Shown here: piece by piece, positions 1 through 64,000 of the stretch
How the letters are laid out: every line of letters begins with the position of its first letter
Numbering within the stretch: the stretch's first letter is position 1
Source: Nereocystis luetkeana
Taxonomy: Eukaryota > Sar > Phaeophyceae > Laminariales > Laminariaceae
Length of the DNA stretch: 64,000 bases
Reading direction: 5' to 3'
NCBI GenBank assembly: GCA_031213475.1
Contig: JARUPZ010000021.1
Span: forward strand, 6,300,438 to 6,364,437
The notes under the pieces: model-generated
Seen by the model: the letters and a program-made list of their open reading frames with translations, nothing else
What the model was told of the DNA's origin: nothing
Database searches by the model: none
Made by a program: the position numbers and the translations under genes

Positions 1-259
1 ACAACGCGCGTGTGTCTCTTTTTTGTTCATATTGCCAAGGTGTTCTTATTTTTCTTGCGCCGTGTTCTTTGCCTCTGCTTCTTCATATGTTGTCGTGGTT
101 AGTACAAATAACCACCCGCCAACGAAAAAGGCGAAAGGGGACGACGGCAACAACGTAGAACCAAAAAGTGAATAGCCAAGGGAAAAAAATACGCGCGAAA
201 TACACAGTACACGCCCAACGGCGAAGCTATACGTGCTACCCCGGTACTTTTTTTTTTGT
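1..259. other. Unrecognised DNA at window start
   Basis: Moderately GC-rich sequence leading into a long G run. The open frames here include proline-run or glycine-run artefacts of the homopolymer. I recognise no gene or repeat family in it. Confidence 0.4.

Positions 260-294
<35 letters not shown>
260..294. repeat. Poly-G tract (35 nt)
   Basis: An uninterrupted run of G preceded by a T run. It is long enough for stable G-quadruplex formation. The exact length is doubtful because assemblers and sequencers misjudge such homopolymers. It resembles the tracts that cap R1 repeats on the minus strand, but no R1 body is visible beside it. Confidence 0.9.
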
Positions 295-295
<1 letters not shown>

Positions 296-621
296 GTGCG
301 GCATAAAGAAACAGCAAGCGGGTGACTAGTACGGACAACGGCCGCGCCGCCTGGTCTAGATTTTGTTTTGAAGCAGCACACGCTGTCCTTTCAACGCTGC
401 CTAGCCTCGATTGAGACTCATATTGTACAGCAACGGCATGAAGCGACGACGCCAAGCGAGACACGGAATGACCACCCGAAACGTCTACTCCTGTATACGC
501 TCCCTTTCTCTATGGCGACAAAAAGTGTCTCCTTTTTCCCTCTACCGTCTATGAGCACATCGATGACCCGCCGCGTCGGAAGTGCAGGCCATGTACGCCA
601 CTTTTCACGCTACACGCGTAA

Positions 622-702
622 AACTTATCTCTCCGACCACGGCGATGCATGAGACCGAGCACATATCTCCTATAGAGTACACTCCCCCCCCCCCCCCCCC
701 GC
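622..702 (+). repeat. R1 repeat, 3' fragment with poly-C tail
   Basis: Matches only the last ~60 bp of the R1 family (the CATGAGA..GAG and CTCCTAT.GAGTACAC words) and ends in a 17-nt C run at 684-700. The poly-C sits at the same point of the repeat as in the longer copies, so it belongs to the repeat and is not a random homopolymer. Confidence 0.7.
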
Positions 703-744
703 CGCCCCTTGAAGCAGTTACATGGTACCCCCATTGCTCTCTGT

Positions 745-1022
745 GGAATTGCCTACCTGGTACACCGGAAATTAAATCAACCTATTGAAGTGGACATCCA
801 TGTGCAAGTCCGCCTCACAAGCGGCTCTTAGCGGGGTGCAGCTCACCCTTCGTGCGACCAGCCCAACAAACTCACGACGCATCGCGCTAGGTTGCAAGCA
901 ATGTCTGATGCCCTCGTCGGCGAAAACACGACGTGCTCCGTCCCGGCATTGTGGGCATGCGAGGGGTCTATCTATAGTCATACGAATACGGGCACGCATG
1001 ATATCGAGTACACCCCCCTCCC
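745..1022 (+). repeat. R1 dispersed repeat, long copy
   Basis: One of at least five long copies of a ~300-bp repeat clustered in the first 4.8 kb. Shared landmarks in order are the CACCGGAAATTAAAT word, GCAAGTCCGCCTCACAAGCG, CAGCTCACCCTTC, GCAAGCAATGTCTG, GTGCTCCGTCCCGGCATTG, GCGAGGGGTCTAT and a terminal GAGTACAC followed by C-rich sequence. I see no protein coding and no clear tRNA A/B boxes. This copy carries TACCTGGTA at 754-762 where the copy at 2,703 has only TA. Related copies lie in both orientations. The family is not one I recognise. Confidence 0.8.
754..762. other. TACCTGGTA micro-insertion in R1
   Basis: The sequence GCC-TACCTGGTA-CACCGG here aligns with GCC-TA-CACCGG at 2,738-2,746 in another R1 copy. 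The difference is 7 bp added at a TA. The flanks match on both sides, so this is an insertion scar and not unrelated DNA. Confidence 0.75.
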
Positions 1023-1245
1023 CTCTTTTGTACCGCCTCCTCCCATGAGTTAATAGCATTCCCATCAACCAACGTCATCACGGAAACCCGCTCGAAACCT
1101 AGATGAAGTAAGCCACTCACTACACTACACACGCCAACCAATCTACCCTCCCTCCCCCCCTCCTGCTCCGCCTGCTCCCGTGAGTCCAAGATATATCCAT
1201 CAACCAACGTCGCGGCAACCAGACCGACCGCACAACCGTCATCGG

Positions 1246-1345
1246 NNNNNNNNNNNNNNNNNNNNNNNNNNNNNNNNNNNNNNNNNNNNNNNNNNNNNNN
1301 NNNNNNNNNNNNNNNNNNNNNNNNNNNNNNNNNNNNNNNNNNNNN
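1246..1345. other. Assembly gap (100 N)
   Basis: Exactly 100 N bases, the conventional size for a scaffold gap of unknown true length. It lies between R1-type repeats and a satellite, where repeats probably broke the assembly. Confidence 0.98.
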
Positions 1346-1605
1346 TGACCAACTACACGCCGCCGACTACTATTTAATACTGCCTGTGGATGTTTATTGG
1401 AAGTCGGCTGGGAACTGTATATACTGTATATATACGGTAGTGGTATTAAAAGTCACACGTGCGGGTTCATTTGCGGACATCTACGTAATGCGTGTTCTTG
1501 TGCCGAATTCGACGCGTTAGTGGCCTCGACGTGGCGTGTGTGTGTTATTTGGTGTTCGTTAGTAAGTCGGCTGCTGTTGCCTTCATTCGCCATCGAACTA
1601 ATGAC

Positions 1606-1955
1606 TTGCCGTCGAGGCCGACCAACTACCTTGAAATATCTCGCCGCCAAGTCCAGTCAACTAACAACTAGCCGTCCAGTCCAGCCAACTATTAATAGTT
1701 CTTAGCCGTCAAGGCCAGCCAACAAAAGCTAGCCGTCAAGTCCAGCCAGCTAGGAACTGGCCGTCAAGTCCAGCCAACTAGCAACTAGCCGTCGAATCCA
1801 GCCAACTAGTAACTGGCCGTCAAACCTAGCCAGCTAGCAACTGGCCGTCAAATCTAGCCAACTAGTAACTACCTGGTAGGCGTCAAGTCCAGCCAACTAG
1901 TAACTAGCCGTCAACTCCAGCCAACTACAGTAGTAGCTGGCCGTCGAGTCCAGCG
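1606..1955 (+). repeat. 29-bp satellite (GCCGTCAAGTCCAGCCAACTAG)
   Basis: About eleven degenerate units of roughly 29 bp, each built around GCCGTCAAGTCCAGCC followed by AACTAG(C/T)AACTA. Two units are interrupted by palindromic words: TATTAATA at 1,690-1,697 and TACCTGGTA at 1,870-1,878. Neighbouring units have a plain TA there, so the array gives internal empty-site controls for these small insertions. Confidence 0.85.
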
Positions 1956-2253
1956 ATTGCATGCCCCACTCAAAAGCCTAATAATTCCAGACGCACGTTT
2001 ACAATAAAACAACACGGACCTGTTTACAATCGCATTTACAAGTCCGACGTTTCGTTTTGAAAGACCACGGAAACACTGCCGAATTAGACATTGACCCGAC
2101 CTCGCCACCTGCTTTGAATCACAACACGAAAAAAGTGTCATGCGAATACATACCTGACACGTTCATGCACGTGCGTACCTGGTATGTATTCATGGCAACG
2201 TAGATATTTTGTTACTAACATTTGCAGCGCCAGCCCAGCGAAACACCCCTGCA

Positions 2254-2373
2254 CCCCCCCCCCCCCCCCGCCCCCCCCCCCCCCCCCCCCCGACACGCTC
2301 CGTCGCGGCATTTTAGAGATGCGAGGGTCTATGGTCATACGACTACCGTCATGCATCATGTCGAGTACACCCC
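2254..2373 (+). repeat. Poly-C tract followed by R1 3' fragment
   Basis: A 38-nt tract of C with one internal G at 2,270 lies directly before a partial R1 copy (CTCCGTCGCGGCATTTTAG through GTCGAGTACACC), which again ends in C-rich DNA. This fits a head-to-tail pair in which the poly-C tail of a lost copy abuts the next one. Confidence 0.7.
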
Positions 2374-2702
2374 GTCCCCCCCCTGCTCCGTCTCGAAAGG
2401 GAGGCGTGGTCAATGGCCAAACGACTAAGGCAAGCAAAAAATTAGTACGCGCCACCCCCACCCCCGTCCCTGCCCCCCCCGCCTAGTATGTATGGGTTGG
2501 GTTGGCGTCGGTTGGCAGCGGCACTGTAAAACATGCCGCTCACTACTTGAGCTAGACAATCAGGGTACTTTTTATTTTTTATTTTGGCGGTCGCCCACAG
2601 CTGGTCGTCGAGTTAGATCGTTTGTGCGAGGTAAATAATATTTACTCCGCATAAGGAAATTGATCGTATTATGTAGTGTTCAAGGTGAGGCACTCAAGAG
2701 GC

Positions 2703-3010
2703 AGTTACACAGTACTCCCATTGTTGTCTCTGGAAATGCCTACACCGGAAATTAAATTAACTCAGTGAAGCTGTCATCCATATGCAAGTCCGCCTCACAA
2801 GCGGTTCTTAGTAGGATACAGCTCACCCTTCATGCGACTCGCCGGACACCTCACGGCGCTTCGCGCTTGGTGCAAGCAATGTCTGCCTAGTCGTTGAAAA
2901 CCCGACGTGCTCCGTCCCGGCATTGTAGGGATGCGAGGGTCTATGGTCATACAACTACGGCCATGAATGAGATCGAGTACATCTCTCCTATCGAGTACAC
3001 CCACCCCCCC
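2703..3010 (+). repeat. R1 dispersed repeat, long copy
   Basis: A nearly complete R1 copy beginning near AGTTACACAGTACTCC and ending GAGTACACCCACCCCCCCG. It has the plain TA site (GCCTACACCGG) and so serves as the empty allele for the micro-insertion at 754-762. Confidence 0.85.
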
Positions 3011-3254
3011 GTCCCTGCCCTCCCTGGCAAAAACAAGAACCCCCAACGCATAGACTGACAGGGTCCAAATACAAGCCCCCTCCCGCCCTCCGTGCAGAAA
3101 CACATCTTAACACAAAACAAGAACAGCAGTGACAAATCCCTACCCCCCCTTCCCCAGAACAGCGACCACAGCCATGCATGACGTGAGGACCCCCCCCCCC
3201 ACCCCCGCCCGCCCGCCCCTCCAAACAGCAACGTGAAAAATACCTCCCCCGCCC
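3011..3254. other. C-rich spacer between R1 copies
   Basis: C-rich DNA with several C runs and no recognisable gene. It separates two plus-strand R1 copies and may hold an eroded copy. Confidence 0.4.
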
Positions 3255-3541
3255 GCCCTCTGGAATTGGCCACACCAGAAATTGAGTCAACTCAATTGAT
3301 GCTGTCATCCAAATGCAAGAAAATCCGCCTCCAAAGCGGTTCTTAGCAGGATGCAGCTCACCCTTCATGCGACTCACCCAACACTTCAAGGCGCTTCGCG
3401 CTTGGTGCAAGCAAGCGATGTCTCCCTGGTCGTTGAAAACTCGGCATGCTCCGTCCCGGCATTGTAGGGATGCGAGGGTCTATGATCACACGACTACGGC
3501 TATGCATGATAATGAGTGCCCCCCCCCTGCCCCCCCCCGAA
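3255..3541 (+). repeat. R1 dispersed repeat, long copy
   Basis: R1 copy from CTCTGGAATTGGCCACACC to AATGAGTGC followed by interrupted C runs. The internal landmarks are all present and in order. Its first part diverges where the TA insertion site lies in other copies. Confidence 0.85.
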
Positions 3542-3914
3542 AAACACGCGAACTAAAAAGCCAAGAAACCCAACCCTCGTCCAACTCACAGAGTGGCAGT
3601 GTCGCAACGCTCCAGCTAGTTTTCTGACGATGTCGACCGCCTCCCTCTCCTCGTACGATACCCTGCCTTGACTGTGCAGCCGCTCCAGTAGGTCTCCCCC
3701 GCTAAGTAGTCGTCCGTGGGTGGAGGGGGGGGGGGGGGGTAATGTTAACTACTCGAAGCTATAGAGTGTGGCATATTTTCTGCATTTTGTCATTTTGTCT
3801 CTCCCCCACAGACCATTCGTACGTCGGGGGGGGGGGGGATACTCATCTGATGCTAGCGTCAGCCGTTTGACCCTTGGCCACGCATTCATTCCTTTCGAGA
3901 CGGAGTGGGTGGGT
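3542..3914. other. Unrecognised spacer with two G runs
   Basis: No gene or known repeat recognised. G runs lie at about 3,724-3,740 and 3,828-3,838. The short open frames here are low-complexity translations of these runs. Confidence 0.35.
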
Positions 3915-3996
3915 GGGGGGGGGGGGGGGGTACTCATGCCATGCACGGGCGTAGTCGTATGACCATAGACCCTCGCATCCCTACAATGCCGGGACG
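3915..3996 (-). repeat. R1 3' fragment with poly-G/C tail, minus strand
   Basis: On the plus strand a G run precedes TACTCATGCCATGCA and then GACCATAGACCCTCGCATCC and CAATGCCGGGACGG. This is the reverse complement of the R1 3' end with its poly-C tail. It marks the switch from plus to minus R1 copies. Confidence 0.75.
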
Positions 3997-4111
3997 GGAA
4001 AAGTTAAACTACATGGAATCAGTGTGGGACGTTACTTTCATTGGTTTCCCCACTGGTTGCACTCCTTGGTTGCTCGCCTTAGTCATTCGACCATGAACCA
4101 CGCATGTCTTC

Positions 4112-4364
4112 CAAGACATGGGGGGCGTACTCGATAGGAGCGATGTACTCGATCTCATGCATGGCCGTAGTAGTCGTATGACCATAGACCCTCGCATCCC
4201 TACAATGCCGACACGGAGCACGTCGGGTTTTCAACGACCAGGCAGACATTGCTTGCACCAAGCGCGAAGCGCCGTGAGGTGTCTGGCGAGTCGCATGAAG
4301 GGTGCGCTGCATCCTACTAAGAACCGCTTGTAAGGCGGACTTGCATATGGACGACTTCTTCAAT
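4112..4364 (-). repeat. R1 dispersed repeat, minus strand
   Basis: A long R1 copy in reverse orientation, from a GGGGGGCGTACTCGAT end through the CACGGAGCACGTCGGG core to GCGGACTTGCATATGGACG. Its 5' end directly abuts the poly-G tract of the next copy, giving a head-to-tail pair. Confidence 0.85.
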
Positions 4365-4745
4365 GGGGGGGGGGGGGGGGGGGTTATCATGTCATGCATG
4401 GGCGTAGTCGCATGGCCATAGACGCTCGCATCCTTACAATGCCAAGATGGAGAACGTAGGGTTTTCACCGCTCAGGCAGGCATTGCTTGCACTAACCGTG
4501 GAACGTCGTGAGGTGTGGGACGAGTCGCGTGAAGGGTGAGCTGTGTCCTACCAAGAACCGCTCCCAGAGGGGGGAAGGGGGGGGGGGGGGGGGGCTGTAG
4601 TCGATAGGAGATATGTACTCGATCTCATGCATGGACGTAGTCGTATGACCATAGGCCCTCGCATCCCTACAATGCCGGGACGGAGCATGTCGGGTTTTCA
4701 CCGACCAGGCAGCAGACATTGCTTGGGCCGAGCGTGAAGGGGTGA
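4365..4745 (-). repeat. Two head-to-tail R1 copies with poly-C tails, minus strand
   Basis: The first copy runs from a 19-nt G tract at 4,365 to about 4,566. The second begins with a G tract near 4,578 and runs to about 4,745. Each tract lies exactly at the R1 3' end. The regular order repeat-tail-repeat-tail suggests either tandem growth or insertion beside existing tails. Confidence 0.75.
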
Positions 4746-5076
4746 GGGGGCGGGGATATAAACTTGGGGGTATGTCTGTTACGCGAGCATAGGGTTCCTC
4801 ACGATTTGAATATTTTTCAAGAGCGTACAGCAGTAGCATAAAATTGGGTGTTTTGGGGGGTTGAAAAAAGCAGCACAAAAAAAAAGAATACAGCAGTAGT
4901 CGTATACCCCGGTACAGCAGTATCATACAGCATGGATACAATAGCAACACAATACCAAAGCAGTATCATTGCAGCAGCAGCGATAACACGCTGCAGGCGA
5001 GGTTTGTTGCTCCCAATCGCAGGCAGGTCGCCAACCCCTTCAGCCCAGCCCTGCCCCCCCCTAAACTATTACGGGG
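4746..5076. other. Unrecognised spacer
   Basis: Mixed DNA with repeated short words ACAGCAGTA and GTACAGCAGTAT between 4,820 and 4,970, which look like a degenerate simple repeat. No gene seen. Confidence 0.35.
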
Positions 5077-5078
5077 GG

Positions 5079-5264
5079 TCACATTAACCCTGTTAGGACT
5101 GCAGTCCCGTTTTGGGGACAAACCAGTCAAATTCTAAGTAATATGTCCCCAAAACGGGACTGCGGTTCTAAAGGGATTAAGTAGGACCTACGGTACATAA
5201 AAAAACCTACCATAATTCGTTATTTTTAGTAACACGATTTGGTCCTATTGACTATCGTCCCCCA
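5079..5264 (+). mobile_element. MITE A with MITE B nested in it
   Basis: MITE A starts TTACGGGGGGTC after a TA and ends in a decayed TCGTCCCCCATA. At its internal TTAA (5,094-5,097) sits a MITE B copy (5,098-5,176) followed by TTAA (5,177-5,180), so B entered A and duplicated TTAA. The A sequence resumes GTAGGACCTACGG. Neither element codes for protein. Both must have been moved by enzymes encoded elsewhere. A SINE starts 8 bp after the end of A. Confidence 0.8.
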
Positions 5265-5272
5265 TAGACCCT

Positions 5273-5610
5273 GTCGCCCCGGTGGTTCAAGTGGTTAACC
5301 TCGAATTCTACTTGTTTGAGTCCTGGGTTCGAGCCCCAGGTGGGTCGGACTTTGACTTTATTTGCAAAAATAAAAAAGGATTCAATTGTTGAGAGCGCCT
5401 TACAGCGTGGGTAGGCACAATTCGATGCGAGTCGACGAGGGAAGAAAAGGCTGAAATCTTCTCGCGATAAAAATGAAGGCACGTACCGTAGCGGGAAGGG
5501 GGGAGAAGAGCCTGCTATGTGACCCCGGATCTGAGTTACGAGTTGGAAGGAGAGAGAGAAGAAGATGTGCGAAGATAATGAATGGGATGAGAAAAAAAAA
5601 AAAAAAAAAA
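5273..5610 (+). mobile_element. SINE-1, tRNA-derived, full length
   Basis: A ~335-bp SINE. The head has a tRNA-like A box (TGGTTCAAGTGG) and B box (GGGTTCGAGCCCC), the internal RNA polymerase III promoter. A unique body follows with GATTCAATTGTTGAGAGCGC, TTCTCGCGATAAAAATGAAGG and CACGTACCGTAGCGGG, then an A-rich tail that here is 19 A. SINEs are non-coding and depend on a LINE for copying. Four other full or partial copies lie in this window. Confidence 0.9.
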
Positions 5611-5751
5611 GTAGCAAAAAAAGGTACAGCGGGAATAAAGGTACTGCTGCGGCACCTGCAGAGGTCGGTGACTACATAGTAGCGCTCCTCGGAACAGAAT
5701 ATCTCCTGCAAGCGGCTGATGTTAGGATGGTCCAGAACCGCCTGCACAAAC

Positions 5752-5779
5752 AAACGAACGAACGAACGAACGAACGAAC
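5752..5779 (+). repeat. (AACG)n microsatellite
   Basis: Seven tandem AACG units. It lies in the A/C-rich stretch after SINE-1. Confidence 0.9.
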
Positions 5780-5848
5780 AGACAAACACACGTCACAAAC
5801 ATCATAATCACAATCAAAATTATCGTATCACAATCACCATCATCGCCA

Positions 5849-5889
5849 TCACCACCACCACCACCACCACCACCACCACCACCACCACC
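5849..5889 (+). repeat. (CAC)n microsatellite
   Basis: About 14 CAC/ACC trinucleotides, continued to ~6,000 by a looser CAT/CAC-rich stretch. The poly-T/H translations are low complexity and not evidence of a gene. Confidence 0.9.
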
Positions 5890-5999
5890 GTCCTCATCAT
5901 AGTCATCCAAACCAGCAAAATCATCGTCACCATCATCCGCAACACCAATTACACCACCACCACCATCATCATATTCATCATCACCATACTATTAATAGT

Positions 6000-6940
6000 A
6001 TTCACTTCAAACGATTATTATATTCAGGGACTAGTCCCTAAATACAACAACCGTTTTTATACTAATACTCAATACAAACGTCGATCACTAATAGCGACAG
6101 AGCGGTAGTTCTGGGAAAATCGTGCGCTGAAAAACGATCGCGGAAGCCTTAATTGGTTTGTTTGTGCCGTTTTGGGGACCAGCTTTTTTTGTTCCAATTT
6201 TTTCATCCTCGGGCGGACTGGGGGGGGAGAAACATGTAAGTCGTGTCGAGCCCAGGATCGCACTCCGAACATATTTTATTCCTCCTGCGTGACAGCATCC
6301 GAATATGTATCCGTCGAGAAATATGACATTTCCGTACCGTTCTGTCGCTGACTTGAACAGTCTACATACGCGTATCCAGCCCAGGATGTTCCTTCCTCAT
6401 GCATGACAACATTTGTATCTGTCCGAAAAAACATCAGCAACCTTCCACCGATGCTTCCAATACTAGTAATGGTACCTGGAAATAAAGTCAAGTATTTCCG
6501 AAAGAAAATAGTTTCAGGCGCTACGTGTACTGCAGTATTTGGGCTTTCATGCACTGCAGGATACTGCGAGTACACACATACTCGCAGTATTCCGAGATCG
6601 TGTACCGCAGATATTACCATACTCGAAGCATTTCGGAGTTCCATACTGTGGAATACTGCTGTACTTCCAAGTGTGTCACGGTTCTGTACTGCGGGTACTG
6701 CCCTCCGCGTAAGAGGGTTTATAGTCGGCAAGTTTTGCAGAGGCGTTTTTTTTTCGGGGGAACATACTACTACAGAAGTGGTCAGAAAACAAACGTACGT
6801 ACCTGGTAGTGTGTAAAAGAAGGGGGGGTGGCAGCATGCCTTCTTGAGGTCCATCCACCGCGGGCTCTGATCACCATTTTTGCTCTTCATTTTCTTTCCC
6901 CCCCCCTTTGCTACGTTTGCCCTTCTTTTCTCTCTCCCTC
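6000..6940. other. Unrecognised DNA with no supported gene
   Basis: Opposing open frames overlap here on both strands (longest 223 codons, minus strand, 6,276-6,947), but none resembles a protein I know and the strand cannot be chosen. The region holds a strong hairpin at 6,561-6,590 and one TACCTGGTA word at 6,800-6,808. Confidence 0.35.
6561..6590. repeat. Perfect 12-bp hairpin
   Basis: Arms ATACTGCGAGTA and TACTCGCAGTAT are exact reverse complements around the loop CACACA. The second arm recurs alone at 13,504-13,515. Confidence 0.85.
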
Positions 6941-7019
6941 CTATCAATAGAACTACATACTTAGATCACAACCCCTGAGCGTGCTCGGTCGGTGCATCCC
7001 TGGCCTCTCAGAGCTCCCA

Positions 7020-8275
7020 CTTCCAAACCGCCTCCTTTCATTACTTGCCGGACCTTTCCAGCAGTTCTTTGTTTTCTCGGCCATTTCTTCCTTTTTTCTT
7101 CTTTCGTTTCGTGTTCGTGCGTGTACTCCGACCACGGCATCGCGGGAGGACCCGGCACCGTCGCGGGTGTCAGCGGGTGCTGGCGGGTAGAGGGGGGGTT
7201 GCAAGGAGCGCGGTCGCCGCTTTCGTGCCTAGGCGTCGCGTGTGCCTCGAGACACGAGGGATGCATGAACGGGCTGTGTCTGGCTTCGATTTATGATTGT
7301 TGATGGAGTATGTACGATTTTATAAAGGTCGTTCAGGAGGGCAAGATACTATTCAAGCGGTGCTTATTTTGGCGACCACGCTGAAGTTGAAAGAGGTAGG
7401 TGTGCAGTTTGAACACCAACGTTATCGAGCTGGCGAACGACGGCCACGGTGAGCACCGGGCTTCACGCGGGGCGGGCGACGGGGCTGATTGTGGCAGAGA
7501 GTGATATAAGCTTTACCCGGACCGAATCGGTAGCGAGGTGGTCGCGAGCGGGGCGGGCGGCGTAGGAGGCTGAGAGAGAAGCTCTTCTGTGCGATGTTTT
7601 TCTTTCTTATTTTCGACCGGGTGCAAGGTGCTCCAATCAGGCAGCTTTTCATTACTACTTGCCGGACCTTTCCAGCAGTTCTTGGTTTTCTCCATTTCTC
7701 TTGGCACGTCCTTTCTTCCTTTTTTCGTCTTTCGTTTCGTGTGCGTGCGTGTACTCCGAGTACGGCACGGCGGGAGAGCCCGGTGCCGTCGCGGGTGTCA
7801 GCGGGTGCTGGCGGGTAGAGGGGAGGTTGCAAGTAGCGCGGTCGCCGCTTTCGTGCCTAGGCGTCGCGTGTGCCTCGAGACACGATGGATGCATGAACGG
7901 GCTTTGTCTGGCTTCGATTTATGATTGTTGATGGAGTATGTACGAGTTTATAAAGGTCGTTCAGGAGGGCAAGATACTATTCAAGCGGTGCTTATTTTTG
8001 CGACCACGCTGAAGTTGAAAGAAGGAGGTGTGCAGTTTGAACACCAACGTTATCGAGCTGGCGAACAACGGCCACGGTGAGCACCGGGCTTCACGCGAGG
8101 CGGGCGACGGGGCTGATTGTGGCAGAGAGTGATAAAAGCTTTACCCGGACCGAATCGGTAGCGAGGTGATCGCGAGAGGGGCGGGCGGCGTACGAGGCTG
8201 AGAGAGAAGCTCTTCTGTGCGATGTTTTTCTTTCCTTCTTTTTGACCGGGTGCAAGGTGTTCCAATCAGGCAGAA
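7020..8275 (+). repeat. Tandem duplication, ~615-630 bp unit, two copies
   Basis: ACTTGCCGGACCTTTCCAGC occurs at 7,043 and 7,657. The unit's last words (GGGTGCAAGGTG..CCAATCAGGCAG) occur near 7,620 and 8,249. The two units are very similar, with small length changes. Each contains open frames on both strands, and their preservation follows from the recent duplication and not from selection. No protein family recognised. Confidence 0.85.
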
Positions 8276-8725
8276 AATTATTACACGAGAGGGGACGGGG
8301 ATTTTTTTCCCTTTTCGAGTTTTCGGTTTCATTTTCATTTTTTTTGCTGCTGTGCCGGGCTGTGCTTTCGCCTTCTTCCTACATACGAGTACATACATAA
8401 GAGCATATCGAAAGAAGAAAATAAGTACAGACAGCAGTATCCTACCTGGGGTATGTACGTACGTACGACATCCGCGACGCGAAGCGCATATATATATGGC
8501 ATTCGAGCTGGCGTCGGAGCTGTTTGTTCCTGAAGCATGGCGGCGGGACTCTTGGCATTATCAAGTCGCCGGTTTGCAATTACGACCTAAACTCAATCGT
8601 GGACCTCTGTCACTTCGCATAATTTGATGTACTTTTTCCCTTCCAGAGCGAGCGTAGCGGGCGGCGTAGGCCGCCCGCGGAGCGAAGCGCCTTGTATACA
8701 TTACTCAGATCCGGGCTCACGTAAT
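8276..8725. other. Spacer without supported gene
   Basis: Contains a frame with a short hydrophobic run but no recognisable domain, and a palindromic GCGGGCGGCGTAGGCCGCCC hairpin at about 8,659-8,678. Confidence 0.35.
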
Positions 8726-8830
8726 AATACGGGGGACCATAGTTAATAGGACCTACGGTAAACACAAAAACCTATATATTTCGCTACTTTTGCTAACAAT
8801 ATTTGGTCCTATTTACTACGGCCCCCCGTA
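8726..8830 (+). mobile_element. MITE A, intact arrangement
   Basis: A 105-bp copy with inverted ends (TACGGGGGACCATAG and its complement CCCCCCGTA) and the A/T-rich middle CCTATATATTTCGC. It shows the uninterrupted order of family A and was used to read the nested copies. Confidence 0.85.
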
Positions 8831-8889
8831 CCAGGCTCTCCTCCTCCCCCCTCCCCGCTACTACGGCTCGTGCCTTGCCTTTTCATCGC

Positions 8890-9085
8890 TAGACGACTTC
8901 GGCCAACTCTTCCCTCGTCCGTCGACTCGTGTCTTGTTGCGCCTTTCGCCCAATCCTTCCCTCGTCCGTCGACTCGTGTCTTATTGCGCCTTTCGCCCAA
9001 CCATTCCCTCGTCGACTCGCATCTTACTGCGCCCTTCGGCCAATTCTTCCCTCGTCGACTCGCGTCTTACTGCGCCTACGATAAC
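8890..9085 (+). repeat. Minisatellite, ~52-bp unit, four copies
   Basis: Units share CTTCCCTCGTC(CGTC)GACTCG(T/C)(G/A)TCTTACTGCGCC(C)TTCGGCCAA. Two subtypes differ by one CGTC. No coding role supported. Confidence 0.8.
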
Positions 9086-9284
9086 CCACGCTATAATATG
9101 TACGCGCTCCCAGCAGTTGATCCTTTTTCTACTGTAGTTTTCGCCATGACCCCGATAGGTAGTTGCATTTGGAGTCCGCCTCTCAAAGCACCGTCTCCTA
9201 CCTATATGCGTCGCGCGACGAACAGCCCAGCCGCCCGCGTTTCTTCGTGTGGCCCCCATGCTGCAATCGTCCTTTTAGATTTTC

Positions 9285-9390
9285 TACTGCGGGGAACCAT
9301 AGTAAATAGGACCAAATATTGTCAGTAAAAGTAGGTAAATATATAAGTTTTTGTGTGTGCCGTAGGTCCTATTTAATATGCCCCCCGTAA
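9285..9390 (-). mobile_element. MITE A, reverse orientation
   Basis: Inverted ends CGGGGAACCATAG and ATGCCCCCCGTAA flank the reverse complement of the family A middle. It lies ~450 bp from the copy at 8,726 in the opposite orientation. Confidence 0.8.
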
Positions 9391-9853
9391 ATATATAGGT
9401 ATTGAAAATGCGTCGGCTGTGAGGTCGACCGATCCAGTGGATTGTACTCAACTTTTGTAAGCCGCGGGAAAATGTGGATATGTTTGTACCTGCCGTGTGT
9501 ACTCTGGAGCATGTTTTAGGCGGCCGTGTACACTGCTGCTCACTGTATTGGATTTATAGTGTGGGAAGATAGCGTGGGGTTTCATGACAAGAAACTAAAA
9601 AAATCTGCTTTGGATTTAGTGCGCAAAGAAAGGGTAGGACTCGCTTTAGAAGAAAAAAAGAACTCGCGCCGGTGGATAATAATATTAATAGTTTGTAACA
9701 AGACATGGCCTTGTCAGCCATCGACTTTAACTTCAACTAATGTGTGCGCAGCTGGAAAAAAACAGTAAAAAACAAAAACGTTGGACGGATCTCCTCCTGC
9801 TCCAAAATTTTCTGTCGTACGTATGATATCTCCGGCTTCATCCGGCGTAATAA
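9391..9853. other. Spacer without supported gene
   Basis: A/T-rich DNA with one TATTAATA word at 9,683-9,690. An 80-codon plus-strand frame (9,526-9,768) is lysine-rich and unrecognised. Confidence 0.3.
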
Positions 9854-9950
9854 TCCGTTCAAGACTGCAGTCCCGTTGCGGGCAAAACACGCTTGGAATA
9901 AATATCAGATTTCGGTTTGTGGACACTGCTGCGGCGCTAAAGGGCTTCGG
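9854..9950 (+). mobile_element. MITE B, eroded copy
   Basis: AAGACTGCAGTCCCGTTGCGGG at the left and CGGCGCTAAAGGGCTT at the right are recognisable B ends. The middle has diverged. Confidence 0.5.
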
Positions 9951-10077
9951 ATACAACCGTTTGGGTACTGCATCGCACACGAACACCTATCTACAATTTT
10001 GTACAGCACCACTCAAACTCCGAGTATAAATTATGAATACGGTACCACCCCGTACCTGGCAATAGATATATAGCTGG

Positions 10078-10100
10078 TATATATATATATATATATATAC
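10078..10100. repeat. (TA)n microsatellite
   Basis: About eleven TA units just before the 374-bp array. Confidence 0.85.
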
Positions 10101-10161
10101 AATGAATCTCGGCCGCCGTGAGCGAACCTTAAAATTCCGATTTGATCTTCAACTTTGTCTG

Positions 10162-12034
10162 GGACTCCGGAAGCCTTCGCTCCCCCGCCTTCGTGCTTGC
10201 TTTTTCGACCGCTTTCCTCGAGGGTCGCGCGAGCCGGCCTCCGACGGGTGTTCTCCCGTGCGCGAGTCTCCGAGTCTCGCGCCACCGACGAGCCCGGCCA
10301 CCCCGAACTTGAGGGATATTTGCTGGAAAAAGGAGACACGGACATTCTATTTTCTGTGGTCCTGCAAATTTGTTTAGGTGTTGTTGCTCCGCGAAGAGCT
10401 TCTCGTGACAGGCTTCATCTTACAGTAGTATTAAATCGTAGCTTTCTACTCTCCGAGGTTCGATCTCTCGGTCTTGCTCATGCTAACGCTTTCTGCCGAC
10501 TTCCTTGCTTTGCGGGCCGCCGCCATCGGCCTGTTCGGACTCCGGAAGCCTTCGCTCCCCCGCCTTCGTGCTTGCTTTTTCGACCGCTTTCCTCGAGGGT
10601 CGCGCGAGCCGGCCTCCGACGGGTGTTCTCCCGTGCGCGAGTCTCCGAGTCTCGCGCCACCGACGAGCCCGGCCACCCCGAACTTGAGGGATATTTGCTG
10701 GAAAAAGGAGACACGGACATTCTATTTTCTGTGGTCCTGAAATTTGTTTAGGTGTTGTTGCTCCGCGAAGAGCTTCTCGTGACAGGCTTCATCTTACAGT
10801 AGTATTAAATCGTAGCTTTCTACTCTCCGAGGTTCGATCTCTCGGTCTTGCTCATGCTAACGCTTTCTGCCGACTTCCTTGCTTTGCGGGCCGCCGCCAT
10901 CGGCCTGTTCGGACTCCGGAAGCCTTCGCTCCCCCGCCTTCGTGCTTGCTTTTTCGACCGCTTTCCTCGAGGGTCGCGCGAGCCGGCCTCCGACGGGTGT
11001 TCTCCCGTGCGCGAGTCTCCGAGTCTCGCGCCACCGACGAGCCCGGCCACCCCGAACTTGAGGGATATTTGCTGGAAAAAGGAGACACGGACATTCTATT
11101 TTCTGTGGTCCTGCAAATTTGTTTAGGTGTTGTTGCTCCGCGAAGAGCTTCTCGTGACAGGCTTCATCTTACAGTAGTATTAAATCGTAGCTTTCTACTC
11201 TCCGAGGTTCGATCTCTCGGTCTTGCTCATGCTAACGCTTTCTGCCGACTTCCTTGCTTTGCGGGCCGCCGCCATCGGCCTGTTCGGACTCCGGAAGCCT
11301 TCGCTCCCCCGCCTTCGTGCTTGCTTTTTCGACCGCTTTCCTCGAGGGTCGCGCGAGCCGGCCTCCGACGGGTGTTCTCCCGTGCGCGAGTCTCCGAGTC
11401 TCGCGCCACCGACGAGCCCGGCCACCCCGAACTTGAGGGATATTTGCTGGAAAAAGGAGACACGGACATTCTATTTTCTGTGGTCCTGAAATTTGTTTAG
11501 GTGTTGTTGCTCCGCGAAGAGCTTCTCGTGACAGGCTTCATCTTACAGTAGTATTAAATCGTAGCTTTCTACTCTCCGAGGTTCGATCTCTCGGTCTTGC
11601 TCATGCTAACGCTTTCTGCCGACTTCCTTGCTTTGCGGGCCGCCGCCATCGGCCTGTTCGGACTCCGGAAGCCTTCGCTCCCCCGCCTTCGTGCTTGCTT
11701 TTTCGACCGCTTTCCTCGAGGGTCGCGCGAGCCGGCCTCCGACGGGTGTTCTCCCGTGCGCGAGTCTCCGAGTCTCGCGCCACCGACGAGCCCGGCCACC
11801 CCGAACTTGAGGGATATTTGCTGGAAAAAGGAGACACGGACATTCTATTTTCTGTGGTCCTGAAATTTGTTTAGGTGTTGTTGCTCCGCGAAGAGCTTCT
11901 CGTGACAGGCTTCATCTTACAGTAGTATTAAATCGTAGCTTTCTACTCTCCGAGGTTCGATCTCTCGGTCTTGCTGATGCTAACGCTTTCTGCCGACTTC
12001 CTTGCTTTGCGGGCCGCCGCCATCGGCCTGTTCG
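10162..12034 (+). repeat. Tandem array, 374/375-bp unit, five copies
   Basis: Unit starts (GGACTCCGGAAGCC) lie at 10,162, 10,537, 10,911, 11,286 and 11,660, and the array ends at 12,034. Copies are nearly identical. Copies 1 and 3 have CCTGCAAATTTG while copies 2, 4 and 5 have CCTGAAATTTG, so lengths alternate 375, 374, 375, 374, 374. The last copy also has CTGATGC where the others have CTCATGC. Long frames on both strands recur in every unit because the units are recent copies. No protein family fits. It could be a young satellite or a tandem segmental duplication. Confidence 0.95.
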
Positions 12035-12459
12035 AACCCCTCGGTCCTGGCTTTCTCGGTGGCTTCCTTCCCTTGCCCCTGTCTCTTCGCCGGGCGACTA
12101 CACGCGCCTTCTCGGCGTATCGCGCAGTTCTTGGTACCAGATCGTTGCATATCCCGGTGATTTTGCTTCGTTGTTTTTTTTTAAAGTCAAATTTTGATAG
12201 CTCGGCACATCTTCTCTTTTTCCCCTACTACCACTACTACGTATTGTTCTAAAAGGTACCAGGTACCTGGTACACGGGTTGCTCGTGTACTCAGGATGCG
12301 AGCGATTGAAGGGTTCATATTTATTGCGGATGATTTTTTACTGGTTCAAACTGACAGTCCCGTTTTCGACCACGAACTCGAAGAATATTTTGCTGCGTTG
12401 AGGAGACACGGAGCTCTATCTTCAGTTTGCGCGAAGCCTTCGCTATCGATTCAATCTTG
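12035..12459 (+). other. Flank of the 374-bp array
   Basis: Starts with CCTCGGTCCTGGCTTTCTCG and ends before a related block. The words CCTTCCCTTGCCCCTGTC and CTTCGCCGG recur at 12,750-12,790. It carries the chain TACCAGGTACCTGGTA at 12,257-12,272. Confidence 0.5.
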
Positions 12460-12890
12460 AACTTTGTCTGGGACTCCGGACGCCTTCGCCTCCCTGCCTT
12501 CATGCTTGCTTTTTCGACCTCGACACGTATTGACAGTCTCATGTATTCTTGGGTGCGACATCTATAAAAGCTTGCCTGGTATTATTTACCTGGTGCACTG
12601 CTGTATACGAGACCAGACTTGATCTTATCTCATTTTCTCTCCGAGGTTCGATCTCTCGGCCTTGCTGATGCTACCGCTTTCTCCCGACTCCCTTGCTTTG
12701 CGGGCCACCATCGGCCTGATCGACCACCTCGGTCTTGCCTTACTCGTTGGCTGCCTTCCCTTGCCCCTCTCTCTTCGCCGGACGACTGCACGCGCCTTCT
12801 CGGGGTATCATACCGTTCTTGGTACCAGATCGTTGTAGATTATCCCGGTGATTTTGCTTTGTTGTTTATTTTTTCAGTAAAATTTTGATA
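12460..12890 (+). repeat. Diverged relative of the 374-bp unit
   Basis: Repeats the order of the array unit plus flank (GACTCCGGACGCCTTCGCC, CTCCGAGGTTCGATCTCTCG, GCTTTGCGGGCCACCATCGG, GGTACCAGATCGTTG), but with substitutions and different filler. It is probably the older single copy from which the array flank derives. Confidence 0.7.
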
Positions 12891-12904
12891 ACTCGGCACG
12901 TCTT

Positions 12905-13272
12905 CTGTTTTCGCCGGTAGAATGGAATGAAGGTTGTTGGGGAGTATGAATTCGGCCGAGTGTAGTTATTAATAGTTCGATAAGAAAAAACAACCAATCA
13001 CATCGGAAGGTATCGCACAGGTGGCCGTACATGCTCGGACTTTTTCCACTACTACTGCTGCTGGAGAGTGAAGCGCCCGGGAATACCAGAGTACTAACGA
13101 CTACGGCAGCAGCAGTATACAGTAGTTCAGAGGTGTTCTACTTCGAATATGTATGTACAACGCTTTGTTTTCGCCGGTCGAATTGAGTGAAGGTTGTTGG
13201 CAAGTCGGCCGGGTGCTGTGAGTTCAATAAGAAGAACCGACCATTCGCATCGGAGGATATCGTACACAGCAG
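12905..13272 (+). repeat. Diverged direct repeat pair
   Basis: GGAATGAAGGTTGTTGG..AAGAAAAAACAACCAATC at 12,923-13,000 recurs as GAGTGAAGGTTGTTGG..AAGAAGAACCGACCATTC at 13,187-13,250. The first copy carries TATTAATA at 12,967-12,974 where the second has none. Confidence 0.65.
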
Positions 13273-14138
13273 ACGTTTTTCACTTTGAGAAAATAATCAT
13301 ATCCAGTCCAGATGCGAGGTCTTTATTTACTATTAATAGTAAATGGGAGATACGGACCCGCTCAAAAGATACGATCCTTCGTTCCAGGAATTATATATGA
13401 TGTTCGGCTGGGTACGATTCCCTGTTGAAAAACGCGCCTAGTTGTTTCGGCGAGCACTACTGGAGGTAATCAAGGGTTGGAGACTGCTTGCTCAGACTGC
13501 AAGTACTCGCAGTATGTCGGAGTTTTGTGCTGCTGTACCTATACTGCTGCGTGTGCTACACGTAATACTATATCCAACATTAATATTTCGGTATTCGTGG
13601 TATGAGAATACTGCACATGTCGTACTTTGCGGTTGCTCTGTATTGCCGATCGATATCAGGTACCAGGTATCAGTTATCAGGTGTATGATACTGCTCATAC
13701 CCGCAGTATCTCGATCACTGCCTGTTCTAAGGATTTAGTGCGATAATGCGCATACAGTACGCGTCCTGTCCTCCCAGTAATTTGGGCGTATACTGCAAGT
13801 TGTTGTCTTCTGCGATGACGTACGTACAGCTGCTGCCGTTGTGCTGCTGCTGGTCTTGGGGCTGGGTCTGCACAGCAGCAGCTGCAGCAACCGACCGCAG
13901 CAGCAGCGATGCCTGCTACTACTCCTGCTGCTGTTGCTGCCATTTTGCATGCTGTGCTGCTGCTGCTATCGCTTTCATGTGCGGGAGAGACCCTCTCTTC
14001 TGCACAAGCGTCGTTGGAAGTAGGTACAGCTCGCCGTAGAGATAGGGGTGTGATATCGGCGTGGGTATTGGGTACTTGGCAACTGGGCAGAAAAAGGGCA
14101 GCAATACGACTATCGTAAACACATCATCAAAGTAATCT
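13273..14138. other. Unrecognised DNA with CTG/CAG-rich stretch
   Basis: Between 13,830 and 13,980 the DNA is rich in CTG and CAG and translates to Cys/Leu or Ala/Ser runs. I see no domain. Palindromic words lie at 13,331-13,338 and 13,661-13,669. Confidence 0.35.
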
Positions 14139-14178
14139 CAGTTCTGAGAGTATTAAGAGAGACCTCTCAGAACTGACC
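14139..14178. repeat. 13-bp inverted repeat
   Basis: Arms TCAGTTCTGAGAG and CTCTCAGAACTGA are perfect complements with a ~13-nt loop. Confidence 0.75.
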
Positions 14179-14509
14179 TGATTTCTGCCCCCGCCAGCAG
14201 CAACTGGGCTCCAAATTATCGATCATTTTCTGGACCATAATTATAGACCGTTCTGATTTTCGGGCTTCAGAGTAGATGGCTGAAAAAGACAGCAAATAAT
14301 AACGTCCCAAAAATAGGCTATAAAAGTAGGTCTATAATTCGAGTGAGACAGACACAGGAACTGAGGACTGACACTCGGCAGTGCCTTTTCCCTGCACCAC
14401 TTGGCATTGCCCTGGTCCCGTTCGCAACAAGATCGAATGGTTGCTTATGTCAACTAGCTTCAACATAATCACACGAGTTTAGGCACTGAGGTATATTTTC
14501 CTATCCGGA

Positions 14510-14580
14510 GCATGGGTGCCGGCAGGCACCCATGCGGAGCCCTTGTAAATAACAAGGTTGAGCTACAACCCTTTTACAAG
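14510..14580. repeat. Cluster of three small hairpins
   Basis: GCATGGGTGCC/GGCACCCATGC forms a hairpin with a 4-nt loop. It is followed by CTTGTAAATAACAAG and then GGTTGAGCTACAACC. Three stems in ~70 bp is unusual in this window and could reflect a small foldback element or a structured RNA. Confidence 0.6.
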
Positions 14581-14586
14581 TAGTAG

Positions 14587-14701
14587 TATTAATATTACGG
14601 GGGGCCATAGTTAACAGGACCAAATATTGTTAGTAAAAATGGTTAAATATATAGGTTTTTATGTACACCATAGATCCTGTTAACTAGGGTCCCCCGTAAT
14701 A
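14587..14701 (+). mobile_element. MITE A inserted at a TATTAATA word
   Basis: The element begins TTACGGGGGG at 14,595 and ends CCCCCGTAA at 14,699, flanked by TA on both sides. The left TA is the last TA of a TATTAATA word (14,587-14,594), so the MITE occupies a site that already carried the proposed excision scar. Its orientation is reversed relative to the copy at 8,726. Confidence 0.85.
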
Positions 14702-14822
14702 GTACTGCATCGCACACTAACACATATCCAGTACAATTTCGTACTGCAACACTCAATGTTCAAGGAATAATGAATGCCGGTACCACGTGTTAACTAAAGG
14801 GGCTGGGTTGTAACCCTTGTCA

Positions 14823-14919
14823 TTAACCCTTTTAGAACTGCAGTTCCGTGTTGGGGACAAACGACTTAAATTCCAAGTAGTTTGTCCCCTACAAGGAACT
14901 GCGGTTTTAAAGGGGTTCA
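14823..14919 (+). mobile_element. MITE B
   Basis: TTAA then CCCTTTTAGAACTGCAGTTCC at the left and GGAACTGCGGTTTTAAAGGGG then TTCA at the right. The ends are ~35-bp imperfect inverted repeats around a GGGGACAAAC..GTTTGTCCCC core. TTAA/TTCA is a slightly decayed TTAA duplication, as in piggyBac-like or Kolobok-like elements. Confidence 0.8.
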
Positions 14920-15036
14920 TAGTACTGCATTGCACACAAAGCACATGCCGGTCCATGTACCTGGCATCTTACTACGGTACCTGGCACAATTTTGTATTGC
15001 ACCGCTCAAATTCCAAGCATAAATTATTAGTACCAC

Positions 15037-15085
15037 ATATGTCGACCAGTAGAAAGAACGGTTCAATGCCAAGAACGCACGCACA
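15037..15085 (+). mobile_element. LINE 3'-tail fragment, eroded
   Basis: GTCGACCAGTAGAAAGAACGG followed by TTCAATGCCAAGAACGCACG matches the terminal ~50 bp of the LINE tail (GTCGACGGGTAGAAAGAACG then AAGAACACACAC). It is a short, old, 5'-truncated copy. Confidence 0.55.
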
Positions 15086-15128
15086 TTGTTGACATGGCGG
15101 AACGGGAGTACCGCAGTCCTGAACGGGT

Positions 15129-15230
15129 TGAAACCCTTTCGTTGGGACTGCCGTCGCGTTTCGGGGACAAAAAACCACTCAAATTCCAAGTAGTGTGTCC
15201 CCAACACGGGACTGCAGTGCTAGAAGGGTT
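15129..15230 (+). mobile_element. MITE B
   Basis: AAACCCTTTCGTTGGGACTGC on the left and GGGACTGCAGTGCTAGAAGGG on the right, with the GGGGACAAA/TGTGTCCCC core. It lies immediately before the nested MITE A at 15,235. Confidence 0.7.
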
Positions 15231-15234
15231 ATTA

Positions 15235-15541
15235 TTACGGGGGACCATATCAACGCCTTTAGAACCGCAGTCCCGTTTTGGGGACAAACCACTCAAATTC
15301 TAAGCAATTTGTCCCCAAAACGGGACTGCGGTCCTAGAAGGGTTAAATAGGACCTACGGTAAACAAAACACCCCTATATATTTAACCTGTTTTTACTATT
15401 ACGGGGGACCATAGTTAATAGGACCTATGGTTTACATTAAAACCTATATATTTCACCGTTTCTACCTACAATATTTGGTCCTATTAACTATGGTCCCCCG
15501 TAATAACAATATTTGGTCCTATTTACTATGCCCCCCCGTAT
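15235..15541 (+). mobile_element. MITE A interrupted twice (by a B and by another A)
   Basis: The outer A starts TTACGGGGGACCATAT after TA. A MITE B (15,254-15,342) sits at the TTAA site near its left end, followed by TTAA at 15,343-15,346. A second, perfect MITE A (15,399-15,503) sits at the internal TA of the outer A and is flanked by TA on both sides (15,397-15,398 and 15,504-15,505). The inner A is 105 bp with 27-bp perfect inverted ends. The outer A then finishes ACAATATTTGGTCC..CCCCCCCGTA. Confidence 0.85.
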
Positions 15542-15544
15542 TAG

Positions 15545-15583
15545 CTTCTCCAAAACGGGAACGCGGCCCGAAAAGGGTTAAGG
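15545..15583 (+). mobile_element. MITE B right-end fragment
   Basis: CCAAAACGGGAACGCGGCCCGA followed by AAAGGGTTAAGG matches the right end of family B with TTAA. The left end is absent. Confidence 0.5.
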
Positions 15584-16511
15584 TCGCCCCCCCTATATAT
15601 TTAAGGCGGTCGTGAACAAAAAACAAGGAGATTTTGAGAACTAGTATAAATACGAAAACGGTCCTTGCATTCCCGGAGGAATTGATGAATTTTAGGTTGG
15701 TCGTATAAGTGAACTACTTCCGTGCCAAGTATAAAATATGTACATGCCTGGTACCGTATATTTTAGGCGACGCAGGGAGGGGTGCACGTGAAAAAAAAAA
15801 CAAAAAGATACCCCACTACACGCCCTTTTTGCAAGACCGAGACAGGGAGAGGGGGGGGTATATACACTGCAGCAGTAAATTAAAACCAGGCAAACAAAAC
15901 TCTAGTAACAATCTTTTGCAATTTCGTCCAGAAACCCGACCACACACCGGACCGTTCTTTCGATTTTTTTTCCCCCAACTTTTTGGTGAGTGTGGTCTCG
16001 TTTTTATATACTTTTATTGTCGTGCGCCCCTGGGCAGCCGTGCAACTCAGCAACTTCGCTAGTCCTTGGTTTTCGCTATGTGCAGGACTGGTCGGCACAC
16101 AGCGTCGTGCAGGGCGTGCATCGTCGATTTCAACCTTTCACGTCGGCCCAGACCAACCCGACCCCAGACCCAACCCGAACCCTATCTCCCAAACCGTAAC
16201 CTTAGCCCTATCCCCAACTCCAACTCTGACCCCAAGCCTTTGGAGGGCTCGAGGTCGACAGGAGCAGTCACGCAGCTCCGCCGCGTGTTTTGGTGGTGTT
16301 TCTTCCAAAAACAAACATTCGGGCGCCCAAAAGGCCAGCATTGACCAATGAGACCCGCGCGCGGCACCAAAAGTTTTGTGACAACCGGTCCTGCACATAG
16401 GGCGAGTCTTCGTTCTTCAATGGTACAAGGTATACGTAAGGCGGCCGGAGAAAGAGCAACTATCTTTGCTCTTAACTGGTGCCTGGTACACGTACGGCGG
16501 CCAATAAATAT
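15584..16511. other. Spacer without supported gene
   Basis: No recognisable gene. Around 16,150-16,240 there is a C-rich stretch with words such as CCGAACCCTATC and AACCTTAGCCCTATCCCC, only loosely telomere-like. Confidence 0.3.
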
Positions 16512-16706
16512 TTAGAGCCTAAATACCTGTGCGTCGAAGCTTTTCCAGAGCTCGTCCACCTCGCGTGCGCTCCGGCTAGCAGGTACGGGCACCTCCCTCA
16601 CGCGGTACGACCTTCCGGTACACTGGACGAAAATTAGACAGCACGAAACGGACACGGCGTACACGCACGCGCACATGGCGGAAGGGTACAAAGAACAACC
16701 CAACAA
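16512..16706 (-). CDS. Possible exon, unknown protein
   Basis: A 64-codon minus-strand frame ending YRVREVPVPASRSAREVDELW and ~10 more residues. The C-terminal half has a normal, protein-like composition while its start is Cys-rich. It may be the last exon of a gene that also includes the frame at 17,229-17,552, since both are on the minus strand. I recognise no domain and cannot confirm splice sites. Confidence 0.2.
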   Translation of the reverse strand: MLGCSLYPSAMCACVYAVSVSCCLIFVQCTGRSYRVREVPVPASRSAREVDELWKSFDAQVFRL

Positions 16707-16883
16707 TCAAAAGCATGCCAACATAAACTTGATACAATACAACCACCACCATCGCTACGACTACTGCTGGTCCTGCTGCCAAGAATACTACCGCTACGAT
16801 AAAAAAAGTCATTGCAACTGATACTTCCCCACCATTACCAACACAAGCACCATCAATACTACCACTACAATATGCGAAGTAAA

Positions 16884-17012
16884 CCCTCCCAGGGGTGCAG
16901 TCCCGTTTGGGGTACAACCTACTTGTATAACTTGAGTGGTTAGTCCTTGGGGGCAAGCTGGTTGCAACTCGTGTGGTCTGACCCCAAAACGGAACTGCAG
17001 TTCTGAAAGCTT
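16884..17012 (+). mobile_element. MITE B, enlarged variant
   Basis: B-like ends (AGGGGTGCAGTCCCGTTTGG and CCCCAAAACGGAACTGCAG) enclose a longer middle than in other copies, ~128 bp in all. It lies between the two possible exons on the minus strand. Confidence 0.6.
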
Positions 17013-17152
17013 CAAGGCACCAACGACACGACAAAACAAACCGAGACAAGCCAAAGCGGCGAGAGCGAAAACAAAACAAAACAAGAACAAAAAACGAGAA
17101 CAAAAAACAAAGATGCATACATACATACATACATACACACATACATAACTCG

Positions 17153-17225
17153 TACCAGGTACCTGGTAATGTGTACAGACGAAAGTACAAAGTCACAGAT
17201 GGCAAAAGTACACACATACCAGGTA
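17153..17225. other. Three TACCWGGTA words within 73 bp
   Basis: TACCAGGTACCTGGTA at 17,153-17,168 (two words sharing TA) and TACCAGGTA at 17,217-17,225. No empty allele is available here. Confidence 0.8.
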
Positions 17226-17228
17226 TAT

Positions 17229-17552
17229 TTATACAAATATCTCACGACTCGCCTTGTGGGTGACCACAAAAATCTCCTTCCCCTCATGTCCCGCCACCGC
17301 CGTCGAACATCCGCCACCGCCCCCCCCCGCTTTCTCCGAATCCGACTCAATGTCACTCTCGTACCCCTTGACGTACATCTCGAACAGCCCGCGGCGGAAC
17401 TCGATGTTGACGAGGTTGACATGCATCCTCTTCGCCGCCCCTCTCTTCACCTCGATCGCCTGCTCCAGCGCGAACACTGTCGGACAGGCATCGCCTTCCG
17501 CGCGGTCGTCGTCGGCTTCCCCATTCCCCCGCATCGAGTGACACACGCCCAT
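17229..17552 (-). CDS. Possible exon, unknown acidic/basic protein
   Basis: A 107-codon minus-strand frame. The middle (ALEQAIEVKRGAAKRMHVNL and VNIEFRRGLFEMYVKGYESD) has protein-like composition with alternating charge. A Gly run follows from a C-rich stretch. No family is recognised. The plus strand is also open, so this is only a candidate host exon. Confidence 0.2.
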   Translation of the reverse strand: MGVCHSMRGNGEADDDRAEGDACPTVFALEQAIEVKRGAAKRMHVNLVNIEFRRGLFEMYVKGYESDIESDSEKAGGGGGGCSTAVAGHEGKEIFVVTHKASREIFV

Positions 17553-17619
17553 TTCTACCTCCCCCCGGACGCGTGGTCAATGGTCAAATGACTAAGGCAA
17601 GCGCCAAATGAGTACGCCC

Positions 17620-17830
17620 GTTCCCCCCCCCCCCGCCCCCCCGCCCCCCGCCGCCGCCACCGCCACCACTACAGCAGACAGCTCCGAGGGTCTTAGGGCC
17701 TTGCGGTTGAGCTTTATTCTTAGCTTCCGTTCAAAAAGCCGCGACCCCGCGATTGATTACCCTCCGGCGTCTGCTACGCTCTCTCGCTTATAGCCGCCGC
17801 CGCCGCCGCCGCTGCCGCCGGGGGGGGTAG
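17620..17830. repeat. C-rich/CCG low-complexity DNA
   Basis: C runs around 17,627-17,660 and (CCG)n around 17,788-17,820. Proline and arginine runs predicted here are not meaningful. Confidence 0.7.
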
Positions 17831-18186
17831 CACAGCAGAGAGCGGGTGTCCAAAAGTCGCGGTCTTAGGGCGGCACGCCACCCTGCACACGCCGCCAGCC
17901 ATTGACGAAAACAGACAAGAGGGTCGATTAAAGACGTACCAGGTACCAGGTTCCTGGTATTCCACGAAGCTCGGGTGATGTAAGTGCTCGCACGAGGCAT
18001 CACCCCTGGGCGGAAATGTAAGGACCGTTGGATATTCATATTTACCCATGAACGAACCTTATATTTCCGGCCAGAGCGGGCACGAGAGAGGCTCTTTCCG
18101 AGACATTTTTTTTTTGCCTCGTGAAGCGATATTTCTGTCTGACGGAGTTCTTCAACTGAGGAATTACCCAATACCATGGTAAGGCA

Positions 18187-18213
18187 CAAGGCATACGATA
18201 CCGGTATGCCTTG
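18187..18213. repeat. 10-bp hairpin
   Basis: CAAGGCATAC and GTATGCCTTG are exact complements around GATACCG. Confidence 0.75.
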
Positions 18214-18425
18214 GAAGGCGTGCCATGTTGTTGCACAATGTTTTCCCGTCAGCACCTATATATAGGTCATTGGATGATTCGCGGGGTTACGCATATACGC
18301 GCGCGTACCCGGTACATGTTTTCTGAAAACTCAGTTATGGCCGGGTTTGGAGCTCAAGTGAAAGAGCCCCAGAATTTTCTGGCGCTGCCCCTGTCGTGTA
18401 CCTGGTATAGTGTAACACGGAAGAT

Positions 18426-18480
18426 AGCACACCCCGGTGATAACATTTCTACCTCTAAGAATGTTATCACCGGGTGTGCT
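18426..18480. repeat. Strong 21-bp hairpin
   Basis: The arms AGCACACCC(C)GGTGATAACATT and their complement ending at 18,480 match over 21 bp with one extra C in the left arm and a ~12-nt loop. This is the strongest isolated stem in the window. It could be a small foldback element or the stem of a non-coding RNA. The sequence alone cannot decide. Confidence 0.8.
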
Positions 18481-19127
18481 GTTGTGGGGGGGGGTGCGCT
18501 ATCGAACGCATTCCGGGTGACGAGTAAGCAGCCTTGGACGGGAACCCCGTAGCTAGGGGGGGTGGTAACCGGGGGGGGCGTGCTGAAGGTATTCTAGTAA
18601 CTGTTGCTAAGGAGCGTTAACAGACCTCGGCCAGACTGCAGATGGCGTGATATGAGGAGGGTGTGACAGCAAGGGGGGCCACGACAAAGAGAGTTGTACG
18701 AGTAACAAGGGGTGTCATAAACAACATGGGAGAGGTTTTGGTCTATATTCTGCTTGCTTTTTCCATTCCCGCGCGACACCGCCGGATATGCTAACGCCCA
18801 CGCCTGAAACACGAGATGCCAGCGAAAATAACCGCCTTACTGTAATGCCGCAGAACGGTTTTCGGTGGGGCATGAAGTAGCCGCTGCGCTGGCGAAACTT
18901 CCAGGTAGGAACTGATTTGCTGTTTAGCGCAGCACTACCGAGTAGGTAAACACCTGTTGGGCATGTCCTTCCCGCCGGAGGCGGGAAAGACGTTTGAGGC
19001 GCCTTCATATTTTCGCTGTGTTGGGTCGAACAAGATCAGGTGTCATAAACAATAAACACACTTTGTCAACTGGTCTTCGGCGCATACTAATGTATTTGAC
19101 GATTTCATTTTGCCTTCGCCGGCCCTT
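18481..19127. other. Spacer without supported gene
   Basis: Two G runs near 18,487 and 18,570. A minus-strand frame (18,715-19,008) is unrecognised. Confidence 0.3.
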
Positions 19128-19197
19128 AGGGGTCCCCCCGGGAGCCCCTCCGGGAGCACCTCCGGGAGCGCCTGCGGTAGCACCTCCGGGGGAGCTA
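19128..19197 (+). repeat. 15-bp minisatellite
   Basis: GGAGC(A/C)CCTCCG repeated about four times with period 15, giving GAPPG or its complement in translation. Too short to call a gene. Confidence 0.75.
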
Positions 19198-19415
19198 CAC
19201 GCCTGCGGTGCATGACCGCAACACGCTTTCCAGCTTACGTTGAGCTTTTCACGGAACAGGCACCGGAACCCTAAAATATCGCATGCCCTGCTCACAGGTA
19301 CTACCGCCACAATGATTCAGTGATGAAGCCAAAACCTCGCGAAGAGTCCACCTCAGAGGCCCTTGCCCCCCCTGGGAAACTAGATAACTGCTGCCATGGT
19401 AGAGGCCTCTGTTTC

Positions 19416-19512
19416 TAACCCTTTTAGAACCGCAGTCCCGTTTTGGGGACAAACTACTTGGAATTTGACTGGTTTGCCCCCAACAACGGGACTGCGGTTC
19501 TAAAGGGGCTCA
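19416..19512 (+). mobile_element. MITE B, well preserved
   Basis: TAACCCTTTTAGAACCGCAG at the left and GACTGCGGTTCTAAAGGGGC at the right with a GGGGACAAAC..TGGTTTGCCCCC core. The outer 30 bp of the two ends are nearly perfect inverted repeats. Confidence 0.85.
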
Positions 19513-19519
19513 AGAACAC

Positions 19520-20720
19520 TACACGCGGAACTTCTGTAAGTCAAGTGTGTCCGTGGCGAAATACCTGGGGCACGGGTATGCCCATTGAAAAAAAAAACCC
19601 GGTGCGAGTATGGGTACAGTACGGGTACAGGTAAAACTTTCGCATACCTTTTCAGGGTTTTCCTGTTAGACTTCCATACCGTCCTCGGAAGTTCTGTCTG
19701 TTCTTTCAGATCTTCGTACCCGTACCTGGCATTCCTGTAAGCTCTGAGGTTGTGCTCTGCAGTGTACATACCCGAGGTATTTTTTCCTGGGTGCTACCCG
19801 TACCGGAGCTTCTGCAAGTGCTGCAAAGCTCGTCAGAGAGCTCGTCAGAATCCGAGTCCGAGTCAACGAGACTCAGCCGTTGACCACGTAGCGAGTCCGA
19901 GTCCTTTTGAGGAATACATACAATACCGAGTGCCCAGGGTACCATAAGCCGAAATGACTGTGAGAGTCCTCGCGAGTCCCCAGGGTACCCGAAGCTGAAA
20001 TGACTTACTATTAATTATAGCCCTCGCGAGCCAACCGGTCAAACAAAAGGAACTGCTTTTGTTGTGCATTTTGTTGTTCCCCGTTGGAAAAAAACTGCAC
20101 AAGGTTGTCAAGAGTATCAGTATCAGTCATACCGACTCATCGGTCATTGAATCGAGAGTCCGAGGCACTTTAAAGTACTGCGTCCCCAGGGTGCCGGGAG
20201 CTGAAATGACGGAGTCGTCGCGAGTCGCCAGGGTGGTGGAAGGCTGGAATGGCGGGAGTCCTCGCGAGTCCGTATGATACCGAGGCAGAAATTACTGAGT
20301 GCTCGCGAGTTCCTAGGGCACCGAAAGCTGACATAACTTGTGCTCGGAGGTACTGGTACTCCGACAACCTTTCGAGTTATGTATGACATTCAACGACTTT
20401 CATATCCGTGCAGTACCCGAACTTCTGCAACTTCTGAATATACGCCCGTGGCACAATACCTGGTACGGGTGTGCCGATTAAAAAATACCCGGGTGGGGGT
20501 ACGGGCACGGGTACCAATTCGTGGAATAATCTTACCTTAAACGGGTACCAATTCGTGTAAGAATCTCACCTTAAAACTGAAAAACACTCCTCGTTAAGAT
20601 TGCGACCCTTAGCCGGAACTTCTGTGACTCGGTAAGACTGCCATACCCGTACATGGAACTTCTGTGCCTTCCGTAAGAGCAAGACTTCCGTACCCTTACC
20701 CGGAGTCGACGAACGCACAC
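19520..20720 (+). repeat. Field of degenerate ~50-60-bp repeats
   Basis: Two word sets recur: CGGAACTTCTGTAAG-like (near 19,527, 19,725, 19,805, 20,415, 20,605, 20,650) and CTCGCGAGTCCCCAGGGTACC plus AAGC(T/C)GAAATGAC (near 19,935, 19,970, 20,185, 20,215, 20,260, 20,300). They look like two old interspersed minisatellites. No gene seen. Confidence 0.65.
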
Positions 20721-20954
20721 CTGACAGCTGGCAGCTGACGTGTTTCATAAAATTGTACTGGTACGTGAGAACAGGTGTGTTTGCGAACTTGAGTACCAGG
20801 TATCAACTATATCAACTATTGAATACTTCGTACCAGGTATGTGATCAATCGAACTCACTGGCGTATTTCAAAATTACTATTAATACCACCCTACTCAACT
20901 GCTATATATCAAATGGCATAAAAATGATATAAAACCCTTCGTACTCATAGGGTA

Positions 20955-21352
20955 TGTACAGCTTTTTTTTCCAGCTCGATCTTTTCAAGTATTTGCCACA
21001 TCGCTTGCGGGGGGGGGGGCACGACAGTTTGTTTCTTCTATTTTTTTTTTTTCCCTTTTTGTTTCTTTTTTTTTCTCTTTCGATTTGTCTCCTTCGTTTT
21101 CGTTTTCCCTTGTTTCGTTTCGTTTCTCTATTTCATAGAATGTGTATGACGACATGACTGCTGTGCTCACTGCATACGTGGCAACGTAGTATCTCTGATG
21201 TGGCGCAGCTTTGTGGACCATATACCTTGTGTCTCTTCTATTAATAGGATTGAAGAATCGGCACGGACACTGGCTGTGCGCTGGTCAATCCGGCACGGAC
21301 ACTGGATGTGCTGGATGTCGACGGGTAGAAAGAACGAAGAACACACACACCT
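20955..21352 (+). mobile_element. LINE 3' tail, 5'-truncated
   Basis: Matches the last ~400 bp of the LINE: CCAGCTCG.TCTTTTCAAG, a G run with GCACGACAG, pyrimidine-rich DNA, ATTTCATAGAATGTGTATG, ACGTGGCAACGTAGTATC, then CGGCACGGACACTGG..GTCGACGGGTAGAAAGAACG and (AC)n. It has TATTAATA at 21,239-21,246 and a local duplication of the CCGGCACGGACACTGG segment. 5' truncation at a fixed 3' end is typical of LINE insertion. Confidence 0.85.
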
Positions 21353-21392
21353 TGCCCCTGGAGTATTTCACCGCTCCTACAGCAGTATTACA

Positions 21393-21487
21393 TACCTGGT
21401 ACCAGGTACCAGGTACAGTAGTGTACCAGATACATCAATGACATGGTTAAACCAGTACGAAAATATGTATTAATACTCGTATTAATA
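21393..21487. other. Chain of TACCWGGTA and TATTAATA words
   Basis: Three TACCWGGTA words share TAs between 21,393 and 21,415. Two TATTAATA words follow at 21,468-21,475 and 21,480-21,487. This is the densest cluster in the window. Confidence 0.85.
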
Positions 21488-21502
21488 GAAGGATACGTTG
21501 AT

Positions 21503-22956
21503 ACTCGAAGCAGCCGAACGGTTCATGGTGAGGTGGCACGAGGCTGAGGCTGAGAAGAGTAGGCAGCGCCGCGCATCCGCCGTGGATGGTGCCCAAGGGA
21601 ATGGGGGGGGGGGGGGGGGACAGGAGGAGTGGCAGAAAACCCGACCAAGGGTACGCGGAGGGGGGGGGGATAGGAGGAGTAGAAGGGAAACTGCGGTAGA
21701 CGAAAGTAGGAAGGAGATGGCAGACAGGGTAGCAAGGCACCAGGCCGACTAGGAAGTAGAACATGACCATACTACTAGTGCCACCAACTGGTGCAGCAGC
21801 TGCTTCGAACGTGGTCTTCTCTTGTCTTCTCTTCTTTTTGCTTTTTTTTTTTTTTTTTGCGCTGATTCCCCGTGATTTTTATTTCATTTCTCCTCTTCCT
21901 TTTTTTATTGATAAGCTGTATCGTCCCCGGTGGATTGGTAGGTGGTCCGCGTGCCTATCAAGATCAATCTCGTGGGTTCAAGTCTCACCGAGTGCATGCT
22001 CGTGGCTTTTTCTTGCAAAAAAGAAATTGATTAGCGGAAAGCGCGAGAGGGTGAGTTAGCTACATTCGATGAAAATCGACGAGCTGTGGGAATGCTGAAC
22101 CCTATGCGCGACAAAAAACTAAAGGCACGTACCGGGGGGTAGAAGGGATGACACCTACCTGTGACCACGGCTAGTCCAGAAGCTCGTTAAGGGTAACACC
22201 TCCCACGAGTAATAAGGCTGGAAAGTAAAAGTGACGTTGAAAAAAAATAAAATAAAAATTGAAGGAGTCGTGTGGCGTGGTTGGATGACGCACCTGCTCT
22301 GCTCGTTTCGTATTGTCTGACGCCAAGGGGCTGGGCATAGTTGACGAACGCAGGGCGGAGACGGCAGTCTGGGTAGCAAGGTACCAGGCTGATTAGTAGG
22401 GAGAACCTGGCTATACTACTCGTACCACAAACTGCCTCCACCTGGAGGGTGTTGGGCTTTGGTCTGCCTGTTAATTTCCCTTTCTTATTTTTTCCTTGGT
22501 TGACTTAGGTTACTCTCCTTATTGTTACGGTGTTTTTATTTTTTTTATTTTTTCCTTTTTTTTTCCAGCTCGTTCTTTTTCAAGTGTTGGCCACCTCGCC
22601 TGCAGGGGGGGGGGGCACGACAGAATGTTTCTTCTAGTGTTTCCATCTATTTTATTTCTCCTTCTCTTTCGATTTGTCTTCTTTGTTTTGGTTTTCTCTT
22701 CGATTGCTTCGTTTCGTTTCTCTATTTCATAGAATGTGTATGTCGTACCTGTCGTATCTATCATATGGCATTGGATTGTCCACTGCTGTGCTTACTGTAC
22801 TGCATACGTGGCAACGTAGTATCTCTGTGGCGTAGCTTTGTGGTCACAATATTTGTATCTCTTCTATTAATAGGATTGAAGAATCGGCACGGACACTGGT
22901 TGTGCTGGATGTCGACGGATAGAAAGAACGGTTTAATGTGAAGAACACACACACAT
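21503..22956 (+). mobile_element. LINE 3' region with a SINE-2 inserted
   Basis: From GAAGCAGCCGAACGGTTCATGG (end of the LINE coding region) through its 3' untranslated part to the (AC)n tail at ~22,956. It is split by SINE-2 at 21,923-22,258, after which the LINE resumes TGAAGGAGTCGTGTGGCG. It carries TATTAATA at 22,865-22,872 in CTTC-TA-GGATTG, where the copy near 61,523 has plain TA. Confidence 0.85.
21923..22258 (+). mobile_element. SINE-2, tRNA-derived
   Basis: About 335 bp. It begins GTCCCCGGTGGATTGG with an A-box-like stretch (GGATTGGTAGGTGG) and a B box (GGGTTCAAGTCTCACC). The body includes CATGCTCGTGGCTTTTTC, TTAGCGGAAAGCGCGAGAG and AAAGGCACGTACCGGGG, and the tail is A-rich (AAAAAAAATAAAATAAAA). 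Compared with the copy at 34,040 it has ACCT duplicated (CACCTACCTGTG against CACCTGTG). Confidence 0.85.
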
Positions 22957-22972
22957 ATCATTACTATTAATA

Positions 22973-23673
22973 ATTACTTTTAATACCGCTGTAAAAGAGA
23001 TGGTTTACGGACCGGTACATGTTATTACCACTGTGTACGAAAATGTAAGGATTGTTACGTCTTCATATAAATCGACAAAAGAGTCATTACATTTCCGAAC
23101 ATAGTGGTACATCATTCCATTCTTTTTTTATCGCGAAACAATTTCTTTCCTATAAATTTCAAGTAGTTTGTTCCCGAAGCGTGGATGCAGCAGCGCGTCG
23201 CGCGTGCCAATGTAACTCCCGGTTCTGACCACATGACCTCCCACCGACTCGGATGCCAACAAAAAACGGAAGTCTAACTACACTGCACAGGTTGTACCAT
23301 ATACAGCTCGCCACAGAGCTTTCTCCTCCACGTCCCGCGGTTATCCTTGGTACACTCACAAAAGGACATCCGTTTAGATTGCCAGCTGCTGTAGAAATAA
23401 GTTATTGTAGCTCAGCACATCACCGACTGCTGCTGTTGACACTGCTACGAGTACTCGTACTGCTGGATTGCATGTTTTACGTTCGATTCGTTCTGCTCGT
23501 AGAAGTCTTTACGTTCGCATGCATCTCCCGTCCTATCTTCCCTCTCCCGGAGCTATCTGCACCGGACACACTCTGTCCACTCGTACCTGGGGAGGGACGG
23601 AGCGGTAGGCCTTTCCAAGGACCACTCTTATTTGTACGTGTGATCGTTTCCTCTGTCAGCACACAGCAGCACA

Positions 23674-23678
<5 letters not shown>
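22973..23678. other. Spacer without supported gene
   Basis: Contains an open plus-strand frame from 23,253 with a hydrophobic stretch and a poly-Ala end produced by the CAG repeat. No domain or splice evidence supports a gene. Confidence 0.3.

Positions 23679-23722
<44 letters not shown>
23679..23722 (+). repeat. (CAG)n microsatellite, ~14 units
   Basis: An uninterrupted CAG/GCA run reading poly-Ala, poly-Gln or poly-Ser depending on frame. Further CAG runs lie near 23,926 and 40,970. Confidence 0.95.
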
Positions 23723-23724
<2 letters not shown>

Positions 23725-24375
23725 AGCAGCTGCTGGGCAGTGAGCAGTAGTTTGCAACCCCCCGCCGTCCAGCTGGTCGGTCAAGCCTGTGGGTGACAGC
23801 GTGCAAGGCACGCAGCGGTCTCTCTCTCTCTGTGGCCTGTCGATCAACGCTAACCTAAAGGCTCAAGGGGACATCCTGAGCAACGGCGTCAGTCGGCGTG
23901 ATGCCCACGAGTCTACGTAGCCCACAGCAGCAGCAGGGGTGCAGGCGGTATGTGTGTGTTCAAAAGAAGAAGCAACCTCCCCAGAAACAATAGCGTGTTT
24001 GCGAAAGAACCGATTATGGTTGGGTCGCGAACCACAGGCTACTCAACCAAAACATAATCGGGTTTTGAAACTGCTTGCGAGAACCCAAAACGATCATTTC
24101 GGTTTTGAAATGGAAATAAAATTCTAGGAATTTAGGATACAGCAACACATGACAAATAACGAAATAAAAGTACGAGAAATGGAACACCAACGGCTTCGCA
24201 CGAGATGCTGCTCCCTGCTGCTGCTGCGTGGCTCGCTGCGTTTGTGTCTGCTCTGTGTGCTCCATGGCAGTCATACGAAGAGTGCCCATCGATGCGACCG
24301 GGGCCTGTTGTGCAGTGCGTGCGTAGGCGTGCTGTGGGTGAGCCTGTGGTGCGGTAACATGCCCCAGAGCCCAAA
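23723..24375. other. Spacer without supported gene
   Basis: An approximate inverted repeat is visible: AACCGATTATGGTTGGGTCG near 24,009 and CAACCAAAACATAATCGGGT near 24,043. Otherwise nothing recognised. Confidence 0.35.
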
Positions 24376-24892
24376 GTGTGTGTGTGTGTGTGTGTTCTTC
24401 ACATTAAACCGTTCTTTCTACCCGTCGACATCCAGCACAACCAGTGTCCGTGCCGATTCTTCCATCCTAGAAGAGATACAAGTTCTGTGGTCACAAAGCT
24501 ACGCCACAGAGATACTACGTTGCCACGTGTGCAGTGTGAACTGCAGTGGGCAATGCAAAGCCATGTCATCATACTAGATACGACAGGCACGACATACGCA
24601 ATCTATGAAATAGTGAAACGAAAAGAAACAATCAAAGAGAAAACAAAACAAGGTAGACAAGTCGAAAAAGAAAAAGAAGAAAAATGAAAGCAAAATCTAA
24701 GAGAAACAATCTGTCGTGCCCCCCCCCCCGCAGGCGAGGTGGCCTACACTTGAAAAAGAACGAGCTGGAAAAAAGAAGAAATAACAAAAGACACCACTGC
24801 TTGTGAACAGAGTAAGACAAAGAACCAAGGAGAAAGTAACAAGGAAAAATAACAAAGGGGAAATAACAGGCAGACCAAAGCCCAAAGCAAGT
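24376..24892 (-). mobile_element. LINE 3' tail, minus strand
   Basis: Reverse complement of the LINE 3' end: (TG)n, TTCTTCACATTAAACCG, TTCTTTCTACCCGTCGACATCC and so on to GGCAGACCAAAGCCCAAAGC. It has the plain CCTAGAAGAG site (no TATTAATA), making it an empty allele for 25,579-25,586. Confidence 0.85.
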
Positions 24893-25349
24893 ACCGCTGC
24901 TTTGTTGCCGCAGCAACAACAAGCAGCACAGCAGAGCAACAACTTCAGCAGCAGTCCACAACGCACACGGCGCCGTCAACGATGTTGAAGCTGCACCCTG
25001 CCAGCCCTCCGCCGCAAATAGCCGTATGCCTTTGCCGGCCATAACGAGGGCTTCGCGTTGACACGGACTCGCCGCATGGGCCGTGCGCTTGGTTAGACAG
25101 ATTGGTGGTGAGAGGCAACCCATGTATCATGCCTCACATCACTCCTTCTGGCTGCTGCTGTAGGCTGTGCCATGAGAACCTGAACGACGAATATGATTTC
25201 TTCCCAAATACCAGGTACGATGTTTTCATTCGTCCGGGGCGATCCGGGTTGTCCTGCTGCAGCTGGCCAATAACTTGACGATCCTAATCGAAACCCCAAA
25301 AGCCAAACTCAACTCGATTTTTTTGTGAAGATATGGGCCATATGTACCG
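24893..25349. other. Spacer without supported gene
   Basis: No gene recognised. One TACCAGGTA word lies at 25,209-25,217. Confidence 0.3.
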
Positions 25350-25497
25350 GTCGCCCCGGTGGTTCAAGTGGTTAACCTCGAATTCTGCTTCTGTTTTGAG
25401 TCCCGGGTTCGAGCCCAAGGTGGGTCGGACATTTGACTCTATTTGCAAACAAATAAATAAAAAGGATTCAATTGTTGAGAGAGCGCCTTGCAGCGTG
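25350..25497 (+). mobile_element. SINE-1, 5' half, split by a LINE
   Basis: tRNA-like head with A and B boxes and the body to GAGCGCCTTGCAGCGTG. The missing 3' half begins CAGCGTGGGTAGGC at 33,488. The 7-bp CAGCGTG is present on both sides, as expected for a target-site duplication made by the LINE insertion between them. Confidence 0.85.
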
Positions 25498-25625
25498 TGT
25501 GTGTGTTCTTCACATTAAATCTTTCTTTCTACCCGTCGACATCCAGCACAACCAGTGTCCGTGCCGATTCTCCAATCCTATTAATAGAAGAGATACAAGT
25601 TCTGTGGTCACGAAGCTACGCCACA
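25498..25625 (-). mobile_element. 3' end of LINE copy 2, separated from its body
   Basis: (TG)n then TTCTTCACATTAAATC..GAAGCTACGCCACA is the reverse complement of the LINE tail. It stops where plus-strand LINE sequence begins. The next tail bases (GAGATACTACG) reappear at ~29,560, so copy 1 was inserted into copy 2. TATTAATA is present at 25,579-25,586. Confidence 0.8.
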
Positions 25626-25649
25626 TTGTACCAAGGACGCCGAACTGAA

Positions 25650-26440
25650 ACGTATTTTCTGGGAGAGAAGCTGGAGTACTTGGTGGAAAAAATACCGACG
25701 AAAGAGTGTCTGTTTGTACTGATGGATGCCAACGCGCGAACTGGACAGAGGAAGGAAGGGTGCGGTGATTATGAAAGCAGAGTGCTGGGAGCGTATGTGG
25801 ACGTGATGTTCGTAACGATAATGGCAGACGGCTCCTGTCGTTCGCCACCAATTGCAAGTTAGCTCTCACCAACACGTTTTTCAGCACGCGCAAGGGTGGG
25901 ATATCGCATACTCACAACGGCACCACAGCCCGAATGACCGTAAGCGGATCGACTATATCCTAACCCGTCAAGTCCATCGGCCTAGAGTACAAGATGCGAA
26001 AGTCGTCCCACAGCCTCCTGCCGCCCAGCTAAGTAAGGCTGACTCAGACCACAACATCGTGTATATCAAAGTCCGACTCGGTGGTCATTTTGCGCCCAAC
26101 AGACAAATACGTAGACCGACAAAACGCCGAGAGTTCGACAGGCAGCTTTTTATGTCCGATGGAAAGTGTCGTGAACGAGTAGTCGCCAGGGTCATCTCCA
26201 CTCTCAACCAGCTTACTATCCAGCCCCGTAATACGTGTGGTATGGTTGAGTTTTTCACTACGGCTGTTATTGATGCGGTCGAAAAGGAGGTACCACCCCC
26301 TGCACGTCGCCACCGCAGACATGGATGGTGTGAGTCTGCCGAAACCTTGGCCGCATTTATGTACCAGCATGGACAGCGAGGGGTGATGCACGACAATTCT
26401 TGCGTGCCCACCCCCGGGACAGAACCGCGTGGAAGACCCT
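25650..26440 (+). pseudogene. LINE copy 1 endonuclease remnant
   Basis: The C-terminal part of the APE-type nuclease that nicks target DNA. Visible motifs are LFVLMDANARTGQR (Asp/Asn), NDRKRIDYILTRQV and KADSDHNIVYIKV (the catalytic Asp-His pair). The N-terminal motifs are lost by truncation. TAAG is tandemly duplicated in CAGCTAAGTAAGGC relative to copy 3. Confidence 0.85.
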
Positions 26441-26527
26441 GAGATCGGCGTGTGCGAACCTGCAGAAGGTGATTGCCGCAGGACTGCATGCACTTCGAAG
26501 CGTACCTTGCCGAAACCGAACGACTCC

Positions 26528-26542
26528 TATTAATACCAGGTA
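26528..26542. other. Double scar TATTAATACCAGGTA in LINE copy 1
   Basis: Copy 3 reads CTTC-TA-GCGAACAACG at 58,593-58,608. Here the same place reads CTCC-TATTAATACCAGGTA-GCGAACAACG. The TA has gained 13 bp (6 for TTAATA and 7 for CCAGGTA). Copy 2 has the same at 32,441-32,455. Confidence 0.85.
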
Positions 26543-26662
26543 GCGAACAACGACCAGAGAGGCTTTTACAAGCACTGAGTACGGTAGGATTGAAAGGGAC
26601 CAAAGCGAGGAGCGAACAGTTAGTTCATTAGGGACGAGGGTGGCACGCTCTTACGGGATAAG

Positions 26663-28304
26663 GTGCGAATTCGTGAACGATTGGCGGGGTTTTACCGCAA
26701 ACTCCTGAACACGAAGTCGCTGAAACTCGATCCCACGATCATCGACCTCTTGGTACCGCGACCGCCTAAACTGTCGCTTGAAGATGAACCATCCATAGAC
26801 GAGATGGCAGAAGCACGAAAGGGGATGTCGAATTGGAAAGCTGTCGGGCCAGATAGATGGTCTCCCGGTCGAACTCCTAAAAATCGACCACTCGGCATTC
26901 GCTCATTGCTTTCACAACATCTTATAGTCAATGTTTGGTTAACAGGAGAAGTCCCTCAGCAATGGAAAGATGCGATCATCAAGGTCCTTCACAAAAAGAA
27001 GGATCGAACTGACTGCAACAACTGCAGAGGGATTTCGCTTGTTGCCCACGCAGGCAAAGCAAGTGTTGTTGAAAATCGTCGCGTCCCGCCTCAGCAACTA
27101 CTGCGAGTCCGAGGATCTACTCCCTGAGGAACAGTGCGGCTTCCACCCCGCACGATCAACGATTGATATGTTGTTCGTCGTGCGCCAGTTGCAAGAGCTC
27201 GGACAACAGAGGAAAATCCCTATATACGTGTGCTTCATCGATCTGCAGAATGCGTACGACTCTGTCGACCGAGAGCTGTTATGGAAGGTACTCACACGCT
27301 TTGGCGTACCAACCAAGATGCTGAGAATTATCCGTAATTTCCACGATGGCATGCGGGCTCGCGTGCGTACTGATGACGGCGAGCACTCGGAATGGTTTGA
27401 TGTCACGCAGGGGCTGCGGCAAGGCTGTGTACTATCACCGTTACTGTTCAACGTGTTCTTCGCTGCTGCGTTACACGTCGTACTAGTACGCTTCAGCCAA
27501 GACGAAGCCATTGTAAGGGAATTGGTCCAACTCAGTGAAGCTGGAGTAGTAGTTTGAACAGGGAAGGAGGAGCCATTGGCGTGCGTGCGAAGGTCTGTAT
27601 GGGACATGTTGTACCCCGATGATGCAGGAAATGTCTCGAAGTCGGCTGAAGGGCTCGCGAAAATGATGACAGTCATCGTGACTGTCTTCGAAGCAGCAGG
27701 CCTCACGGTGTCGGAAAAGAAGACAGAGACAATGGTCCTACAAACACCAGACCAGACAACCCTCGCACCACCGCTCGTCACCGAAGCGGCAGGCCAGAGG
27801 TATACGCAGACGACCCAGTTATTTTACCTAGGCGGCGTTATCCACGAAAACGCTGCGCTCTCGCTCGAAATCGACCGACGGATCCGCCTCATGCGAGCAT
27901 GCCTCAAACGGTTCGGCCCGGAGTTGTATGATAGGACGACCGCCCCCCTTAGCCTTAAAGTCCGAATGCTGAAGGCCGAGGAGATTGAAACCCTGCTGTA
28001 CGGGTGTGTGACGTGGACCCTCAGAGCGGAGCACTTTGCCAAGCTTGGAACGGCTCACCACCAAGTCCTGTTGCGAGTCATTGGCTTCCAGCGCCGACTT
28101 CGTACTGACCATGCCACCCTCTCGTACGCGAAGGCCCTCAAGATGACACGTTGCGAGAGCATCGAAACGATCATTCGTAAACGGCGGCTCTTCTTTGCGG
28201 GGGGCGTGGCACGGCAAAGCAAGGAGCGATTACCCAGTCGGGTAACGTTCGGGACGATAGCTGGTGGGGAGAACCCGAGACCAGGCGGACCGTGTAAGAC
28301 TTGA
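26663..28304 (+). pseudogene. LINE copy 1 reverse transcriptase remnant
   Basis: Fingers, palm and thumb are recognisable in order: [73 protein letters not shown], then MLYPDDAGNVSKSAEG. The catalytic YADD box reads YPDD here, whereas copies 2 and 3 have YADD. Several frameshifts separate the blocks, some from 4-bp tandem duplications shared with copy 2. Not a functional enzyme. Confidence 0.9.
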
Positions 28305-28639
28305 CATAGATGCATAGTCGAAGACCTTAGGGAGTTCCGAGCCACCGAAGGGTCAACGGAAGTTGCCCCCTTGGTATTTGGAGTTGACACGGCGTTGTGG
28401 TCCACTGCAGCCAAAAAGGCGGGGAAGTGGTGCCGGGGGATCCTTGAAGCAGCCGAACGGTTCATGGTGAGGTGGCACGAGGCTGAGGCTGAGATGAGTA
28501 GGCAGCGCCGCGCATCCGCCGTGGATGGTGTTCAAGGGAACGGGGGTGGAGGGGGCAACAGGAGAAGTGGCAGAAAACCCGACCAAGGGAATGCGGAGAG
28601 GGGGGGGGAACAGGAGGGGTAGAAGGGAAACGGCGGTAG

Positions 28640-29556
28640 ACGAAAGTAGGGAGGAGATGGCAGACAGGGTAGCAAGGCACCAGGCCGACTAGGAAGCGAA
28701 CATGACCATACTACTAGTGCTACCAACTGGTGCAGCAGCTGGTTCGAACGTGGTCTTCCGTTGTCTTCTCTTTTTCTTTTTTCTTTTTTCTTTCTTGCGC
28801 TGACTCTCCGTGATTTTCATTTTATTTTTCTCTCTTCCTTTTCAGATTGATAAGCCGTGCTGAAGGAGCCGTGTGGCGTGGTTGGATGATGAACCTGCTC
28901 TGCTTGTTTCGTATTGTCTGACGCCAAGGGGCTGGGCATAGTTGACGAACGCAGGGCGGAGACGGCAGTCTGGGTAGCAAGGTACCAGGCGGATTAGTAG
29001 GGAGAACCCTGCTATACTACTCGTACCACAAACTGCTGCCGCCACCTGGAAGGTGCTTTGGGCTTTGGGCTTCGGTCTGCCTGTTATTTCCCCTTTGTTA
29101 TTTTTTTTCCTTGGTTCTTTGTCTTACTCTGTTTACAAGCAGTGCTTGTTTTTTTTTTTTTTTTTTTTCCAGCTCGTTTTTTTTCAAGTGTTGGCCACCT
29201 CGCCTGCGGGGGGGGGCACGACAGATTGGTTTCTCCTAGTTTTTGCTTTGCTTTCATTTTTTTTCTTCTTGTTCTCTTTCGATTTGTCTACTTTGTGTTT
29301 GTTTTCTCTTTGATTGTTTCTTTTCGTTTCACTATTTCATAGATTGTGTATGTCGTGCCTGTCGTATCTAGTATGATGGCATGGCTTTGCATTGCCCACT
29401 GCAGTGCTTACTGCATACCAGGTACGTGGCAACGTAGCATCTCTGTGGCGTAGCTTTGTGACCACAGAATTGTATCTCTTATAGGAATGGAGAATCAGCA
29501 CGGACACTGGTTGTGCTGGATGTCGACGGGTAGAAAGAAGAACACACAACACACAC
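28640..29556 (+). other. LINE copy 1 3' untranslated region
   Basis: Pyrimidine-rich stretches, a G run before GCACGACAG, and the conserved terminal ~200 bp. TACCAGGTA at 29,416-29,424 interrupts GCA-TA-CGTGGCAACG, which is plain in the copies at 21,171 and 22,802. Confidence 0.8.
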
Positions 29557-30360
29557 AGAGAGAGATACTACGTTTCCACGTGTGCAGTAAGCACTGCAGT
29601 GGGCAATGCAAAGCCATGTCATCATGCTAGATACGACAGGCACGACATACACAATCTATAAAATAGTGAAACGAAAAGAAACAATCAAAGAGAAGACAAA
29701 CACAAAGTAGACAAATCGAAAGAGAACAAGAAGAAAAAAAATGAAAGCAAAAAGTAGGAGACACAATCTGTCGTGCCCCCCCCCTGCAGGCGAGGGGGCC
29801 AACACTTGAAAAAAAACGAGCTGGAAAAAAAAAGCACTGCTTGTAAACAGAGTAAGACAAAGAACCAAGGAAAAAAAATAACAAGGGGAAGATAACAAAG
29901 GGGAAATAACAGGCAGACCAAAGCCCAACACCCTCCAGGTGGCGGCAGCAGTTTGTGGTACGAGTAGTATAGCCGGGTTCTCTCACTACTCCGCCTGGTA
30001 CCTTGCTACCCAGACTGCCGTCTCCGCCCTGCGTTCGTCAACTATGCCCAGCCCCTTGGCGTCAGACAATACGAAACGAGCAGAGCAGGTTCGTCATCCA
30101 ACCACGCCACACGGCTCCTTCAGCACGGCTTATCAATCTGAAAAGGAAGAGAGAAAAATAAAATGAAAATCACGGAGAGTCAGCGCAAGAAAGAAAAAAG
30201 AAAAAAGAAAAAGAGAAGACAACGGAAGACCACGTTCGAACCAGCTGCTGCACCAGTTGGTAGCACTAGTAGTATGGTCATGTTCGCTTCCTAGTCGGCC
30301 TGGTGCCTTGCTACCCTGTCTGCCATCTCCTCCCTACTTTCGTCTACCGCCGTTTCCCTT

Positions 30361-32320
30361 CTACCCCTCCTGTTCCCCCCCCCTCTCCGCATTCTCTTGG
30401 TCGGGTTTTCTGCCACTTCTCCTGTTGCCCCCTCCACCCCCGTTCCCTTGAACACCATCCACGGCGGATGCGCGGCGCTGCCTACTCATCTCAGCCTCAG
30501 CCTCGTGCCACCTCACCATGAACCGTTCGGCTGCTTCAAGGATCCCCCGGCACCACTTCCCCGCCTTTTTGGCTGCAGTGGACCACAACGCCGTGTCAAC
30601 TCCAAACACCAAGGGGGCAACTTCCGTTGACCCTTCGGTGGCTCGGAACTCCCTAAGGTCTTCGACTATGCATCTATGCCAAGTCTTACACTGTCCGCCT
30701 GGTCTCGGGTTCTCCCCACCAGCTATCGTCCCGAACGCTACCCGACTGGGTAATCGCTCCTTGCTTTGCCGTGCCACGCCCTCCGCAAAGAAGAGCCGCC
30801 GTCTACGAATGATCGTTTCGATGCTCTCGCAACGTGTCATCTTGAGGGCCTTCGCGTACGAGAGGGTGGCATGGTCAGTACGAAGTCGGCGCTGGAAGCC
30901 AATGACTCGCAACAGGACTTGGTAGTGAGCCGTTCGAAGCTTGGCAAAGTGCTCCGCTCTGAGGGTCCACGTCACACACCCGTACAGCAGGGTTTCAATC
31001 TCCTCGGCCTTCAGCATTCGGACTTTAAGGCTAAGGGGGGCGGTCGTCCTATCATACAACTCTGGGCCGAACCGTTTGAGGCATGCTCGCATGAGGCGGA
31101 TCCGTCGGTCGATTCCGAGCGAGAGCGCAGCGTTTTCGTGGATAACGCCGCCTAGGTAAAATAACTGGGTCGTCTGCTTATACCTCTGGCCTGCCGCTTC
31201 GGTGACGAGCGGTGGTGCGAGGGTTGTCTGGTCTGGTGTTTGTAGGACCATTGTCTCTGTCTTCTTTTCCGACACCGTGAGGCCTGCTGCTTCGAAGACA
31301 GTCACGATGACTGTCATCATTTTCGCGAGCCCTTCAGCCGACTTCGAGACAATTCCTGCATCATCGGCGTACAACATGTCCCATACAGACCTTCGCACGC
31401 ACGCCAATGGCTCCTCCTTCCCTGTTCAAACTACTACTCCAGCTTCACTGAGTTGGACCAATTCCCTTACAATGGCTTCGTCTTGGCTGAAGCGTACTAG
31501 TACGACGTGTAACGCAGCAGCGAAGAACACGTTGAACAGTAACGGTGATAGTACACAGCCTTGCCGCAGCCCCTGCGTGACATCAAACCATTCCGAGTGC
31601 TCGCCGTCATCAGTACGCACGCGAGCCCGCATGCCATCGTGGAAATTACGGATAATTCTCAGCATCTTGGTTGGTACGCCAAAGCGTGTGAGTACCTCCC
31701 ATAACAGCTCTCGGTCGACAGAGTCGTACGCATTCTGCAGATCGATGAAGCACACGTATATGGGGATTTTCCTCTGTTGTCCGAGCTCTTGCAACTGGCG
31801 CACGACGAACAACATATCAATCGTTGATCATGCGGAGCGGAAGCCGCACTGTTCCTCAGGGAGTAGATCCTCTGTCTCGCAGTAGTTGCTGAGGCGGGAC
31901 GCGACGATTTTCAACAACACTTACTTTGCCTGCGTGGGCAACAAGCGAAATCCCTCTGTAGTTGTTGCAGTCAGTTCGATCCTTCTTTTTGTGAAGGACC
32001 TTGATGATCGCATCTTTCCATTGCTGAGGGACTTCTCCTGTTAACCAAACATTGACTATAAGATGTTGTGAAAGCAATGAGCGAATGCCGAGTGGTCGAT
32101 TTTTAGGAGTTCGACCGGGAGACCATCTATCTGGCCCGACCGCTTTCCAATTCGACATCCCCTTTCGTGCTTCTGTCATCTCATCTATGGATGGTTCATC
32201 TTCAAGCGACAGTTTAGGCGGTCGCGGTACCAAGAGGTCGATGATCGTGGGATCGAGTTTCAGCGACTTCGTGTTCAGGAGTTTGCGGTAAAACCCCGCC
32301 AATCGTTCACGAATTCGCAC
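30361..32320 (-). pseudogene. LINE copy 2 reverse transcriptase
   Basis: Minus-strand frames cover [18 protein letters not shown], the fingers ([18 protein letters not shown]), [35 protein letters not shown] and an intact [20 protein letters not shown], then a 348-codon frame through the thumb to a Gly/Arg-rich end. Its catalytic box is better kept than in copy 1, but frames change between blocks, so it is not a whole protein. Confidence 0.9.
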
Positions 32321-32440
32321 CTTATCCCGTAAGAGCGTGCCACCCTCGTCCCTAATGAACTAACTGTTCGCTCCTCGCTTTAGTCCCTTTCAATCCTCCC
32401 GTACTCAGTGCTTGTAAAAGCCTCTCTGGTCGTTGTTCGC

Positions 32441-32455
32441 TACCTGGTATTAATA
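32441..32455. other. Double scar TACCTGGTATTAATA in LINE copy 2
   Basis: Reverse complement of the compound word at 26,528-26,542, at the same position of the element. Both copies inherited it from a common source or exchanged it by gene conversion. Confidence 0.85.
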
Positions 32456-32542
32456 GGAGTCGTTCGGTTTCGGCAAGGTACGCTTTGAAGTACGCATGCA
32501 GTCCTGCGGCAATCACCTTCTGCAGGTTCGCACACGCCGATC

Positions 32543-33487
32543 TCAGGGTCTTCCACGCGGTTCTGTCCCGGGGGTGGGCACGCAAGAATTGTCGTGCATC
32601 ACCCCTCGCTGTCCATGCTGGTACATAAATGCGGCCAAGGTTTCGGCAGACTCACACCATCCATGTCTGCGGTGGCGACGTGCAGGGGGTGGTACCTCTT
32701 TTTCGACCGCATCAATAACAGCCGTAGTGAAAAACTCAACCATACCACACGTATTACGGGGCTGGATAGTAAGCTGGTTGAGAGTGGATATGACCCTGGC
32801 GACTACTCGTTCACGACACTTTCCATCGGACATAAAAAGCTGCCTGTCGAACTCTCGGCGTTTTGTCGGTCTACGTATTTGTCTGTTGGGCGCAAAATGA
32901 CCACCGAGTCGGACTTTGATATACACGATGTTGTGGTCTGAGTCAGCCTTACTTAGCTGGGCGGCAGGAGGCTGTGGGACGACTTTCGCATCTTGTACTC
33001 TAGGCCGATGGACTTGACGGGTTAGGATATAGTCGATCCGCTTACGGTCATTCGGGCTGTGGTGCCGTTGTGAGTATGCGATATCCCACCCTTGCGCGTG
33101 CTGAAAAACGTGTTGGTGAGAGCTAACTTGCAATTGGTGGCGAACGACAGGAGCCGTCTGCCATTATCGTTACGAACATCACGTCCACATACGCTCCCAG
33201 CACTCTGCTTTCATAATCACCGCACCCTTCCTTCCTCTGTCCAGTTCGCGCGTTGGCATCCATCAGTACAAACAGACACTCTTTCGTCGGTATTTTTTCC
33301 ACCAAGTACTCCAGCTTCTGCCAGAAAATACGTTTCAGTTCGGCGTCCTTGGTACAATCAGTTGGAGCATACGCAACGACGAAATTGACTGCCTCGCATT
33401 TGCCAGCCAGCTCAAAGCGCATAGGGATTAGCCGCTCGTCAACGAACTGATGAGTATACACAGACTTACTGCACAACGATTCCTTGA
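32543..33487 (-). pseudogene. LINE copy 2 endonuclease
   Basis: Minus-strand frames include VKESLCSKSVYTHQFVDERL, NFVVAYAPTDCTKDAELKRI, LFVLMDANARTGQR, DRKRIDYILTRQV and KADSDHNIVYIKV. This copy reads through the SLCSKSVY site, where copy 3 has a stop codon (AGT-TAG). It is truncated just before the first catalytic Asn and Glu motifs. Confidence 0.85.
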
Positions 33488-33691
33488 CAGCGTGGGTAGG
33501 CACAATTCGATGCGAGTCGACGAGGGAAGAACAGCTTGAAATCTTCTCGCGATAAAAATGAAGGCACGCACCGTAGCGGGAAGGGGGTAGAAGAGCCTGC
33601 TATGTGACCCCGGATCTGAGTTACGAGTTGGAAGGAGAGAGAGAAGACGATGTGCGAAGAAATGGGATGAGCAAAAAAAACAAATGAGCCC
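33488..33691 (+). mobile_element. SINE-1, 3' half
   Basis: CAGCGTGGGTAGGCACAATTC through GAGTTGGAAGGAGAGAGAG to a short A-rich end (GCAAAAAAAACAAATG). With 25,350-25,497 it makes one complete SINE of normal length once the 7-bp duplication is discounted. Confidence 0.85.
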
Positions 33692-34039
33692 ATTTTGGGT
33701 CATGATTTTGGGAAGTTGATTATTTTTTGGGATCGTGTGGGGCGGAGCCCCGGGCAGGTTCTCTCTTATTATGTGATTGTGTTGTGGAGGACACACCGAG
33801 GTGGGTTGGTGTCTCGAGTCTTCGGGGAACGGAGAGAGTCACCTATGTTGACCTTGAACTTGTGTGTAATGAGGCGGTACTATCTAGGGGAAGGGGACCT
33901 GGTATCCACATCAACCCCCTCTTTTTTTTGAGACGTGCAACTGCGCGTCTTAAATAAAAAGGTGTCGACTTGGGGAAACAGGGCAACTAGGCTCACTTCC
34001 CAGATGTGCGACATTAACATCACACATTGCTATGCCGGT
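33692..34039. other. Spacer without supported gene
   Basis: Mixed DNA containing GGGCGGAGCCCCGGGC and an AC/GT-rich stretch. No gene or repeat recognised. Confidence 0.3.
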
Positions 34040-34361
34040 GTCCCCGGTGGCTCGGTGGGTGGTCCGCGTGCCTATCAATATCAATTTCGTGGGTTCAAGT
34101 CTCACCGAGTGCATGCTCGTGGCTTTTTCTTGCAAAAAAGAAATTGATTAGCGGAAAGCGCGAGAGCGTGAGTTAGCTACATTCGATGAACATCGACGAG
34201 CAGTGGGAATGCTGAACCCTATGCGCGACAAAAACTAAAGGCACGTACCGGGGGGTAGAAGGGATGACACCTGTGACCACGGCTTGTCCAGAAACTCGTT
34301 GAGGGTAAAACCTCCCACGAGTAAGGCTGGAAAGTAAAAGTGATGTTGAAAAAACAAAATG
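34040..34361 (+). mobile_element. SINE-2, second copy
   Basis: Same body as 21,923-22,258, beginning GTCCCCGGTGGCTCGG with B box GGGTTCAAGTCTCACC and ending TGATGTTGAAAAAACAAAATG. It lacks the ACCT duplication of the other copy. Confidence 0.85.
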
Positions 34362-34776
34362 TTACCATTTATATCAACCGACAATTTTGTCAACACTGTA
34401 AACTCGTGTTGAAAAACACGTACGAGAACAAGTTGATTAATTGCTACGGGGATAATGGGTATTATTATGTGCAATACGACGTACTTGGAGCCAGGGTGAC
34501 AATGTGTATACAGCTATCGCCTGTGTACTTGGCTGCCAAGATAAAACTTGTGAGAACAGGGTTATCATACTAAAGATACTGGCCATTTGCTGTGTGGGTA
34601 ACCTGTAGTACTACTAACTGGATTTTGTAAGTTGAGAAAATGTTTTTTGATTGAGATTTTTTTCGGCCATGGCATGATGGAAAAGGTCCAAAATGTTTTC
34701 TTGAAAAAACTCTACAGCACATTTATTTTCGATCTTTCTATTTTTCTACGTACTGTTGCAACCGCGTGCTCGTTGG
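34362..34776. other. Spacer without supported gene
   Basis: A/T-rich. A 77-codon plus-strand frame (34,340-34,573) starts inside the SINE tail and resembles nothing known to me. A 192-codon frame from 34,632 owes its length to the following minisatellite. Confidence 0.3.
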
Positions 34777-35026
34777 GCATCAACGTGGACTACGGGTGGG
34801 GGCATCAACGTGGACTACGGGTGGGGGCATCAACGTGGACTACGGGTGGGGGCATCAACGTGGACTACGGGTGGGGGCATCAACGTGGACTACGGGTGGG
34901 GGCATCAACGTGGACTACGGGTGGGGGCATCAACGTGGACTACGGGTGGGGGCATCTACGTGGACTACGGGTGGGGGCATCAACGTGGACTACGGGTGGG
35001 GGCATCAACGTGGACTACGGGTGGGT
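34777..35026 (+). repeat. 25-bp minisatellite, ten units
   Basis: GGCATCAACGTGGACTACGG plus GTGGG, ten copies, differing only by one CATCTACG in the eighth. Since 25 is not a multiple of 3, all three forward frames stay open and rotate with a 75-bp cycle (GINVDYGW, GHQRGLRV, GASTWTTG). This explains the long overlapping frames without a gene. Confidence 0.97.
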
Positions 35027-35031
35027 AGTCT

Positions 35032-36423
35032 GTACGAGCTGGCCCAGCCGTAAAACAAAATTCCGTTGTATCGGCGTTTTCACGATCATTTGGAAATACT
35101 TCGAATCCAAACTGTACATCAGTGTTCCCGATCCTGCAGCCCATAGTAGGCAGACGTTATATTTTTCCCTATATATCCGTGTTTTCGTCGAGAAAGTCAA
35201 TTTCGAGTAAATACCAACACATGATGGGGTGTCTTGATACTAAATTCAGTACGAAAGTCCGAAAAAACTGCAGTGAATATGACTGATTCTTCGTGCGAAC
35301 ATTCCTCATGCATGACAAAACGATCGATATCCTCGCCATCGCCTAATTCGTCGTATATCAATCAATATTACGTGCCTTATATCTGCAATACAAAGTCAAG
35401 AGGTTACGAGGAAGGACACAAAATCTGTATTTCCCAGCTCAATTTTTTTATTGTTTTAATTTGTGTTTCCACGTAATTCGCATCGCTTTCGTCTACAGCT
35501 TCAAGCGGGTCTTTGGTTTTCGTTTTCTTTCCAAAATTACCTTTTCGCGAAAACGTCATCTAAGATTCTGGAGTTTTCTCGAAACAGTCCTATACGCTCG
35601 CCTTTTCGAAAACTAAAAAAGACCCGCTTTGAACCGTTTGGTTGTACTCTAAGGGAGTTTCGTCCTAATAAATGTTAAGCTCGAAATTTGACAAAATTTA
35701 ATTGCGTTGGGAACAAGCTGGCAAACACAGCACAATCCTCTCGGCTGGATCAGCTTGTATTATTGCAGAAAACCGGGATTTAAAGATCGGCTGGCTGGCA
35801 GTATATCTTCGAGCGCCGAAAGCACAAGAAGAAGAGCGCGGGTAGGAATTGAAAAAAAAAAAACAGCGAGCAGTCAGACTTCCGGACCGTCTGATAAACC
35901 TACGTACAACGTGCGTTGCGGCGGGGGTCTGAGGCTTTGAGCTTAAGGACCTGAACTCTGTACTTCTCCAGAAGCCTGGTTTTCAGGAATATCGAATGGA
36001 GAACCTGGGCCTACCGTAGGTATTGCAAGATAAATATTGTAAAACCATATAAGATTGACGATGTAGGGTAGAATTTGGATACTCGCCCGCCCGCACACAC
36101 ACCACGTTTAGTTGTAACGTATCCAAAAACAAGTTTCAGCAAGCAAGCGCCGTTCTCCCACTCTCCCAGCCCGGAGATGAGACTACAACAAATAATAATG
36201 CTTAATACGCGCCTAGACTCCTGCCTCGCCCCCACCCCCTCTCCCGATCCCCTCGCCTCTACCAACAACGCGCTCGAGCTATTCTCCAGGTCTCGCCCCC
36301 CTGCAAGAGGTAGGCCCTCGGCGCGGTCGATAGGCTGCTGCCGTCATCATGGGAAACTTACTGCGTGAAGGAGAAGAATACGATCTGCCAGAGGAAGAAT
36401 CTCGAGTAGAGCCAACCCCCTCG
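35032..36423. other. Spacer without supported gene
   Basis: Mostly A/T-rich DNA with short frames on both strands. No domain, SINE or LINE sequence recognised. It separates the minisatellite from the DUF7869-type gene. Confidence 0.3.
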
Positions 36424-36732
36424 TTACACATTTATTTCTCCGTCCTGGTTAGAATCGTAACGTCCGATCAACTCTGCCGTTTCGGCGTCTGACTCTTCTT
36501 CGTCTACCGCGTCGCCGCCTACCTCTTCGCCGTCTGCCACTTCGTTGCCATCACCCTCTGTGCTCTTGCTCCGATATTGCCTCACGGAGGGAGTCCTTGT
36601 CTGCTCATTGTAACGGCAATGGAAGTTGATGCGAAACAAAAATGGCATAGATAACAGTGTCAGCTGCATGATGACAGGAAAGCTGTTGCTTTTGAGGGAC
36701 CGAAAATCAACCTGGCTGATGCGTGTCTTCAC
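36424..36732 (-). CDS. Possible downstream exon with acidic tail
   Basis: A 102-codon minus-strand frame ending in a strongly acidic stretch (EEVGGDAVDEEESDAETAEL) and GRYDSNQDGEINV. DSNQDGEI resembles one EF-hand loop, but a lone truncated loop at the C-terminus is weak evidence. It lies ~230 bp beyond the stop of the upstream exon, so whether it belongs to the same transcript is unclear. Confidence 0.3.
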   Translation of the reverse strand: MKTRISQVDFRSLKSNSFPVIMQLTLLSMPFLFRINFHCRYNEQTRTPSVRQYRSKSTEGDGNEVADGEEVGGDAVDEEESDAETAELIGRYDSNQDGEINV

Positions 36733-36961
36733 GTAACAGTTAGTTCAATACAACCTACGCTCGTGGCAATATTTTACAATGGCAGTATAGTTTTCATCAC
36801 CTTCAATGGATTCCACGGTACTCACAAGACACATCCTCGACGGGAGGAGGGGAATCGCTAGTCGCACCATGTATATGAAGAGCACAACTCTAGAATTAAT
36901 GTGTCGCTTCACTATGTGATTTTCACCAAGTGCGCACAAGGCCTCTACCCGCGGACGGGTG

Positions 36962-37313
36962 CTAAGTAGACGATGCGCTTGATATGGTGGATGACCTCGG
37001 GCGAGGTATGTCAGTAAACGAGGGTACTGCACCCGTGAACATGGCGTGCGGGGGGGCGTCGGCGTGGAGGCTGCCCGTATCAGTTATACCACCCCAGTCA
37101 GTGCTGGCTGTGCATGGTTGCCTTGAACCTGATGCACGCCTTTCCCTCGTGTTTCTCAATACGAAAGGCCCCGAACTTTGTGATGCCTTTGATGACGTTG
37201 ACGCGAAGCCTGTTACTGCCCTCCATGAACAGCCCCTTGAAGTTCCCAAGGTTGCGTAGGGTGGACGCGTATACGGCTAGGTGCTTGTTGGCCTCCTTGA
37301 AAATGCGCGCCTG
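36962..37313 (-). CDS. DUF7869-type gene, fifth exon
   Basis: It reads QARIFKEANKHLAVYASTLR, NLGNFKGLFMEGSNRLRVNV, IKGITKFGAFRIEKHEGKAC and IRFKATMHSQH. A tandem ACTG duplication then shifts the frame from the expected Trp (WGGITDTGSLHADAPP) to a stop. In the shifted frame the exon ends at a TAG at 36,962. The acceptor is inferred. Confidence 0.6.
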
Positions 37314-37737
37314 CTGACTCCTCGTGAAAACACTCCTTCCTCGAACTGCGATGGCAAATCTGCTCCCGTCAGAGCAATAGGGGAGTCGGCGGAAGGTAAA
37401 TCTTGTTCAACACTTCGTCTCGTTTACTTGTCAAGTAAATACCAATATATTTCGCGAGTAAACAGTACAATCTTACAAAATACCTGGCATCATTTGGGTT
37501 TGGCGTGTACGCGGAGCCGTGGTATTAGGTACCTGGTATGTTGTTTCCGATTCTGTGGAGTGTTAACGGTTGGAAACGATGCTGTATTTTGTTTGAGGTA
37601 CAACATATGTAGCACTATTTAGGACTACTGCTCACAACGGAGTGATCAATTGGCAGACAAGGGTGAAGCAGAAACTATGTGAAACAAAAGACAAAAAGAG
37701 TAGGTTCAAAAGGAAAATCGGCCTACCTGGAAAACAC
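37314..37737 (-). other. Intron 4 of the DUF7869-type gene
   Basis: A/T-rich, no coding signal. Carries TACCTGGTA at 37,530-37,538. Confidence 0.5.
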
Positions 37738-37978
37738 CTGTGGTCGAGCCTGATGTGAGTGTGTCCCACCATCATGAAGCATACCTCGACAACCCCGATA
37801 ACCCCCATGTTAACCAGGCTTGCCAGAAACGCCATCACGATGTTGTTCTTGTTCTCACCCACGCAGTTGTCTAACTGCAGGTGAAGAAGTCCTATTCGAA
37901 ACGTGGCTCCAACGGAGTAGAACAAACTGGATAGCCGTACGAGAGCATGCCAAATTGCCGTGCAGACAAGGTTGCTTC
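37738..37978 (-). CDS. DUF7869-type gene, fourth exon (signature motifs)
   Basis: Acceptor CATTCCCCGCAG. It reads GSNLVCTAIWHALVRLSSLF, YSVGATFRIGLLHLQLDNCV, GENKNNIVMAFLASLVNMGV and VEVCFMMVGHTHIRLDH. The donor is either CACAG|GTGTTT (given) or 11 bp further at CCAG|GTAGGC. The LDNC..ENKN and GHTH motifs are the basis of the family call. Confidence 0.75.
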
Positions 37979-38504
37979 CTGCGGGGAATGTCAAAGAAAG
38001 GTGACGCGAGGGAGGGACCAATTAACGCACGATAAAATTGCATCGTGGATGCCATGATTCCATCGACAACGCCCGTTTCACTTTGTGAACAATGAAGAAC
38101 GCATTACAGCACTACAACGATACACAAACTGTATTATTGATGGTGAAAGGCGACGTCAGCTCCCGCAATTTATAGTCTGTTGTTCTCAGATGCTATCGGA
38201 GGCTGCACCGTGTGACATTTGTCAGCGATCCATGATGAGCTTCTCTGTTTATGGGTATAAATGGACGAGCAACGTTTAGTATTCATCAATAATAGTACAC
38301 CAAGCAACATCTGCCCCTCCATCAAAACCGAAAAATAGCAACCCACAAGCTGCAACAGCAACAGACACAGGATACCAGGATCATAATGAAACCGGCAAAC
38401 ACCCCACGACGAAGAAACGTTTAAGTGTCATGACAGAAACAGCCTCCTCAGAACAACTTTAATAATAGCAGTAACTGTTTTCAAGATATATATAGACATG
38501 TTAC
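37979..38504 (-). other. Intron 3 of the DUF7869-type gene
   Basis: A/T-rich, bounded by GTAACATG (donor) and CCCCGCAG (acceptor) on the minus strand. No coding signal. Confidence 0.55.
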
Positions 38505-38596
38505 CTCCACCAATGTTCAGGGGCGTAAAGTGCACGTCCACGAAGGCGCCCTCAACCATCGCTGCCATAATAACCTTCTGCCGCTCGCTGTAGCCC
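38505..38596 (-). CDS. DUF7869-type gene, third exon
   Basis: Acceptor GTCCATGCAG and donor GGAG|GTAACATG. It reads GYSERQKVIMAAMVEGAFVD and VHFTPLNIGG. Phases agree on both sides (…ASDK|GYSERQ… and …NIGG|GSNLV…), strong evidence that the exons belong together. Confidence 0.75.
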
Positions 38597-38912
38597 CTGC
38601 ATGGACGTCGAGCGATATCGATCGTGGGTTAGGGTTAGTTTCTCGTTATAACACGCACCTCGTACAGCTCTAACTTCTTGCAACTACGTGTACCACGAGA
38701 TTTTACAGTTAGGAAGCCACAACTTAAAGAAGACGGCTCAGGCGGGAATATCGCAAGATGTATCGCTTTTATGCAAAATAATAATTCCTTGGTTCACCAA
38801 GAAAACAATTTTAAACCACGATAACAGACGCTAAGAAGCAAGCATTTTCTCCAAGAAAATCTCCTCACGAAATACAAGGAACCCCATTCAGTCCAAGAGA
38901 TCGCTCACTTAC

Positions 38913-39076
38913 TTGTCAGATGCGTGTGTTGGCGGGTATACCATTGGAAGGGCGTATGCAGTCTGGTTGGCTGCATCAACAGACATGCACACAACCTCGA
39001 GAGGATTGCCGTTGGATTGGCACCGTCTTGCTTCTTCCGACCGGGATGCAATGACTTGCCTATCCGCCTCGACGTC
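38913..39076 (-). CDS. DUF7869-type gene, second exon
   Basis: Acceptor GTCGTAACAG before GACGTCGAG and canonical donor GTAAGT. It reads DVEADRQVIASRSEEARRC, then NPLEVVCMSVDAANQTAYAL, PMVYPPTHASD, leaving two bases that complete a Lys with the next exon. It corresponds to the 'SIIIDGMDQ..LP' region of the family. Confidence 0.7.
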
Positions 39077-39417
39077 CTGTTACGACATAATCCGGCAAGG
39101 GGGGGGGGGTGCGGGGGGGGGGGGGGAGGTACGGAGACCCCAGCACCAATAAGCAAGTGAGGCGCAGTGAAAAATAGTATCATACGGCCGACAATGAAGT
39201 CACTTGCGCATGAAACCTTGTCCTCCGAACTAAAGGAGCGTATAAATAATACACACGTTTTCGGGCGAATTGAAAGGTGATAGTCCCGTTCTAACACACA
39301 CCACACCCACGACAGTGATTCATAGCCGACGGGCCGACGGGAAAAACCTTTACAAGTCGAAGCACCGGTGAAATCACTGCTATTTTTTTATGTTTGTAGT
39401 GCTGCTGCATTACCCAC

Positions 39418-39676
39418 CAGGAGATGCGCGTTCCGCCGGACCTCGATTCCCAGCCTTTCACGGCTGTCGCGAACGGGCACAATACCAGGCGCGCCGTGCA
39501 GTCTCTCGCTCAGGTCGGTACACGTGTTGCATTTATTTCATGAAGTCGCCACGAGTGGTAGTCTTGATACGCGGACGGTACCTTCTCAGGATGTCGTTGA
39601 AATACGGCTTACTGGTTGTTTTTGCTCCGTTCCGGCGAAGATGACGCTCGTGATCCTTGAAGCGAGAGTCCAGCTC
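39418..39676 (-). CDS. DUF7869-type gene, first visible exon
   Basis: The acceptor TGTGTCCAG precedes GAGCTGGACTC and the likely donor is CTCCTG|GTGGGT. The frame reads ELDSRFKDHERHLRRNG, then KPYFNDILRRYRPRIKTTTR, GDFMK, and after a 4-bp AAAT duplication KCNTCTDLSERLHGAPG and ERLGIEVRRNAHLL. Length 259 bp is 85 codons plus the 4-bp duplication, which supports the reading. The Cys pair is typical of the family. Confidence 0.65.
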
Positions 39677-40159
39677 CTGGACACATGTCTGTACGCGAGT
39701 GGCAGCACGAACGAGTGGAGTGATGGTCATTATTGGCATATTTCATGGGGTCCCACGGTCCATTCGCAAATCCAGTTGGCATCCGTGGTAACAGCCTTTT
39801 ATTCAATACTCTGTTGTGGCGAGAAATGATTTTACATACTCGCATGATTACGAGAGAATGCGTTTTTCTATTTTTGACGAGGTCAAGAAAAATATTGTAC
39901 GCAACATGAATCTTCGTAGCATGCATCTCATCTACGCAACATGTACATATATATGCGGCATGTTCTACGCATGACCGATCAAGGAACGACCGAGGAAAAA
40001 CAAATACCTTGAACAACTACTGAAGAAGAAAACAAAACACAGACCCGCAGCCGCAAAGACCGCAGACAATCAGCACGGCAGACTAAGTGCAGCACAGCAG
40101 TACAGGGCTAGGGTTAAGCAGCTCAGGCAGCAGAAGAACATTCGTCTCTACACCCGGTA
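39677..40159. other. Spacer upstream of the DUF7869-type gene
   Basis: I looked for N-terminal exons on the minus strand and found none that I can support. The frame at 39,609-40,016 mostly lacks protein-like composition outside the exon. Confidence 0.35.
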
Positions 40160-40600
40160 CGATCTTCACATTAAAGCGATATTGCTACCCGTCGACATCC
40201 AGCACACCCAGTTTCCGTGCCGATTCTTCGTCCTATAATAGAGAGATACCAGTTATTATGTGGTCACAAAACAACGACATGGAGATGATACTACACTGCA
40301 ATGCAGTAAGCAGAGCAGACAATGCAATGCCATAATATGCAACAGGCACTACCTACCCTGTGCAATCCAGCAGCGTGAAAGTGAAAAAAGAAACAGAAAA
40401 AGCGAAAAAGAAGAAAAAAATAGAAGACAAATAATGAAAAAAATAGTTCAAGCAAACAGAAACACACAAACAGAAACATTACGTAATATAGACAAAGACA
40501 GAAAGTGCCGTGCTTCTTCCGGAAGGGATGTGACAGACAAGATAAAAATAAAAATGAAAACAGCGTAAACAGAGGAAGACTGGGAACCAAGGAAAAAAAT
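40160..40600 (-). mobile_element. LINE 3' tail, old diverged copy, minus strand
   Basis: ATCTTCACATTAAAGCG, CTACCCGTCGACATCCAGC, GTGCCGATTCTTCGTCC and so on match the tail at 24,396, with many substitutions. It is the most diverged LINE tail in the window and so probably the oldest. Confidence 0.75.
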
Positions 40601-41576
40601 TGGCCAAGGCAGAAGCTGTACTATTTATAGTATATATATATTCTACCTGTAGGAAACACGCTTACTTAAACAACAACGCACATCTTTCGTAGCGATGTAC
40701 AGGACGGTGGTTGGCTTGTGTGGCATCGGCTCTCCATACAGGCCCGAATACATGTCAAGGAATGACAATACATTCTCGCATTTTGGGGAAAAGCTGCTCC
40801 GCCTTCGTAGCTCGCTGTTTCGGCACGACAACACAAGCACAGGATAGCGGGGGGAATGAACGACGCGTTCTGTCTGTGACATCAGCATCGCACAGGCTCT
40901 TCTTATGACACTCGGGGTACGACGCAGTTTCTCCCTCACATAGAAGCGACAGCAGCATCAGCATCAGCAGCAGCAGCAGCAGCAGCAGCGGCAGCACACG
41001 TTACAATGCAAACTAATACTATGTTCCGCTTTATAATAAACACGTTTATGAAATGTAATATATAACAGGTATTACATTACGGGACAGAGTGGTACGTATT
41101 CGATGTGCAATTACAAAGGAAGCGGAAACGAGTACGAGCAGCAAATCGCGATAACATATTTATACAGTAAAACCAACATGTTTATGTGAAAGGCAGGGTC
41201 GGAGATATCGTAGATCTCGTAACACGCACGTACGAAGGACACGTCACCGGTCAAGTAATATCATAATCTCGGGTCTCGAGCGGTCTCGCATCATTGATGG
41301 TGCAGACCCGTCCTCGGGAAGACAGCTATAGGGAGATACGTAATCCGTCGCAGACTCTCGGCACCAAAACGGAGGCCCCACGGAGTCGGTCTAGCACTAG
41401 CATCTCCTTGCTAAATATCAGCGAAGAATTCTGCTCGGCTTCCGTCGGCCGTAACGACGGCTACAAGGGTCCCTCGCTCCGCGACCTCATCATGGCGACG
41501 TCTCCGCGACTTCTACCCTACGACATCTCCGCGACGACCCCGGTACGAACGACCAGCGCAGGTACAACATCTACAT
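40601..41576. other. Spacer with CAG run; possible LTR-like segment at its end
   Basis: A (CAG)n run lies at about 40,965-40,989. The stretch before 41,577 could be a solo LTR given the primer-site-like sequence that follows, but I see no partner copy in the window. Confidence 0.3.
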
Positions 41577-41606
41577 TGGTGACCACCGTGGGATTCGAAC
41601 CCACGA
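41577..41606 (+). other. Complement of a tRNA 3' end (primer-site-like)
   Basis: TGGTGACCACCGTGGGATTC plus GAACCCACG is the exact complement of a tRNA T-arm (GTGGG-TTCGAAT-CCCAC), acceptor strand, discriminator A and CCA. No matching 5' acceptor strand or D-arm is found, so it is not an intact tRNA gene. Either a tRNA 3' half or the primer-binding site of an LTR-element fossil would explain it. Confidence 0.5.
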
Positions 41607-41765
41607 GTGCGAATACATGAAACGGAAGCGTAAAGTAGGCGAGGAATGAGCACAAATTGAGACAGCGCCAAACAATTACTCTATGCTCCGCGGCGTAAAC
41701 ACAATCACGAACATGTTGGCAAACACAGTTGACTCAGCTGTAGGCATAATGTTGCAGCGCTACGG

Positions 41766-41838
41766 GCTCCAGGAGTCGCCCAGGTGGGCGACAGGGTATT
41801 CTGTGATGTACGTTGACTGACCTGACCAGTGACGCACG
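41766..41838 (+). repeat. Short dispersed repeat, copy 1
   Basis: CCAGGAGTCGCCCAGGTGGG and the following ~55 bp are repeated at 63,929-64,000 with only two or three differences. The second copy is cut by the window end, so the full repeat is longer than seen. Confidence 0.8.
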
Positions 41839-41948
41839 GAGGGTGCATCGTTTAAGGCAGCGATAAAGCCGTAGGATGGCTCGCTGCCATATCGATGTAG
41901 GTATACAATGGCCTCCCCCCTGCAACACCCCCCCTGCCCGACGCATAA

Positions 41949-42520
41949 CTATCGTCGGTGCACAGCGGGTCTCCCGGCCCCTACCCGGTAACAGCGTGGG
42001 CAACTCCTCCTCCACTTCCCCGACGAACCGGCTGCCGCGTCCCTCCTTATCCGTTCGATGCTTAACGAGCTTCGGCCACGTACGGACATCCCCGATTCTC
42101 GTGACGCGGCTCTTACGCCTTCCGCTTCTCCTTCTGCCTGGCGCTGCTGCTGTTTCGGCTTCGGCGACAGCTGCTGTTGCTGCTGTTGCTTCCGTTGCTG
42201 TTGCTGCTGCTGCTGATGACACAGTTGCTGCGCCTGATGCTGTTCCACCTCTTCCTCCTTCTTCTCCTGCTGGGCCGGCTGTTTGCGCTCCCTCCGCCGC
42301 GGCGGAGGCGGTGGCCCTGATTGTCCCCCCGTCCTGCGGGTTCCCCGTTGCCGTGCTCGGTTGCTGCTACTACGGTTGTGCTCCTGCGTGGCGCTCCTGC
42401 TACGGCAGTGGTGGCTGCTACGGCGGTCACGACTGCGACTGCGGCTCCGTGCATCTAACTTGAAAATGGTACGATGCTTTAGCATCCTATGCCGCTTGTG
42501 TAATGGGGTACACACAAACC
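41949..42520 (-). CDS. Gln/Arg-Ser-rich open frame, unknown
   Basis: A minus-strand frame with an Arg-Ser-rich stretch (DARSRSRSRDRRSSHHCRSR), a Lys/Glu stretch and Gln runs (HQQQQQQQRKQQQQQQL). The low complexity comes from CTG/CAG repeats. The frame runs into the 5' LTR, so any gene here was cut by that insertion. It may be a host RS/Q-rich protein fragment or meaningless low-complexity DNA. Confidence 0.25.
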
Positions 42521-42984
42521 TGTTGCGGCGGATTGACGCACGTAACGTAAAATACGTAACGGAAGGCTTCCTAGGATTGTACAACTCCCTGTCAATCTAA
42601 AGAAGCACCGCTCTTAGTCAGTCCAAAAACAATCCAAAAACACACGATATCTTTGAGGGGAAAACTGAAGAGAACTTGAGTGTGAGTGACAGCGAACCGA
42701 GACTGAGTACTGCGATCGTTACCGTAAAGAAAGGTAGTGTTGAAGGATTCATACGGAGATCTATTGTGTAGCACTGGAGGATCGAAAAGGAGTGCTTGAG
42801 ACAAGACCTGCAAGTGCTTGAGAGAAGATTGGTCTTGGCAGGAATCCATCGAGACAGGACACAGGAGGAGTCAACTTGCATACATCCAAGGTGGGAACGA
42901 ACTGGAAGCGGTAAGAGACTGGGAACAGGGAATTGGAGACCTGAGTGTTTGCGTCTGTAAGAAGAGCTCTTATCCTTCGTTACA
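42521..42984 (+). repeat. 5' LTR
   Basis: 464 bp, TG...CA, preceded by AACC. Shares nearly all of its length with 55,445-55,902. The pair defines the element. Confidence 0.9.
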
Positions 42985-42999
42985 TGGGGCTTCAGCTGA

Positions 43000-43623
43000 T
43001 GGGATGCGATGTTTACAAGTTGACACAGGTTGATAATTTCGCTGGAATCGCAGGCAGAAAAGTTCAGCAGCAAACAGGGTTATCCATAGTTAGTTCAAGT
43101 TCGTAAAATAATATTGAAAATATACTGAGTAGTCTAATCATGAATGACTTTCAGTCCTGAGATACTCTCGCTTCTGAGTGCTGTGTAGAGGCTCTATTTT
43201 TGTCGCTCTGAATTCTTCGCGCAGAAACTTCACACAAAAACCGTTCGCGCAGACATCGCATTCTACTTGTACCTGTAACAATGCTGCTGTAGTACCTGTG
43301 AACAATGCTGTACGTAGCTGCTGTAAATGGTACTGCCTTTCTTTCCTCGAGGATGTCGTCAACGTTACTGTGTTTGCATAGGGTTGTCGCTCTTGTCGCT
43401 CTATTGTTCTTACCTGAAAATGGCTTTTGTATTGTACTTGAAAATAGAGTACAATACACCCGTACAGAACCACGCAGTAAGCTACGTAGGCTAAATTTGG
43501 TATCATTGGCATATTACAGGGACTGTAGGTGTAAAGACAGGATACTTTTTCATTTTTTATTTTTCGTAGCTGTTACAAATAGACCTGCTGTATTCCTTGT
43601 GCTACTCATACGTACAACGTATT
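43000..43623. other. Leader of the LTR element
   Basis: Non-coding DNA after the 5' LTR. Short frames on both strands are unrecognised. Confidence 0.4.
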
Positions 43624-43971
43624 GTCGCCCCGGTCGTTCAAGTGGTTAACCTCGAGTTCTGCTTGTTTGAGTCCTGGGTTCGAGCCCCAGGTGGGTCAGA
43701 CTTTGACTTTATTTGCAAAAATAAAAAAGGATTCAATTGTTGAGAGCGCCTTGCAGCGTGGGTAGGCACAATTCGATGCGAGTCGACGAGGGAAGAAAAG
43801 GCTGAAATCTTCTCGCGATAAAAATGAAGGCACGTACCGTAGCGGGAAGGGGGGAGAAGAGCCTGCTGTTTGACCCCGGATCTGAGTTACGCTGTACGAG
43901 TTGGAAGGAGAGAGAGAAGAAGATGTGCGAAGATAATGAATGGGGAAAAAAAAAAAAAACAACAACAACAA
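43624..43971 (+). mobile_element. SINE-1 inside the LTR-element leader
   Basis: Full-length SINE-1 with an A-rich tail. Relative to the other copies it has 7 bp added at a TA: GAGT-TACGCTGTA-CGAG (43,888-43,896) against GAGT-TA-CGAG. The layout TA-5nt-TA resembles TACCWGGTA but with a different core. Confidence 0.9.
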
Positions 43972-44085
43972 CCATGCAGAGAGCAAACGAGATTGAGATT
44001 CTTCCCACACTGCCGTTTTTTTGTTTGTGCACGTGACAATTTTTTGTGTTTTTTTGTGTTTACTGCCAAGCTAAGGGGGTGTCTC

Positions 44086-44215
44086 TCTGTCTGTTCTTCA
44101 TATTAAACCGTTCTTTCTACCCGTCGACATCCAGCACAGCCAGTGTCCGTGCCGATTCTTCAATCCTAGAAGAGATACAAGTTCTGTGGTCACAAAGCTA
44201 CGCCACAGATATACC
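44086..44215 (-). mobile_element. LINE 3' tail inside the LTR-element leader
   Basis: TTCTTCATATTAAACCG and CTACCCGTCGACATCCAGC to GAAGCTACGCCACAG-like sequence. About 130 bp, with the plain CCTAGAAGAG site. Confidence 0.85.
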
Positions 44216-44225
44216 TAGTGTATGT

Positions 44226-45480
44226 ACGGTAAACCTGTTCGTAATTTGTACCAGGTAGGTAACATACCAGTGCTGCCAACCATGACGAAGACTCCTCGAA
44301 ACCAACGCCTGCCGAAGACTCAATTCACCATGACGATACACGTCAATCAGCCATCTTCATCACAACAGCAACAGAAAAAGAAGAAGAAACAGCCAATGAA
44401 AACTACTTTTACAGTCTGAATCCCAAAGGAAATGGCAAAACCAGCAACGAAAACCAAGATCAAATCAGCTCTTATAACTACCCACAACGGGGATCGAGAA
44501 CGGAAGTCGGTCACCTTTAGTCCAGATATTGAGACGTGGTATTAATAGAATATATCTATAGACGAGGAGATAAAGATAGTCGATATTGGGGATTGGTTAT
44601 TTTGGAAAACATAGCTGGTTCTGACTAAGTAGTGTAAATTGTAGGAAGTAGACTAAGGAATACCTGGTATGAGACAGTTAGGACATAGCTATAGGGACGG
44701 GGGGAGATCATCATCACTGATTACGAGTAAGTTCCTCCGTGATGAATCACTATAGGAATGGGCCTGCGTTCATCATACAGGCTGCAAATGAGTTCAGGTC
44801 TGTTGGTTGATCTACACTTGATGCATACTATGAGACGATCACAAGACAAGGACTTTTTGCAGGCAATTTGGTTTTGGCCTTTGTGATAGTGATTTTATAT
44901 CTTCGCAGATTCTACAGGTGCTGCAAGGTCGTTCTCACAGATGTTTCAGGGGTAGTGATATCGCAGATTGGTTGTGGTTTTCAATTATGTATGGAGAGTG
45001 TGAGCATTGCTATAGTTTCTCTTTGTCATGATGAGAACTTATCGGAATTGGAAACATAGTTTAGTGATATTATCATAGCGGAACGGGAATAGGGGAAGCT
45101 CGATAACAGTACGTTAGAATCTTGAGGATTGTAGAGGATGCATTGATATTAATCACTGGAAACAAGATAATATTTCAGATTTCAGCGGAGCTATACACGT
45201 CATGGGGGTTACTGCATACACCGGAGCTACATACTCCTGGGGAGCTACTATACAAATACTTTCAAGGCTGCGTAGGAATTACTACTAATAGACATGCAAG
45301 CATATATGTAGCCCCTGAAGCCTTTGTCGATTGTTACTTTGTAAATGGGTGTTTATACCTAGATATATGTTTACCAAATGATAGATTCTGCTGTTCCAGA
45401 TTCGTTGATATAATGTGTAAAGGATTTACAACAATGACGGGCATAGCTAATACCTACAATCATATTGATATGTCTTGATT
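44226..45480 (+). other. A/T-rich segment with unrecognised frames
   Basis: Base composition shifts sharply to A/T here, unlike the GC-richer gag and pol regions. One frame (44,868-45,059) has a membrane-like hydrophobic stretch (VLAFVIVILYLRRFY). A later one (45,122-45,478) has a mixed, protein-like composition. I cannot assign a family. As it lies in a possibly virus-derived context I describe it only as a fossil of unknown origin. Confidence 0.35.
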
Positions 45481-45493
45481 TTTTCCAGAGCCG

Positions 45494-45844
45494 GTCGCCC
45501 CGGTGGTTCAAGTGGTTAACCTCGAATTCTACTTGTTTGAGTCCTGGGTTCGAGCCCTAGGAGGGTCGGACTTTGACTTTATTTGCAAAAATAAAAAAAA
45601 GGGATTCAATTGTTGAGAGCGCCTTGCAGCGTGGGTAGGCACAATTCGATGCGAGTCGACGAGGGAAGAAAAGGCTGAAATCTTCTCGCGATAAAAATGA
45701 AGGCACGTACCGTAGCGGGAAGGGGGGAGAAGAGCCTGCTATGTGGCCCCGGATCTGAGTTACGAGTTGGAAGGAGAGAGAGAAGAAGATGTGCGAAGAT
45801 AATAAATGGGATGAGAAAAAAAAAAAGAAAAAAAAAAAAAAAAA
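45494..45844 (+). mobile_element. SINE-1, second copy in the leader
   Basis: Complete with A and B boxes and an A-rich tail broken by single Gs. It lacks the 7-bp addition seen in the copy at 43,624. Confidence 0.9.
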
Positions 45845-46379
45845 GATACCTAAGGGATTCCATACGTTACTCTGATAGAAAAAGATCGAGCATTTTCGAA
45901 GAGTTACATATATATTTTATGATCAGTGGACAACTTTCAATACACCAGGAAGGTGAATATACATGTACTCGAAGCCTTTTCCCACCCACTTTGTCCCGAA
46001 CCACTGTTTATGGCCGTTTGATGGAGACAACCCGGTGTTACTGGACTCCATCGATCCCCTGGACTCCACTCGTCTCCCTCAACTACATCGTTAGATACCA
46101 TCTTCGCCTTGTACGACGCAGCTTCGTCGAATACATCGTGTGCCACGCAGCTTCATCGAGTCCGCCACATACTGCGCCTACTACACAGCTACATTCGTCG
46201 GGTATAACACAGCGTCGTCGAGTTCGTCGTGTACTACACAACTCCGTCAAGTTCATCTTGCTCTACACGACAGCAAAGCGAGAGGTTTCGTCAAAGGGAA
46301 ACGGGCGGCGTCCCGGGAAGGGGGGGAGGAGTGATTGGAGGGAAAAACATATCCCGGTCACCAAACGACCATGGCAGGA

Positions 46380-48840
46380 AGAGGGGGACCTTTTTGGGGG
46401 CCTTTTGGTGGATCTTACCCGAGGGGAGGCTCGCCACAGGGAGGCCCGCCACAGAACGGCCAGGCTGGAGGTCCACCACAGGGTAGCCAGGTTGGATGGG
46501 GTCCGCAGGGTGGTGCAGGACAAGGCGCAGCAGGGCCGGCAAATCCTGTAGGAGCGGGAGGTGGGTATAATCAGATGACCCCTCCCTCCCTATCGTCGCG
46601 CTTTGGAGTCGGAGGACGATGGGGTCCACAGGTAGCCCCAAGAGGAGCACAACCGAACCCTAGATCGCGGTGGGGACCCCTGATGATGCCAAGGCCACCG
46701 CAGCAACAGCAGCCAGGGTTCGCTGGTCAACAGCAGCCAGGGTTCGCTGGTCAACAGCAGCCAGGGTTCGCAGGTCAACAGCAACCAGGGTCCGCTGGTC
46801 AACAACAGCCAGGGTTCGCTGGTCAACAGCAGCCAGGGTTCGCAGGTCCACAGCAACCAGGGTCCGCTGGTCAACAACAGCCAGGGTTCGCTGGTCAGCA
46901 GCAGCCAGGGTTCACTGGTCAACAGCAGCAAGGGTTCGCAGGTCAACAGCGGCCAGGGTTTGCTGGTCAAAAACAGCCAGGGCTCACTGGTCAACAGCAG
47001 CCAGGATTCATCGGACCAGTGGGAGTTCAAGGGTGGCAGGCACCGTGGGGTGGTCAACCCATGATACAGGGGTGGGGACCCCAGGGAAAACAACCACATT
47101 TTCCACTAGGAATGGATCGCGGATCGGACAGCTTAATCCGTTATACGACATAACCGGAGGGTTTTCTAAAGAAGCCCAACGCATGGTCGACCGCCTAGTC
47201 AAGGAAATGGGGGTAGAAGGACGGAAAAGCGCTTATGAGTCGGTGCTGCAACCAGGAGCGGTGAGGAGACTCTCAATGAAGAATGATCCCGTGTTCTTTC
47301 TTGACGAGTTGACTAAATTATTCGCGAAACACCCCAACTGGACCACGCCCAAGGATCAGCTGAATGGTACGGCTCCAACGTCCCCGCGGAGAGATGGACT
47401 GTCAGACATGCGTGTTGCGTGTCGCGGTTTTTATGCGCTTACTGCCGGACTCGTCAATGATCAAGATGGTCTTTGCAAACAACCACCGTACACGCGTACC
47501 TACGATCGATGCGCGCGAGGTTGTGAAATTGGCTAAGGAGCTCACCGTCACAGAGTGGATGCGGGTCTTTCTGAGAGAAATGACTTCTCAGAGACCTCAA
47601 AAGTCGCAGCCCAACACACCTTTGAACGACTGGAGGTGGAATCGGGGGAAGGTTGGGCCGTGGCAGCGCGAGTGGTTCTGCTACACAAGCGAGCAGCGAT
47701 GGTGGAGGACCCAAGTCGACCATTCTTGGTAGAGGAGGGTTACTTTTGGAAGGTCCTGTTGGAAACGGATGCCATGGGGATTTGCCGGCGCATCGTCGGA
47801 ATGATGGCCCCACACGACACCGACAAGTTCGAAGCACCTCTCTACGACGTACAAGCGCAATGGGAGAGCCTCGGAGCATTCCTGGTCAATACGGGACAGC
47901 TTCTCGACCGCACGATGGAGCCGAGGGGGAGAAAGGCGTGTGATATCTTCAACAAATTTGTTGAGAAAATTAACATGCGAAGCAGCGACTTCAGCGACCC
48001 GAAGGTATCTGCCACAACGAAAGCCAGGGACACACAAGCCTCGGAATCTGCGTTTGGCGGCGCGTCAGGCGGACGGTCCTCGAGGAATGAGAGTCGCATG
48101 AGGGACATCTTCGGGGTCGGGCACATGCGTGGTGGACACAACCATAACTCACAAGGGCCTGAAAAACGCGGAGCGAGCTGGAGAGAGAAGGAGAATTCCA
48201 GGAAACGTGAGGGATCCTTATCAAGTTACAGGGCGAGAGAGCAGCGACCGAAGCTCGGCATTGCCGCACTCGCAGCGGATCCCACGTTTTAATCCGATGC
48301 CTCAAGAGACCATAGTGGTTTGTCAGATGAGGAGGACGCCTCTGACAGTAAGATGAAAGATGAGCTCATGCAATGGTTGGCCGCATACTCTACCCACCCA
48401 GCGTCGCTGCCAGGGAAGGGAGGAACTCCTTTCGTCCCCACCAGCACACCGTTGAGACGGCTAGGACCCAAGCCACCCCAGGCGACTACCTCAACACCAA
48501 GGCGGTGGCAGAGAGAGGGTAACGAACGCAAAGCACCGAAAGACCCCCTCCCTCTACCGCCCAACACTGCCGCAAAAGAAGAAATGGAAGAAGCGCTAAG
48601 GAGTCGCAATATTGGTTTCTTCCCCGCGCGAGACCAGGACTGTCCTTTCCACGAAACCGAATGTCGCTTCTCTCACGAAGAGGGAGACGTCGCCTACGGC
48701 TTCTACAGGAACACGGTGCAAAGGGATGTGGAACAGGCCACAAACCAGACGTCGTACGACATGATTGTTGCATATGATCTCGCTGGCAAAGGATCGCCGA
48801 CGTCGACAGACGACGCAGACGGTACGGAGAAATGAGGACA
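46380..48840 (+). other. gag-like region of the LTR element
   Basis: A Gly/Pro/Gln-rich N-terminal part contains about 13 repeats of an 8-residue unit (GQQQPGFA, 24 bp, ~46,705-47,020). A globular part follows (KEAQRMVDRLVKEMGVEGRK, DPVFFLDELTKLFAKHPNW) and then a Cys/His stretch (CPFHETECRFSH). Position before the protease and composition support a capsid/nucleocapsid role. No close homologue is recognised. Confidence 0.6.
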
Positions 48841-48989
48841 CGCCCCGAGAAGTTCAACATGCCCGGGGAAACCAGTAGATAGAGGGAAGACGATGGACGA
48901 CAAAGAGAGCTCCCTCCATCAGTCGAAAATGGGAGCACTACAAGCTAAGACGTCACAGGTTTGGGTGCACACAACGTTGTGGCATGCAA

Positions 48990-49340
48990 CGAGCTCGAGC
49001 CGGCGACTTCTTATTGCGGTGTTGGTGGATACTGGGGCAGGTGGAGGAAACTACGTGTCACGGCAGTTTATCGAGTCCATTGAGGAACGTGATGGTTGGG
49101 GCAAATCCCTGGTGAACCCAGCAGGAAAGGACCTACTCAGCGCAGCAAACCCAAGGAACAGCACCGTACCCCCAATGGAAGTGGTAGGGTCGTGCTTGCT
49201 ACCACTGGTCTTTGCACCGGTCGACCAGATCTTCCGTGTGAAGTTCCGGGTGGCGAAAGGGCTTCCATACGCGATGGTGCTTGGAGCCGCGTTCATGATG
49301 GATCATCGAAGTATCATCAGTTTCGATGGTGAGGAAGGTT
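48990..49340 (+). other. Aspartic protease domain of the LTR element
   Basis: IAVLVDTGAGGGNYVSRQFI carries the DTGA signature of retroelement proteases, followed by VKFRVAKGLPYAMVLGAAFM, the usual second half with the LG motif. It would process the polyprotein. Confidence 0.75.
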
Positions 49341-50054
49341 TCCGGCCGACACCATCCTCATCGTGGGTACCATTCGCCCCGAAGGAGGTCGGAGAGGCCA
49401 CAGCAGGAGCGATGTATGCCGAATGGGATCACTATTGCGCGGTGAAACCATCGACAGACGAGCGAGAACCGGAAGAATTGGAGGAACCAAAGATTTCGGT
49501 GGGGATTATGGAGTTAGGAAGCTCTGTATGGGAGGACGAAGGCACTCTACACTGGAAACTACGAATTGCGAAATACGTAGAAGTTCAGGGGGGTACCAGT
49601 ATCCAGGTAGACGCTTTGGCAAAGGCCCTCAACCCCAAGTACAACAGCTCGTAGTGGTAGAGCCAACTAACCGCTATGATCTTAAGCTAGGAGTGGATCT
49701 AGGAGTACCAAGGGGAGCACAGTGGTGGTTCCCGGGTATGCCGCTCCAAGGCAAGTTGTCGAATGTTACCCAGGATGACGTGAAGATCCAGGGGGGCATG
49801 GTGGTTGCGACGGTTTACGCTGCCAACAATTACGATCGGGAACGCATGAAGTCACTCATGAACCCGGTGTCGGAGGAACCGACAGGCCCGAAACAGGATG
49901 AGATGATCAAGGAGAAAGACAAGGGTAGACCACCGGAGCAACATGACAAAGGTGATGAAATCCCCACGGTGGATCTGGGGGAGGCCAATTTTTCGGACAA
50001 CTCAGTCCAAACGAAAAAGATACACTGACGGGTATTCTCAACGAGTACATCGAT

Positions 50055-51100
50055 GTGTTCGCGGTCAATCCCAAGAGCGTACCAGCATGCAAAGGAGTAC
50101 CAATGCGACTGGAGCCCAAAGATCCCAACGTCAAGCCATACGTGGCTCCCATTCGACACTACAGCCCTGAACAACGCGAGATAATTCAGATTGAGGTGGC
50201 GAAACTCCTGAAGAATGGATTTATTCGGGAGTCAACTTCCGAGTGGGCTGCCAATTGTTCGACGGTTCGCAAGAAAGATGGGACAGTGCGGGTTGTGCAG
50301 GATTTTCGAGGTGCCAATATGCTTCTCAAGTCACAGAGTGGTGGACTCGGAAACTTGCAGCACATTATGGATGAGATGGAAGGGTCGAAGTATTTCTCCA
50401 GCATCGACTTGGCTTCAGGATTCTTACAGCTCGAGATCCATGAGGACGATCGACAAATGACGGCGTTTCGAGACGCTCACGGGAAGCTGTACGAGTACGT
50501 ACGCTGCGGCTTCGGGTTGAAAACAGTGCCATCCGCGTTTGCCAACTACGTGGGAGGACGACTGTTACCAGTCAAGGATAAAGGAATCAAGAACTGGTTG
50601 GACGACATCGCCATCCCGTCTAAAACCCTTCAAGATCAATGGGTACTGCTTCGAGAAACGTTAGAATGTCTACGGCAAGGACGTCTAACCGTCAATCTCC
50701 AGAAATCGCATTTCTGTCAGTCGGTCATGGAGTTCGTCGGCATCATTGTGGATAGGCTTGGTACCAGGCCAGCCCCGAGCAAGATTGATGCTATCACACA
50801 ACTGTCAAGACCGAGCACGGTGGAGGAAGTGCGAGTACTGCTGGGCATGACAGGGTACTTACGACAATTCGTACCCCATTATAGCACAGTGGTGGCGCCC
50901 ACTTCCGATTTGCTGAGAGGTCCAAGGTTCAAAACCAAGAGAGCGAAGAAAGAGAAAGTTCCGTGGGGAGAAGGGCAGAACAAGGCTTTCAATGCGCTTA
51001 TCGAGGCTTTGACGTCACCTCCAATTCTAGCCCTGCCGGTGTGGACAGAGCCGTTCTTGCTGTACACCGAAGCCAGTGAGATGGGGCAGGAGCGGTACTG
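50055..51100 (+). other. Reverse transcriptase domain of the LTR element
   Basis: Motifs in order: NGFIRESTSEWAANCSTVRK, VRVVQDFRGANML, FSSIDLASGFLQLEI, TAFRDAHGKLYEYVRCGFGL, KNWLDDIAIPSKT, then the thumb and connection (LLGMTGYLRQFVPHYS). The block order is that of Ty3/gypsy RT. Confidence 0.85.
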
Positions 51101-51109
51101 ACACAATGC

Positions 51110-51430
51110 ATCGAAGGGGTGGAGAAGGTGAACGCTTCCGGCAGCAAAAGGTGGTCGAGAGGGGACTCCAAACGGTCAGCAACAGACCGTGAATGCATGG
51201 CGGTCATGTGGGCGGTGAACAAGTTCCAACCATACCTTTGGGGGCGGTCATTCACGCTCATCACGGACTGTTCGGCGTTGACTTGGCTCTTCAAAAGCCA
51301 ATCCCTCACACTGAAATACCACCGCTGGGCTCTGAGGTTGATGGAGCACGACATAACCTTGAAGTGGAGACCGGGGACACTACATCAGCTCCCGGACGCC
51401 ATGTCGCGGTTACCGAACAAGAGCAACGTG
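51110..51430 (+). other. RNase H domain of the LTR element
   Basis: SATDRECMAVMWAVNKFQPY, FTLITDCSALTWLFKSQ and WRPGTLHQLPDAMSRL match the Ty3-type RNase H (ERE, D, and the DALSR-like end). Confidence 0.8.
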
Positions 51431-51639
51431 ATCGAGGATTTTGACGACTCTTTTCCAGGGGACGAGTCGCTGCCAAACGTTTACAAAGGGCCACAGGGGC
51501 CAGTGCTCGACGGCGTACACCTCGAAACCTTAGGAGTGGAAGGTGTGGACGAAACTAGTACTCAAAGTCTTGCAGTGCTGGCAGCCGTCGCATTCACACC
51601 CACAGACCCATCTGAGGCAGATACTTTACAGGCCGAGCT

Positions 51640-52470
51640 TGTTATTGCACCGGAACTTCCAGTGGTGGTCGTGCTCGACTGTGGGGGGGGAGGCAGCATC
51701 CTTGCATCGGAGGGATTGCTGACAGTCAGAGGAGCAGTAGACCAGGACTGGAGAGCACTGGAATGCATCAGAGCAAACGGACTGGACAACGATGCGAGGC
51801 TACTTAGGGTGACAACAGGGTCGCAAGAACGCCTACGCATGTTAAGAGAGGTAAAACCAGAAGTGGTGGTTGGTGACGCCTGCAGGAGGTTTGAAGGGGT
51901 ACGAGAAAAATAAGGAGTATCCGGAGCGAGTAGCAGGGCCCAAGCTTCCATCGCCAGAGGCAGCATCCTTGCATCGGAGGGATTGCTGATAGTCAGAGGA
52001 GCAGTAGACCAGGACTGGAGAGCATTGGAATGCATCAGAGCAAACGGACTGGACAACGGTGCGAGGCTACTTAGGGTGACAACAGGGTCGCAGGAATGCC
52101 TAAGCATGTTAAGAGCGGTAAAACCAGACGTGGTGGTCGGCGACGCCTGCAGGAGGTTTGAAGGGGTACGAGAAAAGGAGAAGGAGTATCCGGAGCGAGT
52201 AGCTTAGTCCAAGCTGCCACCGCCTCAGATGCTCGAGTTTTTATACTCGAATGTTTGGGCAACCTTCTGCGAACGACGGAATGGAACGACGAGATTCTCC
52301 CTGCTTTGGAACGAGAGTCATACATGGTAGACAAGGCGGAGATATTGGCGAGCCAAGTAAGGATTCCGTGGAGGAGGAAAAGGACGTTCGTGGCAGGAAT
52401 CAAGGGAGGCCTTGCCACGAAGGGGAAGTTAACCGTTTGGAAGCGGAGGTTGGAGAAGATAAAGCAACCA
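51640..52470 (+). other. Cytosine-C5-methyltransferase-like domain of the LTR element
   Basis: Between RNase H and integrase. VVVLDCGGGGSILASEGLL and RGAVDQDWRALECIRANGLD resemble the AdoMet-binding start of C5 methyltransferases (LFxGxGG..G, then an acidic residue and 'A..xN'). EVVVGDACRRFEG sits where the catalytic-loop region would be. ILPALERESYMVDKAEILAS and QVRIPWRRKRTFVAGI match the late 'L..GY.V....LNA..YGVPQ.R.R.F.VG' block. Methyltransferase domains are known in some algal and dinoflagellate retrotransposons. This assignment is from motif order and not from a search. Confidence 0.65.
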
Positions 52471-53389
52471 GTTCAGGAATTGGGAGAATTTCTGGGACGA
52501 AGAGGCGCATACTTTCTGAAGAGAGGTATCGGAGAGCGAGCGGTTTATTTGTTCAGCGAACCCATCATCTCTTTGAACCGTGTTCACATCATGGGGGAAA
52601 AGCCAACCGAAGGGTATGTCGCACACCCGGCGGATACGGCACGCCTTGAAGAAGCTGAGGAGTTGCACCTCAACGACTACGCCAAGATCGCCACAGGACA
52701 GGAACACTACGTGATCCCGCAGACGGTCAGCCAAAACGCAGCAGCGAACGTCATCGCAGATTTCACGTCTCCTCCAATGCTACGAGCAGTGTTAGTTGAA
52801 CTAGCTGTTCAAGGCTTACTGGGAAAACCGGTGCCAGAAGTCGTGGAACTTGAAGGATTGGCCTGCATGGTGTTCGAGGATTACCTCGCAGCAGTGGAAG
52901 CCCCGGGGGTGACGAGAGCGGTCACGAGATCGCAGGCGAAGGCCACTTCTCAGGAGCCTGAGGTTGTCTGGGAGGCAGAACCACCGTTACCTGAGGAGGA
53001 GGAGATGGAGAATGCACCAGCGCAGACAATCACCACTACTGAGCTACCAGTGGAAGTTGATCGTCCACGCAAACGCAGGGGACAGAGAGAGCACATCCCG
53101 AAACCGAAACGGCAACGAGATCCTTTGGATGAACCACCGAGGGACACCAGCAGCCATTCCAGCGGGTCAGGGAGGCCAAGGAGTCCCAGCGGTCGGAGCC
53201 GTCCATGCTGGAAAAGGTGACAGCTATTCTCCAAGATACGCCACAACTGATGCAGAGGCAGTGCGAAGATATGGTACTTGGCAGGATTCGGAAAGAACTC
53301 CAGGAAGTGGGAAACCGAGGAGCAGGAGGTGGTGAATATGTGATGGACGACAACGACCTTTTGTGGGTAGCACCTCCGGGAAAAGTCCC

Positions 53390-54340
53390 ACGACTTGCAG
53401 TTCCCCAATCTCTCGTTCCAGGGATTATGGCGCTGGCACACAGCACCTATGGGCATCCAGGGACGGTGAGAACTACAGCCTTGGTTAGTCGTCGGTATTA
53501 CTGGCCCACCCTCATCAGGGACGTGAGAGACTATGTCCTCTCGTGTGGGTGCAGGCGTCGCGAGCGATCAGCGAGTCAACGGGTTGCCATGCTACCGGCG
53601 AGGTTTCTGCGACCCGGGTAGGTACTCGAAGTCGACATCCAGGACATGGGGGTGAAGTCGGACGCAGGCAACAAAGTTCTACTGGTGGGAGTCGACAAAA
53701 CTAGCAAGTTATTGTTCGCCTTCCCGCTCTCCACGAAAGACGCACTCGGAGTAGCGAGGAAACTACTCGAAGTGATGCTTACTTTTTAGCTACCGCTGTA
53801 CCAGGTATATTCGCAGTGATCCGGGATCCGAGTTCACGGCAGAGGTGATGCAACACTTATGCAAGTGGCTGAACGTGACCATCGCCTATGGGCCTGCCGA
53901 CCATCCACGTGCACAGGGGACGGTGGAGAGACTGGGGGGGTGGCTGCACGAAGCACTAGGAGAACTGTGCAAGACCTGGCCTCGCAGATGGGATGAGTAC
54001 GTACAGCCGGCACTGTGGATCCATCGTACCATGCCGGACCTACGCTTGCCGGGGAAGCCAACTCCCTTCCGTCTTTTCTTCGGTCGTGATGCGCGCACGC
54101 AACTTGATGCTACACACCCCGAGATCGATGGTGGTGATTTCAGGGGCGGGATGCACAGTTACGTGGCCGACAAACGTCAAGCGTACAACGAGGTACGAGA
54201 TGTACGGGAGGCTCTATTGAAAAGACATGATGACAGGAAGAAAACTCGTGAGAGTCGGAATGCTGAAATCGGTCGGACCTCGGTAGGAACCCGTGTTGTT
54301 GTCGGAGACAAGGTGCTGGTGAAGGAGGCGGAGTCTGTGA
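53390..54340 (+). other. Integrase region of the LTR element
   Basis: A zinc-binding H-H-C-C segment (LAHSTYGHPGTVRTTALVSR, YYWPTLIRDVRDYVLSCGC) is followed by core sequence (LNVTIAYGPADHPRAQGTVE, RLGGWLHEALGELCKTWPRR) and a basic C-terminal part with VGDKVLVKE. It lies downstream of RT/RNase H as in Ty3/gypsy. Confidence 0.8.
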
Positions 54341-54859
54341 TGGCAAGGGAGGGGATACATCATAAACTAGCCCACGAGCACTGGACCGGACCTTAGGAGG
54401 TGACTGAAGTTGTCTTACCAGGGCTCAGTTGCATCGTCAAGATGAATGGGCGAGGGATTCGCCGACGGAGGGCGTCAGCAGCGAACATCAAAATGTTCCA
54501 CTCACGTCCGGACAACATCCGTCACGACTTCGAGGACGAGTTTGCTCACCTGGCATGGCGAGTTGACTTCGGACTTGCGGAGCCGTCGATTGTAGCGTCG
54601 CCTATATATACCCAAATAGACAGAGATGCTGTGATGGGCCAGGGAAACGCTTGGAAGTGGCGATACAAGGGACGAGTTGTGGATGGCACGGAGTCGCAGT
54701 GGCTGTCCGCAGAGGAGGCGCGAGACAGTTTCACCCCCTTACAGATGGACGTTTTCCACGCACTGTGGGAGACGTATCACGGAGTGGAGTGCCGGGCAAG
54801 GCCGACTTCGATACTAACACGGAAGGAAAGATATGGGATCGACCGTGAACATGCGTTGA

Positions 54860-55058
54860 AACAACACCCCGTGGGAACCGTGATCTGGAGGGAATTCGCG
54901 GACGCTGAAGGAAATAAGAAGCGTCACCTTTCAAAGATCTTCGACTACAAGTCACCGTACTGGCGGGTTCGGTACGCAGACGGAGATTGGGAGGAGCTCA
55001 ACGAACGTGAAATCCTGAAAGCTAGGAAAACCGGAAATTCGCAATCCGGTTCCCCGTA
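54860..55058 (+). other. Tudor-like C-terminal segment of the LTR element
   Basis: KIFDYKSPYWRVRYADGDWE followed by ELNEREI matches the 'YWRVRYEDGDSEDL' pattern of Tudor-like modules that read chromatin. Many Ty3 elements end in a chromodomain instead, so a functional parallel (targeting) is plausible but inferred. Confidence 0.55.
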
Positions 55059-55444
55059 AAGACGAGAAAGTGGAGTGGAGTTCGATGGCGAACGAGAGAA
55101 GACGTTAGCCGAAGATCGACTAGCAAGCCGGATCAAGACCTCGGCCTACCCGGGTTAACGGGAAAAGCCGGGAAGTGGTGGCTAAGAGGCTTTCAGCTGG
55201 TGCGCTTGATGAGAAATTCTAGCAAGTCCAGCAGTACCGATCTGGGACCTAATGCGAAAACAAAAACGCAAGGCCCAGGGGCCCTACCCCCGGGGGGACG
55301 CCTTTCCATGAAAATGGTAGACGCCACTAATTCGAGCCTTACGGCAATCGAAATACGACTAAGTGTGGGAAAGGCCCTCACTCTTACTCCAGTGTGTCCG
55401 CAGCCCGGTTAGCGCGGTATTCTTGGGAAACCGTGCTGGGGGGG

Positions 55445-55902
55445 TGTTGCGGCGGATTGACGCACGTAACGTAAAATACGTAACGGGAGGCTTCCTAGGA
55501 TTGTACAACTCCCTGTCAATCTAAAGAAAGCGCCGCTCTTGGTCAGTCCAAAAACAATCCAAAAACACACGATACCATTGAGGGAAAAACTGAAGAGAAC
55601 TTGAGTGTGAGTGACAGCGAACCGAGACTGAGTACTGCGATCGTTACCGTAAAGGTAGTGTTGAAGGTTTCATACGGAGATCTATTGTGTAGCACTGGAG
55701 GATCGAAAAGGAGTGCTTGAGACAAGACCTGCAAGAGCTTGAGGGAAGATTGGTCTTTGCAGGAATCCATCGAGACAGGACACAGGAGGAGTCAACTTGC
55801 AAACATCGAAGGTGGAAACGAACTGGAAGCGGTAAGAGACTGGGAATAGGGAATTGGAGACCTGAGTGTTTGCGACTGTAAGAGCTCTTATCCTTCGTTA
55901 CA
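55445..55902 (+). repeat. 3' LTR
   Basis: 458 bp, TG...CA, preceded by a G-rich purine run and followed by AACC. Confidence 0.9.
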
Positions 55903-55939
55903 AACCTACCCGACCCCTGATCCGGCGTCCTCTCATAGA

Positions 55940-56330
55940 CGCTTGATAGCTCAGACCGGGCTGCTCGACGGAAGTGATTCGCTACGCCCCGGTCCAATGC
56001 TCGTGTGCCCGATTCGCGTGGATGTCTTTCCTTCCGCGTTTGCTGGCCGCCTCCTTGATCAAGACCCTGTTACCCCCCAGCGTCTGCTCACCCGAGGAAC
56101 TCCTCTGAGTTGCCGCGTCGTGCCGCGCTCTTCTGGGGCTCTTTTCCCCCTGCTGTCTCTTGAGTATCCCGCTCAGCCTCCAGAACATCTGCTGCCTCTC
56201 CGCCACGAAATTGGACGAATTCGCGCCCCATGTGGTTCGGCCGCCCATGGAAGATCTTGAATTCACGCCTCATGTGCTCCGGCCGCTCATGGAAGATCTT
56301 GAGTTTGGCTGCCAATACCCCAACATCAGC
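55940..56330 (-). mobile_element. Fragments of a related Ty3-type element, minus strand
   Basis: Translated minus-strand stretches KLKIFHERPEHMRREF and VLIKEAASKRGRKDIH..AHEHWTGA resemble the integrase C-terminal region of the large element (IKMFHSRPDNIRHDF and VLVKEAESVMAREGIH..AHEHWTGP). Their order is swapped relative to that element. It is an old, rearranged fossil next to the 3' LTR. Confidence 0.65.
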
Positions 56331-56399
56331 TAGCTGTGCAATCGAGGATTTCGTCGAAACTCATCTTTGCAAGCTCTGCGTGAAACTTCGCTCAGGAAC

Positions 56400-56745
56400 G
56401 TTTGGTGTACCCCTACTGTGGTCGTTTGAAGGTACTGACGTTTGACTCCAAGTAAGTGAGTCGTTTGAAGGTCCCCCTGAAGTATTGACGTGACTCCGAG
56501 TAAGCAAGTCGTTTGAAGGCCCTGACATTCACGCCACGTTTGAATGTACTGACGTGCCTCCGAGTAAGTAAGTCGTTTGAAGGCAATGACGTTCACGCCA
56601 CGTTTGAAGGTACAGACATGCCTCCGAGTAAGTAAGTCGTTTGAAGGCACTGACGTTCACGCCACCTTCACGCCACCCTCCCAAGTACTGACGTGACTCT
56701 GCGTAAGTAAGCCGTTCGAAGGCACAAACGTTCACGCCGAACGGG
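56400..56745 (+). repeat. Tandem repeat, ~60-90-bp unit
   Basis: Units share AAGTAAGTCGTTTGAAGG, CTGACGTTCACGCCACG and TTTGAAGGTACTGACGTG. Five or so imperfect copies. No gene. Confidence 0.8.
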
Positions 56746-56984
56746 TGAAACAAGTGGAATTCCAACGTATCGGGTACTTGGAGACCATAACAACCCGCTA
56801 TATATACAAGGGTTAACACTCCACACCCTTGCTGCTTCGGCCTGCCCCATCCTTGGGGTGGGCCGAGGAAGTCCGCCAGGACCTGCAGCGGTCTAGCTAC
56901 AGTCACACGAACATCGAGCTTCGGACTAGGTAGGTAGGGAACCTTGCGCGGTCCGGCTGGTGGCCTGCTCACTTTAAGGACCGC
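56746..56984. other. Spacer before LINE copy 3
   Basis: No gene recognised. It may include the LINE 5' untranslated region, whose start cannot be fixed because the other copies are truncated. Confidence 0.4.
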
Positions 56985-56989
56985 GTGGG

Positions 56990-57598
56990 GTGGTGGTGAT
57001 GTTTTTTCTTCTTAACCCCGACGCCGAGGAGTTCATCCCTCAGGCGGGACGGGTACATCACCACAGCAGAGAGCGCTACGTGGGCAGCCGGTGGAGTGGA
57101 GAGGCTGGCCACAGCGTGGGTATGCATGCACGACAGGAAGGATGGGATTGTCGGCGTGGGTTGGGACGGCTGCACCCAGCCAACGGAAACCAAGGCGCGT
57201 ACCGGGCTACGAAACGGAGAGCCACTTTCGCCATAGAAAAGAAAAAGAAACAAAAGAAGAAAAAAAGAAGGCGGGGACGAGCCTCACGTCGGCTGGCAAA
57301 GAAAGCAGCACGCGAGGCTCGTAAGAGACAGAAGGAGGCACTTGTGACGGTAGCGACCTACAATGTGCGCACCCTGGCTGTAAAGGGGAAGAACGGGTAC
57401 GGACATGACGAGCGTGTACTGGCGAAGGGACGGCAACTCGGCTGTGACTTCATTGGCCTGCAGGAAACTCGGAGGTCCGGCAGCACGACGTTCCGTGCGG
57501 CAGGTTATCGTGTTTTACGTTCAGGACAGGAAACAACAGCCACCAGGCAAAGGCTGTACGGAGTAGGCCTAGCTGTCAAGGAATCGTTGTGCAGTTAG
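56990..57598 (+). CDS. LINE copy 3 basic N-terminus and endonuclease start
   Basis: A 202-codon frame. Residues ~80-115 are strongly basic (KKKKQKKKKRRRGRASRRLA), suited to nucleic-acid binding. From ~116 the APE fold starts: VTVATYNVRTLAVKGKNGYG (catalytic Asn) and CDFIGLQETRRSGSTTF (catalytic Glu), then LYGVGLAVKESLCS and a stop. Copy 2 continues through that point, so the stop is an acquired mutation. Confidence 0.85.
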   Translation: MVVMFFLLNPDAEEFIPQAGRVHHHSRERYVGSRWSGEAGHSVGMHARQEGWDCRRGLGRLHPANGNQGAYRATKRRATFAIEKKKKQKKKKRRRGRASRRLAKKAAREARKRQKEALVTVATYNVRTLAVKGKNGYGHDERVLAKGRQLGCDFIGLQETRRSGSTTFRAAGYRVLRSGQETTATRQRLYGVGLAVKESLCS

Positions 57599-57599
57599 T

Positions 57600-58190
57600 C
57601 TGTGTATACTCATCAGTTCGTTGACGAGCGGCTAAGGTCTATGCGCTTTGAGCTGGCTGGCAAATGCGAGGCAGTCAATTTCGTCGTTGCGTATGCTCCA
57701 ACTGATTGTACCAAGGACACCGACTGAAACGTATTTTCAGGCAGAAGCTGGAGTACTTGGTGGAAAAAATACCGACGAAAGAGTGTCTGTTTGTACTGAT
57801 GGATGCCAAATGCGCGAACTGGACAGAGGAAGGAAGGGTGCGGTGATTATGAAAGCAGAGTGCTGGGAGCGTATGGACGTGATGTTCGTAACGATAATGG
57901 CAGACGGCTCCTGTCGTTCGCCACCAATTGCAAGTTAGCTCTCACCAACACGTTTTTCAGCACGCGCAAGGGTGGGATATCGCATACTCGCAACGGCACC
58001 GGCCCGAATGACCGTAAGCGGATCGACTACATCCTAACCCACCAAGTCCATCGGCCTAGAGTACAAGATGCGAAAGTCGTCCCACAGCCTCCTGCCCCAG
58101 CTAAGGCTGACTCAGACCACAACATCTTGTATACCAAAGTCCGACTCGGTGGTCATTTTGCGCCCAACAGACAAATAAATACGTAGACCG
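57600..58190 (+). pseudogene. LINE copy 3 endonuclease remainder
   Basis: AVNFVVAYAPTDCTKD, then frame changes around 57,720-57,810, then NDRKRIDYILTHQV and KADSDHNILYTKVRL. The catalytic Asp and His motifs are present but not in one frame with the N-terminus. Confidence 0.8.
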
Positions 58191-58223
58191 ACAAAACGCC
58201 GAGAGTTCGACAGGCAGCTTTTT

Positions 58224-58979
58224 ATGTCCGATGGAAAGTGTCGTGAACGAGTAGTCTCCAGGATCATCTCCACTCTCAACCAGCCTATCCAGCCCCGTAA
58301 TACGTGTGGTATGGTTGAGTTTTTCACCACGGCTGTTATTGATGCGGTCGAAAAAGAGGTACCACCCCCTGCACGTCGCCACCGCAGACATGGATGGTGT
58401 GAGTCTGCCGAAACCTTGGCCGCATTCATACCAGCATGGACAGCGAGGGAGGATGCACGACAATTCTTGCGTGCCCACCCCCGGGACAGAACCGCGGGGA
58501 AGACCCTGAGATCTGCGTGTGCGAACCTGCAGAAGGTGATTGCCGCAGGACTGCATGCGTACTTCGAAGCGTACCTTGCCGAAACCGAACGACTTCTAGC
58601 GAACAACGACCAGAGAGGCTTTTACAAGCACCTTAAGAGTACGGTAGGATTGGAAGGGACCAAAGCGAGGAGCGAACAGTTCATTAGGGACGAGGATGGC
58701 ACGATCGTACGGGATATGGTGCGAATTCATGAACGATGGGTGGGGTTTTGCCACAAACTCTTGAACACGAAGTCGCTGAAACTCGATCCCACGATCATCG
58801 ACCTCTTGCCACCGCGACCGCCTAAACTGTCGCTTGAAGATGAACCATCCATAGACGAGATGACAGAAGCACGAAAGGGGATGTCGAATTGGAAAGCTGT
58901 CTGGCCAGATGGTCTCCCGGTCGAACTCCTAAAACTCGACCACCCGGCATTCGCCCAGCGCTTTCACAACATCCTATAG
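58224..58979 (+). CDS. LINE copy 3 linker and RT fingers
   Basis: A 251-codon frame including [55 protein letters not shown] and [17 protein letters not shown]. The [10 protein letters not shown] block is intact here, whereas copies 1 and 2 carry an AGAT duplication in it. The frame ends at a stop where the RT continues one frame over. Confidence 0.8.
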
Positions 58980-60511
58980 TCAATGTTTGGTTAACAGGAG
59001 AAGTCCCTCAGCAATGGAAAGATGCGATCATCAAGGTCCTTCACAAAAAGAAGGATCGAACTGACTGCAACAACTACAGAGGGATTTCGCTTGTTGCCCA
59101 CGCAGGCAAAGTGTTGTTGAAAATCGTCGCGTCCCGCCTCAGCAACTACTGCGAGAGCGAGGAACTACTCCCCGAGGAACAGTGCGGCTTCCGCCCCGCA
59201 CGATCAACCATTGATATGTTGTTCGTCGTGCGCCGGCTGCAAGAGCTCGGACGACAGAGGAAAATCCCCTTATACGTGTGCTTCATCGATCTGCAGAAAG
59301 CGTACGACTCTGTCGACCGAGAGCTGTTATGGAAGGTACTCACACGCTTTGGCGTACCAACCAAGATGCTGAGAATTATCCGTAATTTCCACGATGGCAT
59401 GCGGGCTCGCGTGCGTACTGATGACGGCGAGCTTTCGGAATGGTTTGATGTCACGCAGGGGCTGCGGCAAGGCTGTGTACTATCACCGTTACTGTTCAAC
59501 GTGTTCTTCGCTGCTGTGTTACACGTCGTACTAGTACGCTTCAGCCAAGACGAAGCCATTGTAAGGGATTTGGTCCAACTCAGTGAAGCTGGAATAGTTC
59601 GAACAGGGAAGGAGGAGCCATTGGCGTGCGTGCGAAGGTCTGTATGGGGCATGTTGTACGCCGATGATGCAGGAATTGTCTCGAAGTCGGCTGAAGGGCT
59701 CGCAAAAATGATGACAGTCATCGTGACTGTCTTCGAAGCAGCAGGCCTCACGGTGTCGGAAAAGAAGACTGAGACAATGGTTCTACAAACACCAGACCGG
59801 ACAACCCTCGCACCACCGCTCGTCATCGAAGCGGCAGGTCAGAGGTATAAGCACACGACCCAGTTATTACGCCTAGGCGGCGTTATCCACGAAAACGCTG
59901 CGCTCTCGCTCGGAATCGACCGACGGATCCGCCTCATGCGAGCATGCCTCAAACGGTTCGGCCCAGAGTTGTATGATAGGACGACCGCCCCCCTTAGCCT
60001 TAAAGTCCGAATGCTGAAGACCGAGGTGATTGAGACCCTGCTGTACGGGTGTGTGACGTGGACCCTCAGAGCGGAGCACTTTGCCAAGCTCCGAACGGCT
60101 CACCACCAAGTCCTGTTGCGAGTCATTGGCTTCCAGCGCCGACTTCGTACTGACCATGCCACCCTCTCGTACGCGAAGGCCCTCAAGATGACACGTTGCG
60201 AGAGCATCGAAACGACCATTCGTAAACGGCGGCTCTTCTTTGCGGGGGGCGTGGCACGGCAAAGCAAGGAGCGATTACCCAGTCGGGTAATGTTCGGGAC
60301 GATAACTGGTGGGGAGAACCCGAGACCAGGCGGACAGTGTAAGACTTGGCATAGATGCATAGTCGAAGACCTTAGGGAGTTCCGAGCCACCGAAGGGGCA
60401 ACGGAAGTTGCCCCCTTGGTGTTTGGAGTTGAAACCGCGTTGGGTCCACTGCAGCCAAAAAGGCGGGGAAGTGGTACCGGGGGATCCTTGAAGCAGCCGA
60501 ACGGTTCATGA
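58889..60511 (+). CDS. LINE copy 3 reverse transcriptase
   Basis: A 540-codon frame whose first ~30 codons are out of frame with the protein. From ~58,980 it reads [112 protein letters not shown] and a long thumb ([35 protein letters not shown]). It would copy RNA at a nicked target. No RNase H follows. This is the best-preserved RT of the family here. Confidence 0.92.
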
Positions 60512-61612
60512 TGAGGTGGCACGAGGCTGAGGCTGAGATGAGTAGGCAGCGCCGTGCATCCGCCGTGGATGGTGCCCAAGGGAACGGGGGGGGAGGGGGC
60601 AACAGGAGAAGTGGCAGGAAGCCCGACCAAGGGAATGCGGAGAGGGGGGGGAACAGGAGGGGTAGAAGGGAAACTGCGGTAGACGAAAGTAGGAAGGAGA
60701 TGGCAGACAGGGTAGCAAGGCACCAAGTCGACTAGGAAGTAGAACATGACCATACTACTAGTGCTACCAACTGGTGCAGCAGCTGGTTCGAACGTGGTCT
60801 TCCCTTGTCTTCTCTTTTTCTTTTTTCTTTTTCCTTTCTTGCGCTGACTCTCCGTGATTTTCATTTTATTTTTTTCTCTTCCTTTTCTGATTGATAAGCC
60901 GTACTGAAGGAGCCGTGTGGCGTGGTTGGGTGACGAACCTGCTCTGCTCGTTTCGTATTGTCTGACGCCAAGGGGTTGGGCATAGTTGACGAACGCAGGG
61001 CGGAGACGGCAGTCTGGGTAGCAAGGTACCAGGCGGGTTAGCAGGGAGAACCTGGCTATGCTACTCGTACCACAAACTGCTGCCGCCACCTGGAAGGTGC
61101 TTTGGGCTTTGGTCTGCCTGTTATTTCCCCTTTGTTATTTTTCCTTGTTACTTTTTTCCTTGGTTCTTTGTCTTACTCTGTTTACAAGCAGTGGTGTTTT
61201 TTCTTATTATTTTTCTTCCTTTTTTTCCAGCTCGTTCTTTTTCAAGTGTTGGCCACCTCGCCTGCGGGGGGGGGGCACGACAGATTGTTTCTCCTAGATT
61301 TTGCTTTCATTTTTTTCTTTTTCTCTTTCGATTTGTCCCGTTTGTTTTTGTTTTCTCTTTGATTGTTTCTTTTCGTTTCACTATTTCATAGATTGCGTAT
61401 GTCGTGCCTGTCGTATCTAGTATGATGACATGGCTTTGCATTGCCCACTGCAGTGCATACTGCACACGTGGCAACGTAGTATCTCTGTGGCGTAGCTTTG
61501 TCACCACAGAACTTGTATCTCTTCTAGGATTGGAGAATCGGCACGGACACTGGTTGTGCTGGATGTCGACGGGTAGAAAGAACGGTTAAATGTGAAGAAC
61601 ACACACACACAT
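60512..61612 (+). other. LINE copy 3 3' untranslated region
   Basis: Gly/Arg-rich coding end, then pyrimidine-rich DNA, a G run before GCACGACAG and the conserved tail. The CTTC-TA-GGATTGG site near 61,523 is the empty allele for 21,239 and 22,865. Confidence 0.85.
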
Positions 61613-62919
61613 GACTCTCGTTGTGTACCCTCAGTTGTTTCAACGTAGCTTTCATCTACCCCCGAATAGTAACCTGCCGTACACTGCACAGCTGAACGGC
61701 TTCCCAACACCATTACTTTGCTCCGATAGTAGGGGACACTCATCCCGTATGTGTGTAGGGGCGTGTGGGGCCAAAGTTAAACATCTCCACGCTTGTGAAA
61801 GCAAGAGGAACGATGGACCCAAGGATCTAGAGAGCTTTTTCCGTGCGACCTTCAGTCCCATGAATGGTTATATTGATAGTGGTATGAATACTGTATATAC
61901 TGTGGGTACATCCTCCACGTATGATATGTGGCCTTCGACTAAAAATCGTCATTTCTACCCGGTTTCATCACCGTAGTATGCCCCGTATGAATACCAGATA
62001 CCTGGTACTCGTGTACATACGGTGTGTGTGGTACATCCTGATATGTCGCTTTTCAACGCGTTAACATGACTCGAAAAGATGGGAAGAGAGATGTACGAAA
62101 TGGCCCCTAGGGATTTTGCCATACGGCCTACCTGGTACCAGGTACAGTTTTACGGGAGTGTGTAGTATTATATATAGCCTATAAACGCCCTTTGTTGATG
62201 TTGTCAAAAGCATACATACTGCGAGCCACCCCCCCTGTATGCTTAACCGTGTATCAAGAGCTCACCCTGTTCGGGGAAGAAGAAAAAAAACTGCAGGTAC
62301 AGAGTACAGCAGTAGTAGTAGCAGTATGGTTCACTGTCTTTTTTCCACATTACATGTACTATCGTTAATATTCATATTCTTAGTCGTGTACGTACTGTAA
62401 TGCAAGTCGTCGTATAATATATACCATCTTCTCATCTTTTTGAGCATCGTATGAAACTGCGTAGTGTATAGACTACTGATGGTATTGTAGACGGGGATAT
62501 CGCTTTCTGTGTAATGTGATTAGTAAGTTGAGGCGCCTTTGCTCCAGGCAGCTATTACTCAGTGCTCGGGGCATGGTAGGTTATCGGTTCCTACGTACAA
62601 CTTAGAACTTAAAACCATCTACGGGAGGCGCTCCTCCCGCAACGATATTTAAAAGTACTCCCTGTTTCGATACCAGCAGCGAGGTATACTTCAACAACAG
62701 CAGTTACATGTGACATGTGACCACGAAAATACTGCTTTGCTGTCGCTCAGGTTGGGCTGATTATTAGAGTCGTACACATACGTATTGCCATGGTAGTCTA
62801 AATGCATACAGCCGACCCCCCCCATTGTTTTGCTCGAGGAATACCGCACAGCAAGAAAAATACCGGCCGCACAAAAAAAACAGACGAGATGTGCGGGGCC
62901 GAAAACAAAAAAATCGAGA
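61613..62919. other. Spacer without supported gene
   Basis: No gene recognised. TACCWGGTA words lie at 61,999-62,007 and as a chain at 62,129-62,144. Confidence 0.35.
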
Positions 62920-63005
62920 GTCACGCCTGAGGCGAAGAACGGCCGCAAACAAACGAGAGTTACACCTGAGGCGAAGGCCGGCCGCAAATAATCGTCAAGG
63001 CGTGC
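62920..63005 (+). repeat. Two-copy ~43-bp tandem repeat
   Basis: CGAGAGTCACGCCTGAGGCG and CGAGAGTTACACCTGAGGCG start two similar units with GGCCGCAAA. Confidence 0.7.
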
Positions 63006-63214
63006 GCGGGAACGAGAAACAAATCGAGGGTCAGGACGGAGAGATTCGTGGCCTTCTTTTCTTTTCTGGTTCTGCCTTATCGCGAGTCTGTGATGGTGGC
63101 TACCTGCCATGACTACTGTTTCCTGATACGTTATGCATGGTCACTGCTATAAACAGCAGTAGTGCTACCCGAATATATGTCCTCTATCTTAGTTTCTGCG
63201 TATATCCCTCGCTG

Positions 63215-63450
63215 CTGGCACCCATCAGACTCCATCATCCCGGACAGAACTCGGGGCTCGATACTTGGCCACCCATCAGATTCCATCAAGGAGAAGCTCG
63301 GGCAGAGACACTGATCCCACCCAGGGAAAAACTCGGGCCCCGATGCTTGGGCCTCATTCCGCCCAGGGGGACTCTCGGGCCCAGTTATTCGGGCCCTTGT
63401 TCCGCCCGGGAGAAAACTCGGGCCCAGGTGCTCGGGGCCAAACAAATTCC
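63215..63450 (+). repeat. Degenerate ~45-50-bp minisatellite
   Basis: ACTCGGG(G/C)CC, GATGCTTGGGCC and CCGCCCAGGGGGA words recur four to five times. Low-complexity frames on both strands follow from it. Confidence 0.7.
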
Positions 63451-63926
63451 CTGGGTACCGATCTCTCGTGTCCCCGCCAGAGCTCATGACCTTGTGCTCC
63501 AATCTCCCCCTCTCTCTGTCATCTCCCTGGGTTCACCATGTTACAGCTGACCTTTTCTTGTGTGCCGCTATCGGCTCGGTCTCACCTCAATAGCCAGCTG
63601 TTGTCGTTCGTTGAGAGAGTCCTCATGGGGATTTTCTCCGCACCTCGCTCCTAAATCCTCTCTGGCCACCACGGGGTGGCCAGACGAGAGTTGAGTGTTG
63701 GTATTGCTCAGCGAATGGAACGTGGGATTAACTGACATGCACGTGATGGGCAACAGACATGGACGAGGTGGGCAAGACTCATGCACGGTGTGTGAACAGG
63801 ATATGGTTTGACTTGTTTCTTTCGTTCTTTGGTGGGATTGACTAACCCCAGGTAGGGCCACAGAGCACCCGTATCGACTATTACAGCCGATACGGGGTTT
63901 CCATGACCCAGACAATGGCCTTCCCG
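63451..63926. other. Spacer without supported gene
   Basis: A minus-strand frame runs to the window edge but shows no domain I know. A palindromic GGCCACCACGGGGTGGCC lies near 63,664. Confidence 0.35.
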
Positions 63927-63928
63927 GG

Positions 63929-64000
63929 TTCCAGGAGTCGCCCAGGTGGGCGACAGGGTATTCTGTGATGTACATCGACTGACCTGACCAGTGACGCACG
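63929..64000 (+). repeat. Short dispersed repeat, copy 2, cut by window end
   Basis: Same ~72 bp as 41,766-41,838, with TACATCGACTGACC here against TACGTTGACTGACC there. Confidence 0.8.

Follow-up and report, generated by a model that had tools for sequence, protein, structure and literature searches.

A TA-flanked nine-base word in the Nereocystis luetkeana genome as a probable transposon excision footprint

Introduction

Sleeping Beauty leaves a CWG footprint because its CAG overhangs pair around a mismatch at the centre. Both Sleeping Beauty and mariner (Tc1/mariner) are described as duplicating a TA target and leaving three-base overhangs (PMC7827188), and Tc1/mariner footprints measure 2–4 bp (PMC7913693). 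ISY100 is reported as a cut-and-paste element whose second-strand cut falls two bases inside the element, with a stagger of two to three bases in the Tc1/IS630 family (PMC2170065). Passer targets TA within a palindromic preference, AAGTACTT, and is credited with footprints of 0–4 bp (PMC9976928). The footprint studies considered here covered few footprints at a time or two genomes; in the comparison of two rice genomes, DNA-transposon excision footprints are described as varied and complex, with perfect footprints possibly rare (PMC4423477). Among brown algae, Ectocarpus is reported to carry MITEs and 17 Mariner-Tc1 families, whose almost 12,000 copies are for the most part non-autonomous (PMC12477816).

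Here we describe TACCWGGTA, a word that resembles the Sleeping Beauty/mariner class in its duplicated TA target. Its core, CCWGG, has five bases rather than the three of CWG, with two extra C-G/G-C pairs flanking the presumed mismatch, and at 5 nt it lies outside the 2–4 bp of Tc1/mariner footprints. A two-base stagger like that described for ISY100 would fit a TTAC..GTAA MITE and the TATTAATA words of the same genome, whereas TACCWGGTA would need a stagger of five. As reported for Passer, TA lies within a palindromic preference, although the Passer footprint is shorter. The rice footprints were also catalogued by genome comparison but varied, whereas here one near-uniform word occurs about 182,000 times; the term ‘footprint’ is absent from the main text on Ectocarpus, and we noted no scar class there. 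Judged by titles and abstract openings, part of the literature matches for TACCAGGTA contained no link to transposons, matches for TACCTGGTA together with ‘transposase’ contained nothing on footprints, and those for brown-alga transposon excision footprints gave no account of such scars.

Results

The window, a 64-kb stretch of N. luetkeana DNA, contains 29 TACCWGGTA sites (15 with A and 14 with T at the centre) against 0.59 expected under an order-3 Markov model, while no other TA-N5-TA word exceeds five copies. The first-pass annotation of this stretch had counted about 28 copies against roughly 0.5 expected; its number was slightly off, and the strong excess that it reported stands. Its description of two forms with a variable centre is weaker: TACCAGGTA and TACCTGGTA are reverse complements, one and the same word read on either strand, so that a variable centre is indistinguishable from orientation. 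Genome-wide enrichment, a check that it had proposed, was found across the 465-Mb genome: the word occurs at 182,395 sites, whereas the control, its reversal without complementing, has 1,744. In twenty stretches of 10 kb each, taken from fixed places on 19 contigs (L009–L028, the sole basis of our density figure), we counted 81 sites; 19 of the 20 had at least one. Other loci (L001–L004, L007, L008, L038–L050, L058 and L059) were picked by site or transposase and represent non-random places. Sample counts exclude L005 and L006, which overlap L004, and L029–L037, from viral contigs; L039, L041 and L043, contained in L048–L050, were additionally excluded from the flank-profile comparison onward, and L051–L057 from the variant-word counts onward. 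Nine IMG/VR loci with the 16-mer were dropped, as each held only 2–3 sites. Sites in the window, hereafter scars, and comparison features are as follows.

754..762, strand -, scar TACCTGGTA; empty copies at 2741 (TA) and 3185-3414 (CA)
1870..1878, strand -, scar in satellite; neighbouring stretch empty
1926..1932, strand +, TACAGTA; 5-bp insertion of the CWG kind
2176..2184, strand -, scar
6800..6808, strand -, scar
12257..12272, strand., double scar TACCAGGTACCTGGTA
13661..13669, strand +, scar
14593..14701, strand., second full copy of the 15397..15505 MITE family
15397..15505, strand., MITE TA-TTACGGGGGACC...GGTCCCCCGTAA-TA; comparison element, putative source of TATTAATA scars
17153..17168, strand., double scar TACCAGGTACCTGGTA
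17217..17225, strand +, scar
17937..17959, strand., three-unit array with one TA decayed (TACCAGGTACCAGGTTCCTGGTA)
18399..18407, strand -, scar
20457..20465, strand -, scar
20794..20802, strand +, scar
20831..20839, strand +, scar
21393..21415, strand., triple scar TACCTGGTACCAGGTACCAGGTA
22793..22799, strand -, TACTGTA; 5-bp insertion of the CWG kind
25209..25217, strand +, scar
26534..26542, strand +, scar in LINE, stacked on TATTAATA at 26528-26535; 58597 has neither
29416..29424, strand +, scar in LINE-like tail; several copies lack it
32441..32449, strand -, stacked scar of 26534 again, in inverted LINE copy; TATTAATA at 32448-32455
37530..37538, strand -, scar
44249..44257, strand +, scar
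44661..44669, strand -, scar
53799..53807, strand +, scar within LTR-retrotransposon region; putative integrase-like stretch, by eye
61999..62007, strand -, scar
62129..62144, strand., double scar TACCTGGTACCAGGTA

The first-pass annotation had paired four scars with repeat copies lacking them, each as a 7-bp insertion at TA. Two of these pairs were borne out: the scar at 754 differs from the copy at 2741 by a clean 7 bp, the empty copy reading TA, and that at 1870 differs by a clean 7 bp from the neighbouring satellite stretch 1640-1858; in a second satellite alignment (1590-1774) the difference is not clear-cut. For the third, 29416 against 22804, GCATACGTGG is indeed present, but the alignment is untidy because the copy there carries a different 5-bp insertion, the TACTGTA word. 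The fourth, 26534 against 58597, fails as a 7-bp pair: the difference is 13 bp (TATTAA plus TACCAGG), which most simply represents two short insertions stacked on one TA. Most simply, too, this scar and that at 32441 are one event, copied along with the LINE around it, which shows 98% identity in that part. The copy at 3185-3414, compared with 754, also lacks the 7 bp and reads CA, as do three copies compared with 29416 (61315-61582, 24412-24678 and 29561-29732); a fourth, 21067-21279, lacks them and reads TA, and the alignment with 40182-40333 is not clear-cut.

The proposed check of repeat copies was extended to a 282-kb sample with 107 scar sites and 902 control words. In this collapse test, an empty counterpart with plain TA was found for 9/107 scars and a filled one for 3/107, compared with 12/902 and 144/902 of the control words. 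The ratio of empty-only to filled-only was 8:2 for scars and 7:139 for controls (Fisher p=4e-8). An empty allele of exactly TA, with the TA duplicated on insertion, was among the footprint properties recovered.

Target preference was assessed from 250 flanks of 125 scar arrays. TA occupied positions -7/-6 in 28.0% of flanks, compared with 7.5% for all TAs (p=3e-22), T was at -1 in 15/250 (p=6e-9) and A at -6 in 127/250; the preference is palindromic, being present on both sides of the site. The preferred target carries a second TA at a distance of seven bases, which makes every scar (TA-N5-TA) a favoured target in its turn and would let scars seed others in tandem. A scar TA weighs 7.3 times an average TA, and 10.6% of new hits are predicted at scar TAs by a model trained on the same sites. 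Tandem pairs account for 15,917 of the 182,395 genomic sites (8.7%; 2 for the control), which fits scar TAs being favoured targets.

Variants of CCWGG (CCAG, CCGG and CCAGGG) partly share this preference. The excess was 31 against 14.8 for TACCAGTA, 17 against 5.0 for TACCGGTA, 10 against 0.8 for TACCAGGGTA and 3 against 0.5 for TACCATGGTA; on these small numbers, their flank-signature share was 0.47–0.67, compared with 0.31 for background and 0.73 for CCWGG. Such a spectrum of related words is expected of footprints, although the numbers are small and TACCCGGTA does not fit, being in excess yet without the signature (0.33). The word TAGGACCTA scores high (0.81) and belongs to a repeat with alike flanks, so the signature by itself proves nothing.

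A second class of words in this genome has a visible candidate parent, a 109-bp MITE with the structure TA-TTACGGGGG..CCCCCGTAA-TA. The footprint expected from it, TATTAATA, occurs at 93,112 sites against 10,689 for its control, and TAC|TA flanks are common to the ends of the MITE (27 flanks) and the words of the TATTAATA class (158 flanks; r=0.79), whereas the CCWGG flank profile differs from that of the MITE (r=-0.35). These comparisons support the MITE and TATTAATA as a likely parallel for the CCWGG scars, with its own, different target preference. The TACWGTA word, too, is over-represented: 130 against 51.6, a figure raised by a satellite in which 5/17 of the window copies lie. The flanks of this word are similar to those around TATTAATA (r=0.67) and therefore single out no third transposase. 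Together with the presence of elements with CAG ends, this excess makes the earlier likening to Sleeping Beauty apt. Two DDE_1 elements, L038 and L059, have ends that begin CAGT and lack CCAGG.

The proposed search for elements with CCAGG/CCTGG ends and their transposase yielded a single relic candidate, and no intact element with CCAGG...CCTGG ends was found in the parts of the genome searched. Searching the genome for PF03184 (DDE_1) gave 28 matches. We read the flanks of 12 (L038–L047, L058 and L059; L048–L050 are longer stretches of three of these), and in one stretch, L049, a transposase gene lay between two ends with CCAGG. This 6.1-kb relic (2563-8692) has ends alike at 23/28 positions, starting TACCAGGT; they read TACCAGG, with TA on both sides. 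Its interior encodes DDE_1 and HTH_Tnp_Tc5 domains, a combination that we take to mark the pogo group. In place of the DETG and MDG of a relative it has GETG and VGG; these positions are presumably catalytic, and the pogo-like gene of L049 seems to lack catalytic residues. Unrelated stretches reach 20/28 positions in the same end comparison, so the L049 ends (TACCAGGT followed by G/T) could be decayed scars. Decayed scars could mimic the first 8–9 bases of these ends. The right flank does not fit the scar target preference, and on the left L049 adjoins a high-copy repeat, the tail of which varied among seven copies and therefore provided no empty site. No second copy of the left end was found among 40 scored of 1,656 candidates, mostly a flank repeat, and among the 100 listed of 159 matches to the end pattern none was mismatch-free besides its own two ends.

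Scanning 317 kb for end pairs with six prefixes (TACC, TACT, TACA, TATT, TAGC and TAGG) gave 317 pairs in all. Those listed, at most 14 per prefix, were mostly inverted copies of LINEs or of other repeats; the TTAC MITE was also among them, as was the end pair of L046. TACC accounted for 38 pairs, and the 14 listed were copies, in inverted orientation, of the LINE in the window and of its tail. Sequences that recurred after TACCAGG half-sites proved to be mutated scars and known repeats, with no common element. PF13358 had no match in the genome, nor did PF01359, whose control likewise matched nowhere. NF033545 (IS630-like) gave 24 matches, all under the family cut-off, several with open frames of 493–515 aa; in the one copy that was partly read, a TTACGG-type end lies next to TAC|TA on the downstream side (24/29).

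Discussion

We conclude that TACCWGGTA is probably a footprint left on excision by a cut-and-paste transposon with a TA target that is duplicated on insertion. This reading is the best supported because it brings together the 7-bp insertions at TA, the palindromic preference, the variants that partly share it and the parallel MITE/scar pair, and on the same grounds the first-pass suggestion of scars from a TA-targeting transposon is sustained. The element ends would read CCAGG...CCTGG, and the second strand would be cut five bases inside each end; such a cut would leave a 3' overhang TA-CCAGG on both flanks. The overhangs would pair C-G, C-G, A.A, G-C and G-C, resolution of the single A.A mismatch would yield A or T, and sealing would produce TA-CC(A/T)GG-TA with a net gain of 7 bp. 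More tentatively, we propose that the near-identical scars, about 182,000 in number, were left by a TA transposase with a stagger of five bases and seeded further tandem scars, while the elements of this transposase all but disappeared; this fuller account is somewhat less likely than not.

The transposase possibly belongs to a pogo-like DDE_1 family, here represented by one relic. There is close to an even chance that the footprint reading is right and the source is another TA transposase, either an IS630/Tc1-like gene (437–599-aa frames) or an unrecognised family. The sub-cut-off IS630-like matches, with others at C17, C32, C2, C1 and C20, argue for such a source, as does the merely suggestive character of the L049 ends. 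However, the TTACGG-type end of the partly read copy ties the IS630-like family to the TATTAATA class, and L049 remains the sole stretch with CCAGG at both ends among the DDE_1 flanks read. It is less likely, and in our estimate improbable, that a transposase or repair activity adds the seven bases at TA directly as an ultra-short unit, with never a larger element. The uniform product would suit such an activity, as would the lack of such an end pair among those listed for a sample with more than 100 scar arrays, but the graded variants that partly share the preference look like imperfect joining of excision ends, and the second scar class has its parent MITE in view.

Two further readings are less likely still. 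The word might spread through slippage during replication or through short duplications of TACCAGG in tandem, and direct tandem pairs do outnumber inverted ones (9,539/15,917, or 60% where 50% is expected). Such a surplus is not predicted if the centre is resolved at random; slippage may therefore explain some pairs and is a possible minor source of direct ones. As the main cause we reject it, and consider it very improbable, as 115/125 arrays are single; moreover, the five bases toward the flanking TA are varied rather than CCWGG, the word is wholly absent from empty alleles, and slippage predicts no palindromic preference at -7/-6. Scarcely credible is an ancestral or selected protein-binding word that was never inserted: its near-palindromic form and the abundance that short binding words can reach would suit this, but about 182,000 sites, and its absence from repeat copies exactly between the two TAs, speak against it. 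An ancestral motif was rejected on the existence of repeat copies with empty alleles.

If the footprint reading is right, about 182,000 events are on record in one 9-letter word, and a second word, in excess of its control by about 82,000, adds to them; a single assembly would then suffice to count departed transposons, to map them and to date them roughly. The genome would carry a readable record of transposition that is invisible to repeat annotation, and would show directly how frequently DNA transposons jump leaving no copy. A five-base stagger, if true, would widen the cutting geometry described for TA transposases, two to three bases so far. Frame-shifting 7-bp insertions of scar origin may occur in genes and repeats.

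Abundance of TACCWGGTA

The word TACCWGGTA occurs 29 times in the window (centre A, 15; centre T, 14) against 0.59 copies expected under an order-3 Markov model, and the runner-up words of the form TA-N5-TA reach 5 copies each. The enrichment claimed in the first-pass annotation was therefore confirmed, with 29 copies rather than about 28; the two forms that it distinguished, TACCAGGTA and TACCTGGTA, are reverse complements of each other and so constitute a single word. The genome-wide count that it had proposed also revealed enrichment: the surrounding assembly (465 Mb, 1,987 contigs) contains 182,395 sites, whereas the same word reversed, used as a control, has 1,744. Across twenty 10-kb stretches placed at fixed positions on 19 contigs we found 81 sites, spread over 19 of the 20. 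The EsV_1_7_cys domain has undergone a huge expansion in brown algae; in this assembly it gave 1,710 first-look candidates, all 150 scored ones matched, and none of 14 control genomes responded, which makes a brown alga the very probable host.

TACCWGGTA is an insertion at TA

We read the word as an excision footprint (scar) and treat one or more adjoining scars as an array. Comparison of repeats within the window, in which two other alignments were ambiguous, identified copies lacking the word and carrying TA for each of three scars previously proposed to have empty counterparts: 754 (copy at 2741), 1870 (1640-1858) and 29416 (21067-21279). Further copies without the 7 bp carry CA, not TA (one for 754, three for 29416). 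The fourth proposed example was not a simple filled site, as 26534 and 32441 differ from 58597 by 13 bp, TATTAA plus TACCAGG, and thus most simply represent two stacked insertions.

Using a 282-kb sample, we reduced 107 scar arrays with usable flanks to TA and sought repeat counterparts. Empty counterparts were found for 9/107 and filled ones for 3/107, compared with 12/902 and 144/902 for control TA-N5-TA words. The ratio of empty-only to filled-only cases was 8:2 for scars and 7:139 for control words (p=4e-8), and any empty counterpart was likewise more frequent for scars (p=1e-4).

Two LINE copies lie head to head at about 25500-33400 of the window, forming a large inverted repeat with 98% identity over the compared stretch and one stacked scar in common. 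Another scar (53799-53807) lies in an integrase-like stretch of an LTR retrotransposon; the listed ORFs are interrupted close by, and the 7-bp gain may have caused this interruption.

Target preference

The insertions selected their targets. Among 250 flanks from 125 arrays, a T adjoining the TA is avoided (15 flanks) and A is enriched at -6 (127 flanks), while a second TA at -7/-6 is present in 28.0% of scar flanks versus 7.5% for all TAs; the preference is present on both sides of the site. The five bases between the two TAs vary, which rules out older scars in decay. TA transposases show a palindromic preference around TA. Published examples are the targets of ZB (ATATATAT, described as very similar to Sleeping Beauty; PMC7913693) and Passer (AAGTACTT; PMC9976928).

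Footprint variants and age

Related words are also in excess. In a 341-kb sample, we counted TACCAGTA 31 times (14.8 expected), TACCGGTA 17 times (5.0), TACCAGGGTA 10 times (0.8) and TACCATGGTA 3 times (0.5), and 0.47-0.67 of their flanks bear the CCWGG signature, a share between those of all TAs (0.31) and of CCWGG itself (0.73). Such graded variants are what imperfect joining of excision ends would be expected to yield. TACCTA showed neither excess nor signature in this sample. Not every related word fits, since TACCCGGTA is in excess (15 versus 2.4) but lacks the signature (0.33); it is possibly the footprint of another family. Nor is the signature alone proof, as it is high (0.81) in TAGGACCTA, which has repeat-like flanks that agree at every position. 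One-mismatch scar forms numbered 171, with the two centre C/G forms being the same sites counted twice, versus 71 expected and 136 intact scars, which suggests an average divergence of ~6-8% per site, or lower if some of these forms arose otherwise.

Proposed mechanism and candidate source

An element with ends CCAGG..CCTGG, cut five bases in, would leave overhangs able to pair around a single A.A mismatch, and the mismatched centre could then be resolved to A or T. Published reports give staggers of two to three bases (PMC2170065, PMC7827188) and footprints of 2-4 bp (PMC7913693), against which a five-base scheme would be a variant. Abundant scars with no intact element seen fit long movement without multiplication, extinction since, or an element in unread DNA.

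DDE_1 (PF03184) has 28 matches in the genome. DDE_3 had no match at E 0.001, nor did Transposase_1, for which the control was silent and absence is not established. One DDE_1 locus is a source lead, a pogo-like relic candidate:

L049, 2563 to 8692: left end TACCAGGTGCCTGTCAATACATACCGGA at 2563, inverted TACCAGGTTCCTCTCATTAAATACCTGA at 8692; ends alike at 23/28 positions

The ends enclose a gene with DDE_1 and HTH_Tnp_Tc5, which has GETG and VGG where a relative has DETG and MDG; relatives in the genome share 30-56% identity. The left flank, AAAAAACA|TA, agrees with the target preference, whereas the right flank disagrees. A 501-base query spanning the left end gave, for the element part, only the self-match among the matches listed (40 of 1,656 candidates scored), the others belonging to a flanking repeat. 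When 3 mismatches at most were allowed, the end pattern matched 159 times (control, 10); among the 100 listed, zero mismatches occurred only in the two L049 ends, one in none and two in four. Unrelated stretches reach 20/28 end similarity and decayed scars could explain the first 8-9 bases, so that L049 is a lead and no proof.

A parallel family at TA

A second family is represented in the window by a MITE:

15397-15505: MITE, 109 bp, ends TA-TTACGGGGGACC...GGTCCCCCGTAA-TA
14593-14701: further copy, TTACGGGGGACC...GGTCCCCCGTAA at TA

Its ends are common, with 22 matching at least 25/29 positions in 200 kb. Two bases left at each end would give the footprint TATTAATA. Several repeats carry this word as an insertion at TA (collapse test: empty 13/69, filled 6/69; controls 48/893 and 129/893), and it occurs at 93,112 sites genome-wide versus 10,689 for its control. 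Flanks of TATTAATA and MITE insertion sites share a TAC|TA preference (r=0.79), from which that of TACCWGGTA differs; TATTAATA is likely the MITE's own footprint class. The genome also has 24 IS630/Tc1-like matches, all under the family's curated cut-off:

Assembly G000, C10:3953063, C13:369793, C1354:19940, C2:6045860, C18:2777514, C7:5299419, C30:2038847 and others: IS630/Tc1-like transposase genes, several with 493-515-aa open frames

Downstream of one copy, ~385 bases into the stretch L062, a TTACGG end adjoining TAC|TA matches the MITE end at 24/29 positions, where other matches in 200 kb reach 20/29 once clear MITE ends (≥25) are set aside. From this one end, which could be a nearby MITE remnant, these genes probably belong to the MITE/TATTAATA family.

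TACAGTA is also in excess (130 over both strands versus 51.6 expected in the 341-kb sample), partly because a satellite carries 5 of the 17 TACWGTA in the window. DDE_1 elements with CAGT ends, present in stretches L038 and L059, would leave CAG/CTG behind and may be a source of TACWGTA, although TACWGTA flanks resemble those of TATTAATA (r=0.67). The L059 element looks young, and its insertion site is the TA of a TACCAGG scar:

L059, 209-2186: inverted ends identical over 20 bp (CAGTACCGGCCCGCTAGTAA); the element overlaps a DDE_1 match that has an open frame of 542 aa

Tandem scars

Two scars in succession occur at 15,917 places genome-wide, compared with 2 for the control. A weight matrix from scar flanks scores scar TAs at 7.3x the average TA, likely because a scar supplies the second TA seven bases off that the preference demands. 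It predicts 10.6% of new hits on scar TAs versus 1.45% under blind choice; the observed share is 8.7% (15,917/182,395), an agreement rather than independent proof, since these sites had also served to train the matrix. Direct pairs (4,800 + 4,739 = 9,539) make up 60% of the total, leaving 6,378 inverted by subtraction. This departure from 50% argues against pure re-insertion, and some direct pairs may be slippage duplicates.

In a hand count of the 59 forward pairs listed, AT pairs seemed commoner than TA pairs (14 versus 5). TACCAGGTACCTGGTATTAAAT recurs identically on many contigs (31 places among the 100 end-pattern matches listed) and is probably a scar pair carried within a repeat family. 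Among the matches listed, TACCAGGTGCCCGTATATACAT occurs at at least 9 places in C20:5.75-6.27 Mb, 3 on one strand and 6 on the other, mostly spaced by ~44 or 54 kb, a series that probably reflects large segmental duplications.
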